Origin: Pseudomonadota bacterium
Lineage (GTDB): Bacteria > Bdellovibrionota > Bacteriovoracia > Bacteriovoracales > Bacteriovoracaceae
DNA: 64,000 nucleotides
Direction: 5' to 3'
Assembly: GCA_027487515.1 (NCBI GenBank)
Contig: JAIYDL010000022.1
Coordinates: 1 to 64,000 of the forward strand
Shown here: positions 1-64,000 of the stretch, in pieces
Position numbering within the stretch: the stretch's first letter is position 1
How the letters are laid out: the number at the start of each line of letters is the position of its first letter
Notes under the pieces: model-generated
The model's database searches: none
What the model was told of the DNA's origin: nothing
The model's input: only the letters and a program-made list of their open reading frames with translations
Made by a program: the position numbers and the translations under genes

Positions 1-65
1 AGCGTCGACTTGCCGTGGTCAATGTGTGCGATGATGGAGAAATTTCGGATGAGAGAAGTATCCAT
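1..65 (-). CDS. lepA: Elongation factor 4 (LepA), N-terminal fragment
   Basis: Reading the minus strand from the ATG at 65-63 gives MDTSLIRNFSIIAHIDHGKS followed by T and a partial Leu codon at the window edge. The AHIDHGKST P-loop preceded by IRNFSI is the classic start of LepA, the ribosome-associated translational GTPase that back-translocates or remodels stalled ribosomes; BipA/TypA would read closer to IAIIAHVDHGKTTL. Only 22 residues lie in the window. The gene is divergent from the lipoprotein gene beginning at 233, with about 167 bases between the two starts. Confidence 0.88.
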   Translation of the reverse strand, partial: MDTSLIRNFSIIAHIDHGKST

Positions 66-232
66 GGAGTGTTGGGCCTTTCGAGTGTGAGTGCGATCAG
101 CACTATAGCGTATTTTCCTAAAAGCTACACTTTGAAATTCAAGAGTTTCCTAGACTCGACTCGGTGCAAAGATCACGAAATTGACGAGCATGTCTGAGTA
201 TGGCAGGATTCTGAAAAAATCCAAGGCTGTCT

Positions 233-673
233 ATGAAATTTCCTGTTCTCATCGTTCTCCTCACTCTCATCTCCTGCGGCAAAGGCTCCTCCGGAAGCGC
301 ACGCCGGGAACGGTCCGTGGACCCCCTGTGTGGGAGCGAGAGCGACTGCGCGCAATCACCTGCCTGGGTCATCAACTCATCGGCGGTGAATTTTCCGTCG
401 AAGTTTCAGATCATCATGGATAAAATTCTGGTCGCCGACAGCTGCCGCTCGGGCCGAGTGAAGATCACCCAAGAAGGCGGCGGGCGCATTGCGATCCGCT
501 TCAACGCAACTTACCGACCAGAGCGGATCGGGGCCATCGAGGTCATCGACCGGGGGAATGATTGCACGAACGATGCGATCTACCATTCGGAAGAGCGCCC
601 GTTGATGTCCGTCGTAGGCGTCACCGTAGAGGGGAAGACGACCTACTCCGTATCCGTCACCCTTGGAAACTAG
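233..673 (+). CDS. Small secreted lipoprotein, unknown function
   Basis: 146 residues. The N-terminus MKFPVLIVLLTLISCGKG is a lipoprotein signal peptide with lipobox LISC, so the mature protein starts at Cys15 and is probably anchored in the periplasm or outer membrane after Lgt/LspA processing. The mature part is Ser/Gly-rich and then predicted mainly beta, with Cys residues that could pair (DPLCGSESDC, DSCRSG, GNDCTND). No family recognised. ATG 233 is chosen because the signal peptide starts there and AAGG sits 7 bases upstream. The TAG stop overlaps the convergent gene's stop in a CTAG. Confidence 0.72.
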   Translation: MKFPVLIVLLTLISCGKGSSGSARRERSVDPLCGSESDCAQSPAWVINSSAVNFPSKFQIIMDKILVADSCRSGRVKITQEGGGRIAIRFNATYRPERIGAIEVIDRGNDCTNDAIYHSEERPLMSVVGVTVEGKTTYSVSVTLGN

Positions 674-1839
674 ACGAACACTTCCTTCGAAATGATCATC
701 ATGTAGTTGTCGAGGTTCGACTCCTTCCCCCGGATCGGAATGACGTTCGCGTACCCTTGGAAGACCTCTTCCGTGTCTTCGAAGATGTACTCCCCCGTGA
801 GGGAGTCGATGACCTTCTTCCGCTTCGGAATCGTGATCTCGGCGTTTTCGATCTTCGAGCGGCGCTTGATCGCGAGCTCGAAGGTCTCGACGATGGAGTC
901 CGGCATCAGCGTATCCGTGATGTTCTTGTTCAGAACGTCGTCGGACTGCATCTCCAGGGTGGCGTACATCGGGTTGTTCATGTAGATGAGCTCCCCTTTG
1001 GCGTTGGCGATCATGATGTTCTTTTTGATCATGTTCGCCAGAGTGTCGAACTTCCTGTGTTCGATGGAGATCCGGTCCTGCCGGAGTTGCTCGAAGCGCT
1101 TCATGCTCAGGATCATCTTGTTGAGCTCGCGCGCGAGCTCTCCGATCTCGTCGTCCTGGTCATAGTAGATGCTCACGTCGAAGTTGACCTCCTGGAGCTC
1201 GCGGACGGCGTCGTTGATCTTCTTGAACGGCATCGCGATCTTCCCCGGAACGACGAGGGAGAGGAGGATCGTGCCGAGGAAGGTGATGATGAGCGTGATG
1301 AGCATGTTCCGCCGGGTCTCGCCGATGATCGACTTCACCTGCTTGTCTCGCTGCTCGTTTTGAAAGTACTGGATGTCTTGGAACTCGGAGAAAGACTCGA
1401 GGATCTTATCGGTGAGTTCGTTGATCGTGGAGATCCCTTCGCCGTCGCGGTAGAAGAGGGACGACTTGTTCACGATGGTTTTCAGGGAATCGACGTACCC
1501 CTGCATCCGGGAGATGATCTTCTTGGCCTCGACCTCGGTGTAGAAGCCGTCGAGGCGCTGGAGCTGTGACTGGAACCCTTCGCAGAGGTTCTCGAGCCGC
1601 TTCAGGTCCTCGGTCGTGGGCTGGCCCGTGAGGATTTTCTTTTGCATCTTCAGGATCGACACCGCCGAGATCCGGACCTCGTCGGTCAGCAGGGAAATCT
1701 TGTTCGAGTTGACCGTGATGGAAGAGATCTGGCCATTGAGGGAGTCCAGAAAAAAGAAGACCGTAAAACCCATGACCAAGACAACGAGGTTCGCGATGAT
1801 GAAGCTGGCGGCGACTCTACGTTTAAGGGACAGTTGCAT
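670..1839 (-). CDS. Membrane sensor-like protein with HAMP and PAS domains, no output domain
   Basis: 389 residues. Layout: TM1 about 9-31, a periplasmic helical region of about 145 residues, TM2 about 179-197, a HAMP linker about 198-250 (DDEIGELARELNKM), then a PAS-like domain to the C-terminus (about 265-385, with NNPMYATLEM as in PAS N-caps). There is no histidine kinase, methyl-accepting, GGDEF or other catalytic domain after the PAS. It is the third gene of the ktrB-ktrA operon, 13 bases after ktrA and preceded by GGAG, which suggests a link to K+ or osmotic sensing (inference). It may pass its signal by protein-protein contact. The stop codon overlaps the convergent lipoprotein gene by 4 bases. 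Confidence 0.75.
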   Translation of the reverse strand: MQLSLKRRVAASFIIANLVVLVMGFTVFFFLDSLNGQISSITVNSNKISLLTDEVRISAVSILKMQKKILTGQPTTEDLKRLENLCEGFQSQLQRLDGFYTEVEAKKIISRMQGYVDSLKTIVNKSSLFYRDGEGISTINELTDKILESFSEFQDIQYFQNEQRDKQVKSIIGETRRNMLITLIITFLGTILLSLVVPGKIAMPFKKINDAVRELQEVNFDVSIYYDQDDEIGELARELNKMILSMKRFEQLRQDRISIEHRKFDTLANMIKKNIMIANAKGELIYMNNPMYATLEMQSDDVLNKNITDTLMPDSIVETFELAIKRRSKIENAEITIPKRKKVIDSLTGEYIFEDTEEVFQGYANVIPIRGKESNLDNYMMIISKEVFV

Positions 1840-1852
1840 ATGTTCTCCGTTA

Positions 1853-2548
1853 TTAAACTTCCTCGAGGTCGTGAAACAGGCGATCGAGGTTTTTCTCGCT
1901 GCCGACGAGGACGACGACGTCGTCGGCCTCGATGATATCCATGGGGAGCGGTGAATCGTTGATGACGACCCGGTAGGCGGCCCTGCCCTCTTCGGTGATG
2001 TACGGGACGCGCTTCTGGAGGGCGACGATGTTCAGGGAATAGTTCTGACGAATCTGGGACTCGACGAGAGTTTTTCCCTCGAACGATTTGCCGAGCTTGA
2101 GCTCCACGATGGAGTAGCCGGCGGCGAAGTTGTAGCGCTGGAGGACGTGGGGGGCCGCAATCTTACTGGCCACGATCTCTCCCATTTCTTCCTCGACTTT
2201 GATGATCTCGGAGGCGCCGATCTCCCGGAGGACATGTTCGTGGAGCTGGTTGGTCGCGCGCGCGACGACGCGGCCCACGCCGAGCTTCCGCAGCATGGCG
2301 ACCGCCATGATGCTCATTTCGATGTTGTCCCCGATGGCGACGATGGCCGAGTCAACGTCGGAGATGTTCACCGCCCGGAGCGACTTCTCCTGGGTCACGT
2401 CGATGCAGATCGCGTGGGAGACACGGTCCTTGATCCGGTCGACGAGCTCCGGGTTCGAGTCGATGGCGAGCACTTCTGCCCCTTTTTCAAAGAGCCGGAC
2501 TGCGGTTTTTGCACCGAAGGTTCCAAGTCCGATTACTGCGACAATCAT
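1853..2548 (-). CDS. ktrA: K+ uptake regulatory subunit (KtrA/TrkA family)
   Basis: 231 residues, the usual KtrA length. An RCK_N Rossmann domain starts at residue 1 with the dinucleotide loop GLGTFG (7-12) and an acidic end of beta-2 (AIDSNPE); an RCK_C domain follows from about residue 140 and ends with the VVLVGSEKNL-type strand. Proteins of this family form cytoplasmic octameric rings that gate the KtrB channel in response to ATP/ADP or NAD(H) and c-di-AMP. It lies 4 bases after ktrB on the same strand, so the two are surely co-transcribed and translated as partners. Confidence 0.92.
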   Translation of the reverse strand: MIVAVIGLGTFGAKTAVRLFEKGAEVLAIDSNPELVDRIKDRVSHAICIDVTQEKSLRAVNISDVDSAIVAIGDNIEMSIMAVAMLRKLGVGRVVARATNQLHEHVLREIGASEIIKVEEEMGEIVASKIAAPHVLQRYNFAAGYSIVELKLGKSFEGKTLVESQIRQNYSLNIVALQKRVPYITEEGRAAYRVVINDSPLPMDIIEADDVVVLVGSEKNLDRLFHDLEEV

Positions 2549-2552
2549 GTAC

Positions 2553-4277
2553 CTATCCTATGAGAATTTTTCCGTCGGGGTATTCGACCTTTCCCGGGCC
2601 CGCGGTGTTCGAACCAACGGCGAGGACGAGGGTCAGTGGGCCGACACGTCCCACGAACATCATTAAAATAATAGTCACTTTCCCCAGCACAGTGAGGAAG
2701 GGCGTGATGCCGAGCGAGAGCCCAACGGTCCCGAACGCACTCGTCACCTCGAAGAAGAGGGCGAGGAAGCTCTTGTCGGGCTCGAGCCGCATCATGATCA
2801 GGACACCGGTGCTGACGACGATCAACGAGATGATGAAGATCGCGATCGACTTCACCACCGTCTGGGCCGGGATCCTGCGCTCAAAAAACTCCACGTCGAA
2901 CTTGCCCTTGAGCGTCGCCGTGACTGACTGGAGGAGGACCGCGAAGGTCGTGGTCTTCACTCCTCCCCCCGTGGACCCCGGAGAAGCTCCGATGAACATC
3001 AAGAGGATCATCATGTAGAGGCAGTGCGGGTGAAGCGCGTTGAGGTTCACCGTATTAAACCCCGCCGTCCTCGGTGTCACGGCCTGGAAGAATGAAACCT
3101 GGAAGCGCTGGAACATGCTCATGTCCTGGAAGGCGTGCAAAAACTCTCCGAAGAAGAGGTAGACCGTTCCGAAGACAATGAGGAGGGTATTCACAGAAAG
3201 GACGATCTTCGTGTGCACCGAAAGCGAGCGGAAGGGCCGCCGGTTCCGGATGGCGTAGGTTACGTCCTTCATGACCGAAAACCCAATGCCTCCGAGGATG
3301 AGTAAAAAGGCGACCGTGAGAGAAATCAGCGGATCGAACTTAAAGTCCTCGAGGTTGTTGTTAAAAAGAGCGTAGCCAGCGTTACAAAAGGCCATGATGG
3401 AATGGTAGAACCCAAAGTACAGAGACTGACCGATCTCGAAGCCTTCCTGGTAGAAGCCCACCGTGAGAAGCATCGCCCCGATGAACTCGATCACAAACGT
3501 GTAGCGGACGATGTCGACGACGAGGCTCAGGAGCTCCTCTGAACTGGACGCGTCCAGTACGTCCTGCATGATCACCTGCTCCCGCATCTGAAGGTTCTTT
3601 CCCATGATCACTGCCAATGAGCTGGAGAGCGTCATGATGCCGAGGCCTCCGACCTGAGTAAGGATCAGCATGACCATCTGACCGAAGACGCTGAACTCAT
3701 CGGGCAAAGAGATCGACGAGAGACCCGTAACGCAGGTTGCGGAAGTGGCCATGAAGAGGGCGTCGATGAAGATAATGGTCTTCCCCGGAGCGGCCGAAAC
3801 AGGGAGCATCAAGACGAGTGCTCCGAGAAGAATCCAGCCACCGAACGAGAGGAGCACCACCTGCGCTGGCGCCAGCTTAAGCTGAAACAAAAAGCTGCTG
3901 GTCCCGGTGTAACTGGCGGGGGTGGCCTCGTCTTTTTCGTAGACCGAAATCAGCGTCGAGAAAAGGTGGACGGCCGAGAGCCAGTAGGCGAACTCGATGT
4001 CGCCTCGGGTGATCAAGAGGGGAACGAAAATGATCAGGGAAAAGATGTAGCGACGGAAGAAATCTTCGAAGCCGTCACTTTTAAGAAAATTCGTCGCCAG
4101 GGAAATAAACAGCACGACAGGGACTGCCCAGATAGCATTGGCCGCGATAAGATCCATGGGCAGCCGGCGAAGGAGCTCGGGTGCGGAGCCCGCCTTCTGG
4201 AGGGTGTAAAGGAGAACGAACGATCCGTTGACGATCAATTCGAGCATCAACGGGAGGCGTCCCAGGATGTAATTCAT
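2553..4277 (-). CDS. ktrB: K+ uptake channel subunit (KtrB/TrkH family), N-terminally extended
   Basis: 574 residues. All four selectivity-filter loops of the Trk/Ktr/HKT fold are visible: TCVTGL (181-186), FCNAGYAL (297-304), TPRTAGFNTV (401-410) and TSAFGTVGLSLG (512-523). KtrB is normally about 450 residues; here about 130 extra residues with several hydrophobic segments precede the channel core. The protein conducts K+ (often Na+-dependent) across the inner membrane with KtrA as gating ring. It is the first gene of the ktrB-ktrA-sensor operon. A TAAAAT box lies 7 bases before the ATG, with GGAG close to the start. Confidence 0.92.
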   Translation of the reverse strand: MNYILGRLPLMLELIVNGSFVLLYTLQKAGSAPELLRRLPMDLIAANAIWAVPVVLFISLATNFLKSDGFEDFFRRYIFSLIIFVPLLITRGDIEFAYWLSAVHLFSTLISVYEKDEATPASYTGTSSFLFQLKLAPAQVVLLSFGGWILLGALVLMLPVSAAPGKTIIFIDALFMATSATCVTGLSSISLPDEFSVFGQMVMLILTQVGGLGIMTLSSSLAVIMGKNLQMREQVIMQDVLDASSSEELLSLVVDIVRYTFVIEFIGAMLLTVGFYQEGFEIGQSLYFGFYHSIMAFCNAGYALFNNNLEDFKFDPLISLTVAFLLILGGIGFSVMKDVTYAIRNRRPFRSLSVHTKIVLSVNTLLIVFGTVYLFFGEFLHAFQDMSMFQRFQVSFFQAVTPRTAGFNTVNLNALHPHCLYMMILLMFIGASPGSTGGGVKTTTFAVLLQSVTATLKGKFDVEFFERRIPAQTVVKSIAIFIISLIVVSTGVLIMMRLEPDKSFLALFFEVTSAFGTVGLSLGITPFLTVLGKVTIILMMFVGRVGPLTLVLAVGSNTAGPGKVEYPDGKILIG

Positions 4278-4323
4278 GGCTCCGATTTTACGCTTTTTTT
4301 CTAATAACTCCTAGGATTTGTTC

Positions 4324-5427
4324 ATGCAGAAGAAACGTTTAATCCCTTTCAAGATCACGGGCATCGATAGTTTGGGACAGGGAGTTAGTAAACTCGACGA
4401 AAAGGTCACCTTCATTCCCAAGACTGCCATCGGTGACGAAGGTGAGGCCATGGTCATGGCCGAGCGAAAGGGCGTTACGTTTGCCCGCACCGTGGCACTG
4501 ACTCTCGCCGCGCCCGACAGAATCACGCCCGCCTGTGCGCATTTCCAGGACTGCCCCTCGTGCCACTTTCAGCACCTCCCGTACGAGCGCGAACTGGCCC
4601 TTAAATCCGAGAGCTTTGAGCGCCTGTTCCGGAAGTTTTCTATGCCGGAGCTGGAGGTCGTGGGAGCGCCGGAACGGTATCAGTACAGAAACCGGATTCA
4701 ACTCCACTACAGCCTTCGGACGAGGCGCCTGGGAATGCGCGACCCACAGACGTTCGAGATCACCCCGATCCCCGAATGCCTCATCGGCACTCCGGAGATC
4801 GCGACGGGGCTGCGCGCGCTCTACCAAAATAGCGCCTGGCTCAAAGAGGCCCCGGCCGACAAGGCCGAAGGCCACGTGGAGCTGTACTGGGTGAGCGGCG
4901 AGCTTCGGAAAAGTTGGAACCGGCCCTACGCGGAGGGAGGCTTCACTCAAGTCTACGAGACCATGAACCGTCGGCTCAAAGACCTCCTCACCGAGCACCT
5001 CACACTCAAAGTTGCCGGAGCTGGGCTCCTCGATCTCTTCGCCGGGAACGGAAACCTGTCGTCGGCGCTCAAGTACCCGAAGCGCCTTTGCATCGACGTC
5101 TACCGGCCCGCGCGCGGGGGTGACTTCTTTGATCAGGATCTCTACGCCGCCGGGGCACTGAAGGCAGTTCAGCTTGAGCTCGCGAAGCGAGCACTGACCG
5201 TCGACCACATCATCTTGGATCCGCCGCGGTCTGGCTTCCGGGATCTTCGGGTCTGGCTCGAAGCCCTGAAGCCTCGGATCGTCGTCTACGTGAGCTGCGA
5301 TCCCCACACCCTCGCGCGGGACCTTCAGGGAATCACCGAGTACGAGGTCACGAGGTCCATTTTGCTCGACTTCTTCCCCGCGACGTTCCACTTCGAGAGC
5401 GTGATATTTCTCGAGCGGAAGGGCTGA
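4324..5427 (+). CDS. TrmA/RlmD-family RNA (uracil-C5)-methyltransferase with [4Fe-4S] cluster
   Basis: 367 residues. An N-terminal TRAM-like beta domain is followed by a cluster motif CAHFQDCPSC (C71, C77, C80) with the likely fourth ligand C152 (PECLIG), as in RlmD. The SAM-binding Rossmann domain carries LLDLFAGNGNLS, then ILDPPRSGF and the catalytic Cys in VYVSCDP; the C-terminal glutamate base lies in FHFESV. The substrate is probably U1939-type 23S rRNA uridine, but tRNA m5U54 cannot be excluded. ATG 4324 is preferred over the in-frame TTG at 4318 because AGGA is 7 bases upstream. The RlmC-type paralogue lies at 11703. Confidence 0.85.
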   Translation: MQKKRLIPFKITGIDSLGQGVSKLDEKVTFIPKTAIGDEGEAMVMAERKGVTFARTVALTLAAPDRITPACAHFQDCPSCHFQHLPYERELALKSESFERLFRKFSMPELEVVGAPERYQYRNRIQLHYSLRTRRLGMRDPQTFEITPIPECLIGTPEIATGLRALYQNSAWLKEAPADKAEGHVELYWVSGELRKSWNRPYAEGGFTQVYETMNRRLKDLLTEHLTLKVAGAGLLDLFAGNGNLSSALKYPKRLCIDVYRPARGGDFFDQDLYAAGALKAVQLELAKRALTVDHIILDPPRSGFRDLRVWLEALKPRIVVYVSCDPHTLARDLQGITEYEVTRSILLDFFPATFHFESVIFLERKG

Positions 5428-5433
5428 ATAGGT

Positions 5434-5462
5434 TTTACAAAAATCCTCCCCTTCCCTAGAAT
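5434..5462 (+). promoter_or_regulatory. Sigma-70-like promoter of the TPR lipoprotein-rodZ operon
   Basis: TTTACA (5434-5439), a 17-base spacer and TAGAAT (5457-5462): each hexamer matches the sigma-70 consensus at five of six positions. It sits about 30 bases before the start codon at 5494 and just after the stop of the methyltransferase gene. Confidence 0.6.
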
Positions 5463-5493
5463 AATCAAAAGCCTTTTCAGCCTGGGAGAAGTC

Positions 5494-6327
5494 ATGTTCT
5501 CAGTTACCCATTCGTTCCGCCCCTGTCTGGCGCTGGTCGCGCTGATGATGCTCGCTGCGTGTGCCTCGAAGAACGAAAAAATGACCAAGAAAGCCGAGCT
5601 CTACTTCGCTGCGGGGACACAGAGCTTGATCGAGCGGCAGTACACGGAGGCGCTCCAGAATCTCACGAAGGCGGATCAGCTCACTCCCAACAGTGCGGAG
5701 ATCCTGAACAACTTAGGCATGGCGTATTTCTTTAAGGGTGAAACAACCCTCGCGATAAAAACACTCCAGCGAGCGATGAAGCTCGACCCGGAAAACTCGG
5801 ACACAAAAAACAACCTCGCGTCGATCTACTACAAGCAAGGCAACGTGGCCGCCGCAGAGAAGCTTTACAAAGAGGTTCTCCGGCACCTGACCTATGACAA
5901 GCAAGCGCGGACGCTCTACAACATGGGGATCCTCGAGATCGAGGCCCGGAAGAACGTCGCCGCCGCTGAAGACTATTTCCAGAAGTCGGTCAAGGAAGAC
6001 GACAACTACTGTCCATCCTACATGCAACTGGGTCTCATCTACTACCAGCGCCGGCAGTACACGCGCGCGCTCAAGAACTTCAAGGACGCGTCCCTCGGCG
6101 CCTGCTACGAATCACCCGCGGCCCACTACCATCAAGCGCTCACCCTCATCGGGCTCAAGCGCTACACCGATGCGCGGATGAAGCTGGATGAGATCGACTC
6201 TCGCTTCAAGAACACGACGTACGCCACGCTGGCCCGCCGGAAGAGCATCGAACTCAACGACCTCGAAAATCACAAACCCCTCGAATCTCACGCAACGAAG
6301 AGTGTGCTTGAGTCCCCGGAATTCTAA
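5494..6327 (+). CDS. TPR-repeat lipoprotein (PilF/PilW-like)
   Basis: 277 residues. A lipoprotein signal with lipobox LAAC (lipidated Cys23) is followed by about five to six tetratricopeptide repeats (for example around NSAEILNNLGMAYFFKGE, ENSDTKNNLASIYYKQGN and NYCPSYMQLGLIYYQRRQ). This layout matches PilF/PilW, the outer-membrane pilotin-type lipoproteins needed for multimerising type IV pilus secretins, and also generic NlpI-like TPR lipoproteins. It is followed after 19 bases by rodZ, the same order as pilF-rodZ in many proteobacteria, which supports the assignment. Confidence 0.8.
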   Translation: MFSVTHSFRPCLALVALMMLAACASKNEKMTKKAELYFAAGTQSLIERQYTEALQNLTKADQLTPNSAEILNNLGMAYFFKGETTLAIKTLQRAMKLDPENSDTKNNLASIYYKQGNVAAAEKLYKEVLRHLTYDKQARTLYNMGILEIEARKNVAAAEDYFQKSVKEDDNYCPSYMQLGLIYYQRRQYTRALKNFKDASLGACYESPAAHYHQALTLIGLKRYTDARMKLDEIDSRFKNTTYATLARRKSIELNDLENHKPLESHATKSVLESPEF

Positions 6328-6346
6328 ATGACCAAGGATGGCCTGA

Positions 6347-7540
6347 ATGGATAAGCAATTAACGAATGAGTCCGGAGCCGGCGCTTCGAACGTCGGGCTA
6401 CTCGGCGAGTTCCTAAAGCAGCGACGCATCGATAAGAACTACACCCTGGAGAAGCTCTCCCAGAAGACGAAGATTTCCGTGAACATCCTCAAGGCCCTCG
6501 AATGCAATGACTATGACCATCTGCCGAGTGCGGCCTACATCAAAGGCTTCGTCACGAGCTACGTAAAAGTGCTCGGAGTCCCGCTCGATGAAGCGATCCT
6601 AAAAATGGAGTACACGTACTTGAACGTTCTAGGGAAACCCTTCCCGGCCCTCAACCACACGAAGGGCATGGCGGCGCCAACGCCGCAGCCCGTCCGCGCG
6701 ACGAGAGATGCGCAAGATAGCGACGAATCTTCCGCGGCCCAGTCGGTGATCGAAAGCGGGGACTCGTTCATCGAGAGCACGAAGTCCCTCATGCCGATCG
6801 TCATCTTCGCCGGCATCATCCTTCTCTTCGTCGCAGGCTACAAGCTCATTTCTTCCGTGATCGAAAGCGAAGTCACGGATCAAAAGGCCAAGGACCTCGG
6901 ACCAAAAATTGAGTCGAGCTCCGCTCTCGTCAAGCAACCCGAACAGGCCAAGCGCACCGAGGCTCCAGCGAATGACGTCGGCGCCCCGGGAGTACCCAAC
7001 GAAGTTCCGGTCGTTGCCAACCCAGACGAGGCGAAGCTGGACCAAGAATTCCAGCGGAATTTCCCCCCGGTGGAATTCAAGAAGCTCCGCGGGAAGCTCT
7101 TCTCCGTCAAGATGGACGCCCCGGAGAACCTCGATGAGGTCGTTCTACCCAAGCAGATTAAAGACTCCATGAATTCGGAACTTCAGAACGTCTACATCCG
7201 GGCGATCGAAGGGAATACTTGGCTCAGCTACAAGGTCGATGACGGCCCCATCCAGAGCGTGATCATCAACAAGGACAACGACCTTTTCCTCCAGGGGTCT
7301 GAGGTGAGGATCTTCCTCGGGAACGTCAACGTCACCAAGATCTTCTACAATAACTACCTGATTGAAACGCCGACGAAAACCGGTGTCAAAAGTCTCGTCT
7401 TCCCAGAAGAGAGCAATTCGAAGTTCCAGCTCCCACTCTTTCCAAAGGCCAAGGACGACATCCTCTACACCTCCGACGAATACATCAAGCGGATGAAGAT
7501 GGAAGATGACGAGCTATTGAAGCGGAAGGAAAACCTCTAG
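6347..7540 (+). CDS. rodZ: RodZ-like cytoskeleton/cell-shape protein
   Basis: 397 residues. A cytoplasmic Xre-type helix-turn-helix (about 17-90; LGEFLKQRRIDKNYTLEKLS then AAYIKGFVTSYVKVLG) has the spacing typical of RodZ, where it binds MreB rather than DNA. A Pro/Ala/Ser-rich juxtamembrane stretch leads to a single TM (about 148-168) and a periplasmic part ending in a beta-rich DUF4115-like domain (WLSYKVDDGPI, EVRIFLGNVN). RodZ links MreB to the peptidoglycan elongation machinery. It is co-transcribed with the TPR lipoprotein. Downstream is a GC-rich stem-loop, then the convergent lptF gene. Confidence 0.87.
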   Translation: MDKQLTNESGAGASNVGLLGEFLKQRRIDKNYTLEKLSQKTKISVNILKALECNDYDHLPSAAYIKGFVTSYVKVLGVPLDEAILKMEYTYLNVLGKPFPALNHTKGMAAPTPQPVRATRDAQDSDESSAAQSVIESGDSFIESTKSLMPIVIFAGIILLFVAGYKLISSVIESEVTDQKAKDLGPKIESSSALVKQPEQAKRTEAPANDVGAPGVPNEVPVVANPDEAKLDQEFQRNFPPVEFKKLRGKLFSVKMDAPENLDEVVLPKQIKDSMNSELQNVYIRAIEGNTWLSYKVDDGPIQSVIINKDNDLFLQGSEVRIFLGNVNVTKIFYNNYLIETPTKTGVKSLVFPEESNSKFQLPLFPKAKDDILYTSDEYIKRMKMEDDELLKRKENL

Positions 7541-7556
7541 ACCTCGGGGCCGAGGT
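7541..7556. terminator. Stem-loop between convergent rodZ and lptF
   Basis: ACCTCGGGGCCGAGGT is a perfect inverted repeat directly after the rodZ stop codon. It lacks a clear U-run, so it may be a weak or Rho-assisted terminator serving both convergent genes. Confidence 0.4.
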
Positions 7557-7564
7557 TGAACATC

Positions 7565-8806
7565 CTAGGACTGCCAGTCTAGCTTGCGGTAAAAGAAGAA
7601 CCCGAGGCCCAGCATCACCGTGACCGGAAGGAAAACGGCGAGGGGGATCGGGATGACTTCCTTCTTCGCCGCGCTCACCAGTGAAAAGTAGAGACCGTAG
7701 TAGACCAGGAGGCAGAGGAGTCCGACGACCCCGGAGCTCTTCGACTTGCCCCGGTTCCCCTTGATGCCGAGGGTGAAGCCCAGGAAACAAAAGATGAAAC
7801 AAATCAGCGCTCCGTTCTTTCGATTCCAGTACTCGTAGCGGGCATTGAAGAACTCTTTTTTATTAAAGTCATAGGCCTTCCGTGCTTCCGCTTCGGTCAT
7901 GGTCAAAACGCCCTGAAGTTCTCTCGAGGTGAGCATGGTCTCCTTGATGCTGAACTGGTCTTCGAACTGCTTTTGCGAAATGGGAAAGACGTACTTCTGG
8001 AAAAGGATCTTCTCCACTTCCCCCGCACCGAGAAGCCCCACGATGTTTCCGTCGTAGAGAGTCAGTGTGAGCTTCTCGGAGAGGGTCCCGGGAGAGCGCT
8101 CGAAGAGGAGTTCACCCCGGTCCGCAAAGATCACGCGCTCGGACTGCTCGGCCTCATTTTCTTCCCCGTCTTTCTCCTCTCTTGTTTTTTCTTTTCCAGC
8201 TTCTTCCTTCCCGACTTTTTCTTTCGCGACTTTTTCTTTCGCGGATTTCTCTTTTCCTACTTTTTCTTTCACGTGAAGAAAAACTTCATCGAGGTTACGG
8301 CCAAACTTGGTGGACCGCGAGGCGAAGAGAGTGATGCCGGGGATCGCCGTGAAGAACTGGCCCTCTTTGATGCCGGCCAGGAGACCGCTCGAGGTGAGGT
8401 AGGTGACTTTCTGCCGGAAGGCCTTGTTCGAGAGAGGAATGACCGTCTGATTGAGTTGGTAGACACTGGCCGAGAGAAGGCCTGCGACGAGGAGAAACGG
8501 GATGAGAATTCGAAGCTTGGTGAGGCCTCCGGCACGCATAGCAATATACTCTGAGTCAGCGGAGAGCCGATTCAGGCAGTAGATCGTAGAGAAAAACACT
8601 GCGATGGGCAATGAAAGTGGGACGAAGGTCAGAGCGATGTTTCCCACGAGCTTAAGGATGAACCAAAGCGAGACATCCCGGGTCACGAGGAGCTCCGTCA
8701 TCCGGAAAAGCTCAAAGGTCAAAAGGAAGCAAATGAAAAACACCGTGCTGAGGACAAGGGGAAGGATGAATTGGGCGGCGAGGTACCGTTGCAGCAGGAG
8801 TTTCAT
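7565..8806 (-). CDS. lptF: LptF/LptG-family lipopolysaccharide export permease with a repeat insertion
   Basis: 413 residues. Three N-terminal TM segments (about 10-30, 50-77, 98-118), a periplasmic beta-jellyroll region and three C-terminal TM segments match the YjgP/YjgQ family that, with LptB2, extracts LPS from the inner membrane. Family marks seen: RYLAAQFI start, LPIAVFFSTIYCLNRLSADSEYIAMRAGG, and the terminal FFYRKLDW. Residues 180-214 are an unusual insertion of seven Lys/Glu-rich pentapeptides in the jellyroll, coded by a 15-bp tandem repeat. An LptF rather than LptG assignment is a best guess; no partner gene is adjacent. Confidence 0.84.
   Translation of the reverse strand: MKLLLQRYLAAQFILPLVLSTVFFICFLLTFELFRMTELLVTRDVSLWFILKLVGNIALTFVPLSLPIAVFFSTIYCLNRLSADSEYIAMRAGGLTKLRILIPFLLVAGLLSASVYQLNQTVIPLSNKAFRQKVTYLTSSGLLAGIKEGQFFTAIPGITLFASRSTKFGRNLDEVFLHVKEKVGKEKSAKEKVAKEKVGKEEAGKEKTREEKDGEENEAEQSERVIFADRGELLFERSPGTLSEKLTLTLYDGNIVGLLGAGEVEKILFQKYVFPISQKQFEDQFSIKETMLTSRELQGVLTMTEAEARKAYDFNKKEFFNARYEYWNRKNGALICFIFCFLGFTLGIKGNRGKSKSSGVVGLLCLLVYYGLYFSLVSAAKKEVIPIPLAVFLPVTVMLGLGFFFYRKLDWQS
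8165..8269 (-). repeat. 15-bp minisatellite (7 units) inside lptF
   Basis: Seven consecutive 15-base units, in frame, encode KEKVG, KEKSA, KEKVA, KEKVG, KEEAG, KEKTR and EEKDG. On the plus strand units such as ccgactttttctttc and gcgactttttctttc are nearly identical. Because the unit is a multiple of three, copy-number change would lengthen or shorten the periplasmic segment without a frameshift. Confidence 0.9.
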
Positions 8807-8905
8807 AGGCCCCGAGGTAAGAATTTAGTCACAAATAAGAAGGTACTCCAGATTCACCTTTCCTTCAAGAAATGGCAGAATGGAGTGACTATAAAAGGAG
8901 TCCTC

Positions 8906-10450
8906 ATGCAAATTAAGCTCGACACGATCGGTGACCTTTTCCTCGGCGCTGACCTCAAGATTCTCACCGCCTTCCAGAAGGCCGCCGCCTCCACAAAGGG
9001 AAAGACCAAGGTCTCCGAAGGGAAAGAGACTTCGGTCTCCATCGAACACTGGAGCGACCAAGGCCTCAGGGAGGAATTCCACAACCTCCGTGCCGCGAAG
9101 ACCTTCAAAGCGGCAAAGGATGACACACTGTCGTTCACGGGAGCAACCGGAGAAACCGTCTGGGTCATGGGCCTCGGCGATAAAACGAAGGCCTCGCCTG
9201 AGGACATCCGGAAGGCCGTGGCAAAACTCTTTAAAACCGCGAAGGCGTCGAAGTACACGTCCGTCGCCTTCGACGTGCCCGGGTTTAACGTCGTTCGCGA
9301 CGAAGTTCTCACCGCCCAGCTCATCGCCGAAGCTGCTCTCCTCACGGACTACACGTTTGATAAGTACAAGTCCAAGCGGCCCGAGGTGATCGAGGTCACT
9401 CTCGTTCTGGGTCACGTCGAGAAGAAGAACAAGGCCAAGGTTGAAAAGGCCCTCGAATCTACGTGGAACATCTGCGGCTCGATCGATGTGGCCAAGGACC
9501 TCGTCAACGAAGCGCCGAACGTGCTCCACTCCGAAGAGTACGCCCGCCGGTTAGAAGCCGACGTGAAGAAAAACCTCAAAGGCGTGAAGGTTAAAATTCT
9601 CAACAAGGCGCAGATCCAGAAAGAGAAGATGGGAATGTTTCTCTCGGTGAACGCAGGCTCGGCGTTCGAGCCGCGGCTCGTGCATCTGACCTACGAGCCA
9701 GCGAAGGCCACGGCGAAGACAAAGCACATCGCCCTCGTCGGAAAAGGGATCACCTTCGATACCGGCGGCTACTGCATCAAGCCGGGCACGAGCATGGCCG
9801 GGATGAAAAATGACATGGGTGGGTCCGCCACAGTCTACGGGGCCTTCAGGGCAGCAGTGCTCGAGAAGGCGCCGGTGAAAATCACCTGCATCCTCGCTAT
9901 CACGGACAACGCCATTAACGAGCACGCCACGGTGCCGGACGCCATCGTCACCGCTCGCAACGGCAAGACCGTTGAGATCCTTAATACGGACGCTGAAGGA
10001 CGCCTGATCCTCGGAGACGTGCTTGACTACGCCTGTGACCAGGGCCCCGACTACATCATCGACGCTGCGACTCTCACGGGTGCCTGTTTGGTGGCCCTCG
10101 GGAACCAGGTCTGCGCCGTCCTCGGAAACGATCAGAAGTGGATCGAGGAAATCCTCAAGGCGGCGAAGGCGAGCGACGAGTACATGTGGCAGTTGCCGAT
10201 CATCAACGAGTGGCGCCAGGACATCAAGTCGAAGATCGCCGACATCAAGAACATCGGCACACCGATGCGCGCGGGCACGGCGATCGGTGCGGCCTTCCTC
10301 GAAGAGTTCATCAAGAACGACGTCAAATGGGCACACCTCGATGTCGCTGGAGTCGTGGACGGTCAGTCGCACCTTCCTTACTGTCCGGCGCACGGAGCTT
10401 CGGGGCTCATCGTGCGGACCCTGACTCATCTCTTAGTGAATGCCAAGTAA
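8906..10450 (+). CDS. pepA: Leucyl aminopeptidase (M17 family)
   Basis: 514 residues. An N-terminal macro-like domain (about 1-175) precedes the catalytic domain carrying VGKGITFDTGGYCIKPG with KNDMGG (metal ligands and active Lys) and the M17 signature NTDAEGRLILGD. These are di-metal aminopeptidases releasing N-terminal residues in the cytoplasm, often hexameric. The start is ATG 8906, supported by AAAAGGAG five bases upstream; the same frame is open further upstream, but that part lies next to the lptF start and has no coding character. The 3' end overlaps trmL by 11 bases, implying translational coupling. Confidence 0.93.
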   Translation: MQIKLDTIGDLFLGADLKILTAFQKAAASTKGKTKVSEGKETSVSIEHWSDQGLREEFHNLRAAKTFKAAKDDTLSFTGATGETVWVMGLGDKTKASPEDIRKAVAKLFKTAKASKYTSVAFDVPGFNVVRDEVLTAQLIAEAALLTDYTFDKYKSKRPEVIEVTLVLGHVEKKNKAKVEKALESTWNICGSIDVAKDLVNEAPNVLHSEEYARRLEADVKKNLKGVKVKILNKAQIQKEKMGMFLSVNAGSAFEPRLVHLTYEPAKATAKTKHIALVGKGITFDTGGYCIKPGTSMAGMKNDMGGSATVYGAFRAAVLEKAPVKITCILAITDNAINEHATVPDAIVTARNGKTVEILNTDAEGRLILGDVLDYACDQGPDYIIDAATLTGACLVALGNQVCAVLGNDQKWIEEILKAAKASDEYMWQLPIINEWRQDIKSKIADIKNIGTPMRAGTAIGAAFLEEFIKNDVKWAHLDVAGVVDGQSHLPYCPAHGASGLIVRTLTHLLVNAK

Positions 10451-10904
10451 GTTTAAGCTCGTCCTTTTTGCGCCCGAGATTCCCGGAAACACCGGGAGCA
10501 TCGGGCGCACTTGTGTCGCGCTGGACCTGGAGCTGATTCTCATCAGACCCTACGGGTTCGAGATCGACGAGAAAGCGGTTCGGCGCGCCGGGCTTGATTA
10601 CTGGAAGCACGTGAAGCTCCGAGAGTTCGACTCCTGGGACGATTTCCTGGCCCGGGAAATGCCCCTTCGAGAGAAGCTTCTGTTCTTTGAGAACACAGGA
10701 GCGAAGCTTCACTACGACGCACCCTACGCCCCTGACTGCTACCTCATCTTCGGGGGGGAAACTCGGGGCTTCCCGAGGGAGATCGAGGAAAAATTTTCTC
10801 ACCAAATGTATCAGCTCCCCATGTTTTCAACGGAGATCCGATCCCTGAATCTCTCGAACGTGGCGACGGCGGTTGCCTACGAGTGTCTGCGCCATCTCCT
10901 CTAG
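10440..10904 (+). CDS. trmL: tRNA (cytidine/uridine-34-2'-O)-methyltransferase TrmL (SPOUT family)
   Basis: 154 residues, the usual TrmL length. SPOUT motifs are clear: motif 1 APEIPGNTGSIGRTC near the N-terminus, motif 2 LIFGGETRGFP and motif 3 IRSLNLSNVATAVAYE at the C-terminal trefoil knot. TrmL methylates the wobble ribose of leucine tRNAs using SAM. It overlaps the end of pepA by 11 bases. Its stop is directly followed, with no gap, by the stop of convergent mtgA. Confidence 0.93.
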   Translation: MPSKFKLVLFAPEIPGNTGSIGRTCVALDLELILIRPYGFEIDEKAVRRAGLDYWKHVKLREFDSWDDFLAREMPLREKLLFFENTGAKLHYDAPYAPDCYLIFGGETRGFPREIEEKFSHQMYQLPMFSTEIRSLNLSNVATAVAYECLRHLL

Positions 10905-11681
10905 TCAGAGCTCCCAGTCGAGCTTCCGAAGAACTTCCCTGGCGTATTCCTGCGGCGTGAGAACCTTGGCCATTCTGAGCTTTTCTAAGATGGCATCCAT
11001 CCGCTTCCTTGCAAATCGAGTGAGCTTCTTTTTCCGGAAGGACACCGAGTAGCGCTTGGGACCCGGGAGGAGCATGGCGAGGAATGCGCTTTCTCGTGGA
11101 TTCAGCTCCGCTGGCCTCTTTCGAAAATAGAACGCCGCTGCAGCACTGATGCCGTAGACTTCAGGGCCGAACTCGATGACATTGAGGTAAATCTCAAGGA
11201 TCTGATTCTTCGTCAGCGTCGCTTCGACTTTGTGGGTAAGGACCGCCTCGCGGATCTTGCGCCAAAGGCTGCGCTCGTGCGAGAGGTAGAGATTCTTCAC
11301 GAGCTGCTGAGAGATCGTGCTCGCCCCGCGGAACTTCCCGCCGGTGAGCATATCCCCGATGGCGGCCTTGATTTGGGCCAGATCGAGGCCTTGGTGCTGG
11401 TAGAAACTCCAGTCCTCGGACAAAACAATGGCCCATTTGGCATAGCGAGAGATTGCCGTCAGGCCCACCCAGGAGCGAGGTCGTGCCGTTCGGAGCTCGT
11501 AGGTAACCGAGTCTTTCTTGACGATGGTATGGGGGTAGTGAGTCTTGAGCTGGGCGACGTCTTGGGAAGAGTAGATCCCGGCGAGCGTCAGAAGCACACC
11601 GATGAAGACGGCCATGACGAAGAGGCCAAGTCGCCACCCTGTCCGGAGTTTTTTAAAGCTTACTGGTGTGAGAGTGCTCAT
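10905..11681 (-). CDS. mtgA: Monofunctional peptidoglycan glycosyltransferase (GT51)
   Basis: 258 residues. One N-terminal TM (about 12-34) anchors a periplasmic GT51 domain: LSEDWSFYQHQGLD (catalytic Glu motif 1), GASTISQQLVKNLYLS (motif 2), KNQILEIYLNVIEFG (motif 4) and the AFYFRKRPAELNPRESAFLA segment. It polymerises lipid II glycan chains. There is no transpeptidase domain, so it is MtgA rather than a class-A PBP. The frame is open 231 bases further upstream, but that part is antisense to rlmC. ATG 11681 lies just before the TM and only 21 bases from the divergent rlmC start. Confidence 0.88.
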   Translation of the reverse strand: MSTLTPVSFKKLRTGWRLGLFVMAVFIGVLLTLAGIYSSQDVAQLKTHYPHTIVKKDSVTYELRTARPRSWVGLTAISRYAKWAIVLSEDWSFYQHQGLDLAQIKAAIGDMLTGGKFRGASTISQQLVKNLYLSHERSLWRKIREAVLTHKVEATLTKNQILEIYLNVIEFGPEVYGISAAAAFYFRKRPAELNPRESAFLAMLLPGPKRYSVSFRKKKLTRFARKRMDAILEKLRMAKVLTPQEYAREVLRKLDWEL

Positions 11682-11702
11682 GTGTCGGTATGATAATAAC
11701 CG

Positions 11703-12848
11703 ATGAAGACTTTTTGCAGATATTTTAATGAAGGCGTTTGCCGCTCCTGTGATCAACTCGGAATAGAGTATGGCCTTCAGCTGAGACGGAAGGAAGCGAT
11801 CCTCTGCGAGGCACTCGGAGCGCTCGCACCGGTGAAGCTCTTGCCCTCCGTGCCCTCCCCGCTTCAGGGCTTCAGAAACAAGGCTAAATTCATTGTGACT
11901 GGAGAAGCTCAAGCTCCCGTCATCGGATTACTCGGTCAGGAATCTCCGGACCAAGGGCGGGAGCTCCTCCAATGCCCGCTGCACGTCGCAGAGATTAATG
12001 CCTGTCTTCCGACGGTGAAAGAATTCATCACACTCGCGAACCTGGTCCCGTATAAGATTTCGGAGCGCAGGGGTGAACTCAAGGGCCTCATCTTTTTCCT
12101 TTCTCCAGAGACGCGCTCGCTGTACCTGCGATTTGTCCTCCGCTCCAAGGAGTCCTTAGACCGGCTCCGGAAACACCAAAGCTTTCTCATGGATCGAGTG
12201 CCCGGTCTGACGTGCCTCTCGGCGACGATCCAACCGGTTCATAAGGCGGTCTTAGAGGGCGAAGAGGAGATCTTCCTGACGGAGGCGACCTCGATTCCAC
12301 ATCGGCTTGGCCCGGTCACACTGGGAATGGATCCTCGCGCGTTCGTGCAAACGAATCAAGCCATCGCGGGTGAACTCTACCGGACTGCTGCGGAGTGGGT
12401 CCGAGCTTCCCCCGGGGATCGGTTTCTGGAACTTTTCTGTGGCCTGGGTGCGTTTAGCTTTTTCAGTGCCCCGTATGTCTCAGAAGGACTTGGGATAGAG
12501 CTGAATGGGGACGCCGTCATCGCGGCGAATCGATCGGCCACCGACCTCGGACTTCACCAGCTCAAATTCAAAGAGGCCAACGCGGAGAAAGTCGGAGATG
12601 AGCTCAAGGCCTTTGCTGCGGACATCATCCTCGTGAATCCTCCACGCCGAGGGATCGGCACAGCTTCTGAACTCCTTCTCGCGGCGAGGCCTCAGACGAT
12701 TCTTTATTCGAGCTGTGACTACACGAGCCTCGCCATGGATCTTCTCAAGCTCTCAAGCGGGTATGAAGTCGAAGCGGCCCAGATCTTCGACATGTTCCCG
12801 CACACCTCGCACTTCGAGACCTTGGTGAGACTCCGCCGCAGGAGCTAG
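11703..12848 (+). CDS. rlmC: 23S rRNA (uracil-747-C5)-methyltransferase RlmC
   Basis: 381 residues. The [4Fe-4S] Cys set C5, C13, C16 (FCRYFNEGVCRSCDQ) and C91 (LLQCPLH) and the following QGFRNKAKFIVTG match E. coli RlmC (RumB) closely. Further marks: KRGELK-like region RRGELKG, FVLRS, AFVQTNQAIAGELYRTA, the SAM loop LELFCGLGAFS, VNPPRRGIG, catalytic YSSCD and FDMFPHTSHFE. It makes m5U747 in 23S rRNA without needing the TRAM domain. The start codon has no clear Shine-Dalgarno; TATGAT/GATAAT hexamers lie 5-8 bases upstream. The stop overlaps the LapC-like gene in a CTAG. Confidence 0.94.
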   Translation: MKTFCRYFNEGVCRSCDQLGIEYGLQLRRKEAILCEALGALAPVKLLPSVPSPLQGFRNKAKFIVTGEAQAPVIGLLGQESPDQGRELLQCPLHVAEINACLPTVKEFITLANLVPYKISERRGELKGLIFFLSPETRSLYLRFVLRSKESLDRLRKHQSFLMDRVPGLTCLSATIQPVHKAVLEGEEEIFLTEATSIPHRLGPVTLGMDPRAFVQTNQAIAGELYRTAAEWVRASPGDRFLELFCGLGAFSFFSAPYVSEGLGIELNGDAVIAANRSATDLGLHQLKFKEANAEKVGDELKAFAADIILVNPPRRGIGTASELLLAARPQTILYSSCDYTSLAMDLLKLSSGYEVEAAQIFDMFPHTSHFETLVRLRRRS

Positions 12849-14377
12849 TTCGGGCGGTTGAACTTGGTCATAAGCTTGAGGCCAGCGAAGATGAGCTCGA
12901 AGCGCGCGTTCGTCACGGGCGCAGAAACTTTGCCACTCGTCACAGAGATGACAGTATCCTTCCGGACATCAACAATCCGAAACTCGTCGGTTCCGCTCAC
13001 GAGGATCCAATCACGCTCCTTTTTCTCAAGCGGCTCCCCTACGCTCGCTGCTTTGAAGGCCTTCTTGCAAGACCAGATCCGCTGCATGAAAGACGGGAGC
13101 ACATCGTACTGTGAGGTCAGGTGGTTAAAATCCGCGGCCTTCCGCTCCGGAGTCACCCAGAGGAGCGGAACGTAGGATCCGCTCGCACCCGGGAAGGCCC
13201 CTGTGAGTAAGACGTGCGTGTTTCGAAGGAGCTCCTCTCTCTGAAGGTCCACGATGACCTGATGGATGAGCTTATCCGCTTCTAGCGACCTCTGGCTCAA
13301 GACCACAGACAAGAAGTACGGTTGCTGTTCGCCGCCAGAACGATTGGTGAGCCAGGTTCGAAAACGAGACATCGTTTGAACATCCTCGGATGCGTCTCCC
13401 ACGGTGGATTTCCCCGTATCAAGAGTGACGACCTCGTACCTCCGATCTTTGAGTTCCCGGAGGAGGGCGGGCCTAGCGTTCGTGTCGAGAGAGGACTTGT
13501 AGGATGCAGGCACAGAATAAAGAAGGGAGAAGAGTCCACCCTCGATGTTCGTGGCGACGGCCATGTTGGTATTGAAGCTCAGCGCGTGCCGCTTCATGTG
13601 AAAGGTCTGGGGCATGAGCTCAGGGGTGTAGTCGGTCGTGCTCCATTCGCGGAGGACGATCATCACGACATTGGGATTTTGTTTTCCCTGACACACGAGA
13701 TTGTCTGAGGGGTAGTAGAACCGTCGGTTGTCATGAAAGTCCCGCGGAGGTCGAGGAAGATTGAAGTTAAGCGGAAACATGTCAGCGAGCTTCGGATGGA
13801 TGTCGTTCGTCCGATGCAACACCTTACTTGTCACGAGGCTCAAGAGGATAAGGAGGAGGTACCAGTTTCGGATCGGGTTGCTGAATCGACCAGACATGTA
13901 GCGCCAGAGAACCTCACCGCGGACCCAAAGGAAGACGCTCATGACCAAGGCACCGGTCGTAAGGACCATCATTCCGGCGCCAGAACCAATCAGGTGATGG
14001 ATGCCTTGTTCGGCGAGGAGCTTTGATAGGTAACTGTAGATGTGTAAATGGAAGCTCGAAAACGAGAGAGCATCGACGAAGATAAAGAGGTTCAGCGCTA
14101 AGATCAGGAGTAGGGCCCAGATCCGAGAAACGTAGTAACTCGGAAGGACCAAAATCACTGGGCAAAAGAGGAGGAAGTAGAGGGCCGCATTGAGAAGACC
14201 CATGTGCCCGATGTACGTCACAAAAAGATAGATCCAATCGATCTGCGTTTCAGGAAGAATGAAACTCCGGAGATAGAGAAGAGCGATGAGGCAGGAAAAT
14301 GGCCAGGAGAGGCCAAAGAAGATCTGTCTCCCCCAAGCGAGAGTAAACTTGCGACGATTCATCGAATTTTTTATCAT
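12845..14377 (-). CDS. lapC: LapC/YejM (PbgA)-like inner-membrane sulfatase-fold protein
   Basis: 510 residues. About five TM helices in the first 190 residues resemble the DUF3413 region of E. coli YejM (YLFVTYIGHMGLLNAALYF and SFSSFHLHIYSYL align well with its YSYLSIVGH and RFHLHLN parts). The periplasmic domain starts with PNVVMIVLREWS and has a shortened, degenerate alkaline-phosphatase fold: the expected metal-site motifs are not evident, as in YejM, which is a non-enzymatic regulator of LpxC/LPS synthesis. Function here is inferred from that likeness. Start uncertain: Met1 or Met6 (14362); AAGGG directly abuts Met1. Confidence 0.66.
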   Translation of the reverse strand: MIKNSMNRRKFTLAWGRQIFFGLSWPFSCLIALLYLRSFILPETQIDWIYLFVTYIGHMGLLNAALYFLLFCPVILVLPSYYVSRIWALLLILALNLFIFVDALSFSSFHLHIYSYLSKLLAEQGIHHLIGSGAGMMVLTTGALVMSVFLWVRGEVLWRYMSGRFSNPIRNWYLLLILLSLVTSKVLHRTNDIHPKLADMFPLNFNLPRPPRDFHDNRRFYYPSDNLVCQGKQNPNVVMIVLREWSTTDYTPELMPQTFHMKRHALSFNTNMAVATNIEGGLFSLLYSVPASYKSSLDTNARPALLRELKDRRYEVVTLDTGKSTVGDASEDVQTMSRFRTWLTNRSGGEQQPYFLSVVLSQRSLEADKLIHQVIVDLQREELLRNTHVLLTGAFPGASGSYVPLLWVTPERKAADFNHLTSQYDVLPSFMQRIWSCKKAFKAASVGEPLEKKERDWILVSGTDEFRIVDVRKDTVISVTSGKVSAPVTNARFELIFAGLKLMTKFNRPN

Positions 14378-14457
14378 CCCTTAAGTTTAAACACACCCTA
14401 CCGCAATATCAATAACGCAACACTCTAAGTTCTGAGATTTTCAGGGAAGTCCGAAAA

Positions 14458-14477
14458 TTGTTTGATATACCAAACAA
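14458..14477. promoter_or_regulatory. 20-bp operator-like palindrome over the -35 of the small coiled-coil gene
   Basis: TTGTTTG (14458-14464), ATATAC, CAAACAA (14471-14477): perfect 7-base arms and only one mismatched pair within the centre. It covers the putative -35 hexamer TTGATA (14462-14467). The size and symmetry fit a dimeric helix-turn-helix repressor site; the regulator is unknown. Confidence 0.45.
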
Positions 14478-14489
14478 AGGTATTACTAT
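14462..14489 (+). promoter_or_regulatory. Candidate sigma-70 promoter for the small coiled-coil gene
   Basis: TTGATA (14462-14467), 16 bases, TACTAT (14484-14489). It lies 20 bases upstream of the start codon at 14509 and overlaps the palindrome at 14458-14477. Confidence 0.45.
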
Positions 14490-14508
14490 TGATACTCAGG
14501 AGGAAGAT

Positions 14509-14685
14509 ATGATCATTCAGCACTCGCTTAAAATCCTAGAACAGTTGGCAGAAATTGAAACGCTCATCAAAAAAGTTGAGCGCCTCATCGATGATGAAAA
14601 CCTACCGATCGAAAGGGAAAAATTACTTTGGGGGATTTTAAAGTGCCGGGAGCTTAGGCGCTCCCGGAGTCAGGATAAGGAGTGA
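14509..14685 (+). CDS. Small coiled-coil protein, unknown function
   Basis: 58 residues, highly charged, with hydrophobic residues spaced as in heptads (MIIQHSLKILEQLAEIETLI, then KKVERLI) and a basic Arg/Lys tail (RRSRSQDK). ATG 14509 is chosen because a perfect AGGAGG (14498-14503) stands five bases upstream; the same frame opens at a TTG at 14458 but that part holds the operator-like palindrome and promoter. It is a single-gene unit ending exactly where the convergent barrel gene ends. No family recognised; a small oligomerising or DNA/RNA-binding adaptor is possible. Confidence 0.68.
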   Translation: MIIQHSLKILEQLAEIETLIKKVERLIDDENLPIEREKLLWGILKCRELRRSRSQDKE

Positions 14686-15618
14686 TTAGAAAAGGAGATC
14701 AACTCCGATACCAAAGAAATCTTGGCGACGCTTGAGCGCGATACCGGAGCCATTCACCTCACGGTCGTAGCGTGCGTTACGGGCCATGTCGTAGCGGAAG
14801 CTTCCGATGAGTGTGTCGGTGATCAAGTACTTGGCCCGGAAAACGAAGTCGAGGTCAACGTGAGAAGGATCAACGATGCGATTAGAATCTGATTCCTGAT
14901 CAACCTCTCCGAGACGGGTTGCTTGTGCGGACATAAGGATCATGAACTCATTCACGGGACGGTACTGGTAGGTCGCACGCAGGTAGGTATCAAGAGAACT
15001 ATCGATGTCGTAGGTCTCATCATTTGACGATGCCTTCTGGACACGCTCGCCATCCTGGTGATAGGTAGCACCAGCGGCGAGTTGCCATTCATTGGCCTCG
15101 TTCCATTTCCGGCCCATGCGAGCATTCAATTCAAGGCCATTCCGGCCTGTGGAGAAATTCCCATCAGCGGAATCTTGACCCACCGAATAGCCTGTTTCAG
15201 CATCTTCGAGATTGATCCGAGCTACGGCCCCGAAATCCACGTTGTAGCGGTCAGTGTTTTGACTCATGAGTCGGTAGTTAGCAGCAAGGGTCGGAGCGGC
15301 GAAGCCGTCCTGTGAGAAAGCGGCGTTCGTGGTCGTCTTCAGGTCTTCCACTTCGCGATCGTAGGCATAATCGACGCCGAGGTAAACGTTGAGTCGATCG
15401 GTGATCCCGAACCCGAAGCGTGTCTCAGACAGGACTCCTCGCGTCTCCAGCTCGGAGCCCGTTTTCGGAGTTTCTTTGTAAAAGGTCTGACTCAAATCTT
15501 GAGATAGATTGAACTGCCCCTGTTTAAGAAAGTAATTTACATCACCGAACTTCAACTCTTCAGCAGCGTGGGACGAAGACACGGCCAAGAAAGCGGCCAC
15601 CGCAAACAATTTTCTCAT
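14686..15618 (-). CDS. Outer-membrane beta-barrel protein, unknown function
   Basis: 310 residues. Signal peptide MRKLFAVAAFLAVSSSHA, then alternating beta-strand sequence rich in Tyr, Asp, Asn and Gly, ending with the barrel signal GIGVDLLF. The ATG at 15618 is preferred over an upstream in-frame start because AAGGAG lies eight bases before it and the signal peptide begins there. Probably a 12- to 14-stranded barrel; substrate unknown. A second barrel gene lies immediately upstream on the same strand but with a strong terminator between them, so this gene has its own promoter. Confidence 0.78.
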   Translation of the reverse strand: MRKLFAVAAFLAVSSSHAAEELKFGDVNYFLKQGQFNLSQDLSQTFYKETPKTGSELETRGVLSETRFGFGITDRLNVYLGVDYAYDREVEDLKTTTNAAFSQDGFAAPTLAANYRLMSQNTDRYNVDFGAVARINLEDAETGYSVGQDSADGNFSTGRNGLELNARMGRKWNEANEWQLAAGATYHQDGERVQKASSNDETYDIDSSLDTYLRATYQYRPVNEFMILMSAQATRLGEVDQESDSNRIVDPSHVDLDFVFRAKYLITDTLIGSFRYDMARNARYDREVNGSGIALKRRQDFFGIGVDLLF

Positions 15619-15719
15619 CGAGGAGACTCCTTGTGTTTCCGGTAAAGTGTACTCTTTCATTTCGAAAATAACTAATGGATTTTCCTGACAGAAGCATGGG
15701 GCCAAAAGGAACCGGGGCG

Positions 15720-15754
15720 AAAAAAAAGGGCCCGGGAAAACCGGGCCCCAAAAA
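15720..15754. terminator. Strong bidirectional intrinsic terminator
   Basis: Perfect GC hairpin GGGCCCGG-GAAAA-CCGGGCCC (15728-15748) flanked by eight A on the left and five A on the right of the plus strand; on the minus strand the hairpin is followed by eight U. It terminates the porin-like gene at 15773-16903. Confidence 0.9.
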
Positions 15755-15772
15755 TCTGATCTCTTGTGGAGA

Positions 15773-16903
15773 TTAGAAACGGTAAGTCATAGAGACGCGA
15801 GACATGAGGACGTCTGAACGGAGGGTACCAGAATCTGTTCCGTTAGCAGAAGAAGTTGTGCCTTGAGCAGAGTTACCGATAACACCGTCAACAGAGAGTT
15901 CGCCGAACTTCAGAGTCGCACCAGCGTTGATGATGGTTGCGTTCTGGATCGTGCGCTCGTTGTCTTTGTCTTCTTCAGAGCCCCAAACAACCGCGCCGAC
16001 AGAGCCGCGGAGTGTGAGCCAAGAAGTCGCTTCAGTTTCGAGACCGACAGTCACAGGAACCTGTGAAGTCTTGTACTCTTCGCAAAGTACAGCTGCTGTA
16101 CCAGTGCCGCAGTTACCAACACCGAAGTTGTTTGTTGAAGCGTCGTTTTCAACTTCGCTCATGAGGTAAGAAGCCTTCACGAAGAGGTTAGACTTATCGT
16201 TCAGGCGCTCAACGCGGCCGAGACCGATTTCGAGGCGCTTCAGACCGATGTCGTCTTTCTGAGTTGTGTTCTCAGCTTCGAAAGAACGGTAATCAGCGAA
16301 CACTGTGTTCCCTTCCCAAGCTTGAATCACACCGACTTGGTAGCCGAGGTCACCTTCGAACTTATCTCCATCAGTGCCTTTCGCGTTGTTGATGAGGTTA
16401 ACGTTACCGTAAGCCTGGAAGTCGCCCATGATAACACCGAGGCGAGTTCTCATAGACTCAGAAGAAAGAGGACCTGACTCGTCAGCAGTTTTAGCGTAAC
16501 CGAGGTTCGCGCCCCACTTCAGACCAGCGTCGCCACCGACGAACACGTCGATGTTGTTCTGCTCAGCTGCGCCTGTGAGGCCCGCACCTGTGCGGAGAGC
16601 GTTTGCAGTGTTAGAAGCGCCACCGAACTGAACGCCGTAAACCATGTTCCCCATGGCCTTGTAAACACCACCTTCTCCACGTGGAGAAGAAGCGTCATCA
16701 CCAGAGTTCTCAGTTCCGAACTCGTACGTCACGAGGTCTTTGTGGTTGTTGATCTGAGCAGCGTTCAACCAGATGTTCCGGTTGTCGTTGATGTACTGAG
16801 AGCCGTAGCTGTCTTCGCCGAGGGCCTGAAGACGTGCCTTAGTAGCGAAAGCCGGTGTTGCGAGAACAGCGAGTCCGAGTGCAACTGTTAGCTGTTTTTT
16901 CAT
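15773..16903 (-). CDS. Porin-like outer-membrane protein, probably abundant
   Basis: 376 residues. Signal peptide MKKQLTVALGLAVLATPAFA, then barrel-type sequence with many Asn/Asp/Gly turns and a C-terminal VSMTYRF barrel signal. It carries one Cys pair (NCGTGTAAVLCEE) that may form an extracellular disulfide. The codon choice and spacing look like a highly expressed gene: strong SD AAGGAG, a strong terminator and an AT-rich leader with a 17-base palindrome. Residues after the signal (RLQALGEDSYGSQYINDNRN, then IW) are a conserved-looking motif of a self-standing barrel family. Substrate unknown. Confidence 0.78.
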   Translation of the reverse strand: MKKQLTVALGLAVLATPAFATKARLQALGEDSYGSQYINDNRNIWLNAAQINNHKDLVTYEFGTENSGDDASSPRGEGGVYKAMGNMVYGVQFGGASNTANALRTGAGLTGAAEQNNIDVFVGGDAGLKWGANLGYAKTADESGPLSSESMRTRLGVIMGDFQAYGNVNLINNAKGTDGDKFEGDLGYQVGVIQAWEGNTVFADYRSFEAENTTQKDDIGLKRLEIGLGRVERLNDKSNLFVKASYLMSEVENDASTNNFGVGNCGTGTAAVLCEEYKTSQVPVTVGLETEATSWLTLRGSVGAVVWGSEEDKDNERTIQNATIINAGATLKFGELSVDGVIGNSAQGTTSSANGTDSGTLRSDVLMSRVSMTYRF

Positions 16904-16921
16904 GTGATCTCCTTGTTTAGT

Positions 16922-16938
16922 AATGACTAATAGTCATT
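16922..16938. promoter_or_regulatory. 17-bp perfect palindrome in the porin-like gene leader
   Basis: AATGACTA-A-TAGTCATT lies 19 bases upstream of the porin-like start codon, between the SD (AAGGAG) and the rest of the AT-rich leader. It could be a repressor operator or, in RNA, an 8-bp hairpin just upstream of the ribosome-binding site that controls stability or translation. Confidence 0.45.
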
Positions 16939-17097
16939 GTCTTTCATGGTTAACTAAAACGTTCACTAATTTGTAACTATAAGTCTCAACAACCTACGCT
17001 CCTTTGGCAATATTTTTTTAGCTCTTTAAGGACTAGATGTTGATCATTCGAGCATCAAAATTTTGACACTGTTTGCCCCTACCGCTTGGAAAAGAGC

Positions 17098-17128
17098 AAA
17101 AAAAAGCTGCTCCGAAGAGCAGCTTTTT
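17098..17128. terminator. Intrinsic terminator, bidirectional
   Basis: AAGCTGCTC-CGAA-GAGCAGCTT (17104-17125), a 9-bp stem with a stable tetraloop; the minus strand follows it with a U-run (plus-strand A 17098-17105) and the plus strand with TTTTT. It ends the barrel gene at 17154-17756. Confidence 0.9.
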
Positions 17129-17153
17129 AAACACCGTCAAAGTAAGAAAAAAC

Positions 17154-17756
17154 TTAGAAGAGGATGTCGAACTTGAGGAAGTTGAATCGAAGTTCGGTTT
17201 CGGACTTGTAGTACTCGTCCCGGATGTCACCGCCGAAGCGCTTCCACTGAAAGGCGACGGTTGGAGCGTAAGAGATGTTGAGCTTGGCGTACTCGCCCAT
17301 GTCCCAGCGCTTGCCGCCTTCGAAGAGGAGGAACATGTTGAGACCTGATTCATCATCGACACCGGCCTCTTCAATGGTCTGGCGCTCGAGACCGACCATC
17401 GCCGAGGCAAGGAAAGAGTTTTTGACGTCGGTAGCTTGGAAGTTGTAGAGAAGTCCGCCGGCCGCTCCGAAGCGCGAATCGAGGGTGTCGTTGCTGCCCT
17501 GATCAATGTCCGTGCGGTTGAAATAGGCCTGGGCCTTCCACATGAGTCCTTCGTACTGAGGGAGGGACTGCGCGTAGTTGAGGTTCAAGCGAAAGGTTGT
17601 TTCGTCTTCGTCTTTCCGATTGCCGGCCGCGTTCCTCGAACCGATGAGAAGGCCGCCGGTGTAGGACATGTCGAAGGCATCGATCGAGACCAAGCGCGAC
17701 TGGGCCGTGGCCGCAAACGCAGAGACGAGGAGGCAGAGGGCGAGGATAACTTTCAT
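17154..17756 (-). CDS. Small outer-membrane beta-barrel protein
   Basis: 200 residues. Signal peptide MKVILALCLLVSAFAATA|QS followed by an 8- to 10-stranded barrel-like pattern and the terminal signal NFLKFDILF. ATG 17756 is supported by AGGAG five bases upstream; the frame runs open much further upstream, but that part is inside the neighbouring gene and lacks coding sense. It follows the 370-residue gene at 17774 after only 17 bases on the same strand, so the two probably share a transcript that ends at the hairpin 17098-17128. Confidence 0.78.
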   Translation of the reverse strand: MKVILALCLLVSAFAATAQSRLVSIDAFDMSYTGGLLIGSRNAAGNRKDEDETTFRLNLNYAQSLPQYEGLMWKAQAYFNRTDIDQGSNDTLDSRFGAAGGLLYNFQATDVKNSFLASAMVGLERQTIEEAGVDDESGLNMFLLFEGGKRWDMGEYAKLNISYAPTVAFQWKRFGGDIRDEYYKSETELRFNFLKFDILF

Positions 17757-17773
17757 GAAAACTCCTATGATGA

Positions 17774-18886
17774 CTAACTTAATAGAGCGCGGGAGAGGTA
17801 CTTTTCTTGCGTGAGCGGTGCCACCATCGGCGTCGCCTGGCCTAGGAACTTGAGGGTGGGATAGTCGAACGCAAGCTGTTCTGCAGCGGCGTCTTTTACC
17901 CCGGAGATGAACATCTCTTCGTCGAAGCGGATGTATTCTTTTTTGACGTGCTTGTCGATGTCCGGGAACACGCGATCGAGGACTCGTTTCATGAGCTTGA
18001 TCTTCCCGGCCAGATCTTCTGACTGGGGCTCTTCCTCCTGGATGAGGTAGAGGACGTGGCAGACCTGCTCTTGGTCTTGGTGATTGTACGGAGTGAACTC
18101 CACCAGGAAATGACCCCACTCATGGGTCATCGATTGGGGCACGAACAGGGTCCGATCCTCCGGGTACATTTCCCGGTCAAGCTTCCAGCTCACGGAGATC
18201 GCCGCTTGAATCTGGACGGCGCTACAAAGGTCAATGAGCTCCGGTGTGAGATCATCTTTGTTATCCACTAGCCCTAAAAATTTCTTCGGCGAAAAGGCAA
18301 CATAAAGATGCTCGCAGCTGGAGAGACCAAAATCCTTGAAGGTCAGGGACCACTCTTTCTTCTCAACGAGATCTTGAGGAGCAGTCTTCTCGATTCCTTC
18401 GAAGATTCGGATCTGCGAGTGCGCCGACAGGAGCGCATCGAGATTTTCCCAGTCTTCAGGATGAAAAAGGCTAGCGACGTCGAGCCGGTATCCCTTCGCG
18501 GCGAAGAAGTCTTCCCCGGTCCGGAGGTCCATCGATTTCGCCCGGCCTCCGAAATCATAAAACTTTCCATCTTTGTAGAACGCCGCTTCCTTTGATTGAG
18601 GGAGCATCTTGGCGTTGTGAAAGCGCCGATAAATTCCTTCGACGGCCGCCGGCGAACGAAGGTGCGAAACACCGAACTCATAGCTCTCCACCAGCCCCTG
18701 TCGCGTGAGAGGCCTCGAGGTGATGAGCTGCACAGACTCCGCTGGGTGAGTTCGAAGGAGCTCGGTTAACTTCAGGACAGCACCAAGGTCTTGACCGAGA
18801 ATGAGGTGCTGAAAATGGGCGGCGGTCTTTCCGTGAAAGCTGCTGGTCTTTGTTTCTTTAAAGCGCTTTAATAATCCAAAACTCAT
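17774..18886 (-). CDS. Conserved-looking protein of unknown function with a possible Rossmann-like start
   Basis: 370 residues, no signal peptide or TM. Near the N-terminus HLILGQDLGAVLKLTELL followed by a charged segment and VQLITS resembles a degenerate nucleotide-binding beta-alpha-beta unit with a loop like that of FAD/NAD(P) amine oxidases, but the GxGxxG glycines are incomplete, so an active cofactor site is doubtful. The remainder has several Trp/Phe/His-rich stretches (THEWGHFLVEFTPYNHQDQE) and no motif I can name. It is transcribed with the downstream small barrel gene. Function unknown. Confidence 0.7.
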   Translation of the reverse strand: MSFGLLKRFKETKTSSFHGKTAAHFQHLILGQDLGAVLKLTELLRTHPAESVQLITSRPLTRQGLVESYEFGVSHLRSPAAVEGIYRRFHNAKMLPQSKEAAFYKDGKFYDFGGRAKSMDLRTGEDFFAAKGYRLDVASLFHPEDWENLDALLSAHSQIRIFEGIEKTAPQDLVEKKEWSLTFKDFGLSSCEHLYVAFSPKKFLGLVDNKDDLTPELIDLCSAVQIQAAISVSWKLDREMYPEDRTLFVPQSMTHEWGHFLVEFTPYNHQDQEQVCHVLYLIQEEEPQSEDLAGKIKLMKRVLDRVFPDIDKHVKKEYIRFDEEMFISGVKDAAAEQLAFDYPTLKFLGQATPMVAPLTQEKYLSRALLS

Positions 18887-19012
18887 GGTGCGATTCTAGC
18901 TTCTCCACCAGAGGAATTACAAGTGGATTGGTCGGGTTCGTCGACTTTAAACTTTGACTCACCTGCTTTTGAGTTCGAATCCAGAGGACGGCCAGAGAAG
19001 ATACGGAGTTTT

Positions 19013-19402
19013 ATGAAGGTTCTAGCACTCGTTCTTGCGCTCACCGCAGGATCTGCACTTGCCGGAAACGGCTACGATTTAACGATTGATCTCACGATGA
19101 ATGGCAAGCACGTCGCTTCCCCCAGAGTCATCGTGAAGGACAGTGAAGTTGCAACGGTCTCCACCACTTGGAATTCTCAGGGAAGATTTCTAGAGGTCGT
19201 TGCGACCGAGTTCAAAGGAACGGGTGCCCCGGGCATCTTGATCAAGTTCACCCTCGGCTCAGTTGATAAAACCGGAGCGCGCACCGTCCTCTCGCGACCA
19301 CAGATCCTTACAACGGAAGGCCCGGTGTCCAAGATTGAGGTCGGGAACACGGGCGCTGAGCAGGTGTCTTTAACCGTACAGGCCAAAAGAATCACCTTCT
19401 AA
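19013..19402 (+). CDS. Small periplasmic protein, unknown function
   Basis: 129 residues. A clear Sec signal peptide MKVLALVLALTAGSALA precedes a single beta-rich domain (YDLTIDLTMNGKHVASPRVI, then strands VATVSTTW, LEVVATEF, GILIKFTLG, VSLTVQAKR). The domain looks like an immunoglobulin-like or secretin-associated sandwich but no family was recognised. ATG 19013 is chosen for the signal peptide and CGGAG upstream; the frame is open from 18923 without a signal. Convergent with mltD, 25 bases apart. Confidence 0.7.
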   Translation: MKVLALVLALTAGSALAGNGYDLTIDLTMNGKHVASPRVIVKDSEVATVSTTWNSQGRFLEVVATEFKGTGAPGILIKFTLGSVDKTGARTVLSRPQILTTEGPVSKIEVGNTGAEQVSLTVQAKRITF

Positions 19403-19427
19403 AAGACAAACGTAGAATCGTCGAGAC

Positions 19428-20930
19428 CTAGCGGATGGCCAGTTTATCTCCAGGGAGCAACTGGCGCCGTTTGATGAGGTGGCGGTTCGTCCGGATGATC
19501 GTGCTCATGGGAACTCCAGTCCGCTGGGCCACGCGCCAAAGGGTGTCCCCTTTTTTAACTGTGTAAAAAACCGACGGGTGTTTAATCAGACGGCCTTTCT
19601 TGAGATACGAGGCAATGACCCGATCGTTGCGACTGGACCGAGATTTATTCCGTTTCGTGGGACTCTCGTAAATGTCGGCATAAAGACCATCTCGGAGTGA
19701 ATGATCTTCGCGGAACGGCAAATAAACGGTGGTCTGGGGGGCGATCCGGGAGGCGCTCGTAAGATCCGGATTGAGCTCCTCGAGGACATCAACGGGCACC
19801 TTAAACTTTCTCGAAATGTGCTGGAGCGACGAAACCTCGGTCGCCACGTAGGTCTTGAAGCTGTCGGCCACAACGGAGTCTTTTTCTTTGTACTCCTCCC
19901 ACTCATCCTTCGCTCCCACAGGCACGCGCAGTGGATAGCTCTCGAGGTAGGGCGGGATTTGCCAGCGGACGATCTCGGGGTTGTAGCGCTTGACCTCTTC
20001 GAAATCGAGCTGGAGCACTTCGGAAACTTCGTAGAGGTCGGCGTTACCTTTTACCATGATCTCTTCGTAGTCCAGCGCCTGCTCGAACTTCACCTCGTCT
20101 TTGAATCCGAAGGCGTCGAGGTTCTTGCCGATGATCGCGAGGGCCATGATCTTGGGCACGTAGTTCTTAGTTTCTGGACGAAGGTAGCGTCCGTTGGTGA
20201 GCTTCCAGAAATCGTTGGTTCGGTACATCCGGATCGCGCGAGCGATCTTCCCTTCGCCGGCGTTGTAGCCGGCGGCAGCGAGTTCCCAGGAACCGAAGAG
20301 ACCATGGAGGGTCTTCAGGTAGTTCGCTGCGGCGATGGTGGCCTTGAGCGGGTCACGGCGCTCGTCCACGTACCAGTCGATGTTCAATCCGAATTTCCGA
20401 CCCGTGGCCGGCATGAATTGCCAAGGCCCCACGGCTTTGGCCCAAGACCGGGCATGGTTTTGGAAGCCAGACTCAGCCATCGCAAGATAGATGAGGTCAC
20501 GGGGGAGACCGTTGTCGGCCATGATCTTTGAAAGGACCGGGGCGTAACGGCCGGCGCGCTGGGTATAATTGATGAAGTGCCGACGGCCCTTGCCTGTGAA
20601 AAACTTCACCCACATGGCCGTTTGCTTGTTCCAGACGATCGGGATGTCAAACTTGGTGTTCCTGAGACCTAGCTCATGGGCGGCTTCGGGAGAGATGTCA
20701 TAGGTCCGGAGCGGGGCCGAGAACGTCAACTCATGGGCACTTCCGTGGATGCACCCGCTACAATTGGGAAGATCCTTCTCGATCAACTGCTCTTGCACCC
20801 GGTAGTACTCGGCTTGTTCAGCGACAGAGGGGTTGTACTTATTCTTGTGCCGTTTGCTACTCGTCTTGGTGCTTGAACACGACGTAAGAAACAACAGAAC
20901 CGTTAACGGCAACAGGGCCAGCTTAATCAT
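19428..20930 (-). CDS. mltD: Membrane-bound lytic murein transglycosylase D-like, with LysM domains
   Basis: 500 residues. Lipoprotein signal with lipobox LTSC (Cys18), a long N-terminal region, then an SLT domain: catalytic Glu in LAMAESGF, the family-typical AVGPWQFMPATG, and AAAGYNAGEGKI. The C-terminus has a divergent LysM-like unit (about 365-415) and a clear LysM (FYTVKKGDTLWRVAQRTGVP to GDKLAIR). It cleaves glycan strands to 1,6-anhydro ends in the periplasm while bound to peptidoglycan. AGGG stands five bases before the ATG. The 255-base region upstream is AT-rich and holds the divergent promoters. Confidence 0.9.
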   Translation of the reverse strand: MIKLALLPLTVLLFLTSCSSTKTSSKRHKNKYNPSVAEQAEYYRVQEQLIEKDLPNCSGCIHGSAHELTFSAPLRTYDISPEAAHELGLRNTKFDIPIVWNKQTAMWVKFFTGKGRRHFINYTQRAGRYAPVLSKIMADNGLPRDLIYLAMAESGFQNHARSWAKAVGPWQFMPATGRKFGLNIDWYVDERRDPLKATIAAANYLKTLHGLFGSWELAAAGYNAGEGKIARAIRMYRTNDFWKLTNGRYLRPETKNYVPKIMALAIIGKNLDAFGFKDEVKFEQALDYEEIMVKGNADLYEVSEVLQLDFEEVKRYNPEIVRWQIPPYLESYPLRVPVGAKDEWEEYKEKDSVVADSFKTYVATEVSSLQHISRKFKVPVDVLEELNPDLTSASRIAPQTTVYLPFREDHSLRDGLYADIYESPTKRNKSRSSRNDRVIASYLKKGRLIKHPSVFYTVKKGDTLWRVAQRTGVPMSTIIRTNRHLIKRRQLLPGDKLAIR

Positions 20931-21185
20931 TCAATCCCTCAATCTTCCTGAAGTAAGTAGGATACTCCATCACAAATAGGATAATCCAAAGCATCTTATC
21001 GACAAAGAAGGCAAAAAATATTGTCCCGATGGCCTAGAACTGGAGCTATTTCAGTTATTTACCAAAAGTTTTCCTAGGACCAAAAACGAGCTTTACACAG
21101 GTAACAAAACAGTTCTCCCCTTAAAAAACCAAAAAACTCAGGTATCTAAATGAGAGCAAAATAGCTCCGATTCAGTGCTAAGATT
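20931..21185. other. AT-rich divergent promoter region, no gene seen
   Basis: 255 bases between mltD (minus) and the secreted protein at 21186 (plus), visibly richer in A/T than its flanks. No ORF, hairpin with U-run or convincing -35/-10 pair was found by eye. It presumably holds the promoters of both genes. Confidence 0.5.
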
Positions 21186-21707
21186 ATGACCATGAGAAAA
21201 CTTCTTATCATTTTGCCATGTTTGTTGCTCATGTTTCAACCTCTAATGGCGAAAGTTGAGGCCCCGAATTATGATTTCAGCCTGGATGCCTTCGGAGATT
21301 TTGTTCCCGGGAAGGCGGTCTCGGCCCTGGAGGCGAAGCACGGGAAAGGCGAAGCCGTAAGTACGCTGGATGGGATTCAGACGTTGAAGTTTAAAGTGGC
21401 GCAGCTACGCTACAAATTTCCCGTCATCGTGCAGGCGAAGGAGGGCGTCATCGAAGACTTCTTCGCTCGACTGCCGAGCTATTTCCTTCACGACGTTTTC
21501 TTTCGCTCCCTCGTGAACCGACTGGGCAAACAAACGAGCTACAAGAGAACTGGGGAAGAAGCGTTTTACGTCTGGGACGCGGCCCCCCTCAAGCACGTCT
21601 ACAGCGCGGCCTGTACGATCACCTGTTTCCCCATCTTTTATTCAGTCCAACGCTTAGAACCGGCGTCGGTACCGATCATCGAAAAGATGAAGCGAGCGAA
21701 CCGCTAA
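21186..21707 (+). CDS. Secreted/periplasmic protein, unknown function
   Basis: 173 residues. Signal peptide from Met1 or Met3 (MRKLLIILPCLLLMFQPLMA), then a small mixed alpha/beta domain with VSALEAKHGKG and LKFKVAQLRYKFPVIVQAKE, then two closely spaced Cys (AACTITCFP) that may form a disulfide. The N-terminal part recalls SmpA/OmlA-type fold logic (short helix, hydrophobic strands) but the evidence is thin. Its TAA overlaps the lgt stop in a CTAA. Confidence 0.65.
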   Translation: MTMRKLLIILPCLLLMFQPLMAKVEAPNYDFSLDAFGDFVPGKAVSALEAKHGKGEAVSTLDGIQTLKFKVAQLRYKFPVIVQAKEGVIEDFFARLPSYFLHDVFFRSLVNRLGKQTSYKRTGEEAFYVWDAAPLKHVYSAACTITCFPIFYSVQRLEPASVPIIEKMKRANR

Positions 21708-22510
21708 TCCGACGCCCGCTGCGGGAGGTACGGATTGGGAACGTTGGCCCGTCTGGCCCATTGAAGAATGAAGTAGGATAAGGCGATCATCGCGAGACAC
21801 AAGAACTGGCCCATCGTGAAGTACTCAAAGTAATACCCGAGCTGGGCATCGGGCTCCCGGAAGAATTCCACGATGAAACGGAAACTGCCGTACCCCAAAA
21901 GGAAGACCGCGCTCACGACACCGTAGATGCGCTGTCGGCGGTGAACGTAGAAAAGAATCAAGAATAAGAGGATCCCCTCTAAAAAGCCTTCGTAGAGCTG
22001 GGACGGATGCCGCGGGAACGGCCCACCGCCGGGAAAAACGACACCGGCCCAGGAGTCCGTGACACGTCCATAGAGCTCGCCATTGATGTAGTTCCCGAGC
22101 CTGCCACACAGGAGACCAGGAGATCCGGCGACGGCCATGCAGTCAGCGATCTGAAAGAAGTGGAGCTTGTGTTTGCGGGCGAAGAGGTAGGTCGCGATGC
22201 ACATCCCGAAGACGGCTCCGTGAAACGAGAGGCCCCCCTTCCAGACAGCAAACGCATCGGCGAGGTTCACGGAGTAGTATTCCCAGTTATAGATCACAAC
22301 GTAGAAAAAGCGAGCACCGAGGAACATCCCGATGATCAGGGAGGTGACGTACTTATCGATGTCCTCTTTCGGCAGGGGCCAGAACTTCTTGTCGGCGAGG
22401 TACTTTAGGATGGCGCCACCGATCACGAAACCGAGGACGTACATAGCGCCGTACCAACGGACTTGGAGTGGGCCCAGGGAAAAGATAACAGGATCGATCC
22501 ATTCGTTCAT
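21704..22510 (-). CDS. lgt: Prolipoprotein diacylglyceryl transferase
   Basis: 268 residues, seven TM segments. Lgt hallmarks: RWYGAMYVLGF (TM1 region with the conserved Arg/Tyr), GGLSFHGAVFG, the signature GRLGNYINGELYG with the essential Arg and Asn, and HPSQLYEG with FREPD near the C-terminus. The enzyme transfers diacylglycerol from phosphatidylglycerol to the lipobox Cys of prelipoproteins in the inner membrane; the window encodes several such lipoproteins. It stands alone on the minus strand downstream of the 260-residue gene at 22546, with 35 bases between. Confidence 0.96.
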   Translation of the reverse strand: MNEWIDPVIFSLGPLQVRWYGAMYVLGFVIGGAILKYLADKKFWPLPKEDIDKYVTSLIIGMFLGARFFYVVIYNWEYYSVNLADAFAVWKGGLSFHGAVFGMCIATYLFARKHKLHFFQIADCMAVAGSPGLLCGRLGNYINGELYGRVTDSWAGVVFPGGGPFPRHPSQLYEGFLEGILLFLILFYVHRRQRIYGVVSAVFLLGYGSFRFIVEFFREPDAQLGYYFEYFTMGQFLCLAMIALSYFILQWARRANVPNPYLPQRASD

Positions 22511-22545
22511 GGGGCTAGCTTAGCGAAGTCGAAGAGCGAAGACAA

Positions 22546-23328
22546 CTACAGATTGGCCGTGAGTTCGGTGACAGCGTAGGCCCCGCTCGCGCTGGAGCTC
22601 AGGTCGTAGATAGCCTTTTTCATCATCGGGGTGATCCCCGTGAAACTCAAGAGGCAGGTGCTGACGCTCAGGAATCCGATGAGGTCTTCGCGGGACATCT
22701 GCGCCGCCGTTCGAGACTCTTTGTCTTTTCGGATGATCTTAAGCCCGGCGCCGATCCGAAGTTCACCACCATTGGAGAAGACGAGGCGCCGACCGAAGTC
22801 GATCAGAACGGCTTCGCCGAATGACTGCGTCTGCTTCATGACGATGACGGCGTCGTCCTTGACCATTCCCCAGTAGCAAAGGACGCCGGCGTAAGACAGC
22901 GCCTGAGCGAGGAAGCGCACCAGGACAATCCGGAGCCCGACCAGTTGATCCGTGTGCGCGAGGTCGGGGTGAAGTGCGAGCTCCCAGAAGGTCTTCCCAA
23001 AGGGCATCCCCATGAGGCCCACCTTACGGAACGTGTACACGGGCATTCCGCGCTGGAGCGAGAGGGATTCGGCGCCGTACTTATCCAAGATCTCTGAGCC
23101 AGAGATCTCTCTTTGGATTCGGGCACTCGCTTCCTGGACCGAAAGAATCCGTGTGTGCATCCGACTAAGGGAGACCTTCTTTCCTTCAGCGTCGGAGAGC
23201 GCTGAGAAACCCAGTTCCGTCAAAAGGTGGATGAGCTTGGGGGTCGGAGCCTCGGCCGAAAGTCTGATGTAGATTGGATAATCGTGAGGTTTCCGGTACT
23301 GGTAGTAAGTCCACTTCGCCGATTCCAT
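22546..23328 (-). CDS. Cytoplasmic protein of unknown function
   Basis: 260 residues, no signal or TM. Mixed alpha/beta sequence with no catalytic motif that I recognise. One segment (FGEAVLIDFGRRLVFSNGGE) is strongly beta, and the N-terminus (YYQYRKPHDYPIYIRLSAEA) is aromatic. It precedes lgt on the same strand by 35 bases and may be co-transcribed with it. Conserved family membership could not be judged. Confidence 0.62.
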   Translation of the reverse strand: MESAKWTYYQYRKPHDYPIYIRLSAEAPTPKLIHLLTELGFSALSDAEGKKVSLSRMHTRILSVQEASARIQREISGSEILDKYGAESLSLQRGMPVYTFRKVGLMGMPFGKTFWELALHPDLAHTDQLVGLRIVLVRFLAQALSYAGVLCYWGMVKDDAVIVMKQTQSFGEAVLIDFGRRLVFSNGGELRIGAGLKIIRKDKESRTAAQMSREDLIGFLSVSTCLLSFTGITPMMKKAIYDLSSSASGAYAVTELTANL

Positions 23329-23405
23329 GGTGACTCCTTCGTCATTCCACGTATCGGTTCCTCGGAGAGGAAGTTAAGCCGTCCCAGACCGACTGTCCGA
23401 GTCGG

Positions 23406-24452
23406 CTACCGCTCGCGAGCGCGGAGAAACTCGATCAGCCGCTGCGCCCGGACCTGCTGCGTCGGCATGAAGCCACTGGGGGAGTAATGGGTGCCCGGCA
23501 CGGCCAGGATGAGTTCTCGGCGGCTTTTCGAATAGAAGTAGGTGCCGTTCATGAAGTGGGTGAAGAGCCAAATGTCATCCGTGACTTCTTGGACGTTGGA
23601 AGAGATGAACGAATAGAAGATGTGGCGAGGTTGAGCTTCAAAGGTTTGCACCAGTTTCCCCGACCGAGGATCGAGTTCGTTAACCGCTGACCACAGGTCC
23701 GGGAGCCCAGCGCCCGAGACCTGAAAGAACTGGGGCTGACCGGACTCCACCATGTTGTTAAAGTACAGGAACGTCCCGCGGCGAGTGACCTGGACGTCGT
23801 GAACGTTGTGCCGGCGGGAGTTCGCAAACGTCGTATGGAAAAGGACTTGCTGGAGATCCGGGGAAAGGATGAAAACTCCAATGTGCGTCGAGTTTACGAT
23901 GATGTTCCCTTCGCGCAGATACGGTGGAAGATTCGGGGCCTCGAGCTTGGGAACTTCATAGATACTGTTAAAATGGCTCGACTCGATTCGGAGCGCCCCA
24001 ATGGGGGCGGACATCCGGAGATTGACCCGAGAAGTTTTAGTCGCCGTTAGAAGCGGCTGGGCCGTTTGGGAGTGGAGAATTTTCCCGTTCAGATCGAGGA
24101 CTAGGAACCGGTCTTCCCGTTCGTTCCCCGCGGGAGCGGAGCTTAAGGCCAGGATCCGCTTCCCATCAGGACTAAGGTTAAGCTGATGGTGAAAGTGCCC
24201 GGGAATCTCCCACAGGATCTCATCGGTCTTCGAGAAATAGCGCAGGTGCGTCTCCGATCCCGAAACGAAGGTGCCATCGGGGAGAAAGATGCACATGGTC
24301 CCCGGAAAACTTGCCACCGATTCACCCGTCAGCGCATAGAGGCGGCAGCCGTTTACGAGGGTTAACCTCTGGAGCTCAAGCAGCTCGTTCACCGGCGAGG
24401 AATGAGCTGCGACGGAAAGCATCGAAAGGAGAAGAGTAAGGATTAGTTGCAT
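23406..24452 (-). CDS. Secreted beta-propeller protein resembling arylsulfotransferase (ASST)
   Basis: 348 residues. Signal peptide MQLILTLLLSMLSVAAHS, then repeated beta-propeller blades. GHFHHQLNLSPDGKRILALS and HNVHDVQVTRRGTFLYFNN resemble the His-containing blades of arylsulfotransferase-type propellers, as does DRFLVLDLNGKILH. Whether it has sulfotransferase activity is unknown; ligand-binding propeller is the safe description. It is the last gene of a three-gene operon, overlapping the lipoprotein gene upstream by 10 bases. A short GC stem-loop (23389-23405, CCGACT-GTCCG-AGTCGG) abuts its stop, without a U-run. Confidence 0.66.
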   Translation of the reverse strand: MQLILTLLLSMLSVAAHSSPVNELLELQRLTLVNGCRLYALTGESVASFPGTMCIFLPDGTFVSGSETHLRYFSKTDEILWEIPGHFHHQLNLSPDGKRILALSSAPAGNEREDRFLVLDLNGKILHSQTAQPLLTATKTSRVNLRMSAPIGALRIESSHFNSIYEVPKLEAPNLPPYLREGNIIVNSTHIGVFILSPDLQQVLFHTTFANSRRHNVHDVQVTRRGTFLYFNNMVESGQPQFFQVSGAGLPDLWSAVNELDPRSGKLVQTFEAQPRHIFYSFISSNVQEVTDDIWLFTHFMNGTYFYSKSRRELILAVPGTHYSPSGFMPTQQVRAQRLIEFLRARER

Positions 24453-24889
24453 AAATCAAGCCTCTGATAATTAGTGATCACTCCCTCACGTATCTGGACT
24501 TCCACCACCGCCCCGAGGGCAGGGCAATAGGCATACAAAATCGAGGAGAGGCGATTGCCAGTGTTGAGACAAGTCCCGGCCGGGAGACCGAGATTGGTAG
24601 GAGAACTGGTGTAAATCAAAGCGTCGAGTCGAAGCCCATTGTTAAACGGCCCGAAGATCTTCTGGGAGTCGAGACAAGGAAGAGGTGCTCCGATGTGTGG
24701 TGCAGACCGGACCGACTCAAGCAGGAGCTCCAGGAAGCGCTTCTTTTGCGAGATCAGTTTCCGGGCCTCATCGGCGCTAGCGACGTAGAACTCTCGTCGA
24801 GAAGTTCCGGAACCGAGGTACTCGCTAACGGGCTGTCTCTTGACACCCGCGCAAGCCGCGAGAAGGAAAACGAGGGCTACAACGCGCAT
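24443..24889 (-). CDS. Small lipoprotein, paralogue of its upstream neighbour
   Basis: 148 residues. Lipobox LAAC (Cys13) after MRVVALVFLL. The core (KKRFLELLLES, PCLDSQKIFG, LRLDALIYTSSP, GTCLNTGN, ILYAYCPALGAVVEVQIREG) aligns with that of the preceding gene at 24877, with the same order of Cys-containing segments, so the two are tandem duplicates. It overlaps the genes on both sides (13 bases upstream, 10 bases downstream), which implies coupled translation. Function unknown; probably a periplasmic-facing lipoprotein stabilised by disulfides. Confidence 0.72.
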   Translation of the reverse strand: MRVVALVFLLAACAGVKRQPVSEYLGSGTSRREFYVASADEARKLISQKKRFLELLLESVRSAPHIGAPLPCLDSQKIFGPFNNGLRLDALIYTSSPTNLGLPAGTCLNTGNRLSSILYAYCPALGAVVEVQIREGVITNYQRLDLCN

Positions 24890-25317
24890 AGGGTCGCTAG
24901 ATCGACGTCGAACTCTGGGACGAAATCGAACCGGAGTTCCCGGACAACCTTCTTCTCGAGGCAGTGAGCGAAAACGAGGATGACCTTTTTATTTCCGTCG
25001 ACCCCGGGGCAGCCGCCGGGGTTGGCTTTTGCATCAAGGTAGAGGGTCGAGATGGCCATCCCCCGCGATACTTTTCCAATCTGCGTTTCCTTGAGACAAC
25101 TTTCGGCCCACTTTGGAGTCCCGTAGTAGGGCTCGATCGATTGCTCATAGAGGATCTCAAGGTAGCGCTGCTTCCTTCGCAAGAGCTCAGTTCCACTGGT
25201 CTCGCTGGCCGCCTCGAAGGTCTTCTCCGAAACGACTCGGGGGAGCGCGGATTTCTTCGCGCTGATGGCGCAGCCAACGAACAAAACGGTGAAGAAAAAA
25301 AGACGAGAAGCTCTCAT
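24877..25317 (-). CDS. Small lipoprotein, first of a tandem paralogous pair
   Basis: 146 residues. Signal MRASRLFFFTVLF with lipobox FVGC (Cys16). The core shares the pattern KQRYLEILYEQ, SCLKETQIGK, MAISTLYLDAKANPGGCPG, ILVFAHCLEKKVVRELRF with the downstream paralogue at 24443. First gene of the lipoprotein-lipoprotein-propeller operon. A TAAACT hexamer is eight bases upstream of the ATG; no SD is apparent. Upstream is a 269-base region shared with the divergent aminotransferase fusion gene. Confidence 0.72.
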   Translation of the reverse strand: MRASRLFFFTVLFVGCAISAKKSALPRVVSEKTFEAASETSGTELLRRKQRYLEILYEQSIEPYYGTPKWAESCLKETQIGKVSRGMAISTLYLDAKANPGGCPGVDGNKKVILVFAHCLEKKVVRELRFDFVPEFDVDLATLCAL

Positions 25318-25503
25318 GTTCGGATAGTTTAGGTGATCAAAAAGTGGCCGTCAAAGCATCTTAAATTCATCGGTTACCGGGAGCAGAGAAGCACGCTCGA
25401 GGAGCATCAACCGCTTCGGTCAAAGCGTCTCCCGAATGCTCGATTTCCCTCCGTCGGCCCACCAAGATGGCCCACTTTAAAGTGTCAAAGATTTAGACGG
25501 TCT

Positions 25504-25533
25504 GACTAGGATCTAGTCGGTTGAGGGACCCTC
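25504..25533. promoter_or_regulatory. Two adjacent palindromes upstream of the aminotransferase-reductase fusion
   Basis: GACTAG-GAT-CTAGTC (25504-25518) and GAGGG-A-CCCTC (25523-25533) are both perfect inverted repeats placed four bases apart. They lie in the 269-base region (25318-25586) between two divergent units, which otherwise holds no gene. They look like operator sites for the gene at 25587 and argue against the alternative TTG start at 25521. Confidence 0.4.
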
Positions 25534-25586
25534 TGAACTGGAACCTCCCTCTTTGGCCGGCACGGACTTTGCTCCTAACTCCCACC

Positions 25587-28502
25587 ATGGAACAACAACA
25601 AAAAAGCCTTCTTCTGAAAGACTCTCTCTCCGATGCACAGGATCTGGATTCGTTCCGGCTCTTCGCGAGGCCTTTGACCGGGCGGCTCCTGGAAGCGATG
25701 GAGCTCGGGAAGCAATACTTTCATGGAGAGGGCGACTACCTCTACTACCAGCAAGACAACCGGATTCACCGAGCGCTTGACGTCACCGGAGGCTACGGGG
25801 CCAATATCCTTGGACACCGCCACCCTTCGATCCTTCAGAAGGTCCAAGAGTGGCGCGAGGCCGGAGCCCCCTCCTTGACCCAAGGGAGTAATCGCCGGGA
25901 AGCAGGCCGGCTTGCGGCACGACTTTCGGAGACGCTCAAGAAAGAAACCGGGGAAGGCCCCTGGGTGACGACCTTTTCCAGCACGGGGACCGAGGCGGTG
26001 GAAGCGGCCTACAAGCATTGCCTCCTCTACTTTAGGCAAAAAGCCCTTGAGCTGCAGCAAGAGGTTGAAAAAGAACTGAACCTCGCGGTCACCAGAATCC
26101 TGCGCTTAAAATCGGAGCAGCAGATCGCGGTGGTTCGTGGCCTGCGCGCCGAACTGATTCATCGAACGGATTCCCTCCGGATGTCCCCCGAGCGCAGGTC
26201 TTACCTCCTCCACCAGCTGGCCAATTGCCATGACCTCGATGGTCTCCTCGAACTCGTTCGGGTCGTAAATGAAGGTCAGCTCTCTGAGCATCCGCACTTC
26301 CTAGCACTCGAGCGCGCGTACCATGGAAAGACGATGGGTGCCCTGAGCCTCACCTATAACGAGAGCTTCCGGAATCCGTTCTTCCTCGATGACTCTTCAA
26401 ATACGCGCACCACCTTCGTCTCCCAGTTCATCGAAGCCGCGGATCTCCAGGCCTTGATGGAGACCCTCCGAAGAGACCTTCTCTTCATCGGCCTGGGGCC
26501 CAGCGGCGCCACCTGGGTCCGACACTCCTTCTCCCTTCTGGCCGGGGCCTTCGTTGAACCGATCCAGGGCGAGGCGGGAGTCATCGCCGTCAGCGCGAGC
26601 TTCCTCGCACAGCTAAAGAAGTTTTCCATCCAGGAGAACTTCCTCTTGGTGTTCGACGAAATCCAGGCCGGCATGTACCGCACCGGCCGCCTCGCTTCGG
26701 GAAGTCACAGCGACGTCACGGCCGACGTTTACACGTTCTCCAAATCCCTCGGCGGCGGCGTCGCGAAGATCGCCGCGACGACGATCAATCAAGAGAAGTA
26801 CGTCGAAGACTTCGGCTTCCTCCATACGTCAACCTTCGCGGACGATGACTTCTCTTCGGCCGTCGCTCTCGCGGTTCTTGACCTCCTCCAAGACGAAGCG
26901 TCGCCGGTTCCCCAGGGCCTTCGAAACGCTGACTACCTGGCGACTCGGCTCGAGTCTCTGCGGGACCAGTTCCCAGACCTCGTGAAGGAGATTCGCGGCA
27001 AGGGACTGATGCTTGCGATCGAGTTCCAGGACTGTCTGGCAGGGCTGGGCTTCGAGTTCAAGATCATCAGTGACGCGAAGATGCAGGGCTATCTCCTTGC
27101 CTCCTGTCTCCTGAACCACGAAAGCATCCGGACGACTCCGTCGCTGTCAAACAGCCTCACGCTTCGGATCCAACCGAGTATCTACTTCAAGGAATCCCAA
27201 ACCGACGAGCTCCTCCGTGGGCTCGAGAATCTTTGCCAGGCCCTGAAAGAGAAAAACCTCCGCTACCTTCTCTCTGCCCTGTACCCGAACCAAGAAATCC
27301 TGAACGTCCCTTCTCCCGCGCTCAAGAACGAGTTCGTTCCCGGGCAGCGCCGGACGGCGGTGTTCCTTTGTCACCTCATCGACGAGCGCCACGTCCAGCG
27401 CGTGACGAGTCCGATGAACAAAGTGTCTAGCAAACTCCTCGTGAAGAAACTTGCTCTCACGAAGGAGCTCGCGGAGTTCGAAGTCTATCACTCGCAGACG
27501 CTCGTCGATAACTCGGGCCAGGAGATGGATGTCTTACTCATGGCCGTACCGATCACCTCTGAGGAACTCAAAAAATCATACACCTCGAAGCAGAAATCCA
27601 AGGTGATCCAGAAGGTTCAGAACGCCATCGACTACGCGAAGGAACTCGGTGCGTGCACCGTTGGGCTGGGACAGTTTACGTCGATCGTTTCTGGCAACGG
27701 TCTGTACTTGAATCCTCGGGGACTCAATCTCACAACCGGGAACGCCTTTACGATCGCCCTGACCGTGCAGTCTGCGCTCCGATCCGCAGAAACGAAGCGC
27801 ATCGAACTCTCGACGGCGAGCGTCGCCCTCATTGGAGCAGCGGGGAATATCATGTCCGTTGCGACGAGTCTCATGGCCGACCACGTCGGAAGGCTCATCC
27901 TCATCCATCACACACCGATCGAGGCGAGTAGTAAGTTCCAGGATACGCTCCGGAAGATCCTGACGGAGATCGCTTCATCGGACGCGGCCTCGGACGTGTG
28001 TCAGGTGGTTCGTGCGCAGTGGAAGAACCAGGATCTCCTGAGCTTCCTCGAGCTCGAAGACGTCAAGCGCGTTCTGATCGCAACCGCCGACATTACTCAA
28101 GTCCGTGACGCCGAGATCGTCCTCTGCGGCGCCAGTGCTTCGAACGGCTTTCTTACCCTCGACCTCTTCCGGGAGAACACCGTCGTGGTCGACATTGCTG
28201 TTCCTCCATCGATCACGCCCGAGATGCATAAAGAGCTCAAAGTGAAGCGGCCAGACCTCACGTACCACATGGGTGGAGTGGCGCAGATCCCGCAAGGGCA
28301 GAGCCTCGATTTCTTCATCTTCCCACTCGGAGAAAACGAATGCTTTGCCTGCATGGCCGAGACCTTCGCGCTCGGCTTCAGCGGTCGCAAGAATTTCTTG
28401 AACATCGGTGACTTGAACAAGGCCATCGTCCTGGAGGTCCAGGAGATCGCCCGGGACGCCGGGTTCGTCCTCGGGAGCGATAAGAAGAAGAGCTCACTCT
28501 AG
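25587..28502 (+). CDS. Class-III aminotransferase fused to an acyl-ACP-reductase-like domain
   Basis: 971 residues. N-terminal half (to about 560) is a PLP fold-type I, class-III aminotransferase: GGYGANILGHRHPS, STGTEAVEAAYKH, FDEIQAGMYRTG and the PLP Lys in TFSKSLGGG; an extra helical insertion of about 75 residues follows the GTEAVE helix. C-terminal half (about 600-971) matches cyanobacterial long-chain acyl-ACP reductase: CHLI start, LGQFTSIVSG, TTGNAFT, NADPH loop VALIGAAGNIMS and the catalytic-Cys region FACMAE. Expected chemistry (inference): acyl thioester to fatty aldehyde, then transamination to a fatty amine. Start uncertain: ATG 25587 has no SD; TTG 25521 is an alternative adding 22 residues. 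It ends nine bases into the convergent acetyltransferase gene. Confidence 0.85.
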   Translation: MEQQQKSLLLKDSLSDAQDLDSFRLFARPLTGRLLEAMELGKQYFHGEGDYLYYQQDNRIHRALDVTGGYGANILGHRHPSILQKVQEWREAGAPSLTQGSNRREAGRLAARLSETLKKETGEGPWVTTFSSTGTEAVEAAYKHCLLYFRQKALELQQEVEKELNLAVTRILRLKSEQQIAVVRGLRAELIHRTDSLRMSPERRSYLLHQLANCHDLDGLLELVRVVNEGQLSEHPHFLALERAYHGKTMGALSLTYNESFRNPFFLDDSSNTRTTFVSQFIEAADLQALMETLRRDLLFIGLGPSGATWVRHSFSLLAGAFVEPIQGEAGVIAVSASFLAQLKKFSIQENFLLVFDEIQAGMYRTGRLASGSHSDVTADVYTFSKSLGGGVAKIAATTINQEKYVEDFGFLHTSTFADDDFSSAVALAVLDLLQDEASPVPQGLRNADYLATRLESLRDQFPDLVKEIRGKGLMLAIEFQDCLAGLGFEFKIISDAKMQGYLLASCLLNHESIRTTPSLSNSLTLRIQPSIYFKESQTDELLRGLENLCQALKEKNLRYLLSALYPNQEILNVPSPALKNEFVPGQRRTAVFLCHLIDERHVQRVTSPMNKVSSKLLVKKLALTKELAEFEVYHSQTLVDNSGQEMDVLLMAVPITSEELKKSYTSKQKSKVIQKVQNAIDYAKELGACTVGLGQFTSIVSGNGLYLNPRGLNLTTGNAFTIALTVQSALRSAETKRIELSTASVALIGAAGNIMSVATSLMADHVGRLILIHHTPIEASSKFQDTLRKILTEIASSDAASDVCQVVRAQWKNQDLLSFLELEDVKRVLIATADITQVRDAEIVLCGASASNGFLTLDLFRENTVVVDIAVPPSITPEMHKELKVKRPDLTYHMGGVAQIPQGQSLDFFIFPLGENECFACMAETFALGFSGRKNFLNIGDLNKAIVLEVQEIARDAGFVLGSDKKKSSL

Positions 28503-29627
28503 GTCGCGGCCGTAGAGCACGTACTCTGAGTAGGATTCCTGGGAGCGCTCTTCGAACGATCTCCGGGACGGCGAATTCTTGATCTGGAACGTCACCAGAA
28601 CCGTGCGCATGAGTGCGGTGATCACTTGGATCCTCTTCGAGACCTGGATCTGCACGCCTTTGATCTCTTCCCCCTGAGGCCCGAGGACCTTTCCCACATG
28701 AGCGATGAGGAGGGTCGAGAGATTCGTCCGGAGTTGGAGCAGGAGAAGCGCCTTCCGTAGCTTCGAAAGCTTGCGCCCCTTCACGCGCAAGAGAATCGGT
28801 AAGGGGTCAGCGAAGTTGATGCTGAATCCGACCGGTTCTCCCCGCAGTTCGACGATGTAGGCGTAGTAAGAGTTGATGATGTATTTAAAGTCATCGTAGA
28901 TGACTTTAAACTGCGGGAAGCTGATCGGCTCCCACTCGGGCATGCTCTTGTAGGCTTCGGTGAAGAGCCGATGAATGATCCGGAGCTCCCCGTCCCAATC
29001 TTCGGGACGCACGCAGCGGACCGTGGTCCGGAGCCGCTTGTCTTTCGTCTTCGAGTGACTCCCGTCGGTCTTCTTGGCAAGCTTCTTCCGTTTTACGAGG
29101 TAGTCCCAGATTCCCTTCAGGCGCTGGATCTTGTAGGTATCCCATCGTCCGATTTCTTTAAACCCCGTGCGCGCAAAGAGGTCGTGGTAGTAATCCGGGT
29201 AGATGGGTTCGCCCCAGAAGGGCTTCCCTCCGCCGGGACACTTGATGCGGTACTTGACGTAGAAGTTGAGATCAACCGGCGTCTTCAGAGACGTGAGCCC
29301 GGTCGACCGACCCGCCTGAAGGACAGCGTCGACGAGGACGTTTGCGGCCTCGAGGTTGTTCTCCCAATCCAGGAATCCGAGGTTCCCGATCGCACCGTCG
29401 CGGCGCCAAGCGAGGATCGCTTTTGCGCGAACCGAAGCACCGTCAAGGACCATGAAGCCGACCCAGGAGTAGTCCGCAGCGAAAGGATTCTCGGGCCCGA
29501 AGTAGCGCTCGTAGTCCTCGAGAGTCTCTGGCAAACTCGACGGCAGCTGCGAGTGGACTCGGTTTCGAAACTCAACGAAGAGTTCAAAGAAGGCCTTATC
29601 CCAGCGTTCTACGGTGACCAGTTTCAT
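28494..29627 (-). CDS. GNAT-fold (acyl-CoA N-acyltransferase-like) protein
   Basis: 377 residues, size of a two-lobed (tandem) GNAT protein. Strand-helix patterns KAILAWRRDGAIGNLGFLDW and YYAYIVELRGEPVGFSINFAD fit beta4-alpha3 GNAT cores, and each half holds one. It may N-acylate the amine made by the fusion enzyme next door (inference), so substrate is unknown. The ATG at 29627 overlaps the P450 stop as ATGA, making it the fifth and last gene of the CarS-UbiA-PEP enzyme-P450-GNAT operon. It has a convergent 9-base overlap with the fusion gene. Confidence 0.66.
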   Translation of the reverse strand: MKLVTVERWDKAFFELFVEFRNRVHSQLPSSLPETLEDYERYFGPENPFAADYSWVGFMVLDGASVRAKAILAWRRDGAIGNLGFLDWENNLEAANVLVDAVLQAGRSTGLTSLKTPVDLNFYVKYRIKCPGGGKPFWGEPIYPDYYHDLFARTGFKEIGRWDTYKIQRLKGIWDYLVKRKKLAKKTDGSHSKTKDKRLRTTVRCVRPEDWDGELRIIHRLFTEAYKSMPEWEPISFPQFKVIYDDFKYIINSYYAYIVELRGEPVGFSINFADPLPILLRVKGRKLSKLRKALLLLQLRTNLSTLLIAHVGKVLGPQGEEIKGVQIQVSKRIQVITALMRTVLVTFQIKNSPSRRSFEERSQESYSEYVLYGRDLE

Positions 29628-30925
29628 GCGCGCCTCCGGAATCTCATTCTGATGTTGTTGACGGGCCTCAGACTTATCCCCGCTTCGTTGCGCTGGGGCC
29701 CGGGTTCGACGATCTCCCAGGTGAAATGCTGAACCAGACAAGCGAGAATGATCCGTGCCTCGAGGCCCGCGAAGTAGGCACCGATGCAAGCCCGAGGGCC
29801 AAGGCCGAACGGGTAGTAGGCCCCGGCAGGTATCTTCTTCCTTTCTTCCGGAAGAAAGCGCGCGGGTCTGAACTCCAGGGGCGAGTCCCAGAGGTCGGCC
29901 GAGCGGTGTGACAGAATCGGGGCCAGGACAACGTTGGCCTGCGGGGGAATCACCAGATCCCCGAGCTTATCTGCGACCTCTGCCTGCCGCATGAAGACCC
30001 AGACCGGGGGCCAGAGGCGCATGACCTCATCGAGGACGGCACCATGCCAAGGAGCCGTGTTAAGTTTCTCGAATTCGCGGTGCTGAAAGAACGCGAAGGC
30101 CTCGCGCTCTAACTCGGGCCGACACTCCGGGTGGGTTGCGACTTCGATCAGCGTGTAGGTCAATGAGTTGGTGATGGTCTCGTGCCCCGCCATCATGAAG
30201 GTCATGATCTCGTCTCGGATTTCCCGGTCGCTCATTTGGGCGGTCCCCTCCTCTTGTGCATCGACTAAGAGCTGGAGGAGATCTTGTTTTCGGGTGCCGG
30301 TCCGTCGCTCCTGGATGAGACCAAAAACATGCCGATCGAACTTCCCGATGATCTGTCGCAGTCGCCGGTGGTTGGCCGTCGGTACCCAAAATGGGAGCGG
30401 GATCGATGACCTCGTTTTCGCCGTGATGATGCGCATGAGTTCGAGGATCTCGTGGAGCCAGGCATCGAGCTCCGGGGTCGGCTCTTGGGAGAAAAGTGTC
30501 CGGAGGATAATCCTCCAGGTGAGCCTGTTCATTTGGTGGAAGCCATCGAGGTCCGCTTCCGCGTCTAATGACGGCAGAAAAGTTTCGACGGTCTCGAGCA
30601 TCTTCGGCGCAAGCTCAAAGACACTCCGGAGGTTCATCACCGGCCGGATCATCCGGTGCTGTTTGCGCCAGGATGCCCCTTCATTGGTGATGAGTCCGTT
30701 CCCTAAGAACCGCCGGAGCGCCTTGGTAGTGCGCCCCTTGGTGTACCCGGCGTTGTTCGTTTTGAGGACGTGGAGGACGTCCTCCGGGTGGCTCACGATG
30801 AAGAGCTTCTTTCCGAAAATCTCTAGCCGCGCTCGATGGCCCTGGGCCCGATGCAAATCTTGAACGAACCCTAAGGGGTCCCGCCGGTAGGCCTTCAAAG
30901 TCCGATACGATTTCAGCAGACTCAT
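29624..30925 (-). CDS. Cytochrome P450
   Basis: 433 residues, no membrane anchor, the length of a soluble bacterial P450. I-helix AGHETITNS (oxygen activation), K-helix EVMR (ExxR), and the heme loop FGLGPRACIGAYFA with the axial Cys. The I-helix and overall similarity to CYP102/CYP4-like sequences suggests fatty-acyl hydroxylation; no fused reductase or ferredoxin gene lies in the cluster. It overlaps the flanking genes by 4 bases on each side (ATGA), so it is strictly co-translated with the PEP-utilising enzyme and the GNAT protein. Confidence 0.93.
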   Translation of the reverse strand: MSLLKSYRTLKAYRRDPLGFVQDLHRAQGHRARLEIFGKKLFIVSHPEDVLHVLKTNNAGYTKGRTTKALRRFLGNGLITNEGASWRKQHRMIRPVMNLRSVFELAPKMLETVETFLPSLDAEADLDGFHQMNRLTWRIILRTLFSQEPTPELDAWLHEILELMRIITAKTRSSIPLPFWVPTANHRRLRQIIGKFDRHVFGLIQERRTGTRKQDLLQLLVDAQEEGTAQMSDREIRDEIMTFMMAGHETITNSLTYTLIEVATHPECRPELEREAFAFFQHREFEKLNTAPWHGAVLDEVMRLWPPVWVFMRQAEVADKLGDLVIPPQANVVLAPILSHRSADLWDSPLEFRPARFLPEERKKIPAGAYYPFGLGPRACIGAYFAGLEARIILACLVQHFTWEIVEPGPQRNEAGISLRPVNNIRMRFRRRA

Positions 30926-33318
30926 AGTACCTCTATCGTCCCTTTAACAGCGTCCAGTCGCAGCCGGTCGCCGGTCTTGATTTTCAGTGTCGCTCCTCGC
31001 ACGCCCACGACCGTCGGGATGTTCAGTTCGCGACCGATGATGGCCGTATGACTCAAGAGAGATCCCTTCTCAGACACCAGGCCCTTGCTCCGAGACATGA
31101 TGTACACCCAGGCGGGGTCAGTGTTCTTTGTGACTAGAATGAAGTCCTGAAACTCAGAAACTAAGACGTCGCGTGGGTTGTCGAGCACCAGAGCGATGCC
31201 CTCTGCGATTCCCGGCGACACCCCCTGACCCACAAGCTCCCCCTGGACCTGGGCCGCTGTGTGCTCCGGCAGAGGTTCCTCAGCGACCCAGGCCAGGACT
31301 TCCGGGTAGTGGCGCTTCTTCTCCTTCCACCCTCGACGATCCCGGATGCGGGCCCGGACTTCTTGGGTCGAGATCTTGCCGTCAGCGAACTCGAGCCACT
31401 CCTCGGTCGTGAGGGAGAAAAAATCGAGGAGGTCGAAGGCGCTCCAAGCGGGATCACTCTTCAGGAGCTTCCCGGCCAGAGCGAGCACCATTTGTCGGAT
31501 GAGATGGTAAAACTTCCCGCGCCAGAGTCGAGTGGCCTCCCGCACAGACACCGCTTCCCGGGTGTACCGCAGGATCCGGTTGCCGATGAATCCGAGATCC
31601 GGCTTCGCAGGGCGAGTTCCCGGGGCCTGAGTCCGAGGAGGATTCTTCTTACACCAGAGCATGAGGTCGGAGAGAAGCTTCGGGTTATTCCTCAGGGGAA
31701 GGCTCTCGAGCTTGAGCTCTTCAAAGGAGCGGTCCCCGTAGCTCAGGAGAAAACTTTCGATGAGGTTCACTTCGCGCGCGCGGCCCTGTGCCCGGAGCCT
31801 CTGAAAGATCTGCGCGTAGGGCTCGAGGCCAATGGAAAGATCTTGGGCGGCAAACTCCCGCAGGAAGTGTTCGTCGAGCTCCACGAGGAGCTGGTTGAAG
31901 TGCTCTAACGGTTTTACCGAGTCCACCCCGTCATCGGTCTTGAGTAAGTCGATGACTGTCTCCTCATCGAGGCTCATCGATGTCACTTTCCGCGTGAGAT
32001 ACCCAAGGCCCATCATGATGAAAATATCGTTCACCACCGTGAGCCCAAACCCGAGGGGACGGTTCGTGACCGCCACCAAGTAGCGGATCAGCTCCTCCGG
32101 ATTCTGCCGCGTCTTCGCCTCCACTTCGATCTCCCCTCGCAGTCGCTCGAGATCCGTAAGGAGCCGAGAAAAGATTGACCGGCGCCGGAGCATGATCCCG
32201 ACGAGGGCCCCCACAGTCCGGAAGCTTTCAGCCCGGGTGAGCTCGGTCTCATGATGCGGGATGCGAAGGTCGGCCACTTTTCCGCCGATCATCTTGTGCC
32301 AGTTCTCAATGTTCCTCTCGCCACCGGGAAGCGCTCGGAGAACGGCGTAGTAGTGCTCGAGGTTGTAATAAAGGTGGTTATCCACTTGGCTGATGAGTCG
32401 CGAATAGTGATGGTTAAGGGCCGCGAGCCGAGGGCCCCGGGCCCCCATGAGGACCGCCGACTCTCGGAAGACGTTCTGGTAGGCGGTCTTCACAAAAGCA
32501 GCTGTCAATGGGCTCACGGTCCCCGGGTAGGACTCAGACAGGTTCGTGTCAACGTAGTACACGAGGGGGTCAAAGCTCCGCGTGATGGGTCGAATCTGAA
32601 AGACAAAGAGCGTGCCCTCTTTAAGACCCCACTCAATGTCACTGGGAGCACCGGCCTTGGCCTCGAGCCCGAGGCTCAGCTTAAGTAGCACAGCGAGTTC
32701 GCTTTGCGAAAGAACCGGGGTCTCTCCGAAGATTGTGGACGTCACGAGTTCTCCCGTCCGTGCTAGCCGATACGTGTCTACGTCGGCGTGGCCAGAGACG
32801 ACCCCCTCACCCATCCCAAATGCTGCGTCGATCGCAACGGTCGCAGTCGGTGGGACTGGGGAGCGGGTAAAAAGAACGCCGCTCTTTTCCACCCGGACGA
32901 GCGCCTGAACCACGACGGCCATCTCGAGGTTGACCTCGAGCTTTTTATGGAAGACATACTCACGGACACGGTCACTTGAGAGCGACCGATAGACTTGATT
33001 GAGGGCCTCTTGCCAGCCCTCTTCACGGACATCGAGGATCGTGTCGAAGAGGCCCGCGAAGCTGGAGTCTGCGGCGTCCTCCGCGATCATGGAACTCCGG
33101 AGCGCGACCACCGGGTGGTCTCGGAAAAACTGCTGAAACCGTTCAGCAAGGTCCGGCGGAAAGCTACCGTGGTCCCGGAACCATCGGTAAGCCATCGTCG
33201 TGATAACGAAGAAGGGCGGGACCGGGGCATCCCAGGAAATGAGCCTCTGAAGCTGGTGCGCTTTTCCCCCGACGAACTCTTTCGGTGCGACGGGGACCAT
33301 TTCGGCCAAAAAACTCAT
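30922..33318 (-). CDS. PEP-utilising enzyme, PPDK/rifampin-phosphotransferase architecture (copy 1)
   Basis: 798 residues. N-terminal ATP-grasp part with VGGKAHQLQRL and VALRSSMIAEDAADSSFAG, then the DIEWGLKEGTLFVFQIRPIT end of the PEP/pyruvate-binding domain (about residue 250-265). A long central helical region (from ESYPGTVSPLTAAF on) corresponds to the substrate domain of RPH-type enzymes. The C-terminal phosphohistidine swivel domain has LLSHTAIIGRELNIPTVVG with the catalytic His. Such enzymes move the beta-phosphate of ATP via His to an acceptor; the acceptor here is unknown, plausibly an alcohol on the lipid intermediate. Paralogue at 39816. Overlaps both neighbours by 4 bases. Confidence 0.84.
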   Translation of the reverse strand: MSFLAEMVPVAPKEFVGGKAHQLQRLISWDAPVPPFFVITTMAYRWFRDHGSFPPDLAERFQQFFRDHPVVALRSSMIAEDAADSSFAGLFDTILDVREEGWQEALNQVYRSLSSDRVREYVFHKKLEVNLEMAVVVQALVRVEKSGVLFTRSPVPPTATVAIDAAFGMGEGVVSGHADVDTYRLARTGELVTSTIFGETPVLSQSELAVLLKLSLGLEAKAGAPSDIEWGLKEGTLFVFQIRPITRSFDPLVYYVDTNLSESYPGTVSPLTAAFVKTAYQNVFRESAVLMGARGPRLAALNHHYSRLISQVDNHLYYNLEHYYAVLRALPGGERNIENWHKMIGGKVADLRIPHHETELTRAESFRTVGALVGIMLRRRSIFSRLLTDLERLRGEIEVEAKTRQNPEELIRYLVAVTNRPLGFGLTVVNDIFIMMGLGYLTRKVTSMSLDEETVIDLLKTDDGVDSVKPLEHFNQLLVELDEHFLREFAAQDLSIGLEPYAQIFQRLRAQGRAREVNLIESFLLSYGDRSFEELKLESLPLRNNPKLLSDLMLWCKKNPPRTQAPGTRPAKPDLGFIGNRILRYTREAVSVREATRLWRGKFYHLIRQMVLALAGKLLKSDPAWSAFDLLDFFSLTTEEWLEFADGKISTQEVRARIRDRRGWKEKKRHYPEVLAWVAEEPLPEHTAAQVQGELVGQGVSPGIAEGIALVLDNPRDVLVSEFQDFILVTKNTDPAWVYIMSRSKGLVSEKGSLLSHTAIIGRELNIPTVVGVRGATLKIKTGDRLRLDAVKGTIEVL

Positions 33319-34190
33319 AGGAGGGCACCGACGAGAAGCACTGACACCACGAGGAGGATCTGCGCCTCCGCGATGGGTTTTAGGGGCCGCGGTAACCGAA
33401 GGGTCACCAGAAAATGCACCGCCGGGAACACGAGGCCTGCCTGGATGAGGAGGAAGGCCCCACGGAGCAGTCCCGGAGTCGAAAGTTTTTCAAAGATCGC
33501 AAGGACGGCCAGAGTATAGACGAACTGGAGGACAAGGGCGATCATGACCGCGGTTCTTGGGCCAAAAATTTTTGAGTAGGTCGTATACGAGTCCTCTTGC
33601 TCCGGCGCCCGGATCTTCCGAACGAGCTCCCAGTTCGTGAAGATCAAGCAGATCGGGAGGATGAATCCGATGCTCGAAAAGGTAACTCGCGGATCCACTT
33701 CCGTGCAGGCCAAAACGAGGTAGGTAAAGTTGAACAGGACGATGGGGTGGTGTGACGCGAAGGCAAGCGGGAGACTCTTTCGCATCCGCGCTTCGATGAA
33801 AAACCACTTCAGCATGAGGTACGTGAATCCAAGAGTGACCAGTGCCCACAGGAGGAGCGTTAGTGAGGTGAGGCTCAGAAACACCACCATGAAGACACAG
33901 AAAAAACCCAGCGCCCGGAGATCGGTGATCAGGACTCGCCCAGAAGGCAGCGGTCGCTTCGGGAAATTGATGAGGTCATCTTGGTAGTCCTTGAACTCAT
34001 CCATCACTCGGATCAGGAGCGAAATGAAAGCGAGAACGAGCCCGGGCACCACGAGGGAGAGGATCGAACTGCCCCGGACATCGTACAGCCGGAGGTAGGT
34101 CAACTGAACGGCGACTGCCGTGAGAATTGACCCCACGAATGACGAAAGGGGGAACATCTCATTGAGGTACACAAAGACACGCTTAACCAT
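33315..34190 (-). CDS. UbiA-family membrane prenyl/aryltransferase
   Basis: 291 residues, about eight to nine TM helices. First Asp-rich motif: RVMDEFKDYQDDLINFPKRP then LPSG, the UbiA signature including the RPLPSG end. The second motif lies in KIRAPEQEDSYTTYSKIFG. Members couple a polyprenyl diphosphate to an aromatic ring, a glycerol phosphate (archaeal DGGGP synthase) or a sugar. The neighbouring CarS-like gene points to a lipid rather than quinone role (inference). It lies 8 bases after the CarS-like gene and overlaps the PEP enzyme gene by ATGA. Confidence 0.85.
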   Translation of the reverse strand: MVKRVFVYLNEMFPLSSFVGSILTAVAVQLTYLRLYDVRGSSILSLVVPGLVLAFISLLIRVMDEFKDYQDDLINFPKRPLPSGRVLITDLRALGFFCVFMVVFLSLTSLTLLLWALVTLGFTYLMLKWFFIEARMRKSLPLAFASHHPIVLFNFTYLVLACTEVDPRVTFSSIGFILPICLIFTNWELVRKIRAPEQEDSYTTYSKIFGPRTAVMIALVLQFVYTLAVLAIFEKLSTPGLLRGAFLLIQAGLVFPAVHFLVTLRLPRPLKPIAEAQILLVVSVLLVGALL

Positions 34191-34198
34191 ATCAATTC

Positions 34199-34756
34199 CT
34201 AAAGAGGGTTCTTCCGAAGACCCGCTCCGTAAAGGGCCACATTAATGAGGAGATGAAGGACCGTGCCGAAGCCGACGGCCAGCGCCATCGTTTCCATACT
34301 GATGGGAAACAGGAGTCGGTACGCCAGAAGGCAGCCGAAGGCAGAATCTGCCTGATCGAGGATGACGAAGAACCACTTGTACCGGTCCGACGTTTGACCT
34401 TCCCGGATCCCCAGACGTCGCTTCACGAAGGAGTTGGGTAATTCGGCGAGGCAGTACCCGAGTCCGAGGAGCACCGCAACCAGAAGGGTGGAGTGGTTGC
34501 GAAATAGCGGCTCATTTAACTCAAATAAGGGCTCCACGGACTTTGCTAAGAAGACTCCGGGCCACGTGGCCAAGGGCATTACGAGAAAGCCACGCCAGGT
34601 TTTGTTTTGTCCGAACCACCTTTGATGTATGGGCTTCTTAAAGTAAGATAGGATATCCGCCTTAACCGCAACCATATGCACGACGCCTCCGACGATGAGA
34701 GGGATCGTGAGTAAGAACACACGGCTAAATTCGTGGACGGCGAAACCTGGATTCAT
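34199..34756 (-). CDS. CDP-archaeol synthase-like (CarS family) membrane protein
   Basis: 185 residues, about five TM segments. Family marks: GQNKTWRGFL (CarS GDGKTWRG), LPNSFVKRRLGIREG (CarS GSFIKRRLGL) and DQADSAFG (CarS DQLDFVxGA). Archaeal CarS transfers CMP from CTP to the phosphate of unsaturated archaetidic acid; bacterial members are poorly characterised. The catalytic GD of the GDLxGSF motif is replaced by AE (AELPNSF), so metal use may differ. First gene of a five-gene operon. TATAAT ends six bases before the ATG and no SD is seen, and the divergent permease start is only 11 bases away. Confidence 0.76.
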   Translation of the reverse strand: MNPGFAVHEFSRVFLLTIPLIVGGVVHMVAVKADILSYFKKPIHQRWFGQNKTWRGFLVMPLATWPGVFLAKSVEPLFELNEPLFRNHSTLLVAVLLGLGYCLAELPNSFVKRRLGIREGQTSDRYKWFFVILDQADSAFGCLLAYRLLFPISMETMALAVGFGTVLHLLINVALYGAGLRKNPL

Positions 34757-34767
34757 AAGTAGATTAT

Positions 34768-36006
34768 ATGCTGAACGATGAAAACCGCTACCTTTTCAAA
34801 TTTGCCTGGAAGAGCATCCGGCGCCACACGGGAAGAAGCTTCTTCATCGGCTTCTCGGTGTCCATGGCAGTGGTCATCGCCGTCTGGGTGATCGCGTTCT
34901 TTGATGGCCTCAACGGACAGATCGAGGAGGCCGTCGTCAACACGAACACTGGTTTTTTCCAGGTCCAGGATCCCGTCTACGCCAAGACGACGGACACGGG
35001 AAAGCCTCGACCCTACACCCCCGAGCTCCGCGCCCGCCTGGAGACTCACCCGACCCTCGCCACGTCTCCAGAAGTTGTCCTCGACGGAAACATCTCAACT
35101 CCCGAGGGTGCCGCGGGCCTCTTCGCCATCGGCGTGGTCCCGGAGCTCCATCGAAAACTCCTTCCCATGGCCCAGAAGATCGTCGCTGGAAGCTTCGTCG
35201 ATGGGAGCACAGAGGGGGAAGTCGTCATCGGGAGCGAACTCGCCCGACTCTTCAAGTTTTCGGTGGGAGACCAGCTCGTGCTGAACTACCAGGATGTGAC
35301 CGGAGACCTGCGCTCCGAACTTCTCAAGATCCGGGGCATCTACCACTACAATAGCATGAGCTTCGAGAAGCGCTTCGTGTACATCAATCATCCCACCTGG
35401 CAGCGACTCTTTCTGAACCGCAACTCCGGAGAGATTCTCTTTAACCGCATCGTCATCAACACTCCCGGAATCCAAGACGAACCCGTGATCCGGCAGCGGA
35501 TCGCAGGCCAGGGCCTCGAGCTCAAGAGCTGGAAGCAACTCAACCCGGAGATGGCCGTGGTGCTCGAGTTCCACGATGGCATGATCAAGTTCTTCTTCTT
35601 CATCATCGCCGTCACGATCACGATGACGATCCTGACCCCGGTGAGGATGCTCTGGCAGGAGCGATTCAAGGAGCTCAAGATGATGAACGTCATCGGCGTC
35701 TCCGTCGGAAAGTTTTGGAAGCTGGGGTTCTACGAGGTCGTTCTCATGATCCTCTTCTCCGGGGCCTCTTCGGCCCTCATCCTGGTCGGTCTCATCGGGT
35801 ACCAGTCCTGGAGCGGCGTTGACTTTCGTTTCCTGAGCGACGGGATCTCCATCGAACGTGCGGGGATAAAACTTCCGGGAATCATCTACCCTCGCCTGAG
35901 CCTGCAGCAGCTCGCCGTGACGTTCTCGTTCGTCATCTTCGTCCTGGGCGTGAGCTACCTCTGGTCGATCTACCGGACCCTCCGTCGTCTTGAGGTTGAG
36001 GCATGA
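34768..36006 (+). CDS. FtsX-type ABC permease (LolC/LolE-like), subunit 1
   Basis: 412 residues. An N-terminal TM (about 24-44) follows the elbow helix KFAWKSIRRHTGRSFF, then a periplasmic MacB-type domain of about 220 residues, then three TM segments of the FtsX domain with EL(K/M)MMNVIGVSVGKFW, the family's cytoplasmic coupling region. Type VII ABC systems of this kind extract lipids or lipoproteins from the inner membrane (LolCDE) or drive periplasmic machines (MacB). It overlaps the next permease gene by 4 bases. Start-to-start distance to the divergent CarS-like gene is 11 bases. Confidence 0.88.
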   Translation: MLNDENRYLFKFAWKSIRRHTGRSFFIGFSVSMAVVIAVWVIAFFDGLNGQIEEAVVNTNTGFFQVQDPVYAKTTDTGKPRPYTPELRARLETHPTLATSPEVVLDGNISTPEGAAGLFAIGVVPELHRKLLPMAQKIVAGSFVDGSTEGEVVIGSELARLFKFSVGDQLVLNYQDVTGDLRSELLKIRGIYHYNSMSFEKRFVYINHPTWQRLFLNRNSGEILFNRIVINTPGIQDEPVIRQRIAGQGLELKSWKQLNPEMAVVLEFHDGMIKFFFFIIAVTITMTILTPVRMLWQERFKELKMMNVIGVSVGKFWKLGFYEVVLMILFSGASSALILVGLIGYQSWSGVDFRFLSDGISIERAGIKLPGIIYPRLSLQQLAVTFSFVIFVLGVSYLWSIYRTLRRLEVEA

Positions 36007-37211
36007 GGGCCTTCATCTTTTTGGTGAAGTTCAGTTACCGGAACCTCTGGCGCGCTCCCAAGCGCACACTCATCATGCTCCTTTCCCTGGCCATCGGTAC
36101 CGGTTTCATCATCTGGGATCTGAACTTCGCGAACTCGGGCTCGAAGGAAGTCATGAAGGAGTTTCTCACTCAGTACGCTGGGGAGTATCACGTCACCCAT
36201 CGGAACTACTATAACGAGGAGAACAAGAAAGAGTTCGATATCTTTCAGACTTTCTCTGACGCCGAGATTCAGGACAAAAGCATCCTCGCCACCTCGACCC
36301 GCAGGGTGACGGCCCCGGTGTTTGTGTCAGGAGAAAAGAAGACCCTCGGAGTCCTCCTGACAGGCATCGAGCCCGAACGAGAACGGGCCCTCACCGCGCT
36401 TCCGCGAGCTGTGAACGCCGGCCGCTTCCTCGATCCCGAAGGCCAGCGAGAAATCATACTCGGCAAACGCCTCGCCCGACGGATCGACGTCAAAATTGGT
36501 GACCGAGTGGCGGTGATCGGTCAGGCCCTCGATGGATCCATCGCCAACGACCTCATGACCGTCGTGGGACTTCTGGACTTCGGCGGCGGTGACCTCGAAG
36601 AGTCGCTCGCCTTCACCCAGATTCAGGGTGCGCAAGAGTTCCTCGCGATGGCCCCGGATCGAGTCCACCAGAGGGTCGACTTTAACATGAAAGACGACTC
36701 GACACCTGTGCTCCCAGGCCTCGCCGTCACTCACTGGGCGGAGATCCTTCCCGAGATTGGAGTCTCGGTGCAGTTCGTTGATAACTTCACCTGGATCGTC
36801 TCCTTCATCATCGTCCTCGTGATCAGCCTTGGTCTCTCGAACACGCTCATGATCACCTTCTTTGAGAGAGAGCAGGAGTTCCAGACCCTCAACATCATCG
36901 GTGCCAAGACCTCCTGGGTTGCCAAGGCGCTCATGATCGAAGTCTTCCTGCTCGGAACCCTCGCCGTGATCATCGGCGCAGGCCTGGGCCACGTTGCGAC
37001 CACTCTCTGTTATTACTTTCCGGTTGATCTCCAACTCTTCACCGGCGGACAACCCATCATCATGGGAGGACTCATCATCCAGCCCCTGGTCCGGTTCTAT
37101 CCGATCATGGCCTATTACTGGAAGGTCCCGCTTCTGATATATTTTTTCCTGGGCTCGACCATGATCTACCCCCTTATCCGCGTCATACGGAGGAGCAAGA
37201 ATGCAATTTGA
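36003..37211 (+). CDS. FtsX-type ABC permease (LolC/LolE-like), subunit 2
   Basis: 402 residues. Same layout as subunit 1: elbow helix KFSYRNLWRAPKRTLI, TM1, a periplasmic MacB-like domain, and three C-terminal TMs with FFEREQEFQTLNIIGAKTSW as the coupling helix. The two permeases would form a heterodimer on the ATPase encoded next, as LolC-LolE on LolD. ATG overlaps the previous TGA; its 3' end overlaps the ATPase gene by 11 bases. Confidence 0.88.
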   Translation: MRAFIFLVKFSYRNLWRAPKRTLIMLLSLAIGTGFIIWDLNFANSGSKEVMKEFLTQYAGEYHVTHRNYYNEENKKEFDIFQTFSDAEIQDKSILATSTRRVTAPVFVSGEKKTLGVLLTGIEPERERALTALPRAVNAGRFLDPEGQREIILGKRLARRIDVKIGDRVAVIGQALDGSIANDLMTVVGLLDFGGGDLEESLAFTQIQGAQEFLAMAPDRVHQRVDFNMKDDSTPVLPGLAVTHWAEILPEIGVSVQFVDNFTWIVSFIIVLVISLGLSNTLMITFFEREQEFQTLNIIGAKTSWVAKALMIEVFLLGTLAVIIGAGLGHVATTLCYYFPVDLQLFTGGQPIIMGGLIIQPLVRFYPIMAYYWKVPLLIYFFLGSTMIYPLIRVIRRSKNAI

Positions 37212-37890
37212 ACTCGTGAATGTTGAAAAAGTTTACCAGGCCTCGGAGGAGACAAAGGTGTACGGGGCCCGGAACGTGAACCTGAAGATCGCCGAGAGCG
37301 ACTTCATGGCCCTGGTGGGCCCGTCGGGGTCAGGGAAGACGACGATCTTAAACCTCATCGCGGGCCTCATCCTCCCGACGCTCGGGACACTCCGGCACGG
37401 CACCAGTGATATCACCGCCCTCTCGCTCGAGGAGAGAACCAAGCACAGACTCGACTACATGGGGTTCATCTTTCAAGACTACCAACTCCTGCCGATCCTC
37501 ACCGCGGCCGAGAATGTGGAGTTCCCGCTCCAGCTCAAAGGCTTCTCGCAAGGGGAAATCAAAGACCGAGTGACCTGGGCGTTGGCCCAGGTGGGACTCG
37601 AGACCATGGGCCACCGGTTCCCGAAGCAGCTCTCCGGCGGCCAGCAGCAGCGGGTCTCCATTGCCCGCGCCATCGCCGGGAAACCTCAACTCATCCTCGC
37701 CGACGAGCCGACGGCGAACCTCGATTCCAAAACGGCGCAGGAGATCATCGAGCTTTTTAAAAAACTTAACCAAGACTATAAACTCACCTTCGTCTTCTCG
37801 ACTCACGACCAACGGCTCATCGATCAGGTGAAAACGGTCCACTACGTGAAAGACGGCCAAATCTCAGAAACAAGGACACACCATGCGTAA
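37201..37890 (+). CDS. ABC transporter ATPase (LolD/MacB type)
   Basis: 229 residues, length and motifs of a LolD-type ATPase: Walker A GPSGSGKTT, Q-loop FIFQDYQLLP, signature LSGGQQQR, Walker B LILADEPT and the H-loop STHD. It powers the two permeases encoded immediately upstream. It overlaps the next gene, the LolA-like carrier, by 8 bases, supporting that permeases, ATPase and carrier act as one export path. Confidence 0.93.
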   Translation: MQFELVNVEKVYQASEETKVYGARNVNLKIAESDFMALVGPSGSGKTTILNLIAGLILPTLGTLRHGTSDITALSLEERTKHRLDYMGFIFQDYQLLPILTAAENVEFPLQLKGFSQGEIKDRVTWALAQVGLETMGHRFPKQLSGGQQQRVSIARAIAGKPQLILADEPTANLDSKTAQEIIELFKKLNQDYKLTFVFSTHDQRLIDQVKTVHYVKDGQISETRTHHA

Positions 37891-38614
37891 ATTCCTCCTC
37901 CGGAAAGACATCGTCTTCTGCGTCGCCCTCGGCGCCAAGGTCAACAGCCCCGATGCCTGGCTTGACTACCAGGAAAAGCAAATGCGCGGCGACCGCTCGC
38001 GCTCGGAAATGGTCATGACCATCAAGACCCCGAACTGGAGCCGAACGCTCGAGATCCTCTCCGATGTGGAGGGAAAGAAGCAGGCCCTCTCGACGATCCA
38101 GTCTCCGGCAAAGGACAAGGGAATCCGGACCCTCCGGATCGACAACAACATGTGGAACTACTTCCCGAAGCTCAAGCGGAAGGTCGCAGTTTCCAGCTCC
38201 ATGCTGCTGGCGAGCTGGATGGGATCGGATTTCACGAACGATGACATTCTGAAGGCGTCGTCGATGGCGGAGGACTACAGTCATAAGTTCGCCAAAGACA
38301 TCTCTGGCTTCAAGGTCATCGTGAACACGGCGAAGAGTAACTCGAAAGTGATGTGGCCTCGGATCGTGACCTACGCGTCGAAGCGAGACTGTCTCCCGCG
38401 GCGCTACTCCTACTACGACAAGGACGGGAAGCTCCGCCGGACGCTCACGTTCAGCGAGATCAAGGTTTTCAATGGACACAAGGTCCCCACCCACTGGGTC
38501 ATGGTTCCCCAGGATGACAAGACGAAGACGACCGTCATCGACTACCGGTCGATCGACTTCGCCGTGAGCTTTAAACCGAACCATTTTTCCCAAAAAAACT
38601 TAACCGGAAACTAG
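37883..38614 (+). CDS. LolA-like outer-membrane lipid/lipoprotein-sorting protein
   Basis: 243 residues. After an odd, short N-terminal hydrophobic stretch (MRKFLLRKDIVFCVALGA) come features of the LolA-like family found with lipid exporters: SRSEMVMTIKTPNWSRT, WNYFPKLKRKVAVSSSMLLA, SWMGSDFTNDD and the late WPRIVTYASKRD. Such proteins have an open beta-barrel that shuttles a hydrophobic ligand across the periplasm. The signal peptide is weak for Sec; the true start could differ. Placed between the ABC ATPase (8-base overlap) and an outer-membrane barrel gene (1 base gap). Confidence 0.78.
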   Translation: MRKFLLRKDIVFCVALGAKVNSPDAWLDYQEKQMRGDRSRSEMVMTIKTPNWSRTLEILSDVEGKKQALSTIQSPAKDKGIRTLRIDNNMWNYFPKLKRKVAVSSSMLLASWMGSDFTNDDILKASSMAEDYSHKFAKDISGFKVIVNTAKSNSKVMWPRIVTYASKRDCLPRRYSYYDKDGKLRRTLTFSEIKVFNGHKVPTHWVMVPQDDKTKTTVIDYRSIDFAVSFKPNHFSQKNLTGN

Positions 38615-38615
38615 G

Positions 38616-39833
38616 ATGAAGTACTTAGTCTCGGCCATTCTTCTAAGCCTTGCTCCCCTCGCCGTTCGGGCCGGGGACGCGGAACTCTCCGGCAACCTCG
38701 AGGGCCAGTTCCGGAACGCGACGAATAACGATGAGGCTAAGAAATCTCCTCTCTTCCAGGACTGGGATAACGAAAACTTCTTTCTCATCTATGGGAACGT
38801 GAATGCGAAGGTCGACCTCGGAGACTCGCGGTTCGAGGCCAACTGGTTCGGTCGCCACGGGAAATCTCCGCTGTACGAGCCAGAGCCTTTCAGCGCCCAA
38901 GGGACCCCGCGTGATCCCTACCTCGCGACGAGCGTTTTCACCTTCCCGCAGCGGCTCGTGGCCCGGGACATCTTCCAGCTTCAGCACGTTGACCAGCGGG
39001 GTGACCAGAGGACTGAGTCCGTGCTGAACAAGATCTACTACGAGTGGGAATACGCCGAACACCGGATGATGGTGGGCCGGATGTACGTCAACTATGGTCT
39101 GGGAGAAATCTTTAATCCGTTGAACCCCTTCAACCAACCCACCGGCCTCACGGCGATTTCTCAAGTGGCGCAAGGGAACGACGGATTCTCCCTAACCTAC
39201 TTCGTCGACGACTTCCACACGATTCAGTTTCTCGTTCTGGGAGATAAGCGCATCGAGGGGTACGATGGCAGCATCAATCGGACACTGTGGATGCACGGCG
39301 AGTACCAGGTCACTGAGAAGTTCCAGCTCGACTACGTCTTGGGCGAGGACCAGAACCGACGGAAAGCGGGGGGGCAGATGAGCTACCAGTTCGAAGATGC
39401 GCTCGTGTTCACGCAGGTCCTCTACCAGTCTGCGAGCGTAGAGGACGAGCCTTCCCACGACCTTTTGGACGCGCTCCTCGGGTACGACCAACAGATCACG
39501 GGCATCTGGCACGTGCGATTCGAGGGCGGCTACCAAAAGACCAATCGCTTTGCGACCGCGACGAACTTCGATCGGTTCTTGCCGACGGAATACTTCGGGG
39601 CCCTCGCCAACGTGCTCGAGGTTCATCCCCTCTTAAAGCTGAGCGGGACTCTCATTCACGATGTGAAATCAGGGTTCAGCTACGCCGTGGCCAAGGCAAC
39701 TTTCAGCGCCACCAAAAGCACGGAGCTCGAGGCCTTCGGCTTCAGCCCCATCTCCCGCGGGGATGAAGCGGACAATCTGGCGCAGAAACTTGTGACGCAA
39801 GATCTTGGCGTCGCCCTACGGGCCTTTTTCTAG
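38616..39833 (+). CDS. Outer-membrane beta-barrel of the export module
   Basis: 405 residues. Signal peptide MKYLVSAILLSLAPLAVRA, then strand-rich sequence with a large predicted barrel, many Tyr/Phe/Asn, ending in the barrel signal LGVALRAFF. The central motif MMVGRMYVNYGLGEIFNPLN resembles the R-x-x-x-x-W-G core of DUF1302/porin-like proteins that accompany lipid exporters. It probably completes the ABC-carrier-outer-membrane route for the cluster's product (inference). The last 18 bases overlap the convergent PEP-utilising enzyme gene. Confidence 0.8.
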   Translation: MKYLVSAILLSLAPLAVRAGDAELSGNLEGQFRNATNNDEAKKSPLFQDWDNENFFLIYGNVNAKVDLGDSRFEANWFGRHGKSPLYEPEPFSAQGTPRDPYLATSVFTFPQRLVARDIFQLQHVDQRGDQRTESVLNKIYYEWEYAEHRMMVGRMYVNYGLGEIFNPLNPFNQPTGLTAISQVAQGNDGFSLTYFVDDFHTIQFLVLGDKRIEGYDGSINRTLWMHGEYQVTEKFQLDYVLGEDQNRRKAGGQMSYQFEDALVFTQVLYQSASVEDEPSHDLLDALLGYDQQITGIWHVRFEGGYQKTNRFATATNFDRFLPTEYFGALANVLEVHPLLKLSGTLIHDVKSGFSYAVAKATFSATKSTELEAFGFSPISRGDEADNLAQKLVTQDLGVALRAFF

Positions 39834-42119
39834 GACCTCCACCACTCCCGTTTTTCCGTTCATCTTAATCAGGTCACCGTCGTTGATGAGCTTCGTGGCG
39901 TCGATGAGGTTCAGGATGGCCGGGATGCGGTACTCGCGGCCGATGACTGCGGCGTGAGACAAGAGTCCACCCACCTCAGTGATGACCCCGCCAACGCGAG
40001 CGAGAACCGGCGTCCATCCTGGGTCCGTGAAAACCGTGACGAGGATCTCCTCCCTGGTGAGGCCCCCCGTTTGATGGATGTCAAAGATGACCCGAGCTCG
40101 GCCAGTGACCTCCCCAGGACTACAGCCCAGACCCTTGAGGTCTCCGGACCCCGACGCTTTGGCGGCCTGGATCCTCCCACCGAATTCATTCGGTGGCGTA
40201 AACATTCGGTAGCCTTCGTAGTACTGCCGCCGGCGCCGCGTCTCCGGAAGCGGAGCGCCGGACAGGGCCCGGGCGACCTCCCGGACGTCGAGCATGAAGG
40301 CGTCGATCTCCGAGAGGCCGCGGCGCCGGGCGAATTCGAGGAGACCCAGGCGCAGAAGGTAGTAGGCCCGCGTCGAGTACGACCGCATTTCCTCCCGGAG
40401 TCGGAGGAACTCGCGAGAGGCTTCCGTGCGTCGTTCAAAAAGTACTCGAGCTAGGGGCCCGAGGTTTCTTCGGATCCGGTCGAAGGTCAGTTCATAGCGG
40501 TTCTCACCGCCCTCCTTCGTCGGCAGATAGCTTCGAACCAGATCGTCGACCCAGTCCTTGCGCTCTCCCCAACGCGCGACCCGGAGATCGAGCTCGGCAG
40601 GGCCGTGGTGATAATGGTCCGCGAGAAAATTTTCACGTTCGCGGTGATACGCTTCCGATCCTAGGCCGTGGTGTTCCGCCACAACCCACAACTTCCCAAG
40701 GCCCGCCTGGACGTCGAGGTGGGCGACGCCCCGGAGTTCGCTCATCAAGTCAACCTCGTCTCCGAGTTCGTAGCCGGGAAGTTTCTTGAGCTGGCCCTTG
40801 TACTCCGTTTGGTAATTCGAATTATTGTAGATCGTCCGGAAGTAGCTCTTCTCCGTTTGGTTTTGGAAGCGGATTACCTCAGAAAACCAAGCTTCGAAGT
40901 CGCGGGTCGGCATCGAGGGCAGTCGTGGAAGTTGAGCCTTTAGCGCGCGGTCATCGCCCTCGAAAGTCTGCCGGAAGTGCCGGATCATGTTCCGGCAATC
41001 GAGGAATTCCGAGTTCAGTCCGATCAGAACGGGGATGGCGCCGACGACCGACGCCACGGAGACCGGAGTGTGCGCGGGCCCGGCCTCGCCGTAGTCTTTT
41101 TGAACTCCGATGTCGCGGTCGAAGTCGGCTTCTTTAAAATCCGGGAGCTTCTTCAGGCCATCCTTCACTGCCCCGGCGTTCCAGTAAACTCGGCCGTAGT
41201 GGTAGACGATCCAGTCCACCGTTTCGTCGTTCGAAATGAGCCGAACTTTCTTTAAGTACTCACCCATCGAATACTGAAGCGCGTCCCGGTAAACGGAGAA
41301 CATGAATGGCGTGCAGACCCGCGCCGAAACACCCCCGTCCTTGAAGTCCGCGTTCGTGAGCTCGGGAGAATCGGTTCGAGGCAGGAACGTCGTGACTGGC
41401 CGGGACTGGAGGATGTAGACCTTTCCATCTAGCCCGATCGCCCACTCTATGTCCTGGGGCGACCCATAGTGCGCCTGGATCCGCGCGGCGAGCTCCACGA
41501 GTTCCGAGAGTTGTTCGGACGTGATCCGCGTGCCTTCAGCGTTGACGGACTCTCGGATCAGGCGATCGGAGATCCAGTCGTAGACGATCGCCGTGGGTGT
41601 GACGTGGCCCGAGACGAGGCGCTCCCCGAGACCAGCACAGAGTTCGATGTACATCTCCTCCTCGTGACCGTTGAGAGGATTGATGGTGAAAAGAACCCCG
41701 GCGGTCACCGCCGGAACCATCTTCTGCACGAGGACACTCATCCGCAGGGACTCCGGAGTCCACTCAATCCCTCTCGTTTCAAGGTAGTCACGCACTCGTG
41801 AAGAGTCGCGAGACGCGAAGCACTCAAGGATCCGGGACTCGAGGTCCGTCAGAGAGGAGACGTCGAGGAATGTTTCGTACTGGCCCGCGAAGCTCGCGTC
41901 GCCGAGGTCCTCGAGGCTTCCGCTCGAGCGCACGGCAACGGGGAATCCTCCGAGCAGAGCGACATCGGCCAGACTCACCGGCGCGGGCTTCTCGAGCACG
42001 AGTCCTCGAGGAACGGGAAATCCGGCCAGAAGCAGTTCGTGTAACTTCTGCGCCTTCCCTCCAAACTGCGAGGTCGTCTTTGGGTCAAGCCCGGGGTTGC
42101 CTAGATAAAAGTGAGTCAT
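39816..42119 (-). CDS. PEP-utilising enzyme, PPDK/rifampin-phosphotransferase architecture (copy 2)
   Basis: 767 residues, paralogous to the gene at 30922 over its whole length. ATP-grasp part with FGGKAQKLHELL, VAVRSSGSLEDLGDASFAG and DIEWAIGLDGKVYILQSRPV; long central helical domain; C-terminal swivel domain with LLSHAAVIGREYRIPAIL and catalytic His. Central domains of the two copies differ much more than the ends, which suggests different acceptors. TAGAAT ends six bases before the ATG, with AGGAG between. Stand-alone minus-strand gene inside the cluster, convergent with the barrel gene, divergent from the radical SAM operon. Confidence 0.84.
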   Translation of the reverse strand: MTHFYLGNPGLDPKTTSQFGGKAQKLHELLLAGFPVPRGLVLEKPAPVSLADVALLGGFPVAVRSSGSLEDLGDASFAGQYETFLDVSSLTDLESRILECFASRDSSRVRDYLETRGIEWTPESLRMSVLVQKMVPAVTAGVLFTINPLNGHEEEMYIELCAGLGERLVSGHVTPTAIVYDWISDRLIRESVNAEGTRITSEQLSELVELAARIQAHYGSPQDIEWAIGLDGKVYILQSRPVTTFLPRTDSPELTNADFKDGGVSARVCTPFMFSVYRDALQYSMGEYLKKVRLISNDETVDWIVYHYGRVYWNAGAVKDGLKKLPDFKEADFDRDIGVQKDYGEAGPAHTPVSVASVVGAIPVLIGLNSEFLDCRNMIRHFRQTFEGDDRALKAQLPRLPSMPTRDFEAWFSEVIRFQNQTEKSYFRTIYNNSNYQTEYKGQLKKLPGYELGDEVDLMSELRGVAHLDVQAGLGKLWVVAEHHGLGSEAYHRERENFLADHYHHGPAELDLRVARWGERKDWVDDLVRSYLPTKEGGENRYELTFDRIRRNLGPLARVLFERRTEASREFLRLREEMRSYSTRAYYLLRLGLLEFARRRGLSEIDAFMLDVREVARALSGAPLPETRRRRQYYEGYRMFTPPNEFGGRIQAAKASGSGDLKGLGCSPGEVTGRARVIFDIHQTGGLTREEILVTVFTDPGWTPVLARVGGVITEVGGLLSHAAVIGREYRIPAILNLIDATKLINDGDLIKMNGKTGVVEVLEKGP

Positions 42120-42214
42120 GCTCCTATTCTAAGGCCGATGGCGCCGATCACTCATTTTTTTTAGCCGACGAGATCATTAATCTTCCACGGCCATCCCGCT
42201 GGTCCACCTTCCAT

Positions 42215-42244
42215 TTGACCAAGGGACGAAGATGCCAATAAGAT
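42215..42244 (+). promoter_or_regulatory. Candidate sigma-70 promoter of the radical SAM operon
   Basis: TTGACC (42215-42220), 18 bases, TAAGAT (42239-42244). It would give a leader of about 80 bases before the GTG at 42333. The 213-base divergent region 42120-42332 holds no other feature. Confidence 0.45.
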
Positions 42245-42246
42245 GA

Positions 42247-42260
42247 CTCTATGAATAGAG
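42247..42260. promoter_or_regulatory. Palindrome at the expected transcription start
   Basis: CTCTAT-GA-ATAGAG, perfect 6-base arms, begins three bases after the putative -10 hexamer and would cover the transcription start, a typical repressor position. Confidence 0.35.
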
Positions 42261-42332
42261 GCATTCCCCACTCACTTGTTCGAAACTGTGTAGCGCCATG
42301 GGAGCCTTTTTTCCAATTTTCTCAGAGGCCCT

Positions 42333-43757
42333 GTGCAGACATTTAATCTCCTAGAACGCTTCAATCTCCGGGCCGTCAAAGGACTTAACTTTCTTAAGCC
42401 CCGTGAACTCTGCTACGTCCGCGTGATCTCCCTCGTTGACCTGACAGCGATCGACGCTGGCGTCATTTCCGAAGCTGCCAAGCACTCCTCGATGACCTTC
42501 GTTTCTTTTCCGATCGAAGAGATCAACCAAGCCGAGAAAGTCCGTGCCGTCATCCAGCTGGGGATCAGAGGGTTCGCGCTCCGGGCCAGCTACGATGACA
42601 AGAAGTTCCTCCACCATGACCGAAGAGGCCCCGAGCGCTCCGGTGACCTGGATCTCATCGCCAAGGTTGAGCAGTTTCGGCGAGAATATCCTGACGTCGA
42701 GGTGGTGGTTGAGTTCCAGCTCCGGCCCGACCTGCGCATCCTCGCGCCGACCATCGCGCGGCTTTACGAAGAGGGAATGCGGTGGGTTGTCCTGAACGCC
42801 GAAGGCGTGCCCGATAAGCTGCGAACATCGAGCTTCCGGGAAGTCTTCGAGTACCTCAGGATCCGGAGCTGCAACTACCTGAACGTCTACTTCCCCTTTT
42901 GGAATCCGGAATTCCGCGAATGGGACATCAAAACTCAGAACACGTTCTCGGGCCTCTTCGAAGTCCACATCGACATCTCGAACCGCTGCACGCACAGCTG
43001 CACGTTCTGCGGTCTCTATGGCCCCGCGGCCATCGAGGACATCAAGAAAGACAACGGCGGTAAGCTCAGTCCCCAGGTGAACGAGTTCATGAAGATGGAG
43101 ATCGACTCCGAGCACTGCCACCGGATCATCGAGAGCTTACCCTGGAGCGTTCGACTGGTGCAGTTCGGCGGCGCCGGCGATCCACTCATGCACCGAGACG
43201 CGGTGAAGTTCATCGGCGCCGTTCGCAGTCGGGGCTTCCGAGTGAGCGTCCTTTCGAACATGGAGTATCTCGGAGAAGAGGATATCCTCGAACTCCATCG
43301 ACTCAGTGGCCGAAAAGATGAGCTCCATTTCATCGCCAATGTCTCGGCCGGGACTCCGGAGCTGTACGTCGAGACGAGGCCTCGGCAAACCGAAAAAACC
43401 TTTGAACGCGTGGTCTCGGTGCTCGATCGGTTCAGCACTCTCCGAGAGACCAGCACCGACGGGAGAGGAGTCTATTTCACTGTCATGTGCGTGGTCACCT
43501 CGATTAACTGCCGCTCGCTCCTTGATGTGGCCAAGCTCTCCGTGAAGTTGCGGGCCCAGAAACTGTGGTTCAAGCCCATGGAGCTTCACGCGAATTTCCA
43601 GGCACCTCTGGTACCAAGTGGTGATACGATGATGCGAGACATGGCCCGCTCCCTGAAGGCCGCAGCGGACTATGCCCTGGCCCACGGAGTTGAACTGGAG
43701 CAGCAAGAGTACTGCGACCAAATCTTCGAGCGCTACTTGGGAGAAATGCATGTCTGA
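42333..43757 (+). CDS. Radical SAM enzyme with a long N-terminal domain (locus 1)
   Basis: 474 residues. The first about 205 residues form an extra alpha/beta domain (YVRVISLVDL, VEVVVEFQLRPDLR, MRWVVLNAEG) like a half barrel. The radical SAM core follows with HIDISNRCTHSCTFC (C219, C223, C226), the GGE-like FGGAGDP and GFRVSVLSNMEYL. A SPASM-type auxiliary-cluster region is not fused; it is supplied by the next gene. Substrate unknown. Start is GTG with AGAGG four bases upstream. The stop overlaps the SPASM gene by 8 bases (CATGTCTGA). The close paralogue is at 53471. Confidence 0.86.
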   Translation: MQTFNLLERFNLRAVKGLNFLKPRELCYVRVISLVDLTAIDAGVISEAAKHSSMTFVSFPIEEINQAEKVRAVIQLGIRGFALRASYDDKKFLHHDRRGPERSGDLDLIAKVEQFRREYPDVEVVVEFQLRPDLRILAPTIARLYEEGMRWVVLNAEGVPDKLRTSSFREVFEYLRIRSCNYLNVYFPFWNPEFREWDIKTQNTFSGLFEVHIDISNRCTHSCTFCGLYGPAAIEDIKKDNGGKLSPQVNEFMKMEIDSEHCHRIIESLPWSVRLVQFGGAGDPLMHRDAVKFIGAVRSRGFRVSVLSNMEYLGEEDILELHRLSGRKDELHFIANVSAGTPELYVETRPRQTEKTFERVVSVLDRFSTLRETSTDGRGVYFTVMCVVTSINCRSLLDVAKLSVKLRAQKLWFKPMELHANFQAPLVPSGDTMMRDMARSLKAAADYALAHGVELEQQEYCDQIFERYLGEMHV

Positions 43758-44133
43758 CCTCGTGAAAAAAGTTCCCCAGGACCTTACCGTTGATGAAGTC
43801 CGGATCGGCGTCGCCAATGGGGATGTCCCCGCGAACCTTTACTCAGAGATTCCGTGCACCATAGGCCACTCCTACATCCGGTTCGAGGTCTCCGGAAACA
43901 TCGTCCCTTGTTGCATCGCCAAGCACCGGATCGGCGATGTCAAAAAAAATGATTGGCGCGACGTCTGGCACTCCGGCGCCTACGATTCCTTTCGCCGGAA
44001 AATGTCCCGGATCCATCTCGATCGGTTTCATCTGGTAGACCCCGAATGGACCTTCTGCCAACAGTGCAGCCACGTGCCTTTGAACCAGACCAACGCAGAC
44101 CTCCTCCGCAAAGGCCGTCAGGAAGAACCATGA
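43750..44133 (+). CDS. Stand-alone SPASM-like Fe-S domain protein (locus 1)
   Basis: 127 residues. Five Cys in a SPASM/twitch order: C36 (IPCTIG), C54-C55 (IVPCCIAKHRIGD) and C103, C106 (WTFCQQCSH), with the linking RFEVSGN and DWRDVWHSGAYDSFRRKM typical of SPASM domains that follow radical SAM cores. Here it is a separate polypeptide whose start lies inside the rSAM gene end (8-base overlap), so it probably binds the rSAM protein in trans and brings an auxiliary [4Fe-4S] cluster. Its end overlaps the next gene as ATGA. Paralogue at 53101. Confidence 0.8.
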   Translation: MSDLVKKVPQDLTVDEVRIGVANGDVPANLYSEIPCTIGHSYIRFEVSGNIVPCCIAKHRIGDVKKNDWRDVWHSGAYDSFRRKMSRIHLDRFHLVDPEWTFCQQCSHVPLNQTNADLLRKGRQEEP

Positions 44134-45497
44134 AAAAATCCAGCGAAGTCCGTGACGAACTCAACGCCGTTTCCCCAAGCTTCTGTTTGGCGAAGTGGCT
44201 CCAAGTGACCATCCACCTCCAGAACGGACACACGCACTCCTGCCACCATCCCATGACCCATAAAGTCTCCCTCGATGAGCTCGCCTATGATCCGTCGGCG
44301 CTTCACAACACCAGCGAGAAAAAAGAGTACCGGAAGCAGATGCTCGAGGGCACCAGACCGAAGGAATGCCAGTACTGTTGGAACATCGAAGACGCGCACC
44401 CGGACAACTTGAGCGATCGCACGTTTAAGTCCGCCGATGACTGGGCCTACACCCGGCTCGGAGAAATCTCCACCGCTCCCTGGGATCGGTCGGTGAACCC
44501 CGCCTACATCGAAGTGAGCTTCGGGAACGAGTGTAACTTCAAGTGCGCCTACTGCGCCCCGCACATTTCCTCGGGCCTCATGACGGAGTACCTGAAGCAC
44601 GGTCACTACTCAGGCATGCCCCAGTTCTCCCTCGATAACATCCGGGACCTCGGTCAGTTTCCCTATTCCAAAGACGAGCACAATCCCTACGTCGACGCGT
44701 TCTGGAAGTGGTGGCCAAGTGCGAGCAAGGACCTCAAAACGTTCCGGATCACGGGCGGAGAACCACTCCTGAACCCGAACACCTACCGGTTCTTCGAGTT
44801 CCTTCGACAGAACCCCATGCCGGACCTGAGTCTTGCGATCAACAGTAACCTCGGAATCCCGCGCGGGACGCTCGACAAGTTCATCCGCGAGGTCAAGTAC
44901 ATCACCGACCACAAGCTCATCAAAGACTTCCAGTTTTTCACGAGCGTCGACACCTACGGGAAGAACGCCGAATTCATCCGGTTTGGCCTCGACTACGACG
45001 AGTACATGGAGAACGTGAAACTCTTCCTTCGGGAAGTCCCGCAGGCCCAGCTCATTTTCATGTGCACCTACAACGCCTTCTCCGTCTTGAACTTCCGAAA
45101 ATTCCTCGATCAAGTGATCGAGCTCAAGCGCGCCCATAAGAACGAATGGAACTACACGAAAGTGTTCCTCGACACTCCGTACTTGAAGGACCCGCGGTTT
45201 CTCTCGTGCTACGTCTTAACCGAGGACTTCTGGCCCGTGGTCCGCGCAGACCTCGAGTACATGAAACAGTTCGCCGTCGGCGACGCCCCGGGGGATGCGC
45301 TCTTCTACGAGCACGAGGTCAGCAAGTTCGAACGGATCCTTAACTGGCTCGAGAATCTGGAAGAAAGCATGCACCGGCAAGGCATGCGCCGGACGCTCTA
45401 CGACTTCATTCAGGAGTACGAGGACCGGAAAGGGATCCGCTTCCACGACTACTGCCCCGAGTACGCCGCGTTCTACGAACTATGTAAGTACAGCTGA
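44130..45497 (+). CDS. Twitch-domain radical SAM protein
   Basis: 455 residues. N-terminal twitch-like Cys set C19 (SFCLAKW), C38 (HSCHHP), C80 and C83 (ECQYCWN) precedes the radical SAM motif CNFKCAYC (C135, C139, C142); FRITGGEPLLN is the GGE loop. This N-terminal placement of the auxiliary cluster is the mark of the N-twitch rSAM family. Substrate unknown. It starts by ATGA overlap with the SPASM gene, so the three form one translation-coupled unit. The frame is open from 43953 upstream, but ATG 44130 fits the overlap. It shares 18 bases with the convergent gene. Confidence 0.86.
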   Translation: MKKSSEVRDELNAVSPSFCLAKWLQVTIHLQNGHTHSCHHPMTHKVSLDELAYDPSALHNTSEKKEYRKQMLEGTRPKECQYCWNIEDAHPDNLSDRTFKSADDWAYTRLGEISTAPWDRSVNPAYIEVSFGNECNFKCAYCAPHISSGLMTEYLKHGHYSGMPQFSLDNIRDLGQFPYSKDEHNPYVDAFWKWWPSASKDLKTFRITGGEPLLNPNTYRFFEFLRQNPMPDLSLAINSNLGIPRGTLDKFIREVKYITDHKLIKDFQFFTSVDTYGKNAEFIRFGLDYDEYMENVKLFLREVPQAQLIFMCTYNAFSVLNFRKFLDQVIELKRAHKNEWNYTKVFLDTPYLKDPRFLSCYVLTEDFWPVVRADLEYMKQFAVGDAPGDALFYEHEVSKFERILNWLENLEESMHRQGMRRTLYDFIQEYEDRKGIRFHDYCPEYAAFYELCKYS

Positions 45498-46436
45498 CGA
45501 TCCCGGAAAGAGTGCCTGGAGCTGCTCGTTCTCGCGTACCTCATCGAACCCTGGCCTCAGTACCGCCCGGACCTTCGTGAGGCGTGAGAGGTGCTCGAGC
45601 ATCTGCTGGGCCTGGCCCCAGGGCCGCTGGCAGTAGAGACCCCAAACCTCCCAGGCAATCTGGCGCTCGATCAGCGAGCGCTCGTCTGGGGTGAGCCCCT
45701 CCAAAAGTTTCCGATCCTCCGCTTCGCGGTCATGGTGAAACCAGAGGTAGAGATGCGGCGCGAGGATCCGAAAGCCGCCGCCGAGGTCTGCGTGATACAC
45801 ATCGAACTCTGGCTTCCGCGCCTCTTCAAGCCAGCGGCCCAGGGATTCCGGGAGTTCTGGCCGCGACGGGAGGAGGCCCCCTAGCACCTGAATGATCGTC
45901 TCCGTTGTGATTTGCTCCGCAGGTGTGTTGAGACCCGTGAGCTCAAGGTGGTGTCGCCATTTCTTTTGGCGAAGCCAGGGTTCTCCCTGAAGCGTAAAGG
46001 CATCGGAGAAAAACATCCGCTGCAGGAAGATCAGTTTCTCAATCCGATCCACTGGAGCTGCGGACTGTGTGAGCGACTCCAGCACTGGGTCCCGGCGCAG
46101 CTCAAAGGAATTCATCCGAGGCACGAGCTCTGCGAGATCCTTCAAGAGGTAGACGTTCGCTTCTCCGAGAAACGGAAGCACGCGCTTCGCCGTGCCGAGA
46201 GTTCGCAACAGAGTTGACGTGGGCAATTCCTGATCCGAGAGCACGGTGACATCGAGGTCACTGACACCGAAGACAAACGTTCGTGCACGGACACTGTTCC
46301 GATCCCAAACCTTAGTCCCTGGCCCCAGGAGAAGCTTGAGGAGAACCCGCAGGATGAGAAGGCCCGTGACGTATGGGAGTATGGCGATGCACCGGGGAAG
46401 AATCTGGTCCAGGCGGTGAAAGTCATTCTTTTTCAT
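45480..46436 (-). CDS. Nucleotidyltransferase-superfamily-like protein
   Basis: 318 residues. Near the N-terminus a hydrophobic stretch (about 17-38) is followed by FVFGVSDLDVTVLSD, i.e. G57-x-S59-D60-x-D62, the hallmark G-S-x-D-x-D of the DNA polymerase beta-type nucleotidyltransferase fold. The remaining 250 residues are helical and carry no motif I can name. Could transfer a nucleotide or act as a degraded member; role in the cluster unknown. TATACT ends exactly six bases before the ATG with no SD. Convergent 18-base overlap with the twitch rSAM gene. Confidence 0.62.
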   Translation of the reverse strand: MKKNDFHRLDQILPRCIAILPYVTGLLILRVLLKLLLGPGTKVWDRNSVRARTFVFGVSDLDVTVLSDQELPTSTLLRTLGTAKRVLPFLGEANVYLLKDLAELVPRMNSFELRRDPVLESLTQSAAPVDRIEKLIFLQRMFFSDAFTLQGEPWLRQKKWRHHLELTGLNTPAEQITTETIIQVLGGLLPSRPELPESLGRWLEEARKPEFDVYHADLGGGFRILAPHLYLWFHHDREAEDRKLLEGLTPDERSLIERQIAWEVWGLYCQRPWGQAQQMLEHLSRLTKVRAVLRPGFDEVRENEQLQALFPGSSAVLT

Positions 46437-46546
46437 CCGCTAAGTATAACCCGATTCCGAAGACTTAACTTTCAAATTGACGGATCCCTTGGAGGGGTCA
46501 TGTCAGGCTCCTCAATCGGGGACCATCTGGAAACGGTGCGCAACCC

Positions 46547-46575
46547 TTGACAATAATGTCTCGAACACTTACAAC
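46547..46575 (+). promoter_or_regulatory. Sigma-70 promoter of rplU-rpmA
   Basis: TTGACA (46547-46552, perfect consensus), 17 bases, TACAAC (46570-46575). It gives an 80-base region before the rplU ATG at 46655. Confidence 0.65.
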
Positions 46576-46592
46576 CCTAAGATACTTTAACT

Positions 46593-46634
46593 CACCTAGG
46601 GCCAAAGCAGGGCAAACGTCCTCCCCGACAGGTG
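46593..46634 (+). promoter_or_regulatory. Candidate leader structure upstream of rplU
   Basis: CACCT (46593-46597) pairs with AGGTG (46630-46634), with GGG/CCC just inside, forming a long-range stem in the untranslated leader. Ribosomal protein leaders can be autoregulatory, but this is only a pairing seen by eye. Confidence 0.25.
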
Positions 46635-46654
46635 GTATCTCTTAAGGAGTTTTC

Positions 46655-47002
46655 ATGTATACGGTTGTTGAAATCAAAGGACACCAGTACAAGCTTGCAG
46701 CTGGTGACCTGATCGACGTAGAGCGGATCGAAGCCGAAGTAGGCGCGACTGTCACGTTCGACAAAGTCCTCCTCGTTGGTGGAGCAAAGACCCTCGTCGG
46801 CGCACCCGTCGTTGGCGGCGCTACTGTCACTGCGAAGATCGTAAAACAGGGCCGGACTCGCAAGATCCTCGTGCTCAAGCGCAAGCCCGGCGCGTACCGG
46901 AAGAAGAACGGTCACCGTCAGTGCTTCACAGGTCTTTTGATCACAGAGATCAACGACGGTCAGGGTGGCGTAGCTAAAGCTGAAGCTAAGGCCAAGAAGT
47001 AA
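46655..47002 (+). CDS. rplU: 50S ribosomal protein L21
   Basis: 115 residues. Starts MYTVVEIKGHQYKLAAGD, followed by the L21 landmarks VTFDKVLLVGG, KILVLKRKPGAYRKKNGHRQ and the conserved HRQ. A lysine/alanine-rich C-terminal tail (AKAEAKAKK) is added. AAGGAG lies eight bases upstream. Followed after 29 bases by rpmA, as in most bacteria. Confidence 0.97.
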   Translation: MYTVVEIKGHQYKLAAGDLIDVERIEAEVGATVTFDKVLLVGGAKTLVGAPVVGGATVTAKIVKQGRTRKILVLKRKPGAYRKKNGHRQCFTGLLITEINDGQGGVAKAEAKAKK

Positions 47003-47031
47003 TACCAATTTCAAATTAGGAGATTCCATAT

Positions 47032-47286
47032 ATGGCACATAAGAAATCGGGTGGTAGTACATCCAACGGTCGTGACTCAAACCCAAAAATGCGCGGTGTA
47101 AAGAAGTTCGGTGGTGAAGCCGTCGAAACCGGCATGATCATCGTTCGTCAGAAAGGAACTAAGTTCCATCCAGGTCCAGGCGTTAAGATGGGCCGGGACT
47201 TCACTCTGTACGCCAACGTTCCAGGCACCGTGAAGTTCGGCTTCTACAATAAATCGACAAAAATCGTTTCAATCATTCCAGCTTAA
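47032..47286 (+). CDS. rpmA: 50S ribosomal protein L27
   Basis: 84 residues. [19 protein letters not shown] is the typical L27 start, without the N-terminal extension removed by Prp in Firmicutes; [13 protein letters not shown] and GMGRD-like [10 protein letters not shown] follow. L27's N-terminus reaches the peptidyl transferase centre. AGGAG six to seven bases before the ATG. A strong intrinsic terminator follows the stop. Confidence 0.98.
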
Positions 47287-47311
47287 TTGATCTTTAAAGA
47301 TTAATAGCATA

Positions 47312-47344
47312 AAGAGGGAGCAGAAATGCTCCCTCTTTTATTTT
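47312..47344 (+). terminator. Intrinsic terminator after rpmA
   Basis: AAGAGGGAGC (47312-47321), loop AGAAAT, GCTCCCTCTT (47328-47337), then TTTATTTT. Stem of 10 bp followed by a U-rich tail. Confidence 0.92.
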
Positions 47345-47362
47345 GCGCTCCAGAAGTTTTTT

Positions 47363-48397
47363 ATGAAGTTTATTGATGAAGTTGATATCGAAGTAATCTC
47401 CGGTGAAGGTGGCAAGGGCTTCGTCGGCTATCGCCGAGAGAAGTACGTTCCTCTCGGGGGCCCAGACGGGGGTGACGGTGGCCACGGTGGCAACGTCTAT
47501 TTCCAGGGCGACGAGGGCCTAAACACCCTCCTCCATTTCCGTGGACTAAAAACCTTCAAGGCCGATGCCGGTGGAAACGGGGCCGGCTCAAACATGACCG
47601 GTGCGAACGGTAATGATCTGATCCTTCGGGTCCCGGTGGGCACTCTGATTTCACACAGAGAAAGCGGCCAGCTTCTTTGCGACATCACCGAGAACGGACA
47701 AGTCTACGAAGCGGCGAAGGGTGGGCAGGGCGGATTCGGGAACGCTCACTTTAAATCCTCCACTCACCAGACACCGCGCTTCGCTCAAAACGGCGAACCC
47801 GGGACGATGATCCCCGTTCACCTCGAACTTAAACTCCTCGCTGACATCGCCCTGATTGGACTTCCAAACGCCGGTAAATCAACCCTCATCAGCGCGATCA
47901 GCGCTGCTCGGCCTAAGATCGCGGACTATCCGTTCACGACGCTCGAGCCGAACCTCGGCGTGGTTGAGCTCGATGACAAGACTCTGGTCGTCACTGACAT
48001 TCCAGGCCTCATCGAAGGCGCCGCTGAAGGCAAGGGCCTTGGGATCAAGTTCCTGAAGCACATCGAACGCACCTCGGCCCTCGTGCATCTCATCGACTGC
48101 TCCATGTTCCTTGAAGAGTTCGAAGCGATCGAGGCCTACATGACGATCCGCCAGGAGCTCGAGAAGTTCAATCCGGAGCTTCTGAACAAGAAAGAAATCG
48201 TCTGCCTGACGAAAATTGATGCGATGACTGAAGATGAGATTGAAAAATTCCGCTCCAGCATGGAAACTCAGCTGGACCGGAAAGTTCTTCCGATCTCCGG
48301 GGTTTCGGGCCGCAACATTGAACACCTAAAGCAACTCATGTTAAGAACAAAAGAAATCATCCAGGAAGAAGAGAAAGAGGCGAACCATGGCAAATGA
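47363..48397 (+). CDS. obgE: Ribosome-associated GTPase Obg/CgtA
   Basis: 344 residues. Gly-rich Obg domain (1-158; GGKGFVGYRREKYVPLGGPD, GGDGGHGGNV), then a G domain: Walker A GLPNAGKSTL, G3 DIPGLIEGA, G4 TKID. The OCT-type C-terminal domain of E. coli Obg is absent, ending with a short charged tail. Obg acts in late 50S assembly and stress control. It lies right after the rpmA terminator and overlaps rsfS by 11 bases. Confidence 0.97.
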   Translation: MKFIDEVDIEVISGEGGKGFVGYRREKYVPLGGPDGGDGGHGGNVYFQGDEGLNTLLHFRGLKTFKADAGGNGAGSNMTGANGNDLILRVPVGTLISHRESGQLLCDITENGQVYEAAKGGQGGFGNAHFKSSTHQTPRFAQNGEPGTMIPVHLELKLLADIALIGLPNAGKSTLISAISAARPKIADYPFTTLEPNLGVVELDDKTLVVTDIPGLIEGAAEGKGLGIKFLKHIERTSALVHLIDCSMFLEEFEAIEAYMTIRQELEKFNPELLNKKEIVCLTKIDAMTEDEIEKFRSSMETQLDRKVLPISGVSGRNIEHLKQLMLRTKEIIQEEEKEANHGK

Positions 48398-48851
48398 ATA
48401 CATTCAAAACGAAGTTAAAAAAGTCATCACAAACTCTTCGTTCGAATTCCCCCTGAATCACGCGATGGCATCCGCTTGGATCCTGGCCAACTTCAAGGGC
48501 GATAACCTGAAAATCTTCGACATGAGAAAAGCCTCGGCGCTGGTGGATTACTCGGTGATGGCCACGGCCCAGAATGCGACCCAGGCCCGCGCGATGGTGG
48601 ACGAGATTTCTACCAACCTCAAGCAGCAGGGTGCGAACATCGTTTCCTACGAAGGCTATGACTCGGCCGACTGGATCCTCCTGGATACCGGGGACATCAT
48701 GATTCACGTTTTCAACGGCCCAGCGAGAGACGTGTACGACCTCGACATGGTCTACGCGAAGAGCCCTCAGGTCAAAATTCCGGAAGACTTCTACTTCTCC
48801 AAACCGGCACAAGTTTCAACCGAGAAATCTGACCTTAAGGGCTACTTCTAA
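48387..48851 (+). CDS. rsfS: Ribosome silencing factor RsfS
   Basis: 154 residues. Family marks: LKIFDMRKASALVDYSVMAT, ATQARAMVDEI, DWILLDTGDIMIHVF and ARDVYDLDMVYAKSP. RsfS binds L14 and blocks subunit joining in starvation. The N-terminus is about 30 residues longer than usual. Translationally coupled with obgE (11-base overlap) and immediately abutting rlmH. Confidence 0.95.
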   Translation: MANEYIQNEVKKVITNSSFEFPLNHAMASAWILANFKGDNLKIFDMRKASALVDYSVMATAQNATQARAMVDEISTNLKQQGANIVSYEGYDSADWILLDTGDIMIHVFNGPARDVYDLDMVYAKSPQVKIPEDFYFSKPAQVSTEKSDLKGYF

Positions 48852-49313
48852 GTGGCCCGCGCCCTCAACCTCATCGTGGTGGGCAAACTCAAAGATCCGC
48901 ACCTGGAAGCCGTCGAGGCAGACTACCTGAAGCGCCTCAGCGCTCCTGAACTTTTGATCCACGAACTCAAAGCATCCGCAGAAAATAAAAGCACCGAGGG
49001 CGAGGCTATCCTCCGAAAGGTCCGAGAGCTGTCCCAGGGGGGAGCGACTCACCTCATCGCAATGACTGAGTGGGGCAGGCGGCAAACCTCTGTCGCCTTC
49101 GCCGAATGGACTAAAGGTCTGATTGAGCGCCCTGCGAAAATCTTTTTCCTCATCGCTGGAGCTGAGGGTTTTTCAGAGGAAGTCCTCAATAGTTGCCAAG
49201 AGCGCATCTCCCTTTCCGAGCTGACTTTCCCCCATAAGTTGGCCAGAATACTTCTGGTAGAACAACTCTACCGTGCCCAGACCATAAGATCAGGACACCC
49301 TTACCATAACTAG
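48852..49313 (+). CDS. rlmH: 23S rRNA pseudouridine-1915 N3-methyltransferase RlmH
   Basis: 153 residues, the standard length. Starts at GTG immediately after rsfS TAA. SPOUT motifs: LIVVGKLKDPHLEAVEADYLKR at the start (split here), FFLIAGAEGFSEEV, and the knot end LARILLVEQLYRAQTIRSGHPYHN shortened to its key residues HPYH. It methylates pseudouridine 1915 in helix 69. The rsfS-rlmH order is widely conserved. Confidence 0.96.
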   Translation: MARALNLIVVGKLKDPHLEAVEADYLKRLSAPELLIHELKASAENKSTEGEAILRKVRELSQGGATHLIAMTEWGRRQTSVAFAEWTKGLIERPAKIFFLIAGAEGFSEEVLNSCQERISLSELTFPHKLARILLVEQLYRAQTIRSGHPYHN

Positions 49314-49322
49314 GGGAATCAC

Positions 49323-50867
49323 ATGCAGACGATCCAGAATCTCAGCCCGCGCGTCCTCCTCGTCGTGATGGATGGCTTTGGCATCACCACCCAAGACCAC
49401 AAGAATGCGATCAAGGCGGCACACAAGCCGAACATCGATGACATATTCTCCCACTATCCCCTGACGACCATTCAGCCCGGCGGCGAGGCTGTGGGCTTAC
49501 CCAAAGGAGTTTCCGGGAACTCCGAAGTTGGCCACTTGAACCTTGGGGCGGGACGGCCCGTACGGCAAGACCTTGTGATCATCAATGAGTGTATCCAGAA
49601 GAACGGACTCCGGGATCTCAAAGGACTCACGGACCTCATCGCACAGGCCCGAGCAGGAACGAAACGGATTCACCTCATGGGTCTCCTCTCTGATGGAGGA
49701 GTGCATGCGCACATCAACCATCTTAAGGAACTGCTGAAGATTCTTCGCGAGAACTCCGACCTTCAGCTCTACCTCCACGCCTTCACCGATGGCCGTGATA
49801 CGGCCCGGGATCGAGGTGTGCACTACGTAAAAGAGATCCTGGAATGTCCGGGCTTCCGGTTCGCATCCATGGGGGGCCGCTCCATCGGAATGGACCGAGA
49901 CCGGCGGTGGCCAAAGATCGAACAACACTACAAGACCATGATCGGCGAAGGGGCGAAGACGAAGCTCAAACCCCAGGACTACATCCTCGAGGAGTACAAA
50001 GAAGGCCGCTTCGACGAGTTCATCACACCGGTTCTTTTCTCCGAGGAAGGGGCGATCCGAAACGGCGACTGCGTGTTCTTCTTCAACTACCGACCGGACC
50101 GGGCCCGGCAGATGACGCTTGCCATGAACGACCCGAAGTTTCATGAATTCCCGGTGCCCGTCAAACCCGGGTACTTTCTTTGCATGACTCCTTACGTTCA
50201 GGATGAGTTGCCGAACCTTCCGATTCTTTTTGATAAGGAAAAGATCCAAGGGACTCTCTCGGAGTACCTTTCAAAGCTCGGCAAGAAGCAGTTTAAGATT
50301 GCGGAAACTGAGAAGTATGCCCACGTGACTTACTTCTTTAACGGAGGAGAAGAGCGGGCCTTTCCAGGGGAAGAGCGCTGCTTAGTCCAGTCACCGAAGA
50401 ATGTGGCGACCTACGATGAGAGGCCAGAGATGAGCGCCGTCGAAGTGACTGATAACCTCCTCCGAGCACTCGACGACAAGGCGTTTACATTTTATCTCGT
50501 GAACTTCGCCAACGCGGACATGGTCGGGCACACGGGGAACTTCGAGGCTGCGGTGAAGGCCGTCGAAGCGGTCGATGCGTGCGTCGGGCGCCTGTTCAAA
50601 AAGTGCCAAGAGCAGAACGTCACCATGCTTCTCACCGCCGATCACGGGAACGCGGACCAAATGGTCTACGAGGAAGGTGGGAAGCACACCTCGCACTCAG
50701 ATTCGGAAGTTCCGTTCTGTGTGGTGAATTCGAAGCTGCGCGATCAGAGTATCCTCGTGAGCACAGAGAGTAAGATCCTCGCACTCAAGGACGTGGCGCC
50801 GACGGTGCTCAAGATCCTCAACATCCAAAAGCCAAAAGAATTTTCTGGGAACTCGATTTTCGTTTAA
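49323..50867 (+). CDS. gpmI: 2,3-bisphosphoglycerate-independent phosphoglycerate mutase
   Basis: 514 residues. The alkaline-phosphatase-fold metal sites are visible: VVMDGFGI near the N-terminus, the catalytic Ser in SGNSEVGHLNLGAGR, DGRDTARDRG, NYRPDRARQ, NFANADMVGHTG and TADHGNAD. It interconverts 3- and 2-phosphoglycerate using Mn2+. AGGGGA stands seven bases upstream of the ATG. Followed by pfkA after 9 bases, so two glycolytic genes share a transcript. Confidence 0.96.
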   Translation: MQTIQNLSPRVLLVVMDGFGITTQDHKNAIKAAHKPNIDDIFSHYPLTTIQPGGEAVGLPKGVSGNSEVGHLNLGAGRPVRQDLVIINECIQKNGLRDLKGLTDLIAQARAGTKRIHLMGLLSDGGVHAHINHLKELLKILRENSDLQLYLHAFTDGRDTARDRGVHYVKEILECPGFRFASMGGRSIGMDRDRRWPKIEQHYKTMIGEGAKTKLKPQDYILEEYKEGRFDEFITPVLFSEEGAIRNGDCVFFFNYRPDRARQMTLAMNDPKFHEFPVPVKPGYFLCMTPYVQDELPNLPILFDKEKIQGTLSEYLSKLGKKQFKIAETEKYAHVTYFFNGGEERAFPGEERCLVQSPKNVATYDERPEMSAVEVTDNLLRALDDKAFTFYLVNFANADMVGHTGNFEAAVKAVEAVDACVGRLFKKCQEQNVTMLLTADHGNADQMVYEEGGKHTSHSDSEVPFCVVNSKLRDQSILVSTESKILALKDVAPTVLKILNIQKPKEFSGNSIFV

Positions 50868-50876
50868 AGGACGCTC

Positions 50877-51851
50877 ATGACGTTTACACACTTCGGTCTA
50901 CTTTGCTCCGGCGGCGACTCTCCGGGAATGAATTGCGCGATCCGGGCCGTGGTCCGCACAGCTCTTTTCCATGGAGTCCAAGTGACCGGGATCAAGCGGG
51001 GCTACGCGGGCCTTTTGCGCGGGGAATTTCAGAGCATGAACCTTTCCTCCGTGGGGAACATCATCCAACGGGGTGGAACCGTCCTACAGACCTCCCGCTC
51101 TGCGGAGTTCATGAAGCCTGTGTTCCGGAAAAAAGCCGTGGAGATTCTTCGGGCCCAGCGGATTGAAGCGTTGGTCGTCATCGGCGGAGACGGATCCTTC
51201 AATGGCGCAAAGGCCCTGTGGGAAGAGCATCAGTTCCCAGTGGTCGGGATCCCAGGAACCATCGACAACGATGTCTCGAGCACCGAGTACACCATCGGCT
51301 TCGACACCGCCGTCCAAACCGCCATTGAAGCGGTCGACCGGATTCGAGATACGGCGCATTCGCACGCTCGGACTTTCCTCGTCGAGGTCATGGGACGAAA
51401 CTCCGCTGCGATCGCGATCAAGACCGGCGTCTGCACGGGCGCGGAGAATGTGCTTCTTCCCCACGAGAAGGTGAATCATCAGAAGATCGTCGACGACATT
51501 CAGCGGGGCATCGCCCGCGGAAAAGATTCTTCGATCATCGTCGTGGCCGAGGGACCTACCGCAGGCCGCAGCTACGAGATCCAGAAAGTCCTCCGGGACA
51601 ATTACCAGATGGACACTCACGTCGTGATCCTGGGCCACATCCAACGCGGCGGCTCTCCCACCTCCAATGACCGCTTCATCGCTTCCCAGATGGGGAACAT
51701 GGCCGTGGAGGGACTTCTCTCAGGAAGGTATCCGACGGTCACAGTCGTTCAGGCAGGGAAAGTGCTCCTCGAAGATCTCGCCAACTGTGTGACCAAGGCC
51801 GACCATAACTTCGAAGAGTACCAGCAGCTGGCGCAGACGCTCTCGATCTGA
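50877..51851 (+). CDS. pfkA: 6-phosphofructokinase
   Basis: 324 residues, the ATP-PFK length. CSGGDSPGMNCAIRAVVR, VVIGGDGSFNGA, the catalytic PGTIDND, EVMGRNSAAIA and GHIQRGGSPT identify group A PFK. GGDGS (rather than GGEN/GGDGT variants) fits an ATP-dependent enzyme. It converts fructose 6-phosphate to fructose 1,6-bisphosphate. AAAGGA precedes the start. Its TGA directly abuts the TCA (stop) of the convergent gene with no spacer. Confidence 0.96.
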   Translation: MTFTHFGLLCSGGDSPGMNCAIRAVVRTALFHGVQVTGIKRGYAGLLRGEFQSMNLSSVGNIIQRGGTVLQTSRSAEFMKPVFRKKAVEILRAQRIEALVVIGGDGSFNGAKALWEEHQFPVVGIPGTIDNDVSSTEYTIGFDTAVQTAIEAVDRIRDTAHSHARTFLVEVMGRNSAAIAIKTGVCTGAENVLLPHEKVNHQKIVDDIQRGIARGKDSSIIVVAEGPTAGRSYEIQKVLRDNYQMDTHVVILGHIQRGGSPTSNDRFIASQMGNMAVEGLLSGRYPTVTVVQAGKVLLEDLANCVTKADHNFEEYQQLAQTLSI

Positions 51852-53111
51852 TCACTGCTTCGGCAACGCGATCCTGAGGGATACCATGTTCCCCTGATAC
51901 GGTACGAGGAGAAGGTGTCCAGGCCGTCCGGGAATTTTCTGGGCAGCGTAGTAGGTTTCACGCAGGAGTTTAGGGAGACACTGACTGATGTCTCGGTACC
52001 CTGATCGATCGCGGTAGATCATCCGGGTGTGGAAAGCAGGGGCCTTTTTCTTCGGATCCCGGAGGATGCTTCTGACCTGGGCCAGGATCACTTTCACTCC
52101 TGAACCAAGCGAGACATCTTCGAGGGAATGAACATACCCCTCGGCACTTGGCTCCGGAGAAAGGGGGAGCTCATGGTCACTGAACCGGAGGACTCCAGAT
52201 TGGGATTCGTTCCGGTATACGACGATCTTCCAACGGTGAAAACCGAGGTCATGGACCGCAGTCAAGAGATCGGGTTTCCCGTCATCATTCTCATCAAAGG
52301 TTTTTGCAAAGACAGTTCCCCAGGATCGAGAGTCTCGTCTAGGAGGAATGGTCTCAAGGGGAAGGAGAATGAATCGACCCTTCCGCTGTGTGAGAATCCG
52401 GTCATGGGCCTGTTCGGGTTTCGGGTTCGGAGTATCGCAGCCTCCAAGAAACAAGTCCCGCACTCCGTCTCGATCGAAGTCTTCAGCAAGGGCGGTCATT
52501 AAGCAGAGCTTATTCGGACCCAGGTCTGAGGGCAAAAGGTTCGATCGGTCGACCCAGTTCCCTTTTTCAAGCGCGAAGAAAAAAGGACCTCTCCCGAACA
52601 CGTTGGCCTTGTAGATTGCGGGCGTTCTACCGAAGCTGAGGGCCGCGAGATTGAACGTGAAGTCCTTCCCTAGCGCTTTTGATCGCTGGTCATACTGCCA
52701 CTGGCCCTTCACTTTTCTTAGCACTATTGGAGCAGCTCCTGGATACGGGGGCTTATCTGTGCCATGGTCCGCGATAACGATTTCCGGCACAGAATCGCCG
52801 TCGACGTCTTCCATGAGCATGTGGCGAGCATGCTGAGTCCGCGGCAATTTTTCTGAAGCCTTAGAATCATAACTCCATTTTCCGTTCACAAGAGTATACA
52901 TCGCTAGTGGAGCATCGACGGAGGAGGAGCTAGGAAAGTTGCTGACTAACACTTCACGTGGTCCAGTGAAGATGAAATCTGTCGGGCCGAAAGTCGGACT
53001 CCGATGGACCGGACTCTCCGGAGTCAATGACAACGTCACGGGGCAGGTCGCAGAAGCGACCAGCGGAAAGAAGGCTGCAGCCGAAAGCCAGCGCCGAGGG
53101 CTAGTCATCAT
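51852..53111 (-). CDS. Secreted FG-GAP/VCBS-repeat protein
   Basis: 419 residues. N-terminal signal peptide MMTSPRRWLSAAAFFPLVAS followed by several integrin-like repeats; three Asp-rich Ca2+-binding loops are clear: DVDGDSVPEIVIADH, DFDRDGVRDLFLGG and DENDDGKPDLLTAVHD. The fold should be a beta-propeller exported to the periplasm or surface. It is the last gene of the operon with the rSAM/SPASM pair (starts 11 bases before the SPASM stop), so it could be the substrate or a partner of that system (inference). No SD is apparent, so it depends on coupling. Confidence 0.82.
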   Translation of the reverse strand: MMTSPRRWLSAAAFFPLVASATCPVTLSLTPESPVHRSPTFGPTDFIFTGPREVLVSNFPSSSSVDAPLAMYTLVNGKWSYDSKASEKLPRTQHARHMLMEDVDGDSVPEIVIADHGTDKPPYPGAAPIVLRKVKGQWQYDQRSKALGKDFTFNLAALSFGRTPAIYKANVFGRGPFFFALEKGNWVDRSNLLPSDLGPNKLCLMTALAEDFDRDGVRDLFLGGCDTPNPKPEQAHDRILTQRKGRFILLPLETIPPRRDSRSWGTVFAKTFDENDDGKPDLLTAVHDLGFHRWKIVVYRNESQSGVLRFSDHELPLSPEPSAEGYVHSLEDVSLGSGVKVILAQVRSILRDPKKKAPAFHTRMIYRDRSGYRDISQCLPKLLRETYYAAQKIPGRPGHLLLVPYQGNMVSLRIALPKQ

Positions 53112-53478
53112 TTTTTTTCAGGAGCTCATTTTTCCGTTGGTTCTGATCTAGGTGGCTGCACTGTTGGCAGAAGGTCCACTCGGGATCCGTCAGGTGGAAG
53201 CGATCCACGTGAATGCGCGCCATCTTCTTTCGAAAATTTTCATAGGCGCCGGAGAACCAGATATCACGCCAGTCTTGATCGTAGACGCTGCCAATCCGGT
53301 GCTTGGCGATGCAGCAGGGGGCAATATCTCCACTTACCTCAAACCGCAAATAGTTATACCCTATCACGCAGGGAGACTCGCTGTAGAAACTTGCTGGAAT
53401 GCTTCCATTGACCACTTCAAGTTTGATCTCCGCCGTTTCAACGGGGACTGAATTCGTTTTCTTTGTAAGCTCAGACAT
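53101..53478 (-). CDS. Stand-alone SPASM-like Fe-S domain protein (locus 2)
   Basis: 125 residues, paralogous to the protein at 43750: C37 (SPCVIG), C55-C56 (IAPCCIAKHRIGS), C104 and C107 (WTFCQQCSH), with RFEVSGD and DWRDIWFSGAYENFRKKM almost identical. Starts at the ATG inside the rSAM gene end (8-base overlap, CATGTCTGA), exactly as in locus 1. The open frame to 53691 is only the antisense/other-frame extension through the rSAM gene. Likely binds an auxiliary cluster for the radical SAM partner in trans. Confidence 0.82.
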   Translation of the reverse strand: MSELTKKTNSVPVETAEIKLEVVNGSIPASFYSESPCVIGYNYLRFEVSGDIAPCCIAKHRIGSVYDQDWRDIWFSGAYENFRKKMARIHVDRFHLTDPEWTFCQQCSHLDQNQRKNELLKKNDD

Positions 53479-54898
53479 GGACCGAGGCTCCTGAATACTT
53501 TCTGATGATTTCTTCACAGATTGGTCGTTGGAAGATGTTAACTCCACACCCATCGGCGTAGGCGATCGCGTCCGAGTACGCCCGGGCCATGGCCACCATG
53601 AGGTCTTCGCCGGGCACGTAAGACCGGTGCGGTTCTCCATGGATCTCCATGGGCTTGAACCACACCTGCCAGGCACCCACTTTCTCTGCAAGCTTTACGA
53701 CATCGAGAAGTTCGAGGCAGTTGAGTCGGTTCACAACACACATGATCGTCGTGTGGGCTCCGGCACCAGAACTCTTGTTACGAAGGTCGCTGAAAAGACG
53801 GAGGTTATTCACGACTTTCTCGAATGTTTTCTCGCTCTGCCGCGGCCTCGTTTTCACATAGAGTTCCGGCGTTCCGGCCGAAACATTCGCGATGAAATGA
53901 AACTCATACCAATTGCGAGTGCCAAGCCGATGGAGCAGCAAAATGTCATCGTCGTTGAGGTACTCCATGTTCGAGAGGACCTCCACCGCAAATCCGCGGC
54001 GACGGGCCGCCGCGATGATGTCGACGGCGCTTTCGTGCATGAGAGGGTCACCGATGCCGCCGAACTGAATCATGTGAACGGACCAGGGAAGGCTCTTGAT
54101 AATCCCAAGGCACTTTTCTGCATCGATCTCCATTTTCATGAGATTCTTCAAGGGCTCTGGGAGGGTTCCACCAGAGCGCTTCTTCATTTCATCGATTGAG
54201 TCTGCGCCATAGAGTCCACAAAAAACGCAGCTATGAGAGCAGCGATTCGAGATATCAATGTGAACGATCTCAAGCCCGGAGAACGTGTTCTGCGTCTTCA
54301 GATCCCACTCCGGCATTTCTTGTTTCCAAAACGGGAAATAGACATTCAACCGGGTTGGACCACGGATCTTCAAATACTCAATGACATCCCGGAACTGCCG
54401 GAAGCGCTCACTCGAGGCGGATCCCAGAGGATTCAGCACAACCCAACTCGCCCCGAATTGATGCACGCCCATGATCGTTGCTCCGAGCACCCGCGTATCG
54501 TCTTGAACCTGAAACTCGACCGTCAGAAACCGGTCCACAGGAAATGATGACCGGATTTGGTGGAATCTTTCGATGAGGTCTCGGTCACCGGAATGAATCT
54601 GACCCAGCCCATGTTGCTGCAACCAGCGCTCCGGACGATGGGTCATGCGGACGGCGATTCCATGGACCCCAAGACGGAATAAACCCTGAACCAGAAGAAG
54701 GTCATCGACCTCTTCCTGGGGAATTGAGACCACAACTTTAGAGCTAAGACTCGCGGCCTTAGTCACTAATGAGCGGAGCTCATCACTCAATGTTCGAAGT
54801 GAAGGTATCCGCAGGTAGAGGAGCTCGTCTGGTTTTAACAGATCGATGGCCTTGTGATCGACGAAATCTCCGGGCGCTCCGATGTCGAGACTTTTCAT
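53471..54898 (-). CDS. Radical SAM enzyme with long N-terminal domain (locus 2)
   Basis: 475 residues, paralogous along its whole length to the gene at 42333. N-terminal alpha/beta domain (about 1-205) then HIDISNRCSHSCVFC (C220, C224, C227), FGGIGDPLMH and VLSNMEYLND. Shared strings such as TQNTFSGL, GTPELYV(K/E)TRPRQ and FKPME mark the pair. Substrate unknown. AAGG lies seven bases before the ATG. It is the second gene of the operon ComM-like, rSAM, SPASM, VCBS protein. Confidence 0.86.
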   Translation of the reverse strand: MKSLDIGAPGDFVDHKAIDLLKPDELLYLRIPSLRTLSDELRSLVTKAASLSSKVVVSIPQEEVDDLLLVQGLFRLGVHGIAVRMTHRPERWLQQHGLGQIHSGDRDLIERFHQIRSSFPVDRFLTVEFQVQDDTRVLGATIMGVHQFGASWVVLNPLGSASSERFRQFRDVIEYLKIRGPTRLNVYFPFWKQEMPEWDLKTQNTFSGLEIVHIDISNRCSHSCVFCGLYGADSIDEMKKRSGGTLPEPLKNLMKMEIDAEKCLGIIKSLPWSVHMIQFGGIGDPLMHESAVDIIAAARRRGFAVEVLSNMEYLNDDDILLLHRLGTRNWYEFHFIANVSAGTPELYVKTRPRQSEKTFEKVVNNLRLFSDLRNKSSGAGAHTTIMCVVNRLNCLELLDVVKLAEKVGAWQVWFKPMEIHGEPHRSYVPGEDLMVAMARAYSDAIAYADGCGVNIFQRPICEEIIRKYSGASVHV

Positions 54899-54935
54899 GT
54901 AGGTGCCTTATGTTTCCTCACTATTTAAGCAAGAT

Positions 54936-55490
54936 TCAGGACCGGAGTCCAGTTTTGAAATGCTCCGTTTCCCTTGTGAGTTCCTTCGCTTTAAACTCGA
55001 GACGCGCACTCAATCCAAAGAGATCTCTTCCATCGATAACTCTACTGTAAGTTTCGGCCGGAGACGACGAGGTGATGAGGTTGAGACCATGCACTTCACA
55101 GAGCTGGGCGATGGCGGGTCCAAATGGTTCCTCGACGATTCCCCCTGGATTAAGAGCGCCAATCGCAAGGCAATTGTCGAGAGTTGTGATCGGGAGCAGC
55201 CCGGCCAGGAACCAGTAATGGAGCAAAAACGGGTACTCAAGCCAACGGACACTGGCACCCTCAAGGCCACCGAGTTCGTCTCCGAGCTCAACGTTAAGAA
55301 CGAAACGCTTCATGGGGACTGGAAGACCTCGTGAGCGAGTAACGAAGACAACTTTTTCCTTGATTCCACGACCGTACTTGCCCAAACCGTTGATCTCTAG
55401 CCCGGGGACACTTTTGGTTGCGTAACCGAAGAGAGAAACTAAGACGGGTCCTTTCTTTGTGATGTAGCAGCTTTGAAGTTGTGTTTCCAT
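54936..55490 (-). CDS. Stand-alone ComM/ChlI N-terminal (S5-fold) domain protein
   Basis: 184 residues. Aligns with the N-terminal domain of ComM/YifB Mg-chelatase-like proteins: VSLFGYATKSVPGLEINGLG corresponds to their VEVHISKGLPGLTMVGLP, VPMKRFVLNVELGDEL to YPAKKITINLAPADL, and LDNCLAIGALNPGGIV to LDEYELVGELALTGALR. The AAA+ ATPase and C-terminal domains are missing and there is no frameshift, so it ends naturally. Its role in an operon with radical SAM genes is unknown. AGGAGG lies about six bases upstream of the ATG; 37 bases separate it from the rSAM gene. Confidence 0.75.
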   Translation of the reverse strand: METQLQSCYITKKGPVLVSLFGYATKSVPGLEINGLGKYGRGIKEKVVFVTRSRGLPVPMKRFVLNVELGDELGGLEGASVRWLEYPFLLHYWFLAGLLPITTLDNCLAIGALNPGGIVEEPFGPAIAQLCEVHGLNLITSSSPAETYSRVIDGRDLFGLSARLEFKAKELTRETEHFKTGLRS

Positions 55491-55662
55491 TGGCTCCTCC
55501 TAGAGCAGAGGAGAAGCAAACTTCATACCGATCTTGCGAGTCCAACGTCTTTAAGTGAAGAAGTTCCTGCGCAGAGAATCAAAAAAAATACATAATCGTG
55601 GTTGGTTAGAATCCCTTAAATTGTCTCTGATCTCTTGGGGAATGAAAATTAACACCCTCTCG

Positions 55663-56949
55663 TCAAGGCCTCAGAGTGCCATACACGGGTATCAGTTCTG
55701 GGAGGGAATCTAAAATCCTCTGCCCCCGATGTCGATCGAAGACATCGTTATGGCGCTGAAATTCCCGAAAGAGTTGCCCTTTCTCCGGGCCTCGGAGAAA
55801 GCCGATGATCCCCCGAAGATTTGCGATTAAGGGATCTCGCACGTAGGGTTTGAGTCTATTCCACCCGAGGTTGAGTTTTCTTATGTACGCCTCGATGAGA
55901 GCAATCGCTTCTTCCCGGTAGACCTCCGGAAGGACATGCGCAGAGAGGTGTTCTGGTTCGAACAGGAAATTAAAGATGGGGTACGCTAAAACATTGCGGA
56001 AGCTCGCAAGGTAGTCACAGATTTCGACGATCCGTTTGATGTTGTACGCCTGGACGGTCACTTGAATCTGACACGTTCGAAGATTGTAGGCCTGGAACTC
56101 GTCTTCGATGGTCCGAAGATTCCGATCGAACTCTTCCCAGTTTAACGGATAGCGAATGAAGTCATTCGCGGCCCCGGTGGCATCCATGGAAACGATGAGC
56201 ACCACATTCTTAAACCGCGGCCAGAGCTCTTTGGCTTCGGTCGGAATCCGGGAGAGATTGGTGTTGTAGGAGAGAGTGATGTCCTTGGCGCAGTCATCGT
56301 CGGAAAGCTTCCGCAGGAAGTTCCAGCAATCCTTGATCAAGAGTGGTTCTCCCCCGGCCAGGTGGATCTTCCGGAAATGAGACCGGTACTGGTGGAGCTC
56401 CTCCCAAAAGTGCGGCGACTCGAACCAGTTCATGTTCCGGTACGGTGTCACGGCGTCTGCGCCAAAGAGTTCCGTGTACTCATCGAAGAGCTTCCTCGAG
56501 TTGTAGGGGATGCACATTCGGCAGGCGAGGTTACAAATGTTCCCGAAGCGCAGATCGACGTACTTGAAGGTTGGGAGCGCCTGGATCGGGCGCTCGGCCA
56601 CCGGGATCGGGTATTCGCTGTTCGCGATCATCCTGAAGCTCTCCGTGCCGGTCTCTTCGATCTGCCAGCACCGAGCGCAGGCCCCACTCTTCTCATTCCG
56701 GAGGAAGCTCTCTCGAAGCCCCATCATCGATGGTGAGTTCCAGTGATTAAGGATCGATTTCGGCTCACTGGCCTTAAGAATTTTCCCAGCGCTATCCTTG
56801 GAGTACGCGTCGGTCGCAAGACCAAAGCAGCAGTTATAAAAGTGGCCTTGGCCATCGACGAAGAGGTGCATCCAGGGAAGAACGCAGGAGGAGTCAGTCA
56901 TCTGCCAATGATAGCCATGATGCTGTACCCAAGCCACAGAATTTCTCAT
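55663..56949 (-). CDS. Twitch-domain radical SAM protein
   Basis: 428 residues. N-terminal twitch cluster: C22 (SSCVLPW), C40-C41 (FYNCCFG), C91 and C94 (ACARCWQ), then radical SAM CNLACRMC (C139, C143, C146) and HLAGGEPLLI. Same family as the gene at 44130 but not its close duplicate. It stands 172 bases upstream of the ComM-like gene on the same strand and may belong to the same locus; the spacer is AT-rich and could hold a promoter. No SD is apparent at ATG 56949; an internal ATG at residue 17 is an alternative, but would cut the N-terminal region close to C22. Confidence 0.84.
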   Translation of the reverse strand: MRNSVAWVQHHGYHWQMTDSSCVLPWMHLFVDGQGHFYNCCFGLATDAYSKDSAGKILKASEPKSILNHWNSPSMMGLRESFLRNEKSGACARCWQIEETGTESFRMIANSEYPIPVAERPIQALPTFKYVDLRFGNICNLACRMCIPYNSRKLFDEYTELFGADAVTPYRNMNWFESPHFWEELHQYRSHFRKIHLAGGEPLLIKDCWNFLRKLSDDDCAKDITLSYNTNLSRIPTEAKELWPRFKNVVLIVSMDATGAANDFIRYPLNWEEFDRNLRTIEDEFQAYNLRTCQIQVTVQAYNIKRIVEICDYLASFRNVLAYPIFNFLFEPEHLSAHVLPEVYREEAIALIEAYIRKLNLGWNRLKPYVRDPLIANLRGIIGFLRGPEKGQLFREFQRHNDVFDRHRGQRILDSLPELIPVYGTLRP

Positions 56950-56972
56950 CGACGACGGCGTCTAGAGAATGA

Positions 56973-57464
56973 CTAGCGACCGACGGTTTCCGTTGCTGGA
57001 ACCGACTCGAAGAAACAGTTTAACTGCTTGATGCCCTTTTCGTTCTTTAAGAAGGACCCATGAACAAGGTCGAGGCGTCGGGCCAATTTAGCTTTGATGT
57101 ACGTGCAAGCAAAGTCGGCCGTCTGAGAACAAAGGGCACGGTCGGTGAGCTTCACGCAGAGGTAGCGGAAGAGGACCTTCTTCCCCGAGACACAGATGAC
57201 TTCCTGCCGATCAGCGTTCACCACTGCCCGGAGGTAGAACGGGTCTCCCGCACGCTCCCGGTCACAGAAATCTGCGGCATCGATCTTGCGGCCCATGCAG
57301 TCTAAGGTTGATCCGGAGAATACTTCGATCAGCGGTGAATCGGGATGACCGGATTTGCTACACACCGTTTTAAAAGAATACCGATTCTTCTCCGAGACCG
57401 TAACATCGTCTTGGATCACGTGTGAGAAAGCGAGCAGAGGGATTAAAGCAAAGGCAAAGACCAT
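56973..57464 (-). CDS. Secreted Cys-rich protein, unknown function
   Basis: 163 residues. Hydrophobic start MVFAFALIPLLAFS with cleavage near SH. The mature part holds eight Cys (for example TVCSKSG, LDCMGRK, DFCDRER, VICVSGK, YLCVKL, ALCSQTADFACTY), so several disulfides are likely. It lies 23 bases upstream of the twitch rSAM gene on the same strand. It might be a substrate or neighbour of it, but no evidence beyond location. No family recognised. Confidence 0.6.
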   Translation of the reverse strand: MVFAFALIPLLAFSHVIQDDVTVSEKNRYSFKTVCSKSGHPDSPLIEVFSGSTLDCMGRKIDAADFCDRERAGDPFYLRAVVNADRQEVICVSGKKVLFRYLCVKLTDRALCSQTADFACTYIKAKLARRLDLVHGSFLKNEKGIKQLNCFFESVPATETVGR

Positions 57465-57525
57465 CCGATGATCCTCAATGATTTACCGTCCCAGGAACCA
57501 CGACCTCAGGCGAAGGAGCGGCAAC

Positions 57526-58785
57526 CTAGCCTGGCCACATTCCCCGGAGTCTCATCGCACCTTCGATGCGCTGGAGCGAAGAAATGAACGCCGCTTGCTT
57601 CATGTTCACTTTGTAGACCTCCGCATTTTTCCAGACCTTATCGAACGCGAGCTTCATGATGTCATGGAGCTTTTTGTTCACCGTCTCGAGGTCCCAGAAG
57701 AACATCTGAAGGCCCTGAACCCATTCAAAGTAAGACACGATAACGCCACCGGCGTTACAGAGGATGTCCGGGATGATGAGGCCACCGCGATCAGTGATGA
57801 TGTCGACCGCTTCGTGGGTCAGTGGACCGTTCGCGCCTTCGGCGATCATCCTGGCCTTGACTCTGTGAGCGTTATCCTTAGTGACGACACCGTCGATCGC
57901 CGCCGGGATGAGAATGTCGACGTCGAGTTCGAGGAGCTGTTCGTTGGTGATGTGTTCGGCGCCCGGCAGATCCCGCAGGTACCGGCGCTGTTTCACCCAT
58001 TCAATACACTGAGGGATGTTTAAACCATTCTTGTTATAGATTGCACCTGAGACGTCGGAAACGGCCACGATCTTCGCACCTTGGGCGTAGAGATCGTCGG
58101 CCGCCGGCATCCCAACCTTACCAAACCCGTGGATCGCAACCGTCGTGTTTGTTCCGACCGACTTATTGAGTTTCTCGTAGGCAAAGTTGATGCAATACAC
58201 GACGCCTTTGCCGGTGGATTCGGCCCGGCCAAGAGATCCCCCGATCGCGATCGGCTTGCCCGTCACAACTCCCGGAATCGCATAGCCGTGAAGCTGCGAG
58301 TAGGTGTCCATGAGCCAGGCCATGGTCTGACCGTCGGTCCCGATGTCTGGAGCAGGGATGTCTTTATCTGGGCCAATGATCATGGAAATTTCTGTCGTGT
58401 ACCGCCGAGTGAGGGCCTGGAGTTCGGCGCGCGAGAGGTCACTCGGATCGACCTTGATGCCGCCCTTGGCCCCACCGAGGGGAAGACCCACGAGGGCGCA
58501 CTTGAAGGTCATCAGCATGGCGAGGGCCGCCGTTTCAGAGAGCGAGACATGGGGATGGAACCGGATTCCGCCTTTCCCAGGTCCGAGGGTCATGTTGTGC
58601 TGGACGCGGTAGCCTTCGAACACTTTGACCGTACCGTCGTCGAGGCGAACGGGAACAGACACCTGGAGGGCGCGCTTCGGGTACTTCAAGCGCTCGAGGA
58701 CATTGGGGTCCATCTTCATCGTCGTGCCGGCCGATTCTAACTGGGAAAAAGCATCCTGGAAAAACGGCGACTCGAAGAGACTCAT
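57526..58785 (-). CDS. gdhA: Glutamate (Glu/Leu/Phe/Val) dehydrogenase
   Basis: 419 residues. Catalytic region GGAKGGIKVDPSDLS with the active Lys, preceded by KGGIRFHP; DIPAPDIGTDGQTMAW; and the NAD(P) loop IHGFGKVG. It interconverts glutamate and 2-oxoglutarate plus ammonia. ATG 58785 is preferred over 58797 because GGGAG sits five bases upstream. It follows the secreted protein gene at 58865 by 79 bases on the same strand. Confidence 0.94.
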   Translation of the reverse strand: MSLFESPFFQDAFSQLESAGTTMKMDPNVLERLKYPKRALQVSVPVRLDDGTVKVFEGYRVQHNMTLGPGKGGIRFHPHVSLSETAALAMLMTFKCALVGLPLGGAKGGIKVDPSDLSRAELQALTRRYTTEISMIIGPDKDIPAPDIGTDGQTMAWLMDTYSQLHGYAIPGVVTGKPIAIGGSLGRAESTGKGVVYCINFAYEKLNKSVGTNTTVAIHGFGKVGMPAADDLYAQGAKIVAVSDVSGAIYNKNGLNIPQCIEWVKQRRYLRDLPGAEHITNEQLLELDVDILIPAAIDGVVTKDNAHRVKARMIAEGANGPLTHEAVDIITDRGGLIIPDILCNAGGVIVSYFEWVQGLQMFFWDLETVNKKLHDIMKLAFDKVWKNAEVYKVNMKQAAFISSLQRIEGAMRLRGMWPG

Positions 58786-58864
58786 GGTAACTCCCATCTG
58801 TGAGGTAAAATTTAGTGTATTTAGTCTACTTGGAGAGGTGTCAGGAGGCTAGAAAAAATCCGGT

Positions 58865-59752
58865 CTAGAACTGCTTAGCGTAAAGCAGCATCGCCGCATC
58901 ACTCTTGCTCTTTTGCTCAGGATTTTTCTGGCTCGTCACGCGGAGATAGACGTTCTGCACCAGACGCTGATCGAGGGTCGTGAAGTAGCGGCCAGAGTTC
59001 GCATAGTAGTTGTACATGAGGCGGGTTCCGGTCGAATCAAAAGACTTCTGGATGTTAACCTCCGTCTCGCCGTTGACACCAATCCAGGCGCGAGCGTTGG
59101 CAATGGGGCCCCGGATCCCAACGATGATCAACCCCTGGTCTACCCGAGGCTGGAAGATGAATCGGGTCTTCTTCCAGAGTGACACTTCCTTTTCCTGGAA
59201 GGCACGCGGAAGGCTTCTGTCGACTCTTGATCCTTTGTTACCCTGCCGAAACCGCGCCTCCATCTCATCGATGGTATCGACTTCGTTCGAGGTGCGGAAG
59301 TTTTCGTACCAGTTTTTCGGTGCGTCCTTAAGCGGCTGCTCTCCGCGCTGGCGCAGGTAGCGCATGTAGCGTTGTTTGAAGTACTCGAACTTCTCGTCAG
59401 GTGTTGGAACAAAGAAGGTAGACCCGGCCAGGGTTGAGTCGAGACCGTATTGGTCAGCAAACTGCTGGTTCTCGTTCCAGATGCGCAGCTGGTTACGAGA
59501 CTGAGTGACTTCTCGGCCATTATCAGAAGCTACGTATTGTTGGTAAAACGAGAGTTCGTTGTCGACGGGCCTCACGATGACATCATCGTCTGGGACATAG
59601 CTCGCTGGTTTGCGCTCCACAGTAGGTCCCGGAGTATGAACCACTGGGGTGACTAGCCCCTGGGCAAAACCCACGGCAAGTAGGAGAGAGACACCCACTG
59701 AGTGTTTAATTGTTGGATAGCTCTTAATTTGTGACCAAAGTTTCAACAACAT
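58865..59752 (-). CDS. Exported protein with a C-terminal aromatic end, unknown function
   Basis: 295 residues. N-terminal TM/signal segment (about 17-32; HSVGVSLLLAVGFAQG), a Pro/Thr-rich linker (VTPVVHTPGPTVERKPAS), a charged middle part, and a C-terminal half of beta-type repeats (KTRFIFQPRVDQGLIIVGIR, ARAWIGVNGETEVNIQK) ending in LLYAKQF. The C-terminal half could be a small barrel or membrane-associated beta domain. ATG 59752 is chosen for AGGGG six bases upstream. No family recognised. Confidence 0.68.
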   Translation of the reverse strand: MLLKLWSQIKSYPTIKHSVGVSLLLAVGFAQGLVTPVVHTPGPTVERKPASYVPDDDVIVRPVDNELSFYQQYVASDNGREVTQSRNQLRIWNENQQFADQYGLDSTLAGSTFFVPTPDEKFEYFKQRYMRYLRQRGEQPLKDAPKNWYENFRTSNEVDTIDEMEARFRQGNKGSRVDRSLPRAFQEKEVSLWKKTRFIFQPRVDQGLIIVGIRGPIANARAWIGVNGETEVNIQKSFDSTGTRLMYNYYANSGRYFTTLDQRLVQNVYLRVTSQKNPEQKSKSDAAMLLYAKQF

Positions 59753-59929
59753 TTTATCCCCTAAAAGATCGTAACCACCTGAAATTCCATTTCCCGTTGT
59801 GCCTGATCTCTGTTTCTTCCTAGTTATCCAGCAAGTGAAGTGCCAAGGGGGCTGTAAGAAATTCAAAATGACGCATAGAGCAAAGAGACCATGGTAAAAG
59901 CTTTCTACCAACCCCCAGGAGGAAACAAC

Positions 59930-60763
59930 ATGAAGGGATTATTCTTACTCGCCGCCATAGCGATTTCAGCACCGGCCATGGCCAACATCTGCGAAGTCGA
60001 CATGGTTGACCTGCGCTCAAACCGATTGATCACACGCATTCGCTCCAATGACTTCGGAGATGGTTGCCGCGAAGGAATGAAGGCTTGCCGCCTTGAGATC
60101 CGGCAGCGGGGCCTCCATGGTCGCGCGGACTGCGTACGGATTGAAGGCCGATTCCCAGACCCGGATTCTCGACCGTTGCCTGATTACGACCCGAACCCAA
60201 GACCACGCCCACGGCCGGACCAGGATAACTACCCTAGACCGCTACCGAACTCCCCTGCACGCCGCCAGATCAGTGTTGGTGAATCAGTGATCTTCCAGAA
60301 CCGCTACGTCACAGTCGCTGGGGTGAGCTTCAATGGCCTCTTCGCGGTTCGTTCAAGCGACGGTAGGTACACCGTGATGAGCAACATCCCAAGAGAACAA
60401 CTCTCAGTAACGAATGGATGCAATCTCGGGCTCTGCGCTGGTGCAAAAGTCATCGACGTCGTTTCTGCCCGCTACGTGAGTATCGCTGGTCTCTCATTCT
60501 ACGACCGCTTCATCACGCTATCTGAAGATGGCCGATACACCCTTTCAGGGGAAATTGATCGGCAACAACTTGCGGAAACCTCCGGTTGTATTTCGTCTCG
60601 GTACGCCCAGATCTGTGTTGGCAACCAGGTCATCGACCAGTTCAACCGGTACGCGACAATTGCTGGGATTCAACTCGACGGCAGAGTTGTGCTTCTTTCT
60701 ACCGACGGAAGATACACTTTGACCACGAACGTCGACCCGTCTCGCCTCGTCATCACTCGCTAA
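59930..60763 (+). CDS. Secreted protein with three beta repeats and a Pro/Arg-rich linker
   Basis: 277 residues. Signal peptide MKGLFLLAAIAISAPAMA, a short Cys-containing domain (ICEVDMVDLR, GCREGMKACRLEIRQRG, ADCVRIEG), a Pro/Arg/Asp-rich linker (RPLPDYDPNPRPRPRP), then three repeats of about 55 residues, each with the pattern 'G..V...RY.(T/S)(V/I)AG(V/L/I)..... V.L.S(D/E)DGRYT'. Repeats one and two end with paired Cys (TNGCNLGLC, SGCISSRYAQIC). Perfect AGGAGG lies seven bases before the ATG. Function unknown; repeats suggest binding to a surface or polymer. Confidence 0.76.
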   Translation: MKGLFLLAAIAISAPAMANICEVDMVDLRSNRLITRIRSNDFGDGCREGMKACRLEIRQRGLHGRADCVRIEGRFPDPDSRPLPDYDPNPRPRPRPDQDNYPRPLPNSPARRQISVGESVIFQNRYVTVAGVSFNGLFAVRSSDGRYTVMSNIPREQLSVTNGCNLGLCAGAKVIDVVSARYVSIAGLSFYDRFITLSEDGRYTLSGEIDRQQLAETSGCISSRYAQICVGNQVIDQFNRYATIAGIQLDGRVVLLSTDGRYTLTTNVDPSRLVITR

Positions 60764-60777
60764 TCATTCCTCACTCG

Positions 60778-60800
60778 CCACCGGGCCCTTCGCCCGGTGG
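60778..60800. terminator. GC-rich stem-loop between convergent genes
   Basis: CCACCGGGC-CCTTC-GCCCGGTGG, a perfect 9-bp stem between the stop at 60763 and the convergent gene ending at 60816. No U-run follows on either strand, so it may act with Rho. Confidence 0.5.
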
Positions 60801-60815
60801 CTCCTTGGTGACCAA

Positions 60816-61262
60816 TCAAAAACCTATCCGAGGCGAATCAGAACCAGGAATGATCCTGGGTAAGAAACGAAGCAACTCAGTCACCGCGGGAGTCGTCGCG
60901 GCCCCACTGGTCTCATCGCACCCTTTCTCCGCAGGCCGAGCAGGACAGTTGGTAGCTTCCCCTGGTCTGTTCAAGGTTAAGTTCATGCAAGTCAATTCAA
61001 TGCCCGCAGACGTCGACGACTCCCTCCAATCAAAGGCATCCGGGAACTGGCGGAGACAGAAGCTGTCATCGACGGGTGCATCCCTTTTCAGATCTCTACA
61101 CTCTCGGGCCAGAGCCGAAAAACGAGGCCTCCCAGGGATTCGGCCCGCTTCGCCACGTGTAACTAATCTCCATTGGTACTCAAGGTCAGAGGCCTGGGCC
61201 TGGGGCCAAAGGATGAGGTTGAACAGACCCAAAAGAAGAAGTCGTCTTGAGCTTCGGAACAT
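60816..61262 (-). CDS. Small secreted Cys-containing protein, unknown function
   Basis: 148 residues. Signal peptide MFRSSRRLLLLGLFNLILWP then QAQA|S. The rest is charged with about six Cys (ARECRDL, DSFCLRQF, ELTCMNL, ATNCPAR, KGCDET) and no recognised domain. ATG 61262 is supported by AGAGGG six bases upstream; an ATG at 61268 is an alternative. Codon bias is less convincing than for its neighbours. The 195 bases before the next gene hold nothing else that I see. Confidence 0.55.
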   Translation of the reverse strand: MFRSSRRLLLLGLFNLILWPQAQASDLEYQWRLVTRGEAGRIPGRPRFSALARECRDLKRDAPVDDSFCLRQFPDAFDWRESSTSAGIELTCMNLTLNRPGEATNCPARPAEKGCDETSGAATTPAVTELLRFLPRIIPGSDSPRIGF

Positions 61263-61457
61263 CAGCATCCCTCTCGGTTCTCACCCGTCTTCAAAAAGTC
61301 CGGGATCAGATTCGTCGTATCGGATTTTTCAAAACAAAAGATTATCCGGTCTTCGCTACCCGTGGGGAGCCTTTGCCCGAGGATGGACATAGTTGACACG
61401 TTCGGATGGGTTTGTCGATTCGAGAGGGAAGACTGCAAACGTACGTTAGGTAGACCC

Positions 61458-62504
61458 TCAGCGGCGGCTCCTCACCCAGTCTGCTCTCTTAAGCAGGTAG
61501 CGAACACCGCGTTTGTCAGACCCCGGAAAAAGCTCTTCCACGTATTCCCCGACAAGCTGAAGCCCGAGTTTCTCCATGACTCCCCTTGAGGCCAGGTTCT
61601 GCTTCATCGTGACCGCAAAGACCGCCTCGATCCCGTAGCTCCGGAAACCGAGCTCCAGCAAGGCCTGAGACACCTCGACGGTGAAACCCTGCCGCCAGAA
61701 TTTTTGTTTCAGCCGATAGCCCAGCTCGATGTTCCTGTCATCTGTGGGCGTATCCCGACCGGGTCGGAAATGGAACCAACCGAGGAATTCGCCGGTGTCC
61801 TTTTTAAACGCCCACCATAACCCCAACCGGCCTGCGTGCGTGCGGAGAACAGTTTGGACTCGCTCCATCGACGCACGGGCTTCGTCCATGCTCGTTGGCC
61901 TGCCATCGGAGAGATAGCGCATGACCTCCGGGTCCTGGTCGAGCTCGAAGAAGAACCTCGCTTCATCCTCTCGCGGTTCTCGGAGAATGACCCGGGAAGT
62001 CTCCAGGAAGGGAACTTCTGTGATGACGACACCGCTGTTCGCTCGAAGCTCGGACTCACTCGGCGCGACGAAATAGCTCTCCATCCAGTCGAAAGTTTCT
62101 TTCGTGACTAACACCGAGGCGGCGCCGATGTTTTTATTCCGTCTCTCGACCCTCCGCCAGCGCTCATCGCAGGGGATACTCAGGTAGTGGAGCTCGTACG
62201 CAAGGTTCGCACTCCGAAGTAAGTCGTAGAACTTCTGCCGCTGCGTCGGCTCCGAAAACCCCAAGTCAAGGATGCAGTCGTGGTCCTGTCGCTGCGACTG
62301 CAGAAGTTGCGCCCAGATCACGTCTTCGCAGCGAGCGATGCGCTCAGAGATCCACTCAAACGTCCCCGCGGTTGGTGCGTCCATCCAGAAGAGGGATTTT
62401 AGCCATCGGTCGAGGGAGAAGATGAGGGCATTATTCTTGAGCGCCAGACGGTCAGCGTACGTTGTCTTCCCGGCCCCCGTGGAACCGCAAATGAGGTAAA
62501 CCAA
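61458..62504 (-). CDS. Fusion of a P-loop kinase (AAA_33/zeta-toxin-like) and a GNAT acetyltransferase
   Basis: 348 residues. N-terminal P-loop kinase-like domain: Walker A GSTGAGKTT (7-15), FSLDRWL, ERIARCEDVIWAQ and a lid-like RWRRVERRN. C-terminal domain (about 170-340) is RimJ/RimL-type GNAT: RVILREPREDEARFFF, GWFHFRPG, ELGYRLKQKFWRQGFTVE and NLASRGVMEKLG. The combination suggests phosphorylation and acetylation of one small molecule (e.g. an aminoglycoside-like compound), but the substrate is unknown. Start is TTG (62504-62502) with GGAG six bases upstream. The parB terminator lies immediately upstream. Confidence 0.82.
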   Translation of the reverse strand: MVYLICGSTGAGKTTYADRLALKNNALIFSLDRWLKSLFWMDAPTAGTFEWISERIARCEDVIWAQLLQSQRQDHDCILDLGFSEPTQRQKFYDLLRSANLAYELHYLSIPCDERWRRVERRNKNIGAASVLVTKETFDWMESYFVAPSESELRANSGVVITEVPFLETSRVILREPREDEARFFFELDQDPEVMRYLSDGRPTSMDEARASMERVQTVLRTHAGRLGLWWAFKKDTGEFLGWFHFRPGRDTPTDDRNIELGYRLKQKFWRQGFTVEVSQALLELGFRSYGIEAVFAVTMKQNLASRGVMEKLGLQLVGEYVEELFPGSDKRGVRYLLKRADWVRSRR

Positions 62505-62513
62505 AAAAACTCC

Positions 62514-62537
62514 AAAAAAAAGGCCCCGAAGGGCCTT
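62514..62537 (-). terminator. Intrinsic terminator of parB
   Basis: Hairpin AAGGCCC-CGAA-GGGCCTT (62520-62537) followed on the minus strand by eight U (plus-strand A 62514-62521). It lies six bases downstream of the parB stop and next to the SD of the kinase-GNAT gene. Confidence 0.92.
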
Positions 62538-62543
62538 CCGCGT

Positions 62544-63383
62544 TTACTGAATTTTGTTTTCGATGAGCTCGGCCATGAGTGCCTTCGCCTTCTCCTGCAA
62601 CTTCGGATCTTTCATCTGGGTCTTCAGGAGCTTCATCATCTTATCCATCGAGTCTTCTTTTTTCTTCGGCTTCTCGATCTTGAGCTGGTCGATCACGCGC
62701 TTAAGCTGGACCCGCTTCGTGATCTCACCGGAGAGGATGTTCTCCTTGATCTCGGCCTTGAACTCATTCTTCGGAAGCTCATCCCACTCGAGAAGGACGT
62801 ACTTCTCGGTGTTGTACTTCTTAGCCGCTTCCTTCAGTTCCCGGGGAAGCTTCGCGATCATGAGGCAGCGGTGAACCTCGGACTTCGAGATTCCCAGGGC
62901 CGCCGTGATCTTCCGCTCGGAGGTTCCCGTGAGCTTCTGGTACCCCATGATCGAATCCGCTTGGTCGATGTAATGAAGATCCTCGCGCGCCTGGTTCTCC
63001 GAGAACTGGATCGCCATGAGCTCTTCTTTCGACTTGTTCTCGAGGATGAAGCAAGGAGCATCCTTCATGTCGATGAGGCTCATGGCACGGAATCGCCGCT
63101 CGCCGCAAATGAGGACGAACTTATTTCCTTCTCGGTGAAGAACGAGCGGCTGGATCAGTCCATTGATCTTGATGTTCTCGGCGAGCTCCCGGAGGGACTC
63201 GTCGTTGAACTTCGTCCGGACCTGATCGCGAACCTCGATCTGATTCAGAGCGATGTTTGCGAGCTGCGCTCCCCGAAGGAGCTTCTGGTCGTTCGCCCGC
63301 AGGATCTTCTCGTCGATCCCGGATGTGATGTCTGTGACTTTACGTTCCCGCTTCGATACGCGGGGGGAAAAATCCTTGGCCAT
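62544..63383 (-). CDS. parB: Chromosome partitioning protein ParB
   Basis: 279 residues. N-terminal CTP-switch domain: INGLIQPLVLHREGNKFVLI then CGERRFRAMSL (the GERRxRA ParB box), followed by SENQAREDLHYIDQADSIMG. The helix-turn-helix (KITAALGISKSEVHRCLMIA) binds parS. Lys-rich C-terminal dimerisation part (about 230-279). ParB is a CTPase clamp that loads at parS near the origin. AGGAG lies six bases before the ATG. 30 bases separate it from parA; no parS-like TGTTTCACGTGAAACA was noticed in the window. Confidence 0.92.
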   Translation of the reverse strand: MAKDFSPRVSKRERKVTDITSGIDEKILRANDQKLLRGAQLANIALNQIEVRDQVRTKFNDESLRELAENIKINGLIQPLVLHREGNKFVLICGERRFRAMSLIDMKDAPCFILENKSKEELMAIQFSENQAREDLHYIDQADSIMGYQKLTGTSERKITAALGISKSEVHRCLMIAKLPRELKEAAKKYNTEKYVLLEWDELPKNEFKAEIKENILSGEITKRVQLKRVIDQLKIEKPKKKEDSMDKMMKLLKTQMKDPKLQEKAKALMAELIENKIQ

Positions 63384-63413
63384 GGCCTCTCCTATTGATG
63401 ATAAATCCGTTTA

Positions 63414-64000
63414 TTAATTGAGTCCGAGGGAATCCCAAAGGAGCTGATAATCCTGCTTCCCCTTTGAGTTGCTGGAGAACATAAAGACCGGCTTCCGGAG
63501 CGCGACCGATTCCTGCATGTCGACGAGGTTCCGGATGGTGGGAGTAACATTGAATGACTGAGAGAGTTCCTCGAGCCGCTGGCGCTCGATTTTTCGGCGC
63601 GGGTTAACCATGGACGGGATGATGGAGAACTCGAGCTTCGGGTTCTCCGTTTCCTTGATGATTTCAAACGTATCCATCAGCTCCTCGAGTCCGTCGATGG
63701 AGTAGTCCTGGGCCTGTGTCGGGATGAGGATGAGGTCCGACGCGACCAAAGACATGATCAGTTCGTCGCCCAGCATCGGCGGAGTGTCGATGACGACGTA
63801 GTCGAATTGATCTTCAACTTCTCTTAACCGGAGCTTCAAGAGTCGTTCTTTTCGACCGGCGTTCTTCCGAACTTCACTTTCTGAGAGGATCAGGAGTTTC
63901 GCAAGGTTTGCCATGTGCCGGGAGCTCGCGATGAGTCTCACGTTCTTGTAAAACTCGTAGGTACCGTCGGCTTCAGAAATGATCTCGTCGATCTTCACGT
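63414..64000 (-). CDS. parA: Chromosome partitioning ATPase ParA, C-terminal part
   Basis: The last about 195 residues are in the window, ending at 63414; the frame is open to the edge and the N-terminal part with the deviant Walker A lies outside. DYVVIDTPPMLGDELIMSLV is the ParA/MinD Walker B with DTPP, and IIPSMVNPRRKIE the switch/ribose-binding part. ParA forms a nucleoid-bound gradient that moves ParB-parS. The internal GTG at 63998 is not a real start. Confidence 0.9.
   Translation of the reverse strand, partial: VKIDEIISEADGTYEFYKNVRLIASSRHMANLAKLLILSESEVRKNAGRKERLLKLRLREVEDQFDYVVIDTPPMLGDELIMSLVASDLILIPTQAQDYSIDGLEELMDTFEIIKETENPKLEFSIIPSMVNPRRKIERQRLEELSQSFNVTPTIRNLVDMQESVALRKPVFMFSSNSKGKQDYQLLWDSLGLN

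Follow-up and report, generated by a model that had tools for sequence, protein, structure and literature searches.

The LPS-export transporter is essential in E. coli, and the lptF gene in the 64,000-nucleotide stretch of a Bacteriovoracaceae genome analysed here (the window), from a relative of Bacteriovorax, carries, within its coding sequence, a tandem array of 15-bp units. How did such an array come to lie inside this gene, and does the loop that it encodes serve a purpose? The best-supported account, to which we assign a probability of roughly 0.75, is that replication slippage expanded a tolerant surface turn of LptF.

The family of the gene product is clear from its match to PF03739, which covers residues 7-407 of the protein and positions 1-352 of the 353-position profile (E 1.1e-60; 206 bits against a gathering score of 27.9) and makes it a member of the LptF/LptG permease family. 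The NCBIfam models favor LptF (149.4 bits) over LptG (71.1 bits), with a score below the 230-bit cut-off of the LptF equivalog (TIGR04407). A second family member in the same genome (G000:C3) is LptG-like and fills the LptG place. An AlphaFold2 model built with eight relatives was of modest quality (mean pLDDT 67.7, pTM 0.57). Its top Foldseek match is LptF of Enterobacter cloacae (6mit_F, E 5.2e-13), the top matches being LptF/LptG chains, and its VIA match to 5x5y_F has a Z of 25.4; the predicted fold has the six helices of LptF, and helices 3 and 4 flank a jellyroll. The name LptF for this product rests on its best match, on its fold and on the LptG-like second copy in the genome, and not on the TIGR04407 cut-off.

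From position 8269 down to 8165 the array encodes the pentapeptides KEKVG, KEKSA, KEKVA, KEKVG, KEEAG, KEKTR and EEKDG. TRF reports 8186-8270 (period 15, 5.7 copies, 74% matches) with a score of 86, the top row of four in the window at a score of at least 40, while 30 dinucleotide-shuffled copies of the window reached 60 at best. The autocorrelation of the 105 bases at lag 15 is 0.69, a value reached by none of 20,000 codon shuffles (seven in-frame lags tested). An origin of the array by chance is excluded. The units are more alike than chance would give, the period is divisible by three and the array lies inside a gene, as in an intragenic in-frame tandem repeat; the seven Lys/Glu-rich pentapeptides described in the earlier note were confirmed, with exact coordinates, by the unit table, TRF and the shuffles. 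Pairwise identity among eight units, counting the degenerate last one, ranges from 7 to 14 of 15 bases. The value of 14 is found only for units 3 and 4, and every other pair shares 7-13. Because these two units are adjacent and nearly identical, one fairly recent duplication is plausible from the sequence. The earlier note had taken degenerate units as a sign against recent slippage, which holds for most pairs, diverged as they are, but not for units 3 and 4. Separately, a possible link from the AKEK motif to the 11-mers of late-embryogenesis-abundant (LEA) proteins was dropped, as LptF_LptG is the sole Pfam domain in the product.

Table 1. Features of the lptF locus, in window coordinates.
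Feature	Positions	Strand	Basis
lptF, 413-aa LPS-export ABC transporter permease (LptF/LptG family)	7565-8806	minus	PF03739, NCBIfam, Foldseek
Predicted beta strand preceding the insert, residues 171-182, overlapping at its end with the first residues of the array	8261-8296	minus	AlphaFold2, DSSP
Imperfect in-frame 15-bp array, seven Lys/Glu-rich pentapeptides, residues 180-214	8165-8269	minus	TRF, unit table, shuffles
Units 3 and 4, 14/15 identical, the sole pair with the look of a recent duplication	8210-8239	minus	unit table
Weak, degenerate eighth unit, EENEA	8150-8164	minus	7-10/15 bases shared with other units
Predicted beta strand following the insert, residues 221-236	8099-8146	minus	AlphaFold2, DSSP

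Where the array sits in the protein bears on whether it could be tolerated. Residues 182-221 are predicted to be disordered (AlphaFold2 block pLDDT 41, 41, 33 and 29); a short helix modelled at residues 186-198 is doubtful. A model of LptF from the closest sampled relative (G009) places the same two strands at residues 171-181 and 192-207; between them, residues 183-191 form a short turn of low confidence. Taken together, the strand positions, the G009 model and the fold matches indicate that the array lengthens one beta-hairpin turn in the periplasmic jellyroll. The structural prediction thus agrees with the earlier placement of the array inside this domain, setting the insert, as a disordered segment, between two strands. 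By sequence alignment, the insert falls at the turn after residue 182 and opposite residue 179 of Klebsiella LptF. The insert alone (42 residues) gave no matches to solved structures at E ≤ 1.

To ask how widely the array is shared, we compared 109 LptF-like loci within the family, at one genome per species; a class-level search yielded genomes of this same family only. The set comprises 25 loci from the genus, where a search with the LptF protein found a match in 25 of 26 genomes (none in G006), and 84 from 83 of the 92 other family genomes (G035 contributing two). Measured between conserved anchors, the segment is 62 residues long in the window genome; G009 has 32, and the range over the remaining 107 loci is 24-33. 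Two of these 107, L105 (26 bits) and L128 (21 bits), are probably LptG paralogues, with a normal turn length of 26 each; the turn of the LptG paralogue L002 is likewise normal, as judged by eye. Thus the array is indeed absent from normal LptF, and among the species sampled the window species alone has it. The comparison of copy number that had been proposed for related strains can be read here at the level of species, with the array in the window species and none in G009, whose LptF is 90% and 93% identical to that of the window over two matched stretches. Either the array arose in the window species or it was lost elsewhere; at species level, an origin here would be the simpler history. As a separate observation, the lptF turn of G009 (L039/L004) is 6-8 residues above the usual length and contains a slip-prone run of eight G. 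Searches of the open PMC literature for LptF insertions, tandem repeats and Bacteriovorax LPS found no paper on this repeat locus.

The codons of the insert differ from those around it. Lysine is encoded by AAA at 11 of 12 positions, whereas the remainder of lptF and six neighboring genes use AAA at 47 of 180 (Fisher P 8.5e-6), and third-position GC is 0.38, compared with 0.74-0.75. Such a bias would fit slippage of an A-rich seed, and not selection on amino acids alone acting through the usual codons. In the account that we favor, the seed would have been a set of purine-rich Lys, Glu and Gly codons where the LptF jellyroll makes a short beta-hairpin turn. Replication slippage would have expanded it in 15-bp steps after the split from the closest sampled relative, and the units would then have decayed through point mutation. 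Steps of 15 bp preserve the reading frame and the turn would face solvent, outside the folded core, so the protein may have accommodated the longer loop, a flexible and near-neutral Lys/Glu tail, with its fold intact. That slippage was the mechanism, that it was recent and that the outcome was nearly neutral is what we infer from these data.

Some observations count against this account. Expansion is not common at this turn: among the 104 other aligned loci its length differs by no more than 8 residues, and variation is greater at two other sites of the alignment (after residue 262; around residues 307-313). (This count used 105 rows, leaving out L105, L128, L025 and L026, of which the last two are partial or broken genes with normal turns of 26 and 25.) The glutamate codons of the insert have no significant bias (P 0.25), and a search of the whole window genome for the K/E pentapeptide pattern found it at lptF only, with no dispersed family of this repeat. 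Finally, the units have diverged yet still encode Lys and Glu, a pattern that could also reflect weak selection to retain a charged spacer.

Tandem arrays of other kinds are, in turn, readily found in this genome. In 772,523 sampled bases of a total of 3,406,840, seven arrays outscore that of lptF in TRF: a 27-bp and a 15-bp array (Lys/Ala- and Ala/Glu-rich), an 18-bp, a 96-bp and a 24-bp array, and two at contig ends. The 18-bp array (10.3 copies in TRF) lies in a multi-pass membrane protein without a Pfam match (L162:3265-5016, G000:C2). Counted by eye, this protein has 8 KPEV motifs in the window genome and 3 in the sister species G009; a search for homologues recovered one in G009 and none in five other genomes of the genus. 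Since seven arrays outscore that of lptF and the KPEV count differs between the two species, expansion and contraction of in-frame arrays is ordinary in the window genome. The 27-bp array (8 copies) forms a Lys/Ala/Pro-rich tail, histone-H1-like in appearance, at L175:11852-12067 (G000:C2). Similar 24/12-bp Lys/Ala-type arrays at the ends of contigs C17 and C18 (L158:1-85 and L159:7-113) are possibly halves of one gene at an assembly break.

The partners of LptF have a feature of their own. Outside the window, a single 346-aa open frame (G000:C7:6966-7856, L136) contains both an LptC (PF06835) and an LptA/LptD_N (PF03968) domain. Its NCBIfam scores are 56.6 bits for LptA (cut-off 71.7) and 33.8 for LptC (cut-off 38), both under the cut-off. 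In the complete genome G025, the counterpart (L134) passes for LptC (52.8 against 38) and falls under the cut-off for LptA (53.7 against 71.7), and LptB (375 bits, cut-off 240) adjoins it, a gene order checked in G025 only. The arrangement is also present in G009 and G008. Across the 56 family genomes, LptC is hit in 46 and LptD_N in 47, and in 36 (by hand count) non-overlapping hits of both lie in a frame of equal length on one contig. On its domain content, we read this frame as a natural LptC-LptA fusion. In the open PMC literature searched, including the available portions of PMC10094684 and PMC4986956, we recognised no paper describing one. A single polypeptide would set the proportion of LptC to LptA in the bridge, and for Lpt biology this side observation, which extends across much of the family, is more useful than the array.

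One alternative is adaptive: a long Lys/Glu loop on the LptF jellyroll could alter the docking of LptC (here LptC-LptA) or the handling of LPS, with the array kept, and its length changed, for that purpose. LptC docks on the jellyroll of LptF, through which the exit path of LPS also runs (PMC9972910 and PMC12738788, in their accessible parts); one jellyroll residue, R212, changes LptC dependence, according to the accessible text of PMC4986956; and the conservation of Lys and Glu in most units, despite divergence of the DNA, points the same way. Tuning of LptC, LptA or LPS interactions by loop length, as raised in the earlier note, is possible by analogy but unsupported here; loops in the jellyroll domain can matter: in Pseudomonas an LptG loop touches LptC (accessible text of PMC12738788). 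Yet a comparable loop is found in none of the relatives among the 109 family loci, and the insert is predicted to be disordered. It also aligns earlier in the chain than R212, R223 and Y230, which the available part of PMC9972910 includes in the LptC-facing LPS exit site of E. coli LptF. Nor is there a simple electrostatic account: 12 K and 1 R are nearly balanced by 13 E and 1 D, which leaves the insert almost without net charge. We therefore consider an adaptive spacer unlikely.

A different possibility is that the array is a contingency locus, in which in-frame slippage yields LptF length variants for selection, an idea put forward for intragenic repeats in other bacteria. The 15-bp period keeps the frame, one pair of units is nearly identical, and Legionella genes show copy-number differences between strains (PMC2639597, accessible portion), but most units, sharing 7-13 of 15 bases in all pairs except that one, seem too diverged for frequent slippage, making this quite improbable. 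The boldest form of the functional idea, in which the array is a length-adjustable Lys/Glu arm that reaches the LptC-LptA bridge and alters LPS hand-over in this lineage of predatory bacteria, seems to us very unlikely. Least credible of all is that the array was mis-assembled, or its consensus miscalled, so that the true length of the gene differs in either direction: tandem arrays are error-prone, but this one is degenerate, in frame and about 105-120 bases long, in a 96,623-base contig with an intact 413-aa gene, and diverged units are a rare outcome of such errors.

Slippage in a tolerant turn is thus the reading that we carry forward, and under it the locus would mark a permissive site, in which a folded periplasmic domain of LptF can take about 38 extra, predicted-disordered residues in one turn, in one lineage. 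If copy number varied between strains, the array would offer naturally occurring LptF loops of graded length. Compared with LptF of LptB2FG (PF03739; 6mit_F, 5x5y_F), the window protein appears to be the same six-helix permease with a periplasmic jellyroll, matching PF03739 across its whole length, but it has about 36-38 residues more in one hairpin turn. With the intragenic in-frame repeats of Legionella pneumophila, as described in the available part of PMC2639597, the array shares a period that is a multiple of three, a location inside a gene and a copy number that differs between lineages; unlike them, it lies in a turn of a folded domain of an essential transporter and is known from one genome. 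It also resembles the low-complexity regions of prokaryotic proteins in being a Lys/Glu-rich segment, with slippage one proposed origin; but whereas PMC6821194, in the text accessible to us, emphasizes conserved low-complexity regions, the LptF insert is confined to one species.

Follow-up and report, generated by a model that had tools for sequence, protein, structure and literature searches.

A conserved gene cluster in a Bacteriovoracaceae bacterium as a candidate second phospholipid pathway for an amine-derived envelope lipid

A cluster of 12 genes lies in the window, the 64,000-nucleotide stretch of DNA analysed here. With modest confidence, we favour the reading that this locus is a dedicated second phospholipid pathway, working beside the housekeeping one, and that its product is a fatty-amine-derived envelope lipid exported to the outer membrane. 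A preliminary description had proposed lipid biosynthesis plus export for the region, which is supported here, while its interpretation as a whole is supported in part. The genes of the region are as follows:

25587–28502, plus strand: FUS, class-III aminotransferase with a C-terminal acyl-ACP reductase, TamH-type fatty amine synthase (Pfam, profile matches)
28494–29627, minus strand: tandem GNAT acyltransferase-fold protein (AlphaFold model, Foldseek)
29624–30925, minus strand: cytochrome P450, accessory (Pfam p450, 1.8e-65)
30922–33318, minus strand: PEP1, dikinase of rifampin-phosphotransferase architecture (Pfam, PDB 5fbs, clade)
33315–34190, minus strand: UbiA-superfamily membrane transferase, second motif non-canonical (profile, motifs)
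34199–34756, minus strand: CarS-like CTP:lipid-phosphate cytidylyltransferase (Pfam, profile)
34768–36006, plus strand: FtsX/MacB-type ABC permease 1 (MacB_PCD)
36003–37211, plus strand: FtsX/MacB-type ABC permease 2 (MacB_PCD, FtsX)
37201–37890, plus strand: ABC ATPase (ABC_tran, 4e-34)
37883–38614, plus strand: LolA-like periplasmic lipid carrier (PF17131, 2e-42)
38616–39833, plus strand: outer-membrane beta-barrel, porin-like (low-confidence model)
39816–42119, minus strand: PEP2, proposed lipid kinase, a dikinase with the architecture of rifampin phosphotransferase (Pfam, PDB 5fbs, clade)
42333–43757, 43750–44133 and 44130–45497, plus strand: radical SAM, detached SPASM and twitch radical SAM proteins, variable neighbours (NF033640)
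45480–46436, minus strand: "NT", family unassigned, variable neighbour outside the pathway

Extent and recurrence of the cluster

Synteny within the genus and in one other genus defines the conserved unit as the 12 genes from 25587 to 42119, with PEP2 as the last gene. The locus of about 21 kb in the preliminary description is real, but its full length is not one unit, since synteny stops at 42119. Every ORF named there is present at the claimed position and strand, and the domain calls are upheld for the class-III aminotransferase/reductase fusion, the P450, the two PPDK_N/PEP-utilizers proteins, UbiA, CarS, the MacB/FtsX permeases with their ABC ATPase, the LolA_like protein, the two radical SAM proteins and the one SPASM protein; overall, the observation is partly confirmed. 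A minus-strand run of five genes (GNAT–P450–PEP1–UbiA–CarS), a plus-strand run of five (three ABC genes–LolA–barrel) and a three-gene radical SAM run hold 13 genes in tight succession, with junctions of 4–11 overlapping bases or gaps of 1–8 bases; the earlier figure of 12 genes in operons with overlaps of 4–11 bases is thus roughly right. The stretch 42333–46436 is left out of the unit because it is variable, missing or relocated in most relatives. The radical SAM/SPASM genes are not at the corresponding site in G081, G087, G104, G083, G085 and G089, and synteny rules out a place in the pathway for them and for "NT", all of which had been counted as locus members. Searches of "NT" against Pfam and NCBIfam return no match, and its "nucleotidyltransferase-like" identity is not borne out.

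The cluster arrangement recurs in many genomes at 30–94% identity, which places it far from chance. FUS, PEP1, PEP2, UbiA, GNAT and CarS, together with a phosphatidylserine-decarboxylase-like gene (PSD), recur in rearranged order across Bdellovibrionota families and one planctomycete, a set from which individual genomes may miss some genes. Among 129 genomes, FUS occurs in 25 and PEP2 in 27, with both in 23 (p = 3e-19); the genus sets of the two are identical (9/48, p = 6e-10), although genera are not fully independent samples. UbiA and CarS share 24 genomes, of 25 and 27. The homologues clearly do not scatter independently in this synteny check, and the neighbourhood is conserved, as had been anticipated. 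In G356, the rearranged cluster reads CarS–PEP2–FUS | UbiA–PEP1–PSD; others are found in G165, in G319 and in the Planctomycetota locus L075, where no CarS is seen. The Spirochaetaceae locus L096 contains PEP2, a short CarS-like ORF, GNAT, PSD, a stand-alone aminotransferase and a PssA-like gene, the only PssA seen. PSD is not in the window's cluster; in G356 and G319, the cluster PSD is the sole PSD of the genome and could therefore be the general enzyme. An apparent GNAT–UbiA fusion in the planctomycete locus proved to be a frame artefact, with the two matches in different frames.

The fusion enzyme and the two dikinases

The N-terminal part of FUS matches Pfam Aminotran_3 (3e-56), and the reductase part matches AAR (6jzu) and PigE (4ppm). 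The PLP lysine K386, the nucleotide motif G750xxG753 and the catalytic C922 are invariant in eight diverse relatives. Both defining parts of TamH are found in FUS, namely a class-III aminotransferase with the PLP lysine and a C-terminal AAR with the catalytic Cys. The same N-terminal class-III PLP aminotransferase and C-terminal AAR-type thioester reductase with its catalytic Cys make up PtTamH of the tambjamine YP1 cluster, for which the conversion of C12-ACP to the C12 amine is demonstrated (PMC9594044). By homology to this proven enzyme, FUS is predicted to be a fatty amine synthase acting on acyl-ACP, which supports the amine tail proposed earlier from a reductase plus an aminotransferase. 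FUS was also considered as a novel domain-swapped PigE, in which the reductase comes first, yet TamH has the order of FUS, and the domain order is thus not new. Compared with the PtTamH cluster, the locus contains neither a TamA-type ACP ligase nor bipyrrole genes, and FUS instead lies among enzymes of phospholipid type and an exporter for envelope lipids (PMC9594044).

PEP1 and PEP2 belong to two separate supported clades, PEP1 with a planctomycete (support 98/98) and PEP2 with Planctomycetota and Spirochaetota (100/99), and both retain the catalytic swivel His. In each, ATP-grasp comes first and the His swivel lies at the C-terminus, with no pyruvate barrel; structures of rifampin phosphotransferase (RPH) are the best structural-database matches of both (PEP2 against 5fbs, 4e-56). 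The earlier label "PEP-utilising" is correct for the PPDK_N/PEP-utilizers domains but misleading given this order, and a role as PEP synthases is ruled out by the missing barrel. RPH converts ATP and an alcohol to a phosphate ester, AMP and Pi, and shares with PEP1 and PEP2 the ATP-grasp, a variable substrate domain and the C-terminal phospho-His swivel (PMC4844700). Unlike RPH, the middle (substrate) region of PEP1 and PEP2 is unmatched by sequence, and two paralogues are situated inside a lipid cluster (PMC4844700). The shared architecture suggests that both would transfer a phosphoryl group to a small-molecule alcohol.

For PEP2, this alcohol may be a lipid: a lipid-kinase role is suggested by the architecture, by the run that the gene forms with CarS in several genomes, and by YegS, a lipid kinase that appears in clusters lacking PEP2. 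In G117 and G118, FUS and PEP2 are missing (a FUS remnant persists in G117), and YegS, an NAD_binding_4 (fatty-acyl-reductase-like) reductase and an AAR hybrid lie between CarS and the ABC genes, a swap known from these two genomes only, one of them 77% complete. Meanwhile, G128, G068, G006 and G348 carry FUS and PEP2 with no CarS nearby, and several of them carry sulfotransferase or sulfate-activation genes, which suggests that the head group varies.

The TamH likeness of FUS, the position of TamH itself in a tambjamine cluster and the weak PigC/RedH matches of PEP1 would fit a secreted, tambjamine- or prodiginine-like amphiphile, in which PEP1 and PEP2, as TamQ/PigC relatives, condense the fatty amine with a carbonyl partner and the transporter exports the compound. 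However, PEP synthase models score better than PigC/RedH on PEP1, both dikinases best match RPH structures, and no bipyrrole (MBC) or other pigment genes are found by Pfam among the window genes at 25521–50867. Furthermore, the recurrent CarS and PSD, as well as YegS in place of PEP2, point to phospholipid chemistry. The pathway is not tambjamine, and a natural product of this general kind is unlikely.

UbiA, CarS and the archaeal comparison

CarS scores 47.7 bits with Pfam PF01864 (cut-off 22), has the core KR...G......DQxD, and matches CDP-archaeol synthase (5guf) as its sole profile hit. It is present in addition to the housekeeping CdsA, and the phosphorylated or CDP-activated lipid proposed earlier is supported. 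UbiA is weak in Pfam and clear by profile (DGGGP synthase 6m31, 3.6e-6). Motif 1, DxxxD, is present, with D64 and D68 invariant in 13 sequences, whereas the second Asp-rich motif (motif 3) is lost, with E188..RK.R.P..E199 in its place; the prenylation suggested earlier is thus uncertain.

These closest solved relatives invite a bacterial version of the archaeal-type isoprenoid ether phospholipid pathway, with UbiA as DGGGP synthase, CarS as CDP-archaeol synthase, PSD as archaetidylserine decarboxylase and FUS adding an amine modification. The archaeal scheme has the matching order DGGGPS–CarS–Ass–Asd, with UbiA, CarS, PssA-like and PSD-like families in common; in the present system, by contrast, GGGP synthase is missing, UbiA is non-canonical, and a TamH-type amine enzyme and dikinases are extra (PMC9385802). 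The FCB-group variant contains GGGPS and DGGGPS and is missing CarS (PMC7852524). GGGP synthase (PF01884) is found in none of the 20 genomes searched, in which control families are detected. Without this enzyme and the second UbiA motif, membership of the archaeal pathway is rejected, and the archaeal-type reading as a whole is very improbable.

Acylation, export and the proposed pathway

The GNAT gene has no match in Pfam; its AlphaFold model (pLDDT 86.7) retrieves tandem GNATs and mycothiol synthase in Foldseek, which bears out the fold named earlier. The tandem fold, the P450, FA_desaturase or AurF near different cluster members and the DAGK-type YegS kinase in place of PEP2 are consistent with a more specific form of the favoured pathway, a ceramide-like lipid whose synthesis bypasses serine palmitoyltransferase and whose alkylamine is N-acylated by GNAT, hydroxylated by the P450 or desaturase homologue, phosphorylated by PEP2 and then CDP-activated. 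This form leaves UbiA and PEP1 unexplained, and the P450 is missing in several members (G085, G089 and G098); it is improbable.

Two FtsX/MacB permeases, an ATPase and a LolA-like protein make up a Lol-type system, in common with lipoprotein sorting. In contrast to lipoprotein sorting, the system is linked to genes for lipid biosynthesis and to a barrel of the outer membrane, and other cluster members have an MMPL exporter at the cluster. The neighbourhood suggests that the cargo would be lipid rather than lipoprotein. The barrel proposed earlier agrees with a porin-like model, at low confidence (pLDDT 66.6), whose porin matches in fold search are weakly informative.

In the favoured second phospholipid pathway, FUS, as its homology to proven TamH predicts, would reduce acyl-ACP to the aldehyde and transaminate it to the alkylamine. 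The tandem GNAT might acylate this amine or a hydroxyl, the P450, or perhaps a fatty-acid desaturase homologue in some relatives, might oxidise the chain, and UbiA and PEP1, which travel together, could conceivably add and/or activate a further group. PEP2 would then phosphorylate a lipid alcohol with ATP, and CarS, judged by homology, would turn the lipid phosphate into a CDP-lipid. A PssA/PSD pair, for which some relatives would have dedicated genes and the window's genome presumably uses its housekeeping ones, would add serine and decarboxylate it to an ethanolamine head. Finally, the FtsX-type ABC system, the LolA-like carrier and the barrel, or an MMPL/RND exporter in others, would export the lipid.

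Bdellovibrionota, Planctomycetota and perhaps Spirochaetota may, with a likelihood just short of even, share this pathway in complete form, comprising a fatty-amine-based lipid, a PPDK-derived lipid kinase, an archaeal-type CarS, an ethanolamine head and outer-membrane export. The openly accessible literature searched returned no description of an amine-tailed bacterial phospholipid or of a CarS/UbiA/dikinase cluster, and to our knowledge, the kinase family of PEP2 has not previously been tied to membrane lipids. If true, membrane phospholipid synthesis would have a second, self-contained route here, one that yields an amine-derived tail and puts an archaeal-type CDP-lipid synthase to use in bacteria, and this would bear on the interchangeability of the "lipid divide" modules. 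Relatives of predatory bacteria would then possess a distinctive lipid in their envelope, whose identity would be directly testable by mass spectrometry.

Gene content and extent of the unit

All ORFs named in the preliminary description are present in the window, and Pfam and NCBIfam bear out its domain assignments for the aminotransferase–reductase fusion (FUS), P450, UbiA, CarS, ABC ATPase and LolA-like protein, together with two PPDK_N/PEP-utilizers proteins (PEP1 and PEP2), two MacB/FtsX permeases, two radical SAM proteins and one SPASM protein. The GNAT protein has no Pfam match, yet its confident model finds its best structural matches in tandem GNATs. The proposed outer-membrane barrel yields a porin-like model, but a weak one, while the gene described as a nucleotidyltransferase (NT) matches no Pfam or NCBIfam family.

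25587–28502, + strand, FUS, TamH-type fusion of a class-III aminotransferase and a C-terminal acyl-ACP reductase
30922–33318, − strand, PEP1, dikinase of rifampin-phosphotransferase architecture
39816–42119, − strand, PEP2, second dikinase of this architecture
42333–45497, radical SAM gene, detached SPASM as a separate overlapping gene, then twitch-type radical SAM gene
45480–46436, NT

CarS and the first ABC gene are divergent, with their start codons only 11 bases apart (34757–34767), so the promoters must lie within genes.

FUS is held by 25 of the 129 genomes of the class. Within the genus, the order FUS-GNAT-P450-PEP1-UbiA-CarS-ABC-ABC-ABC-LolA-barrel-PEP2 recurs, with per-protein identities of ~43–94%, mostly sited between the Lgt region and L27/Obg; the FUS-to-PEP2 order is repeated in another genus (G115) at 30–67% identity. 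The P450 is absent from the unit in G085, G089 and G098. At this site, six relatives (G081, G087, G104, G083, G085 and G089) lack the radical SAM/SPASM/NT block, part of which is located elsewhere in G097; the block is thus a variable neighbour, and the unit spans 25587–42119 rather than the ~21 kb reaching 46436 originally delimited. A split radical SAM and SPASM pair also exists in G088 and G097, at variable sites.

Predicted fatty-amine formation and the dikinases

Matches to the reductase half of FUS are a cyanobacterial acyl-ACP reductase (6jzu) and PigE (4ppm), and those to the aminotransferase half are CrmG and putrescine aminotransferase. Residues K386, G750xxG753 and C922 are invariant in eight diverse members. 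PtTamH, which has the same two-domain order, aminotransferase then reductase, was shown to convert C12-ACP to C12 amine, using L-Glu and NADH (PMC9594044). Given this domain order, activity and residue invariance, predicted fatty-amine formation by FUS is the best supported step of the pathway.

Both dikinases, PEP1 and PEP2, match rifampin phosphotransferase; in each the His domain is C-terminal, and a pyruvate barrel was found in neither. An enzyme arranged in this way transfers phosphate from ATP to an alcohol and releases AMP and Pi (PMC4844700). They fall into separate, supported clades (98/98 and 100/99, respectively). Each clade includes proteins from both Bdellovibrionota and Planctomycetota and has its own swivel motifs surrounding the His. 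Neither G117 nor G118 gave a full match to FUS or PEP2; G117 retains a piece of FUS next to GNAT. Between CarS and the ABC genes, both carry a YegS-type lipid kinase (DAGK_cat and YegS_C), a NAD_binding_4 reductase and a protein whose C-terminal part resembles acyl-ACP reductase. This swap, seen in two genomes that are 77% and 91% complete, suggests that FUS and PEP2 are replaceable by another acyl-ACP reductase system and a lipid kinase, and hence that PEP2 may be a lipid kinase.

Separately, locus L153 of G099 keeps the GNAT-to-barrel cluster, with the fusion reduced to a remnant; PEP2 was not found in this genome (85% complete; the contig ends in the barrel gene), a joint absence as in G117 and G118.

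Conservation beyond the family

Loci outside the family were fetched and then profile-searched, several containing a phosphatidylserine-decarboxylase-like gene (PSD).

G356: CarS-PEP2-FUS adjoining UbiA-PEP1-PSD, all within ~10 kb
G165: PEP2, CarS, PSD, PEP1, GNAT, UbiA, FUS
G319: PSD, UbiA, FUS, PEP2, CarS
G051, G053 and G052: cluster with PSD and an MMPL exporter
L075 (planctomycete): PSD, PEP2, AMP-ligase, FUS, PEP1, GNAT, UbiA
L096 (Spirochaetaceae): PssA-like CDP-alcohol transferase, PEP2, GNAT, PSD, stand-alone aminotransferase; CarS-like ORF short (29 bits)

The varied orders and strands speak for genes that have been kept together, and against recent descent. A co-occurrence and synteny search recovered the expected neighbourhood of fusion, CarS-like and UbiA genes within the genus and in G115, G356, G165 and G319. 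FUS and PEP2 occur together in 23 genomes (holders 25 and 27; p = 3e-19), UbiA and CarS in 24 (holders 25 and 27; p = 1e-21), and FUS and PEP2 in the same 9 of 48 genera (p = 6e-10; one genus by a weak FUS match), although these p-values treat genomes or genera as independent and overstate significance.

The exporter varies, being ABC/LolA/barrel in the window's genus versus MMPL in others. FUS and PEP2 are paired with a sulfotransferase in G128, G068 and G348, and CysD/CysNC-type genes lie near FUS in G128, G068 and G013, which suggests a sulfated relative of the amine lipid. The subset comprises L051/L053 (G128), L054/L055 (G068), L062 (G006) and L172 (G348); its genes, not all of them in every genome, include the PAPS-type sulfotransferase and CysD/CysNC-type genes as well as AOS-like aminotransferase, DAGK, AIRS, TMK-like, kinase-like and HAD genes.

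Several loci carry further genes. In G165, an AurF-family (N-oxygenase) protein (L171:3910–4845) lies between PSD and PEP1, consistent with an amine substrate. Three genomes have a member of the fatty acid desaturase family close to UbiA/PEP1/GNAT (L162:13552–14520, L163:8456–9400 and L171:629–1423), possibly in the role of the P450. L077 of Kangiella taiwanensis, containing a TamH-type fusion, two AMP-ligase-like, ACP-like, KAS III-like, LolA-like and desaturase-like proteins and an RND exporter, is another candidate fatty-amine lipid cluster.

Proposed CDP-lipid and head-group steps

CDP-archaeol synthase is the only solved relative matched by CarS; the window's genome encodes an ordinary CdsA as well, which makes CarS an additional enzyme. 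For UbiA, the best solved relative is DGGGP synthase, but every aligned member has E..RK.R.P..E in place of the second Asp-rich motif. An archaeal ether-lipid pathway was rejected, because GGGP synthase was found in 0 of the 20 genomes tested, with positive controls. The published FCB-group case exhibits the reverse pattern, GGGPS and DGGGPS being present and CarS missing (PMC7852524), whereas here CarS occurs without GGGPS. The single PSD of the window's genome lies outside the cluster; G051, G053 and G165 have a second PSD inside it, and in G356 and G319 the cluster copy is the sole PSD.

Homology supports the putative amine synthesis, CDP-lipid synthesis and LolA/FtsX export family, while we infer phosphorylation by PEP2, a serine/ethanolamine head and acylation by GNAT as further steps. 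The unit is a conserved lipid pathway, apparently undescribed as judged from the open-access literature.

Follow-up and report, generated by a model that had tools for sequence, protein, structure and literature searches.

The formation of an amine from an acyl thioester by a single polypeptide was described for PtTamH (WP_009837236.1) from Pseudoalteromonas tunicata, which acts in the pathway to tambjamine YP1 and consists of an N-terminal transaminase and a C-terminal AAR-like reductase with a GxxGxxG motif and the cysteine C887; in assays with NADH and L-Glu it was shown to form dodecylamine from C12 acyl-ACP (PMC9594044). The contents of the tam cluster include TamH, TamQ, two permeases and an ABC transporter (PMC6667630). 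In PigE, an enzyme of the MAP branch of Serratia prodigiosin biosynthesis, the two domains are arranged in the opposite order, the N-terminal reductase half is homologous to AAR, and a carbonyl-bearing branched thioester is converted to an amino-ketone that cyclises (PMC8341465). Next to these bifunctional enzymes, the Synechococcus acyl-ACP reductase SeAAR (6jzu/6jzq) is a stand-alone, NADPH-using enzyme passing its aldehyde to a deformylating oxygenase, and the caerulomycin aminotransferase CrmG, which has no reductase domain, aminates a bipyridine aldehyde. Here, a stretch of 64,000 nucleotides from a genome of the Bacteriovoracaceae (the window; contig JAIYDL010000022.1) was analyzed, in which one gene encodes a fusion strongly supported by its sequence as a TamH-type enzyme. 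A literature search for a described cluster of the make-up found around it returned only the papers on TamH and PigE.

The fusion protein and its active sites

The gene and the positions discussed below are as follows.

25587..28502, plus strand: predicted TamH-type fusion, 971 aa, with a class-III aminotransferase at residues ~20-563 (K386) and an AAR-like reductase at ~590-960 (C922)
26742..26744, plus strand: codon of the PLP lysine K386, in YTFSKSLGGG
27834..27848, plus strand: Rossmann nucleotide loop G750-A-A-G753-N (GAAGNI)
28350..28352, plus strand: codon of the catalytic cysteine C922, in FACMAE (residues 920-925)

The reading frame is uninterrupted, with no internal stop; a TTG at 25521 is an alternative upstream start, and the starts of relatives fall close to the ATG at 25587. 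A sequence-only reading of this DNA had proposed a class-III aminotransferase with its PLP residues in place, which agrees with the Pfam family Aminotran_3 spanning residues 47-521 (E 3e-56), with the presence of K386 in 65 of 66 homologues and with an invariant D357. For the C-terminal half, the Pfam search returned no family above its cut-off, and the domain scored 38 bits on the acyl-ACP reductase model TIGR04058 (cut-off 450). Its sequence matches are the solved AAR structures 6jzq and 6jzu and the reductase half of PigE (4ppm). As a single-sequence query it matched 6jzu with E 4e-5, and a profile built from 30 related C-terminal domains matched, over nearly the whole domain, 6jzu with E 1.5e-38 and more strongly 4ppm with E 7e-47. 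The domain thus shares with SeAAR the fold family, as judged by the profile, and the catalytic cysteine: in the single-sequence as well as in the profile alignments C922 lines up with C294 of SeAAR, which bears out the proposed catalytic cysteine of the FACMAE motif. Invariant in the 66 homologues are, next to D357 and C922, the positions G750, G753, N754, I755 and E925.

The nucleotide loop had been read as a preserved NADPH loop. Its core, G750/G753/N754, is invariant; however, it reads G750-A-A-G753-N-I-M, with Met replacing the third Gly of GxxGxxG, and this position is variable in the family (G in 20, A in 16 and M in 12 of 66), so that the label as NADPH loop is only approximate. Moreover, PtTamH uses NADH, and its intact GxxGxxG is a trait of that enzyme that need not define the family.

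The AlphaFold model of the whole fusion has a pLDDT of 90.5 and a pTM of 0.85. By structure superposition of the model, the aminotransferase half fits CrmG, its nearest solved fold, with Z 41.3 and 2.5 A over 503 residues and the PigE aminotransferase with Z 38. AAR is absent from the matches listed in the whole-chain fold search, because the aminotransferase half dominates this search and fills the list. The aminotransferase is directly supported by sequence and fold, the reductase by sequence homology and both by their conserved catalytic residues, from which the two activities of the fusion are predicted.

Compared by its published description, PtTamH (941 vs 971 aa) shares with the fusion the domain order and the catalytic lysine and cysteine, and glutamate-dependent amine formation is likewise expected for the fusion. 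With PigE the fusion shares homology of both catalytic domains. The aminotransferase in front, which had been regarded as distinctive, is indeed present in the fusion, but PtTamH has the same order (PMC9594044). Furthermore, the proposed contrast between an AAR-type reductase and the usual kind found in PigE is rejected, because the reductase half of PigE is AAR-like as well (PMC8341465), in line with the stronger profile match to 4ppm than to 6jzu. Neither of these differences therefore sets the fusion apart, and an amine-forming fusion is not new, since PtTamH combines the same order and AAR homology with a demonstrated conversion of acyl-ACP to an amine. The chemistry itself, from acyl thioester via aldehyde to amine on one chain, is supported as a prediction by the presence of both active sites and is very probably correct. 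While this kind of enzyme is already characterised in TamH, its setting in a conserved lipid-like cluster may be new.

The gene cluster around the fusion

The genes following the fusion in the window are listed by position.

28494..29627, minus strand: tandem GNAT-fold protein, 377 aa, candidate N-acyltransferase, convergent with the fusion and overlapping its stop
29624..30925, minus strand: cytochrome P450, missing from the cluster in the genomes G085, G089 and G098
30922..33318, minus strand: PPDK-a, PPDK_N and PEP-utiliser (swivelling His) domains, PEP-synthase-like
33315..34190, minus strand: UbiA-like membrane transferase
34199..34756, minus strand: CarS-like membrane protein (CDP-archaeol synthase family)
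34768..38614, plus strand: exporter of two FtsX/MacB-type permeases, an ABC ATPase and a LolA-like protein, staying in fusion-less relatives
38616..39833, plus strand: 405-aa protein with an N-terminal signal-like sequence, probably outer-membrane, without Pfam match, retained with the exporter
39816..42119, minus strand: PPDK-b, PPDK_N and PEP-utiliser domains

The minus-strand set from the GNAT protein to the CarS-like protein is tightly packed, adjacent genes overlapping by ~4 bases or lying within ~10 bases, and is convergent with the fusion; the plus-strand exporter adjoins it, followed by PPDK-b on the minus strand. The GNAT assignment is based on an AlphaFold model (pLDDT 84) for which Foldseek returned tandem GNATs with E ~1e-11, and the gene is linked to the fusion in relatives. 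The swivelling-His motif GxLLSHxA is present in both PPDK-like proteins. The Pfam search matched only PPDK_N and the PEP-utiliser domain in them and left the pyruvate/PEP-binding domain unmatched, which is the architecture of RedH/PigC and the rifamycin phosphotransferases rather than that of a true PEP synthase; neither protein reaches an equivalog cut-off. At two more sites the genome of the window (G000) has a UbiA-like match together with a PPDK-like gene (L161 on C16 and L162 on C5). Unlike the setting of PtTamH, the cluster combines UbiA, CarS, tandem GNAT, P450 and two PPDK-like proteins, and no TamA or MBC genes were found among the cluster genes scanned.

Elsewhere in the window, four Radical SAM proteins are encoded at 42333-45497 and 53471-56949, and one of them matches SPASM. 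In the closest relative (G088) the pair at 42333-45497 is retained, and in most of the other congeners inspected it was not seen at this position.

Co-inheritance in the Bacteriovoracaceae

Presence and absence were compared over 26 congeneric genomes, several of them incomplete, 14 with and 12 without the fusion. PPDK-b occurs in 13 of the 14 genomes with the fusion and in none of the 12 without (Fisher 2.7e-6, a significance inflated by shared ancestry), and the tandem GNAT gene in 13/14 versus 1/12, a contrast inflated in the same way. The order of the cluster genes is fixed in the congeners examined. In four fusion-less congeners (G082, G091, G100, G103) the exporter remains between the same flanking genes, and the fusion, GNAT, P450, PPDK-a, UbiA, CarS and PPDK-b are missing at this locus; in G100 the contig stops short of the PPDK-b position, and no orthologue was found elsewhere in that genome. 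Remnants of the fusion are present in G086, G095 and G099. An exception is G080, where on a short contig (L060, G080:C94) the fusion directly adjoins the exporter and the partner genes are absent. The fusion is thus gained and lost together with the two PPDK-like genes, the UbiA-like, the CarS-like and the tandem GNAT gene and usually the P450. The exporter was rejected as a member of this unit: its ATPase is found in 13/14 genomes with the fusion and persists in 10/12 without, a difference that is not significant, and it therefore need not export the product of the cluster.

The same family also has proteins of ~690 aa (L163:3314-16770 in G089:C6; L061-L066) whose C-terminal half is AAR-like with the conserved cysteine (VYACLAETALLA) and whose N-terminal half is without Pfam match. 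The neighbours at L163, on the same strand, encode an AMP-binding-UbiA fusion, a PPDK, a tandem GNAT, DUF3419, P450, NAD_binding_4 and DAG kinase.

Related fusions in other phyla

Of 146 relatives confirmed in genome contigs, 80 were kept, many with names from metagenome-assembled genomes; the nearest named ones among these 80 are Bacteriovoracaceae MAGs. The kept relatives derive from Bdellovibrionota, Thermodesulfobacteriota, Myxococcota, Planctomycetota, Spirochaetota, Calditrichota, Chloroflexota, Bacteroidota, Actinomycetota and others, and within the Pseudomonadota from Pseudomonas, Zoogloea, Undibacterium, Massilia and Chitinimonas. Fusions of full length in which both active sites are preserved occur in ~10 phyla.

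In other phyla the fusion is repeatedly linked to genes for PPDK-like proteins, UbiA, CarS, CDP-alcohol phosphatidyltransferase, PS decarboxylase and DUF3419. The order in Undibacterium is fusion, PPDK-b, CarS, CDP-alcohol phosphatidyltransferase, PS decarboxylase, PPDK-a, and in Desulfobacteraceae PPDK-b, fusion, UbiA, DUF3419, PPDK-a, tandem GNAT, PS decarboxylase. The cassette is also carried by the culturable Undibacterium pigrum DSM 19792 and Massilia atriviolacea. Mapped on the tree, a PPDK neighbour requires 9 changes, 7 of them forced by starred branches, compared to 21.7 for shuffled labels. A second context, with KS, SDRs, a LolA-like protein and MMPL, forms one clade in Pseudomonas and Zoogloea (L111, L091 and others); it is common in Pseudomonas, and no description of it was found. 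Many other fusions, in Pseudomonas and Planctomycetota, lie in different surroundings. In Chitinimonas (L142:5991-22814), a TamH homologue is accompanied by KS, acyl-CoA dehydrogenase, a LolA/FtsX/FtsX/ABC set and a protein close to a true RedH, which scores 807 bits although truncated at 705 aa; on the basis of the TamH homologue, the near-true RedH and the exporter set, this cluster probably makes a prodiginine-type compound or a tambjamine.

Alternative explanations

The fusion might act as PigE does (PMC8341465) on a carbonyl-bearing branched thioester, yielding a cyclising amino-ketone and no plain alkyl amine. The full-length PigE model NF053554 is the best NCBIfam match of the fusion, with 274 bits in 5 stretches and below its cut-off of 850. 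Against this, no gene for PigD (a ThDP enzyme) or a PigB-like protein was found among the nearby genes scanned, and the domain order is that of TamH, making this explanation unlikely.

The two activities might also be uncoupled, the reductase half supplying aldehyde to its neighbours in the cluster and the transamination serving something else. The AAR-like protein without an aminotransferase in the UbiA/PPDK/GNAT operon at L163 suggests that aldehyde alone may feed such pathways. However, the conservation of full-length fusions with both active sites across many phyla speaks for coupling, and we regard this possibility as quite improbable.

A further explanation is that the cluster makes a tambjamine or prodiginine, with PPDK-b as the RedH/PigC/TamQ ligase joining the amine from the fusion to the MBC aldehyde. 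The tam cluster likewise combines TamH and TamQ with two permeases and an ABC transporter (PMC6667630), RedH is the best NCBIfam model of PPDK-b, and the Chitinimonas cluster pairs its TamH homologue with a LolA/FtsX/FtsX/ABC set and a near-true RedH. However, PPDK-b matches RedH with 278 bits, far under the cut-off of 1350, and the PPDK-like proteins of the genome all stay below it, the best being the full-length match of the C16 protein (L161), on another contig, with 321 bits. Moreover, the 30 window genes scanned include no MBC bipyrrole gene and none for proline adenylation, KS, acyl-CoA dehydrogenase or carrier protein, and the pathway has no place for UbiA and CarS. As no ligase exceeds the cut-off and no MBC gene occurs among the genes scanned, such a product is very unlikely and was rejected.

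Least probable of all are archaeal-type isoprenoid ether lipids with the fusion as a side branch: the UbiA and CarS-like genes are adjacent and the best match of the CarS-like protein is CDP-archaeol synthase, but it scores 59.5 where the NCBIfam cut-off is 148, that pathway does not include the fusion, the PPDKs, PSD or DUF3419, and GGGP synthase (PF01884) is missing from the genome (controls positive), for which reason this candidate was set aside.

Proposed pathway and its meaning

We consider it likely that the fusion is a TamH-type bifunctional enzyme converting an acyl thioester to a fatty amine, which then probably enters a membrane-lipid-like product. The AAR-like domain would transfer a carrier-bound long-chain acyl group to C922 and reduce it with NAD(P)H to the aldehyde, from which the class-III aminotransferase, using K386-bound PLP and probably glutamate as donor, would make a primary fatty amine. 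Part of the aldehyde might have another source. Because a TamA-like activating enzyme was not found among the cluster genes scanned, ordinary acyl-ACP is the probable substrate. The fusion is co-inherited with the ATP-dependent PPDK/PEP-utilisers, the UbiA-like and CarS-like proteins, the tandem GNAT and the P450, which would probably assemble the amine into the lipid-like product. From this neighbouring gene content we infer that the amine is channelled into a membrane-lipid pathway not yet characterised. Points that weigh against this reading are the Met in the nucleotide loop, the persistence of the exporter in fusion-less genomes, the arrangement in G080 and the different surroundings of many other fusions. 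A more tentative proposal, possible but rather doubtful at present, is an undescribed class of bacterial membrane lipids with a fatty amine in place of an acyl or alkyl chain, assembled by PEP-utiliser and UbiA/CarS proteins and in other phyla carrying phospholipid head groups (CDP-alcohol phosphatidyltransferase, PS decarboxylase or DUF3419).

TamH was known from one pigment pathway, and such fusions are now found in ~10 phyla, in several of which they are linked to lipid-type genes. Should the amine serve as a building block of lipids, a new lipid class could be revealed directly by lipidomics of Bacteriovorax, Undibacterium or Massilia cultures, and the family offers a ready supply of biocatalysts for turning acids into amines.

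Follow-up and report, generated by a model that had tools for sequence, protein, structure and literature searches.

Paired genes for a radical SAM protein and a detached Twitch-domain protein, putative subunits of one enzyme, in two loci of a bacterial genome

Within the 64,000 nucleotides of DNA analysed here (hereafter the window), two gene pairs each encode a radical SAM protein ('core') followed by a small protein carrying a Twitch-type domain, and each pair probably specifies one two-subunit radical SAM/Twitch enzyme, the catalytic subunit of which also possesses a TIM-barrel-like N-terminal domain. Gene structure, domain content, cysteines, selection, fused relatives and co-occurrence can be read directly from the sequences; from these we infer complex formation, cluster binding and a redox role, and the putative heterodimer is well supported, if indirectly.

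Two gene pairs and their domains

The features of both loci are collected in Table 1. Open reading frames and Pfam searches confirmed what the initial annotation had described, namely a radical SAM protein of 474 or 475 residues followed at each locus by a small protein of 127 or 125 residues. Radical_SAM scores above its cut-off in both cores, neither of which gave a SPASM match in the Pfam search, and both small proteins, which are almost nothing but a SPASM/Twitch-type domain, pass the gathering score of PF13186. The host genome holds exactly two cores and two small proteins, all in these two loci; identity between the paralogues is 52% for the cores, measured over the matched part, and 61% for the small proteins, and the interpretation of the loci as paralogous two-gene units is supported. 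The GTG start of core 1 lines up with the ATG (methionine) start of its orthologue.

Table 1 Features of the two gene pairs and their immediate neighbours in the window
Feature	Positions	Strand	Details
Catalytic subunit, copy 1 (core 1)	42333..43757	+	474 aa radical SAM; PF04055 E 6.9e-9
TIM-barrel-like N-domain of core 1			Residues 1-205, radical SAM barrel about 206-470; based on models
CxxxCxxC motif, copy 1	42987..43010	+	CTHSCTFC, residues 219-226
Detached Twitch subunit, copy 1 (small 1)	43750..44133	+	127 aa; PF13186 E 1.6e-9
SPASM/Twitch domain, copy 1	43855..44067	+	C36, C54, C55, C103, C106
8-nt overlap, copy 1	43750..43757	+	ATGTCTGA; GGGAG Shine-Dalgarno upstream
N-terminal-twitch radical SAM protein	44130..45497	+	455 aa; NF033640 E 4.9e-92, above cut-off
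FG-GAP beta-propeller-like protein	51852..53111	-	419 aa; PF13517 E 3.9e-8; HxR...DHGxD motif
Detached Twitch subunit, copy 2 (small 2)	53101..53478	-	125 aa; PF13186 E 6.6e-10
8-nt overlap, copy 2	53471..53478	-	ATGTCTGA; AGGAG Shine-Dalgarno upstream
Catalytic subunit, copy 2 (core 2)	53471..54898	-	475 aa radical SAM; PF04055 E 1.3e-8
CxxxCxxC motif, copy 2	54218..54241	-	CSHSCVFC, residues 220-227

When a pair was linked as a single chain, AlphaFold2 returned a confident radical SAM barrel for core residues of about 206-471, which Foldseek matched to SkfB, DesII, BlsE, NifB and viperin, while the Twitch part stayed unfolded (pLDDT about 30). The best structural rows for the barrel (SkfB, DesII and BlsE) have Z scores of 15-17, and residues 184-460 of the core model superimpose on SkfB as a partial TIM barrel (Z 16.6, r.m.s.d. 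3.3, 208 residues aligned). Membership of the radical SAM superfamily is indicated by PF04055 together with CxxxCxxC, a motif present in every family member that covers the region. Residues 1-205 of the core, folded alone, gave a mean pLDDT of 81 and a TIM-barrel-like model (Z 11-12 against homocitrate synthases and designed barrels), a predicted fold that points to no firm function. The signature of the family comprises CTH[S/N/D]CxFC and GGxGDP in the core and C...CC...CxxCxH in the Twitch protein.

The cysteines of the small protein occur in the order previously noted (C36, C54C55, C103xxC106), spaced as C36-x12-G49-x4-C54-C55 ... C103xxC106, and all five are kept across split and fused relatives. 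The SPASM motif has seven cysteines, CX9-15GX4C-gap-CX2CX5CX3C-gap-C, the first four of which illustrate the truncated Twitch type (PMC6231123). Only these first four positions are present in the small protein, which lacks the last three cysteines and is Twitch-like because of the four plus the extra C55; a complete two-cluster SPASM domain is ruled out by the cysteine count. The domain, earlier described as SPASM-type, is Twitch-like with one expected cluster and not a full SPASM domain. Searched against solved structures, the profile of the small family finds significant sequence similarity only in the Twitch region of BtrN (E 2e-5). In NCBIfam the small proteins score best against the twitch portion of NF033640 (E 7.7e-5 and 3.6e-6), and hhalign gave no significant match between the small family and the N-twitch radical SAM family. 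A survey of PF13186 in 38 genomes placed the matches in reading frames of about 250-520 residues with two groups of exceptions, seven members of the detached Twitch family and one 45-residue frame at a contig end. Apart from the latter, this family provides the only SPASM match in frames shorter than 200 residues, so detachment is a property of the family and not of SPASM proteins generally in these genomes.

In the proposed enzyme, a [4Fe-4S] cluster held by CxxxCxxC in the partial TIM barrel of the large subunit would cleave SAM to yield a 5'-deoxyadenosyl radical, and the TIM-barrel-like domain that precedes this barrel probably binds the substrate or helps in docking. The small subunit, as a Twitch domain, would be expected to hold one auxiliary Fe-S cluster via C36, C54/C55, C103 and C106 and to dock at the usual C-terminal Twitch position adjoining the active site, where its cluster may accept electrons or anchor the substrate in the way proposed for BtrN.

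BtrN, SkfB and MoaA, the Twitch radical SAM enzymes, have the same partial TIM barrel with CxxxCxxC and a one-cluster Twitch domain; here, by contrast, Twitch is a separate protein, and the core begins with an extra TIM-barrel-like domain (about 205 residues) that differs from the RRE of SkfB. With the SPASM enzymes anSME, PqqE and SuiB (PF13186), the small proteins share a match above the gathering cut-off, but they lack the last three of the seven cysteines and the domain is detached. LipS1 and LipS2 are two cooperating polypeptides that together perform the single lipoyl synthase reaction, carried out elsewhere by one radical SAM enzyme (PMC10332631); both are radical SAM enzymes, whereas the small subunit here has no SAM domain. 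In NF033640 (N_Twi_rSAM), an operon neighbour in the window, twitch is fused at the N-terminus; neither the cores (19.6 and 31.8 bits) nor the small proteins (22 and 26.3 bits) reach its cut-off of 170 bits, and scores against TIGR04317 (tungsten cofactor oxidoreductase radical SAM maturase) are 34.6 and 49.2 bits, below the cut-off of 380. The GeoRSP SPASM protein (TIGR04304) is encoded as the partner of a radical SAM/SPASM protein, but its model spans 293 positions and describes no isolated domain, as against 125-127 residues here, and the host genome gave no match to it at E 0.001.

No Twitch or SPASM enzyme whose cluster domain forms a separate subunit has, to our knowledge, been described, and a literature search of partial coverage returned nothing relevant on SPASM/Twitch subunits that stand alone or on radical SAM enzymes of two subunits. 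To remove the auxiliary cluster from an ordinary enzyme one has to mutate the protein; if the cluster resides on a subunit of its own, with fused relatives as controls, it could be added, omitted, swapped or titrated while the catalytic subunit stays intact. The catalytic role of SPASM/Twitch auxiliary clusters has been called long elusive or largely enigmatic (PMC9012708, PMC10470005).

Split and fused relatives

Profiles of each protein were searched against 368 genomes of the phylum, and the loci were then inspected. The search for detached SPASM proteins beside radical SAM cores, which the initial annotation had proposed as a check, found the family in about 20 genomes, a strong core match being present in 20. 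Split pairs occur in the host genome (two), G012 (two), G007, G010, G002, G142, G064, G065, G066, G071 (two), G072, G247 and G348. Five genomes have fused forms in one reading frame: G069 (585 residues), G062 (533), G351 (551), G131 (616) and G129 (380, cut by the contig end); the cores of G110 and G140 are also cut by contig ends. C-terminal fusion of the auxiliary domain to the core is absent from the window and from all intact loci of its genus.

The two proteins correspond to successive parts of the fused form, the core profile aligning with columns 9-443 of the fused profile (E 2.6e-91) and the Twitch profile with columns 464-564 (E 1e-38), and the same fused NCBIfam models are hit by both, each in its own section (for example, TIGR04317 at 6-181 and 272-307). 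All 18 genomes with a strong Twitch match also have a core, and the two core genomes that lack a strong Twitch match both have cores cut by contig ends. Divergence of core and Twitch is correlated (Mantel r 0.88, 0 of 2000 permutations, fused rows included), a value that also reflects species relatedness. Fused relatives, perfect co-occurrence and congruent divergence thus support the view that the domain, detached yet encoded next door, would partner the adjacent radical SAM core.

An AU test rejected the fused forms as a single clade (p 2e-7), and at least four fusion or fission changes fall on the tree when the distant outgroup is left out; the fused forms of G062 and G069 nest in a genus whose other pair-bearing members are split. 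The Twitch domain has therefore proved fusible and separable repeatedly inside one family. Because support is weak for several branches of the tree and certain rows are long, the direction of individual events is not claimed. Placing the two window pairs and their G012 orthologues in one clade gave p 0.25. In G007 and G010 a single pair occupies the site of the window's second pair, beside a pfkA-like gene, and in G010 the PEP-synthase-like/N-twitch site is present without a pair; the second site is accordingly the one occupied in more species. Neither core relatives in viral contigs and plasmids nor Twitch relatives in phages were found. In G348 a distant fused radical SAM/SPASM paralogue (L104:5007-6635, +) directly precedes the split pair.

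In both window pairs the overlap ATGTCTGA sits within CATGTCTGA, and its identity had been taken to show duplication of the two-gene unit instead of independent splitting. The overlap is indeed the same in both pairs and 8 nt long in all four pairs of the host genome and its nearest relative, G012, but it is common only to these two species: G007 and G010 have a 17-nt overlap, G348 and G247 a 4-nt ATGA overlap, and G002, G064, G066 and G071a small gaps. The 8 nt arise because the conserved start M-S-[D/E] (ATG TCT GA.) creates a TGA in the other frame; being set by the conserved N-terminus and varying in sister species, the overlap is weak evidence, and the conclusion of duplication holds on other grounds, all seven intact loci of the genus being split.

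Strong purifying selection acts on all four genes, whose dN/dS against the G012 orthologues is 0.06 in the cores and 0.02-0.03 in the small proteins (synonymous sites being close to saturation); such ratios together with the recurrence of the family in about 20 genomes indicate that these are not chance reading frames. That the split is an artefact, whether of sequencing, of a recent frameshift mutation or of programmed frameshifting that yields one fused product, might be suspected from two frames overlapping by 8 nt and from the existence of fused relatives, yet is barely credible: every one of the genus's seven intact loci is split, several further genera share the arrangement, the junction varies between overlaps of 8, 17 or 4 nt and a gap, each small-gene start in the window has its own Shine-Dalgarno site (GGGAG or AGGAG), and dN/dS is at most 0.06. 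As far as sequence can decide, differing junctions, separate ribosome-binding sites and purifying selection rule out a recent or programmed frameshift. The initial annotation had cautioned that a fused nearest relative, recently broken by a frameshift, would speak against its reading; with fused forms in other genera only and none found in the window's genus, purifying selection on both halves and their own Shine-Dalgarno sites, this is not the case here. On the evidence of these comparisons the split dates far back in the window's genus.

Neighbouring genes and alternative readings

The N-twitch radical SAM gene overlaps the gene of small 1 by 4 nt, and its family occurs in 92 of the 368 genomes, among them all 20 with a core (p 2e-13, shared ancestry ignored). 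At the second locus, the start of the propeller gene overlaps the stop of the small 2 gene. Propeller relatives with HxR...DHGxD adjoin the pair in ten loci, seven with the propeller gene immediately 3' of the Twitch gene and three with it next to the core. A core is present in 14 of 17 propeller genomes (p 3e-18), a figure that is partly circular because the propeller profile was built from pair loci; outside profile building, four of seven propeller genomes have a core (p 2e-4). Six core genomes have no propeller. A 353-residue frame upstream of the G142 core was dropped as a propeller candidate as it lacks the shared motif.

Neighbours of the relatives include glycosyltransferases, a carbamoyltransferase, GDSL-type proteins and an ABC-2 exporter and point weakly to envelope chemistry; no glycosyltransferase, carbamoyltransferase, GDSL-type or ABC-2 gene adjoins the pairs in the window itself. 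Since relatives adjoin such genes, a cell-envelope glycan, lipid or nucleotide-sugar precursor is our tentative guess at the substrate, the recurrent propeller protein being the other, more doubtful candidate.

Counting against the two-subunit reading are the unfolded Twitch part of the model, the arrangement in G072, where the Twitch gene lies with a propeller gene on the opposite strand, apart from the core, and a G071 core (L100:6475-7860, +) with intact CTHSCVFC and GGxGDP and no Twitch gene within 14 kb. The small protein could instead be a dissociable, ferredoxin-like carrier, a module shared by the core and the N-twitch radical SAM protein without being a fixed subunit of either. The N-twitch gene's presence in every core genome, often next door, would suit such a carrier, as would the three cores against two Twitch genes of G071 and the separately encoded Twitch gene of G072. 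We nevertheless consider it rather unlikely: 72 genomes have the N-twitch protein, which possesses a twitch domain of its own, without any core; the small protein was never seen fused to it, whereas core-Twitch fusions lie at separate places in the tree; and every genome with a strong Twitch match has a core. A related reading makes the Twitch subunit exchangeable and regulatory, a free auxiliary-cluster protein common to several radical SAM cores that would dock reversibly; this we regard as unlikely, and equally so its extension, in which cluster supply would switch the reaction or its outcome within an assembly with the N-twitch protein and the propeller.

Adjacency to Twitch genes or cores, and the co-occurrence given above, might also mean that the small protein serves the FG-GAP propeller, for example as a maturation or docking factor, and that the core acts on the propeller as a protein substrate. 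Such a role is quite improbable given the six core genomes without a propeller, the lack of any propeller in the fused core-Twitch proteins and the signal sequences found on some propellers and not others. The two-subunit radical SAM/Twitch enzyme remains our preferred reading.

Several further genes of the window may be recorded. A 318-residue protein (45480-46436, -) with the nucleotidyltransferase-like motif GVSDLDVTV and no Pfam match has homologues near the radical SAM cluster in other genera, one of them inside a 779-residue fusion with a twitch radical SAM protein (G071 L099:3667-6003). The gene at 39816-42119 (-), kept beside the N-twitch radical SAM gene in G010 and G012, encodes a PPDK_N and PEP-utiliser protein whose best NCBIfam match, RedH/PigC, is far below cut-off. 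Adjoining the second pair is a 184-residue protein (54936-55490, -), an arrangement kept in G007, G010 and G012; it gave no Pfam match and resembles a free-standing version of the domain found at the N-terminus of ComM/Mg-chelatase-like proteins.

A gene run at 28497-34756 (-) encodes a 431-residue protein of unknown type, a cytochrome P450 (E 1.8e-65), a PEP-synthase/PigC-like ATP-grasp and PEP-utiliser protein, a weak match to UbiA prenyltransferases and a CDP-archaeol-synthase-like protein, a combination that hints at isoprenoid or ether-lipid-like chemistry, here in a bacterium. A 993-residue protein with a class III aminotransferase domain (25521-28502, +) has PigE as its best NCBIfam match (275 bits against a cut-off of 850), and sub-threshold PigC/RedH matches lie in the same window (30925-33318 and 39816-42119). 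Finally, a 348-residue fusion (61458-62504, -) joins a P-loop kinase-like domain (AAA_33, with a weak Zeta-toxin match) to a GNAT acetyltransferase domain.
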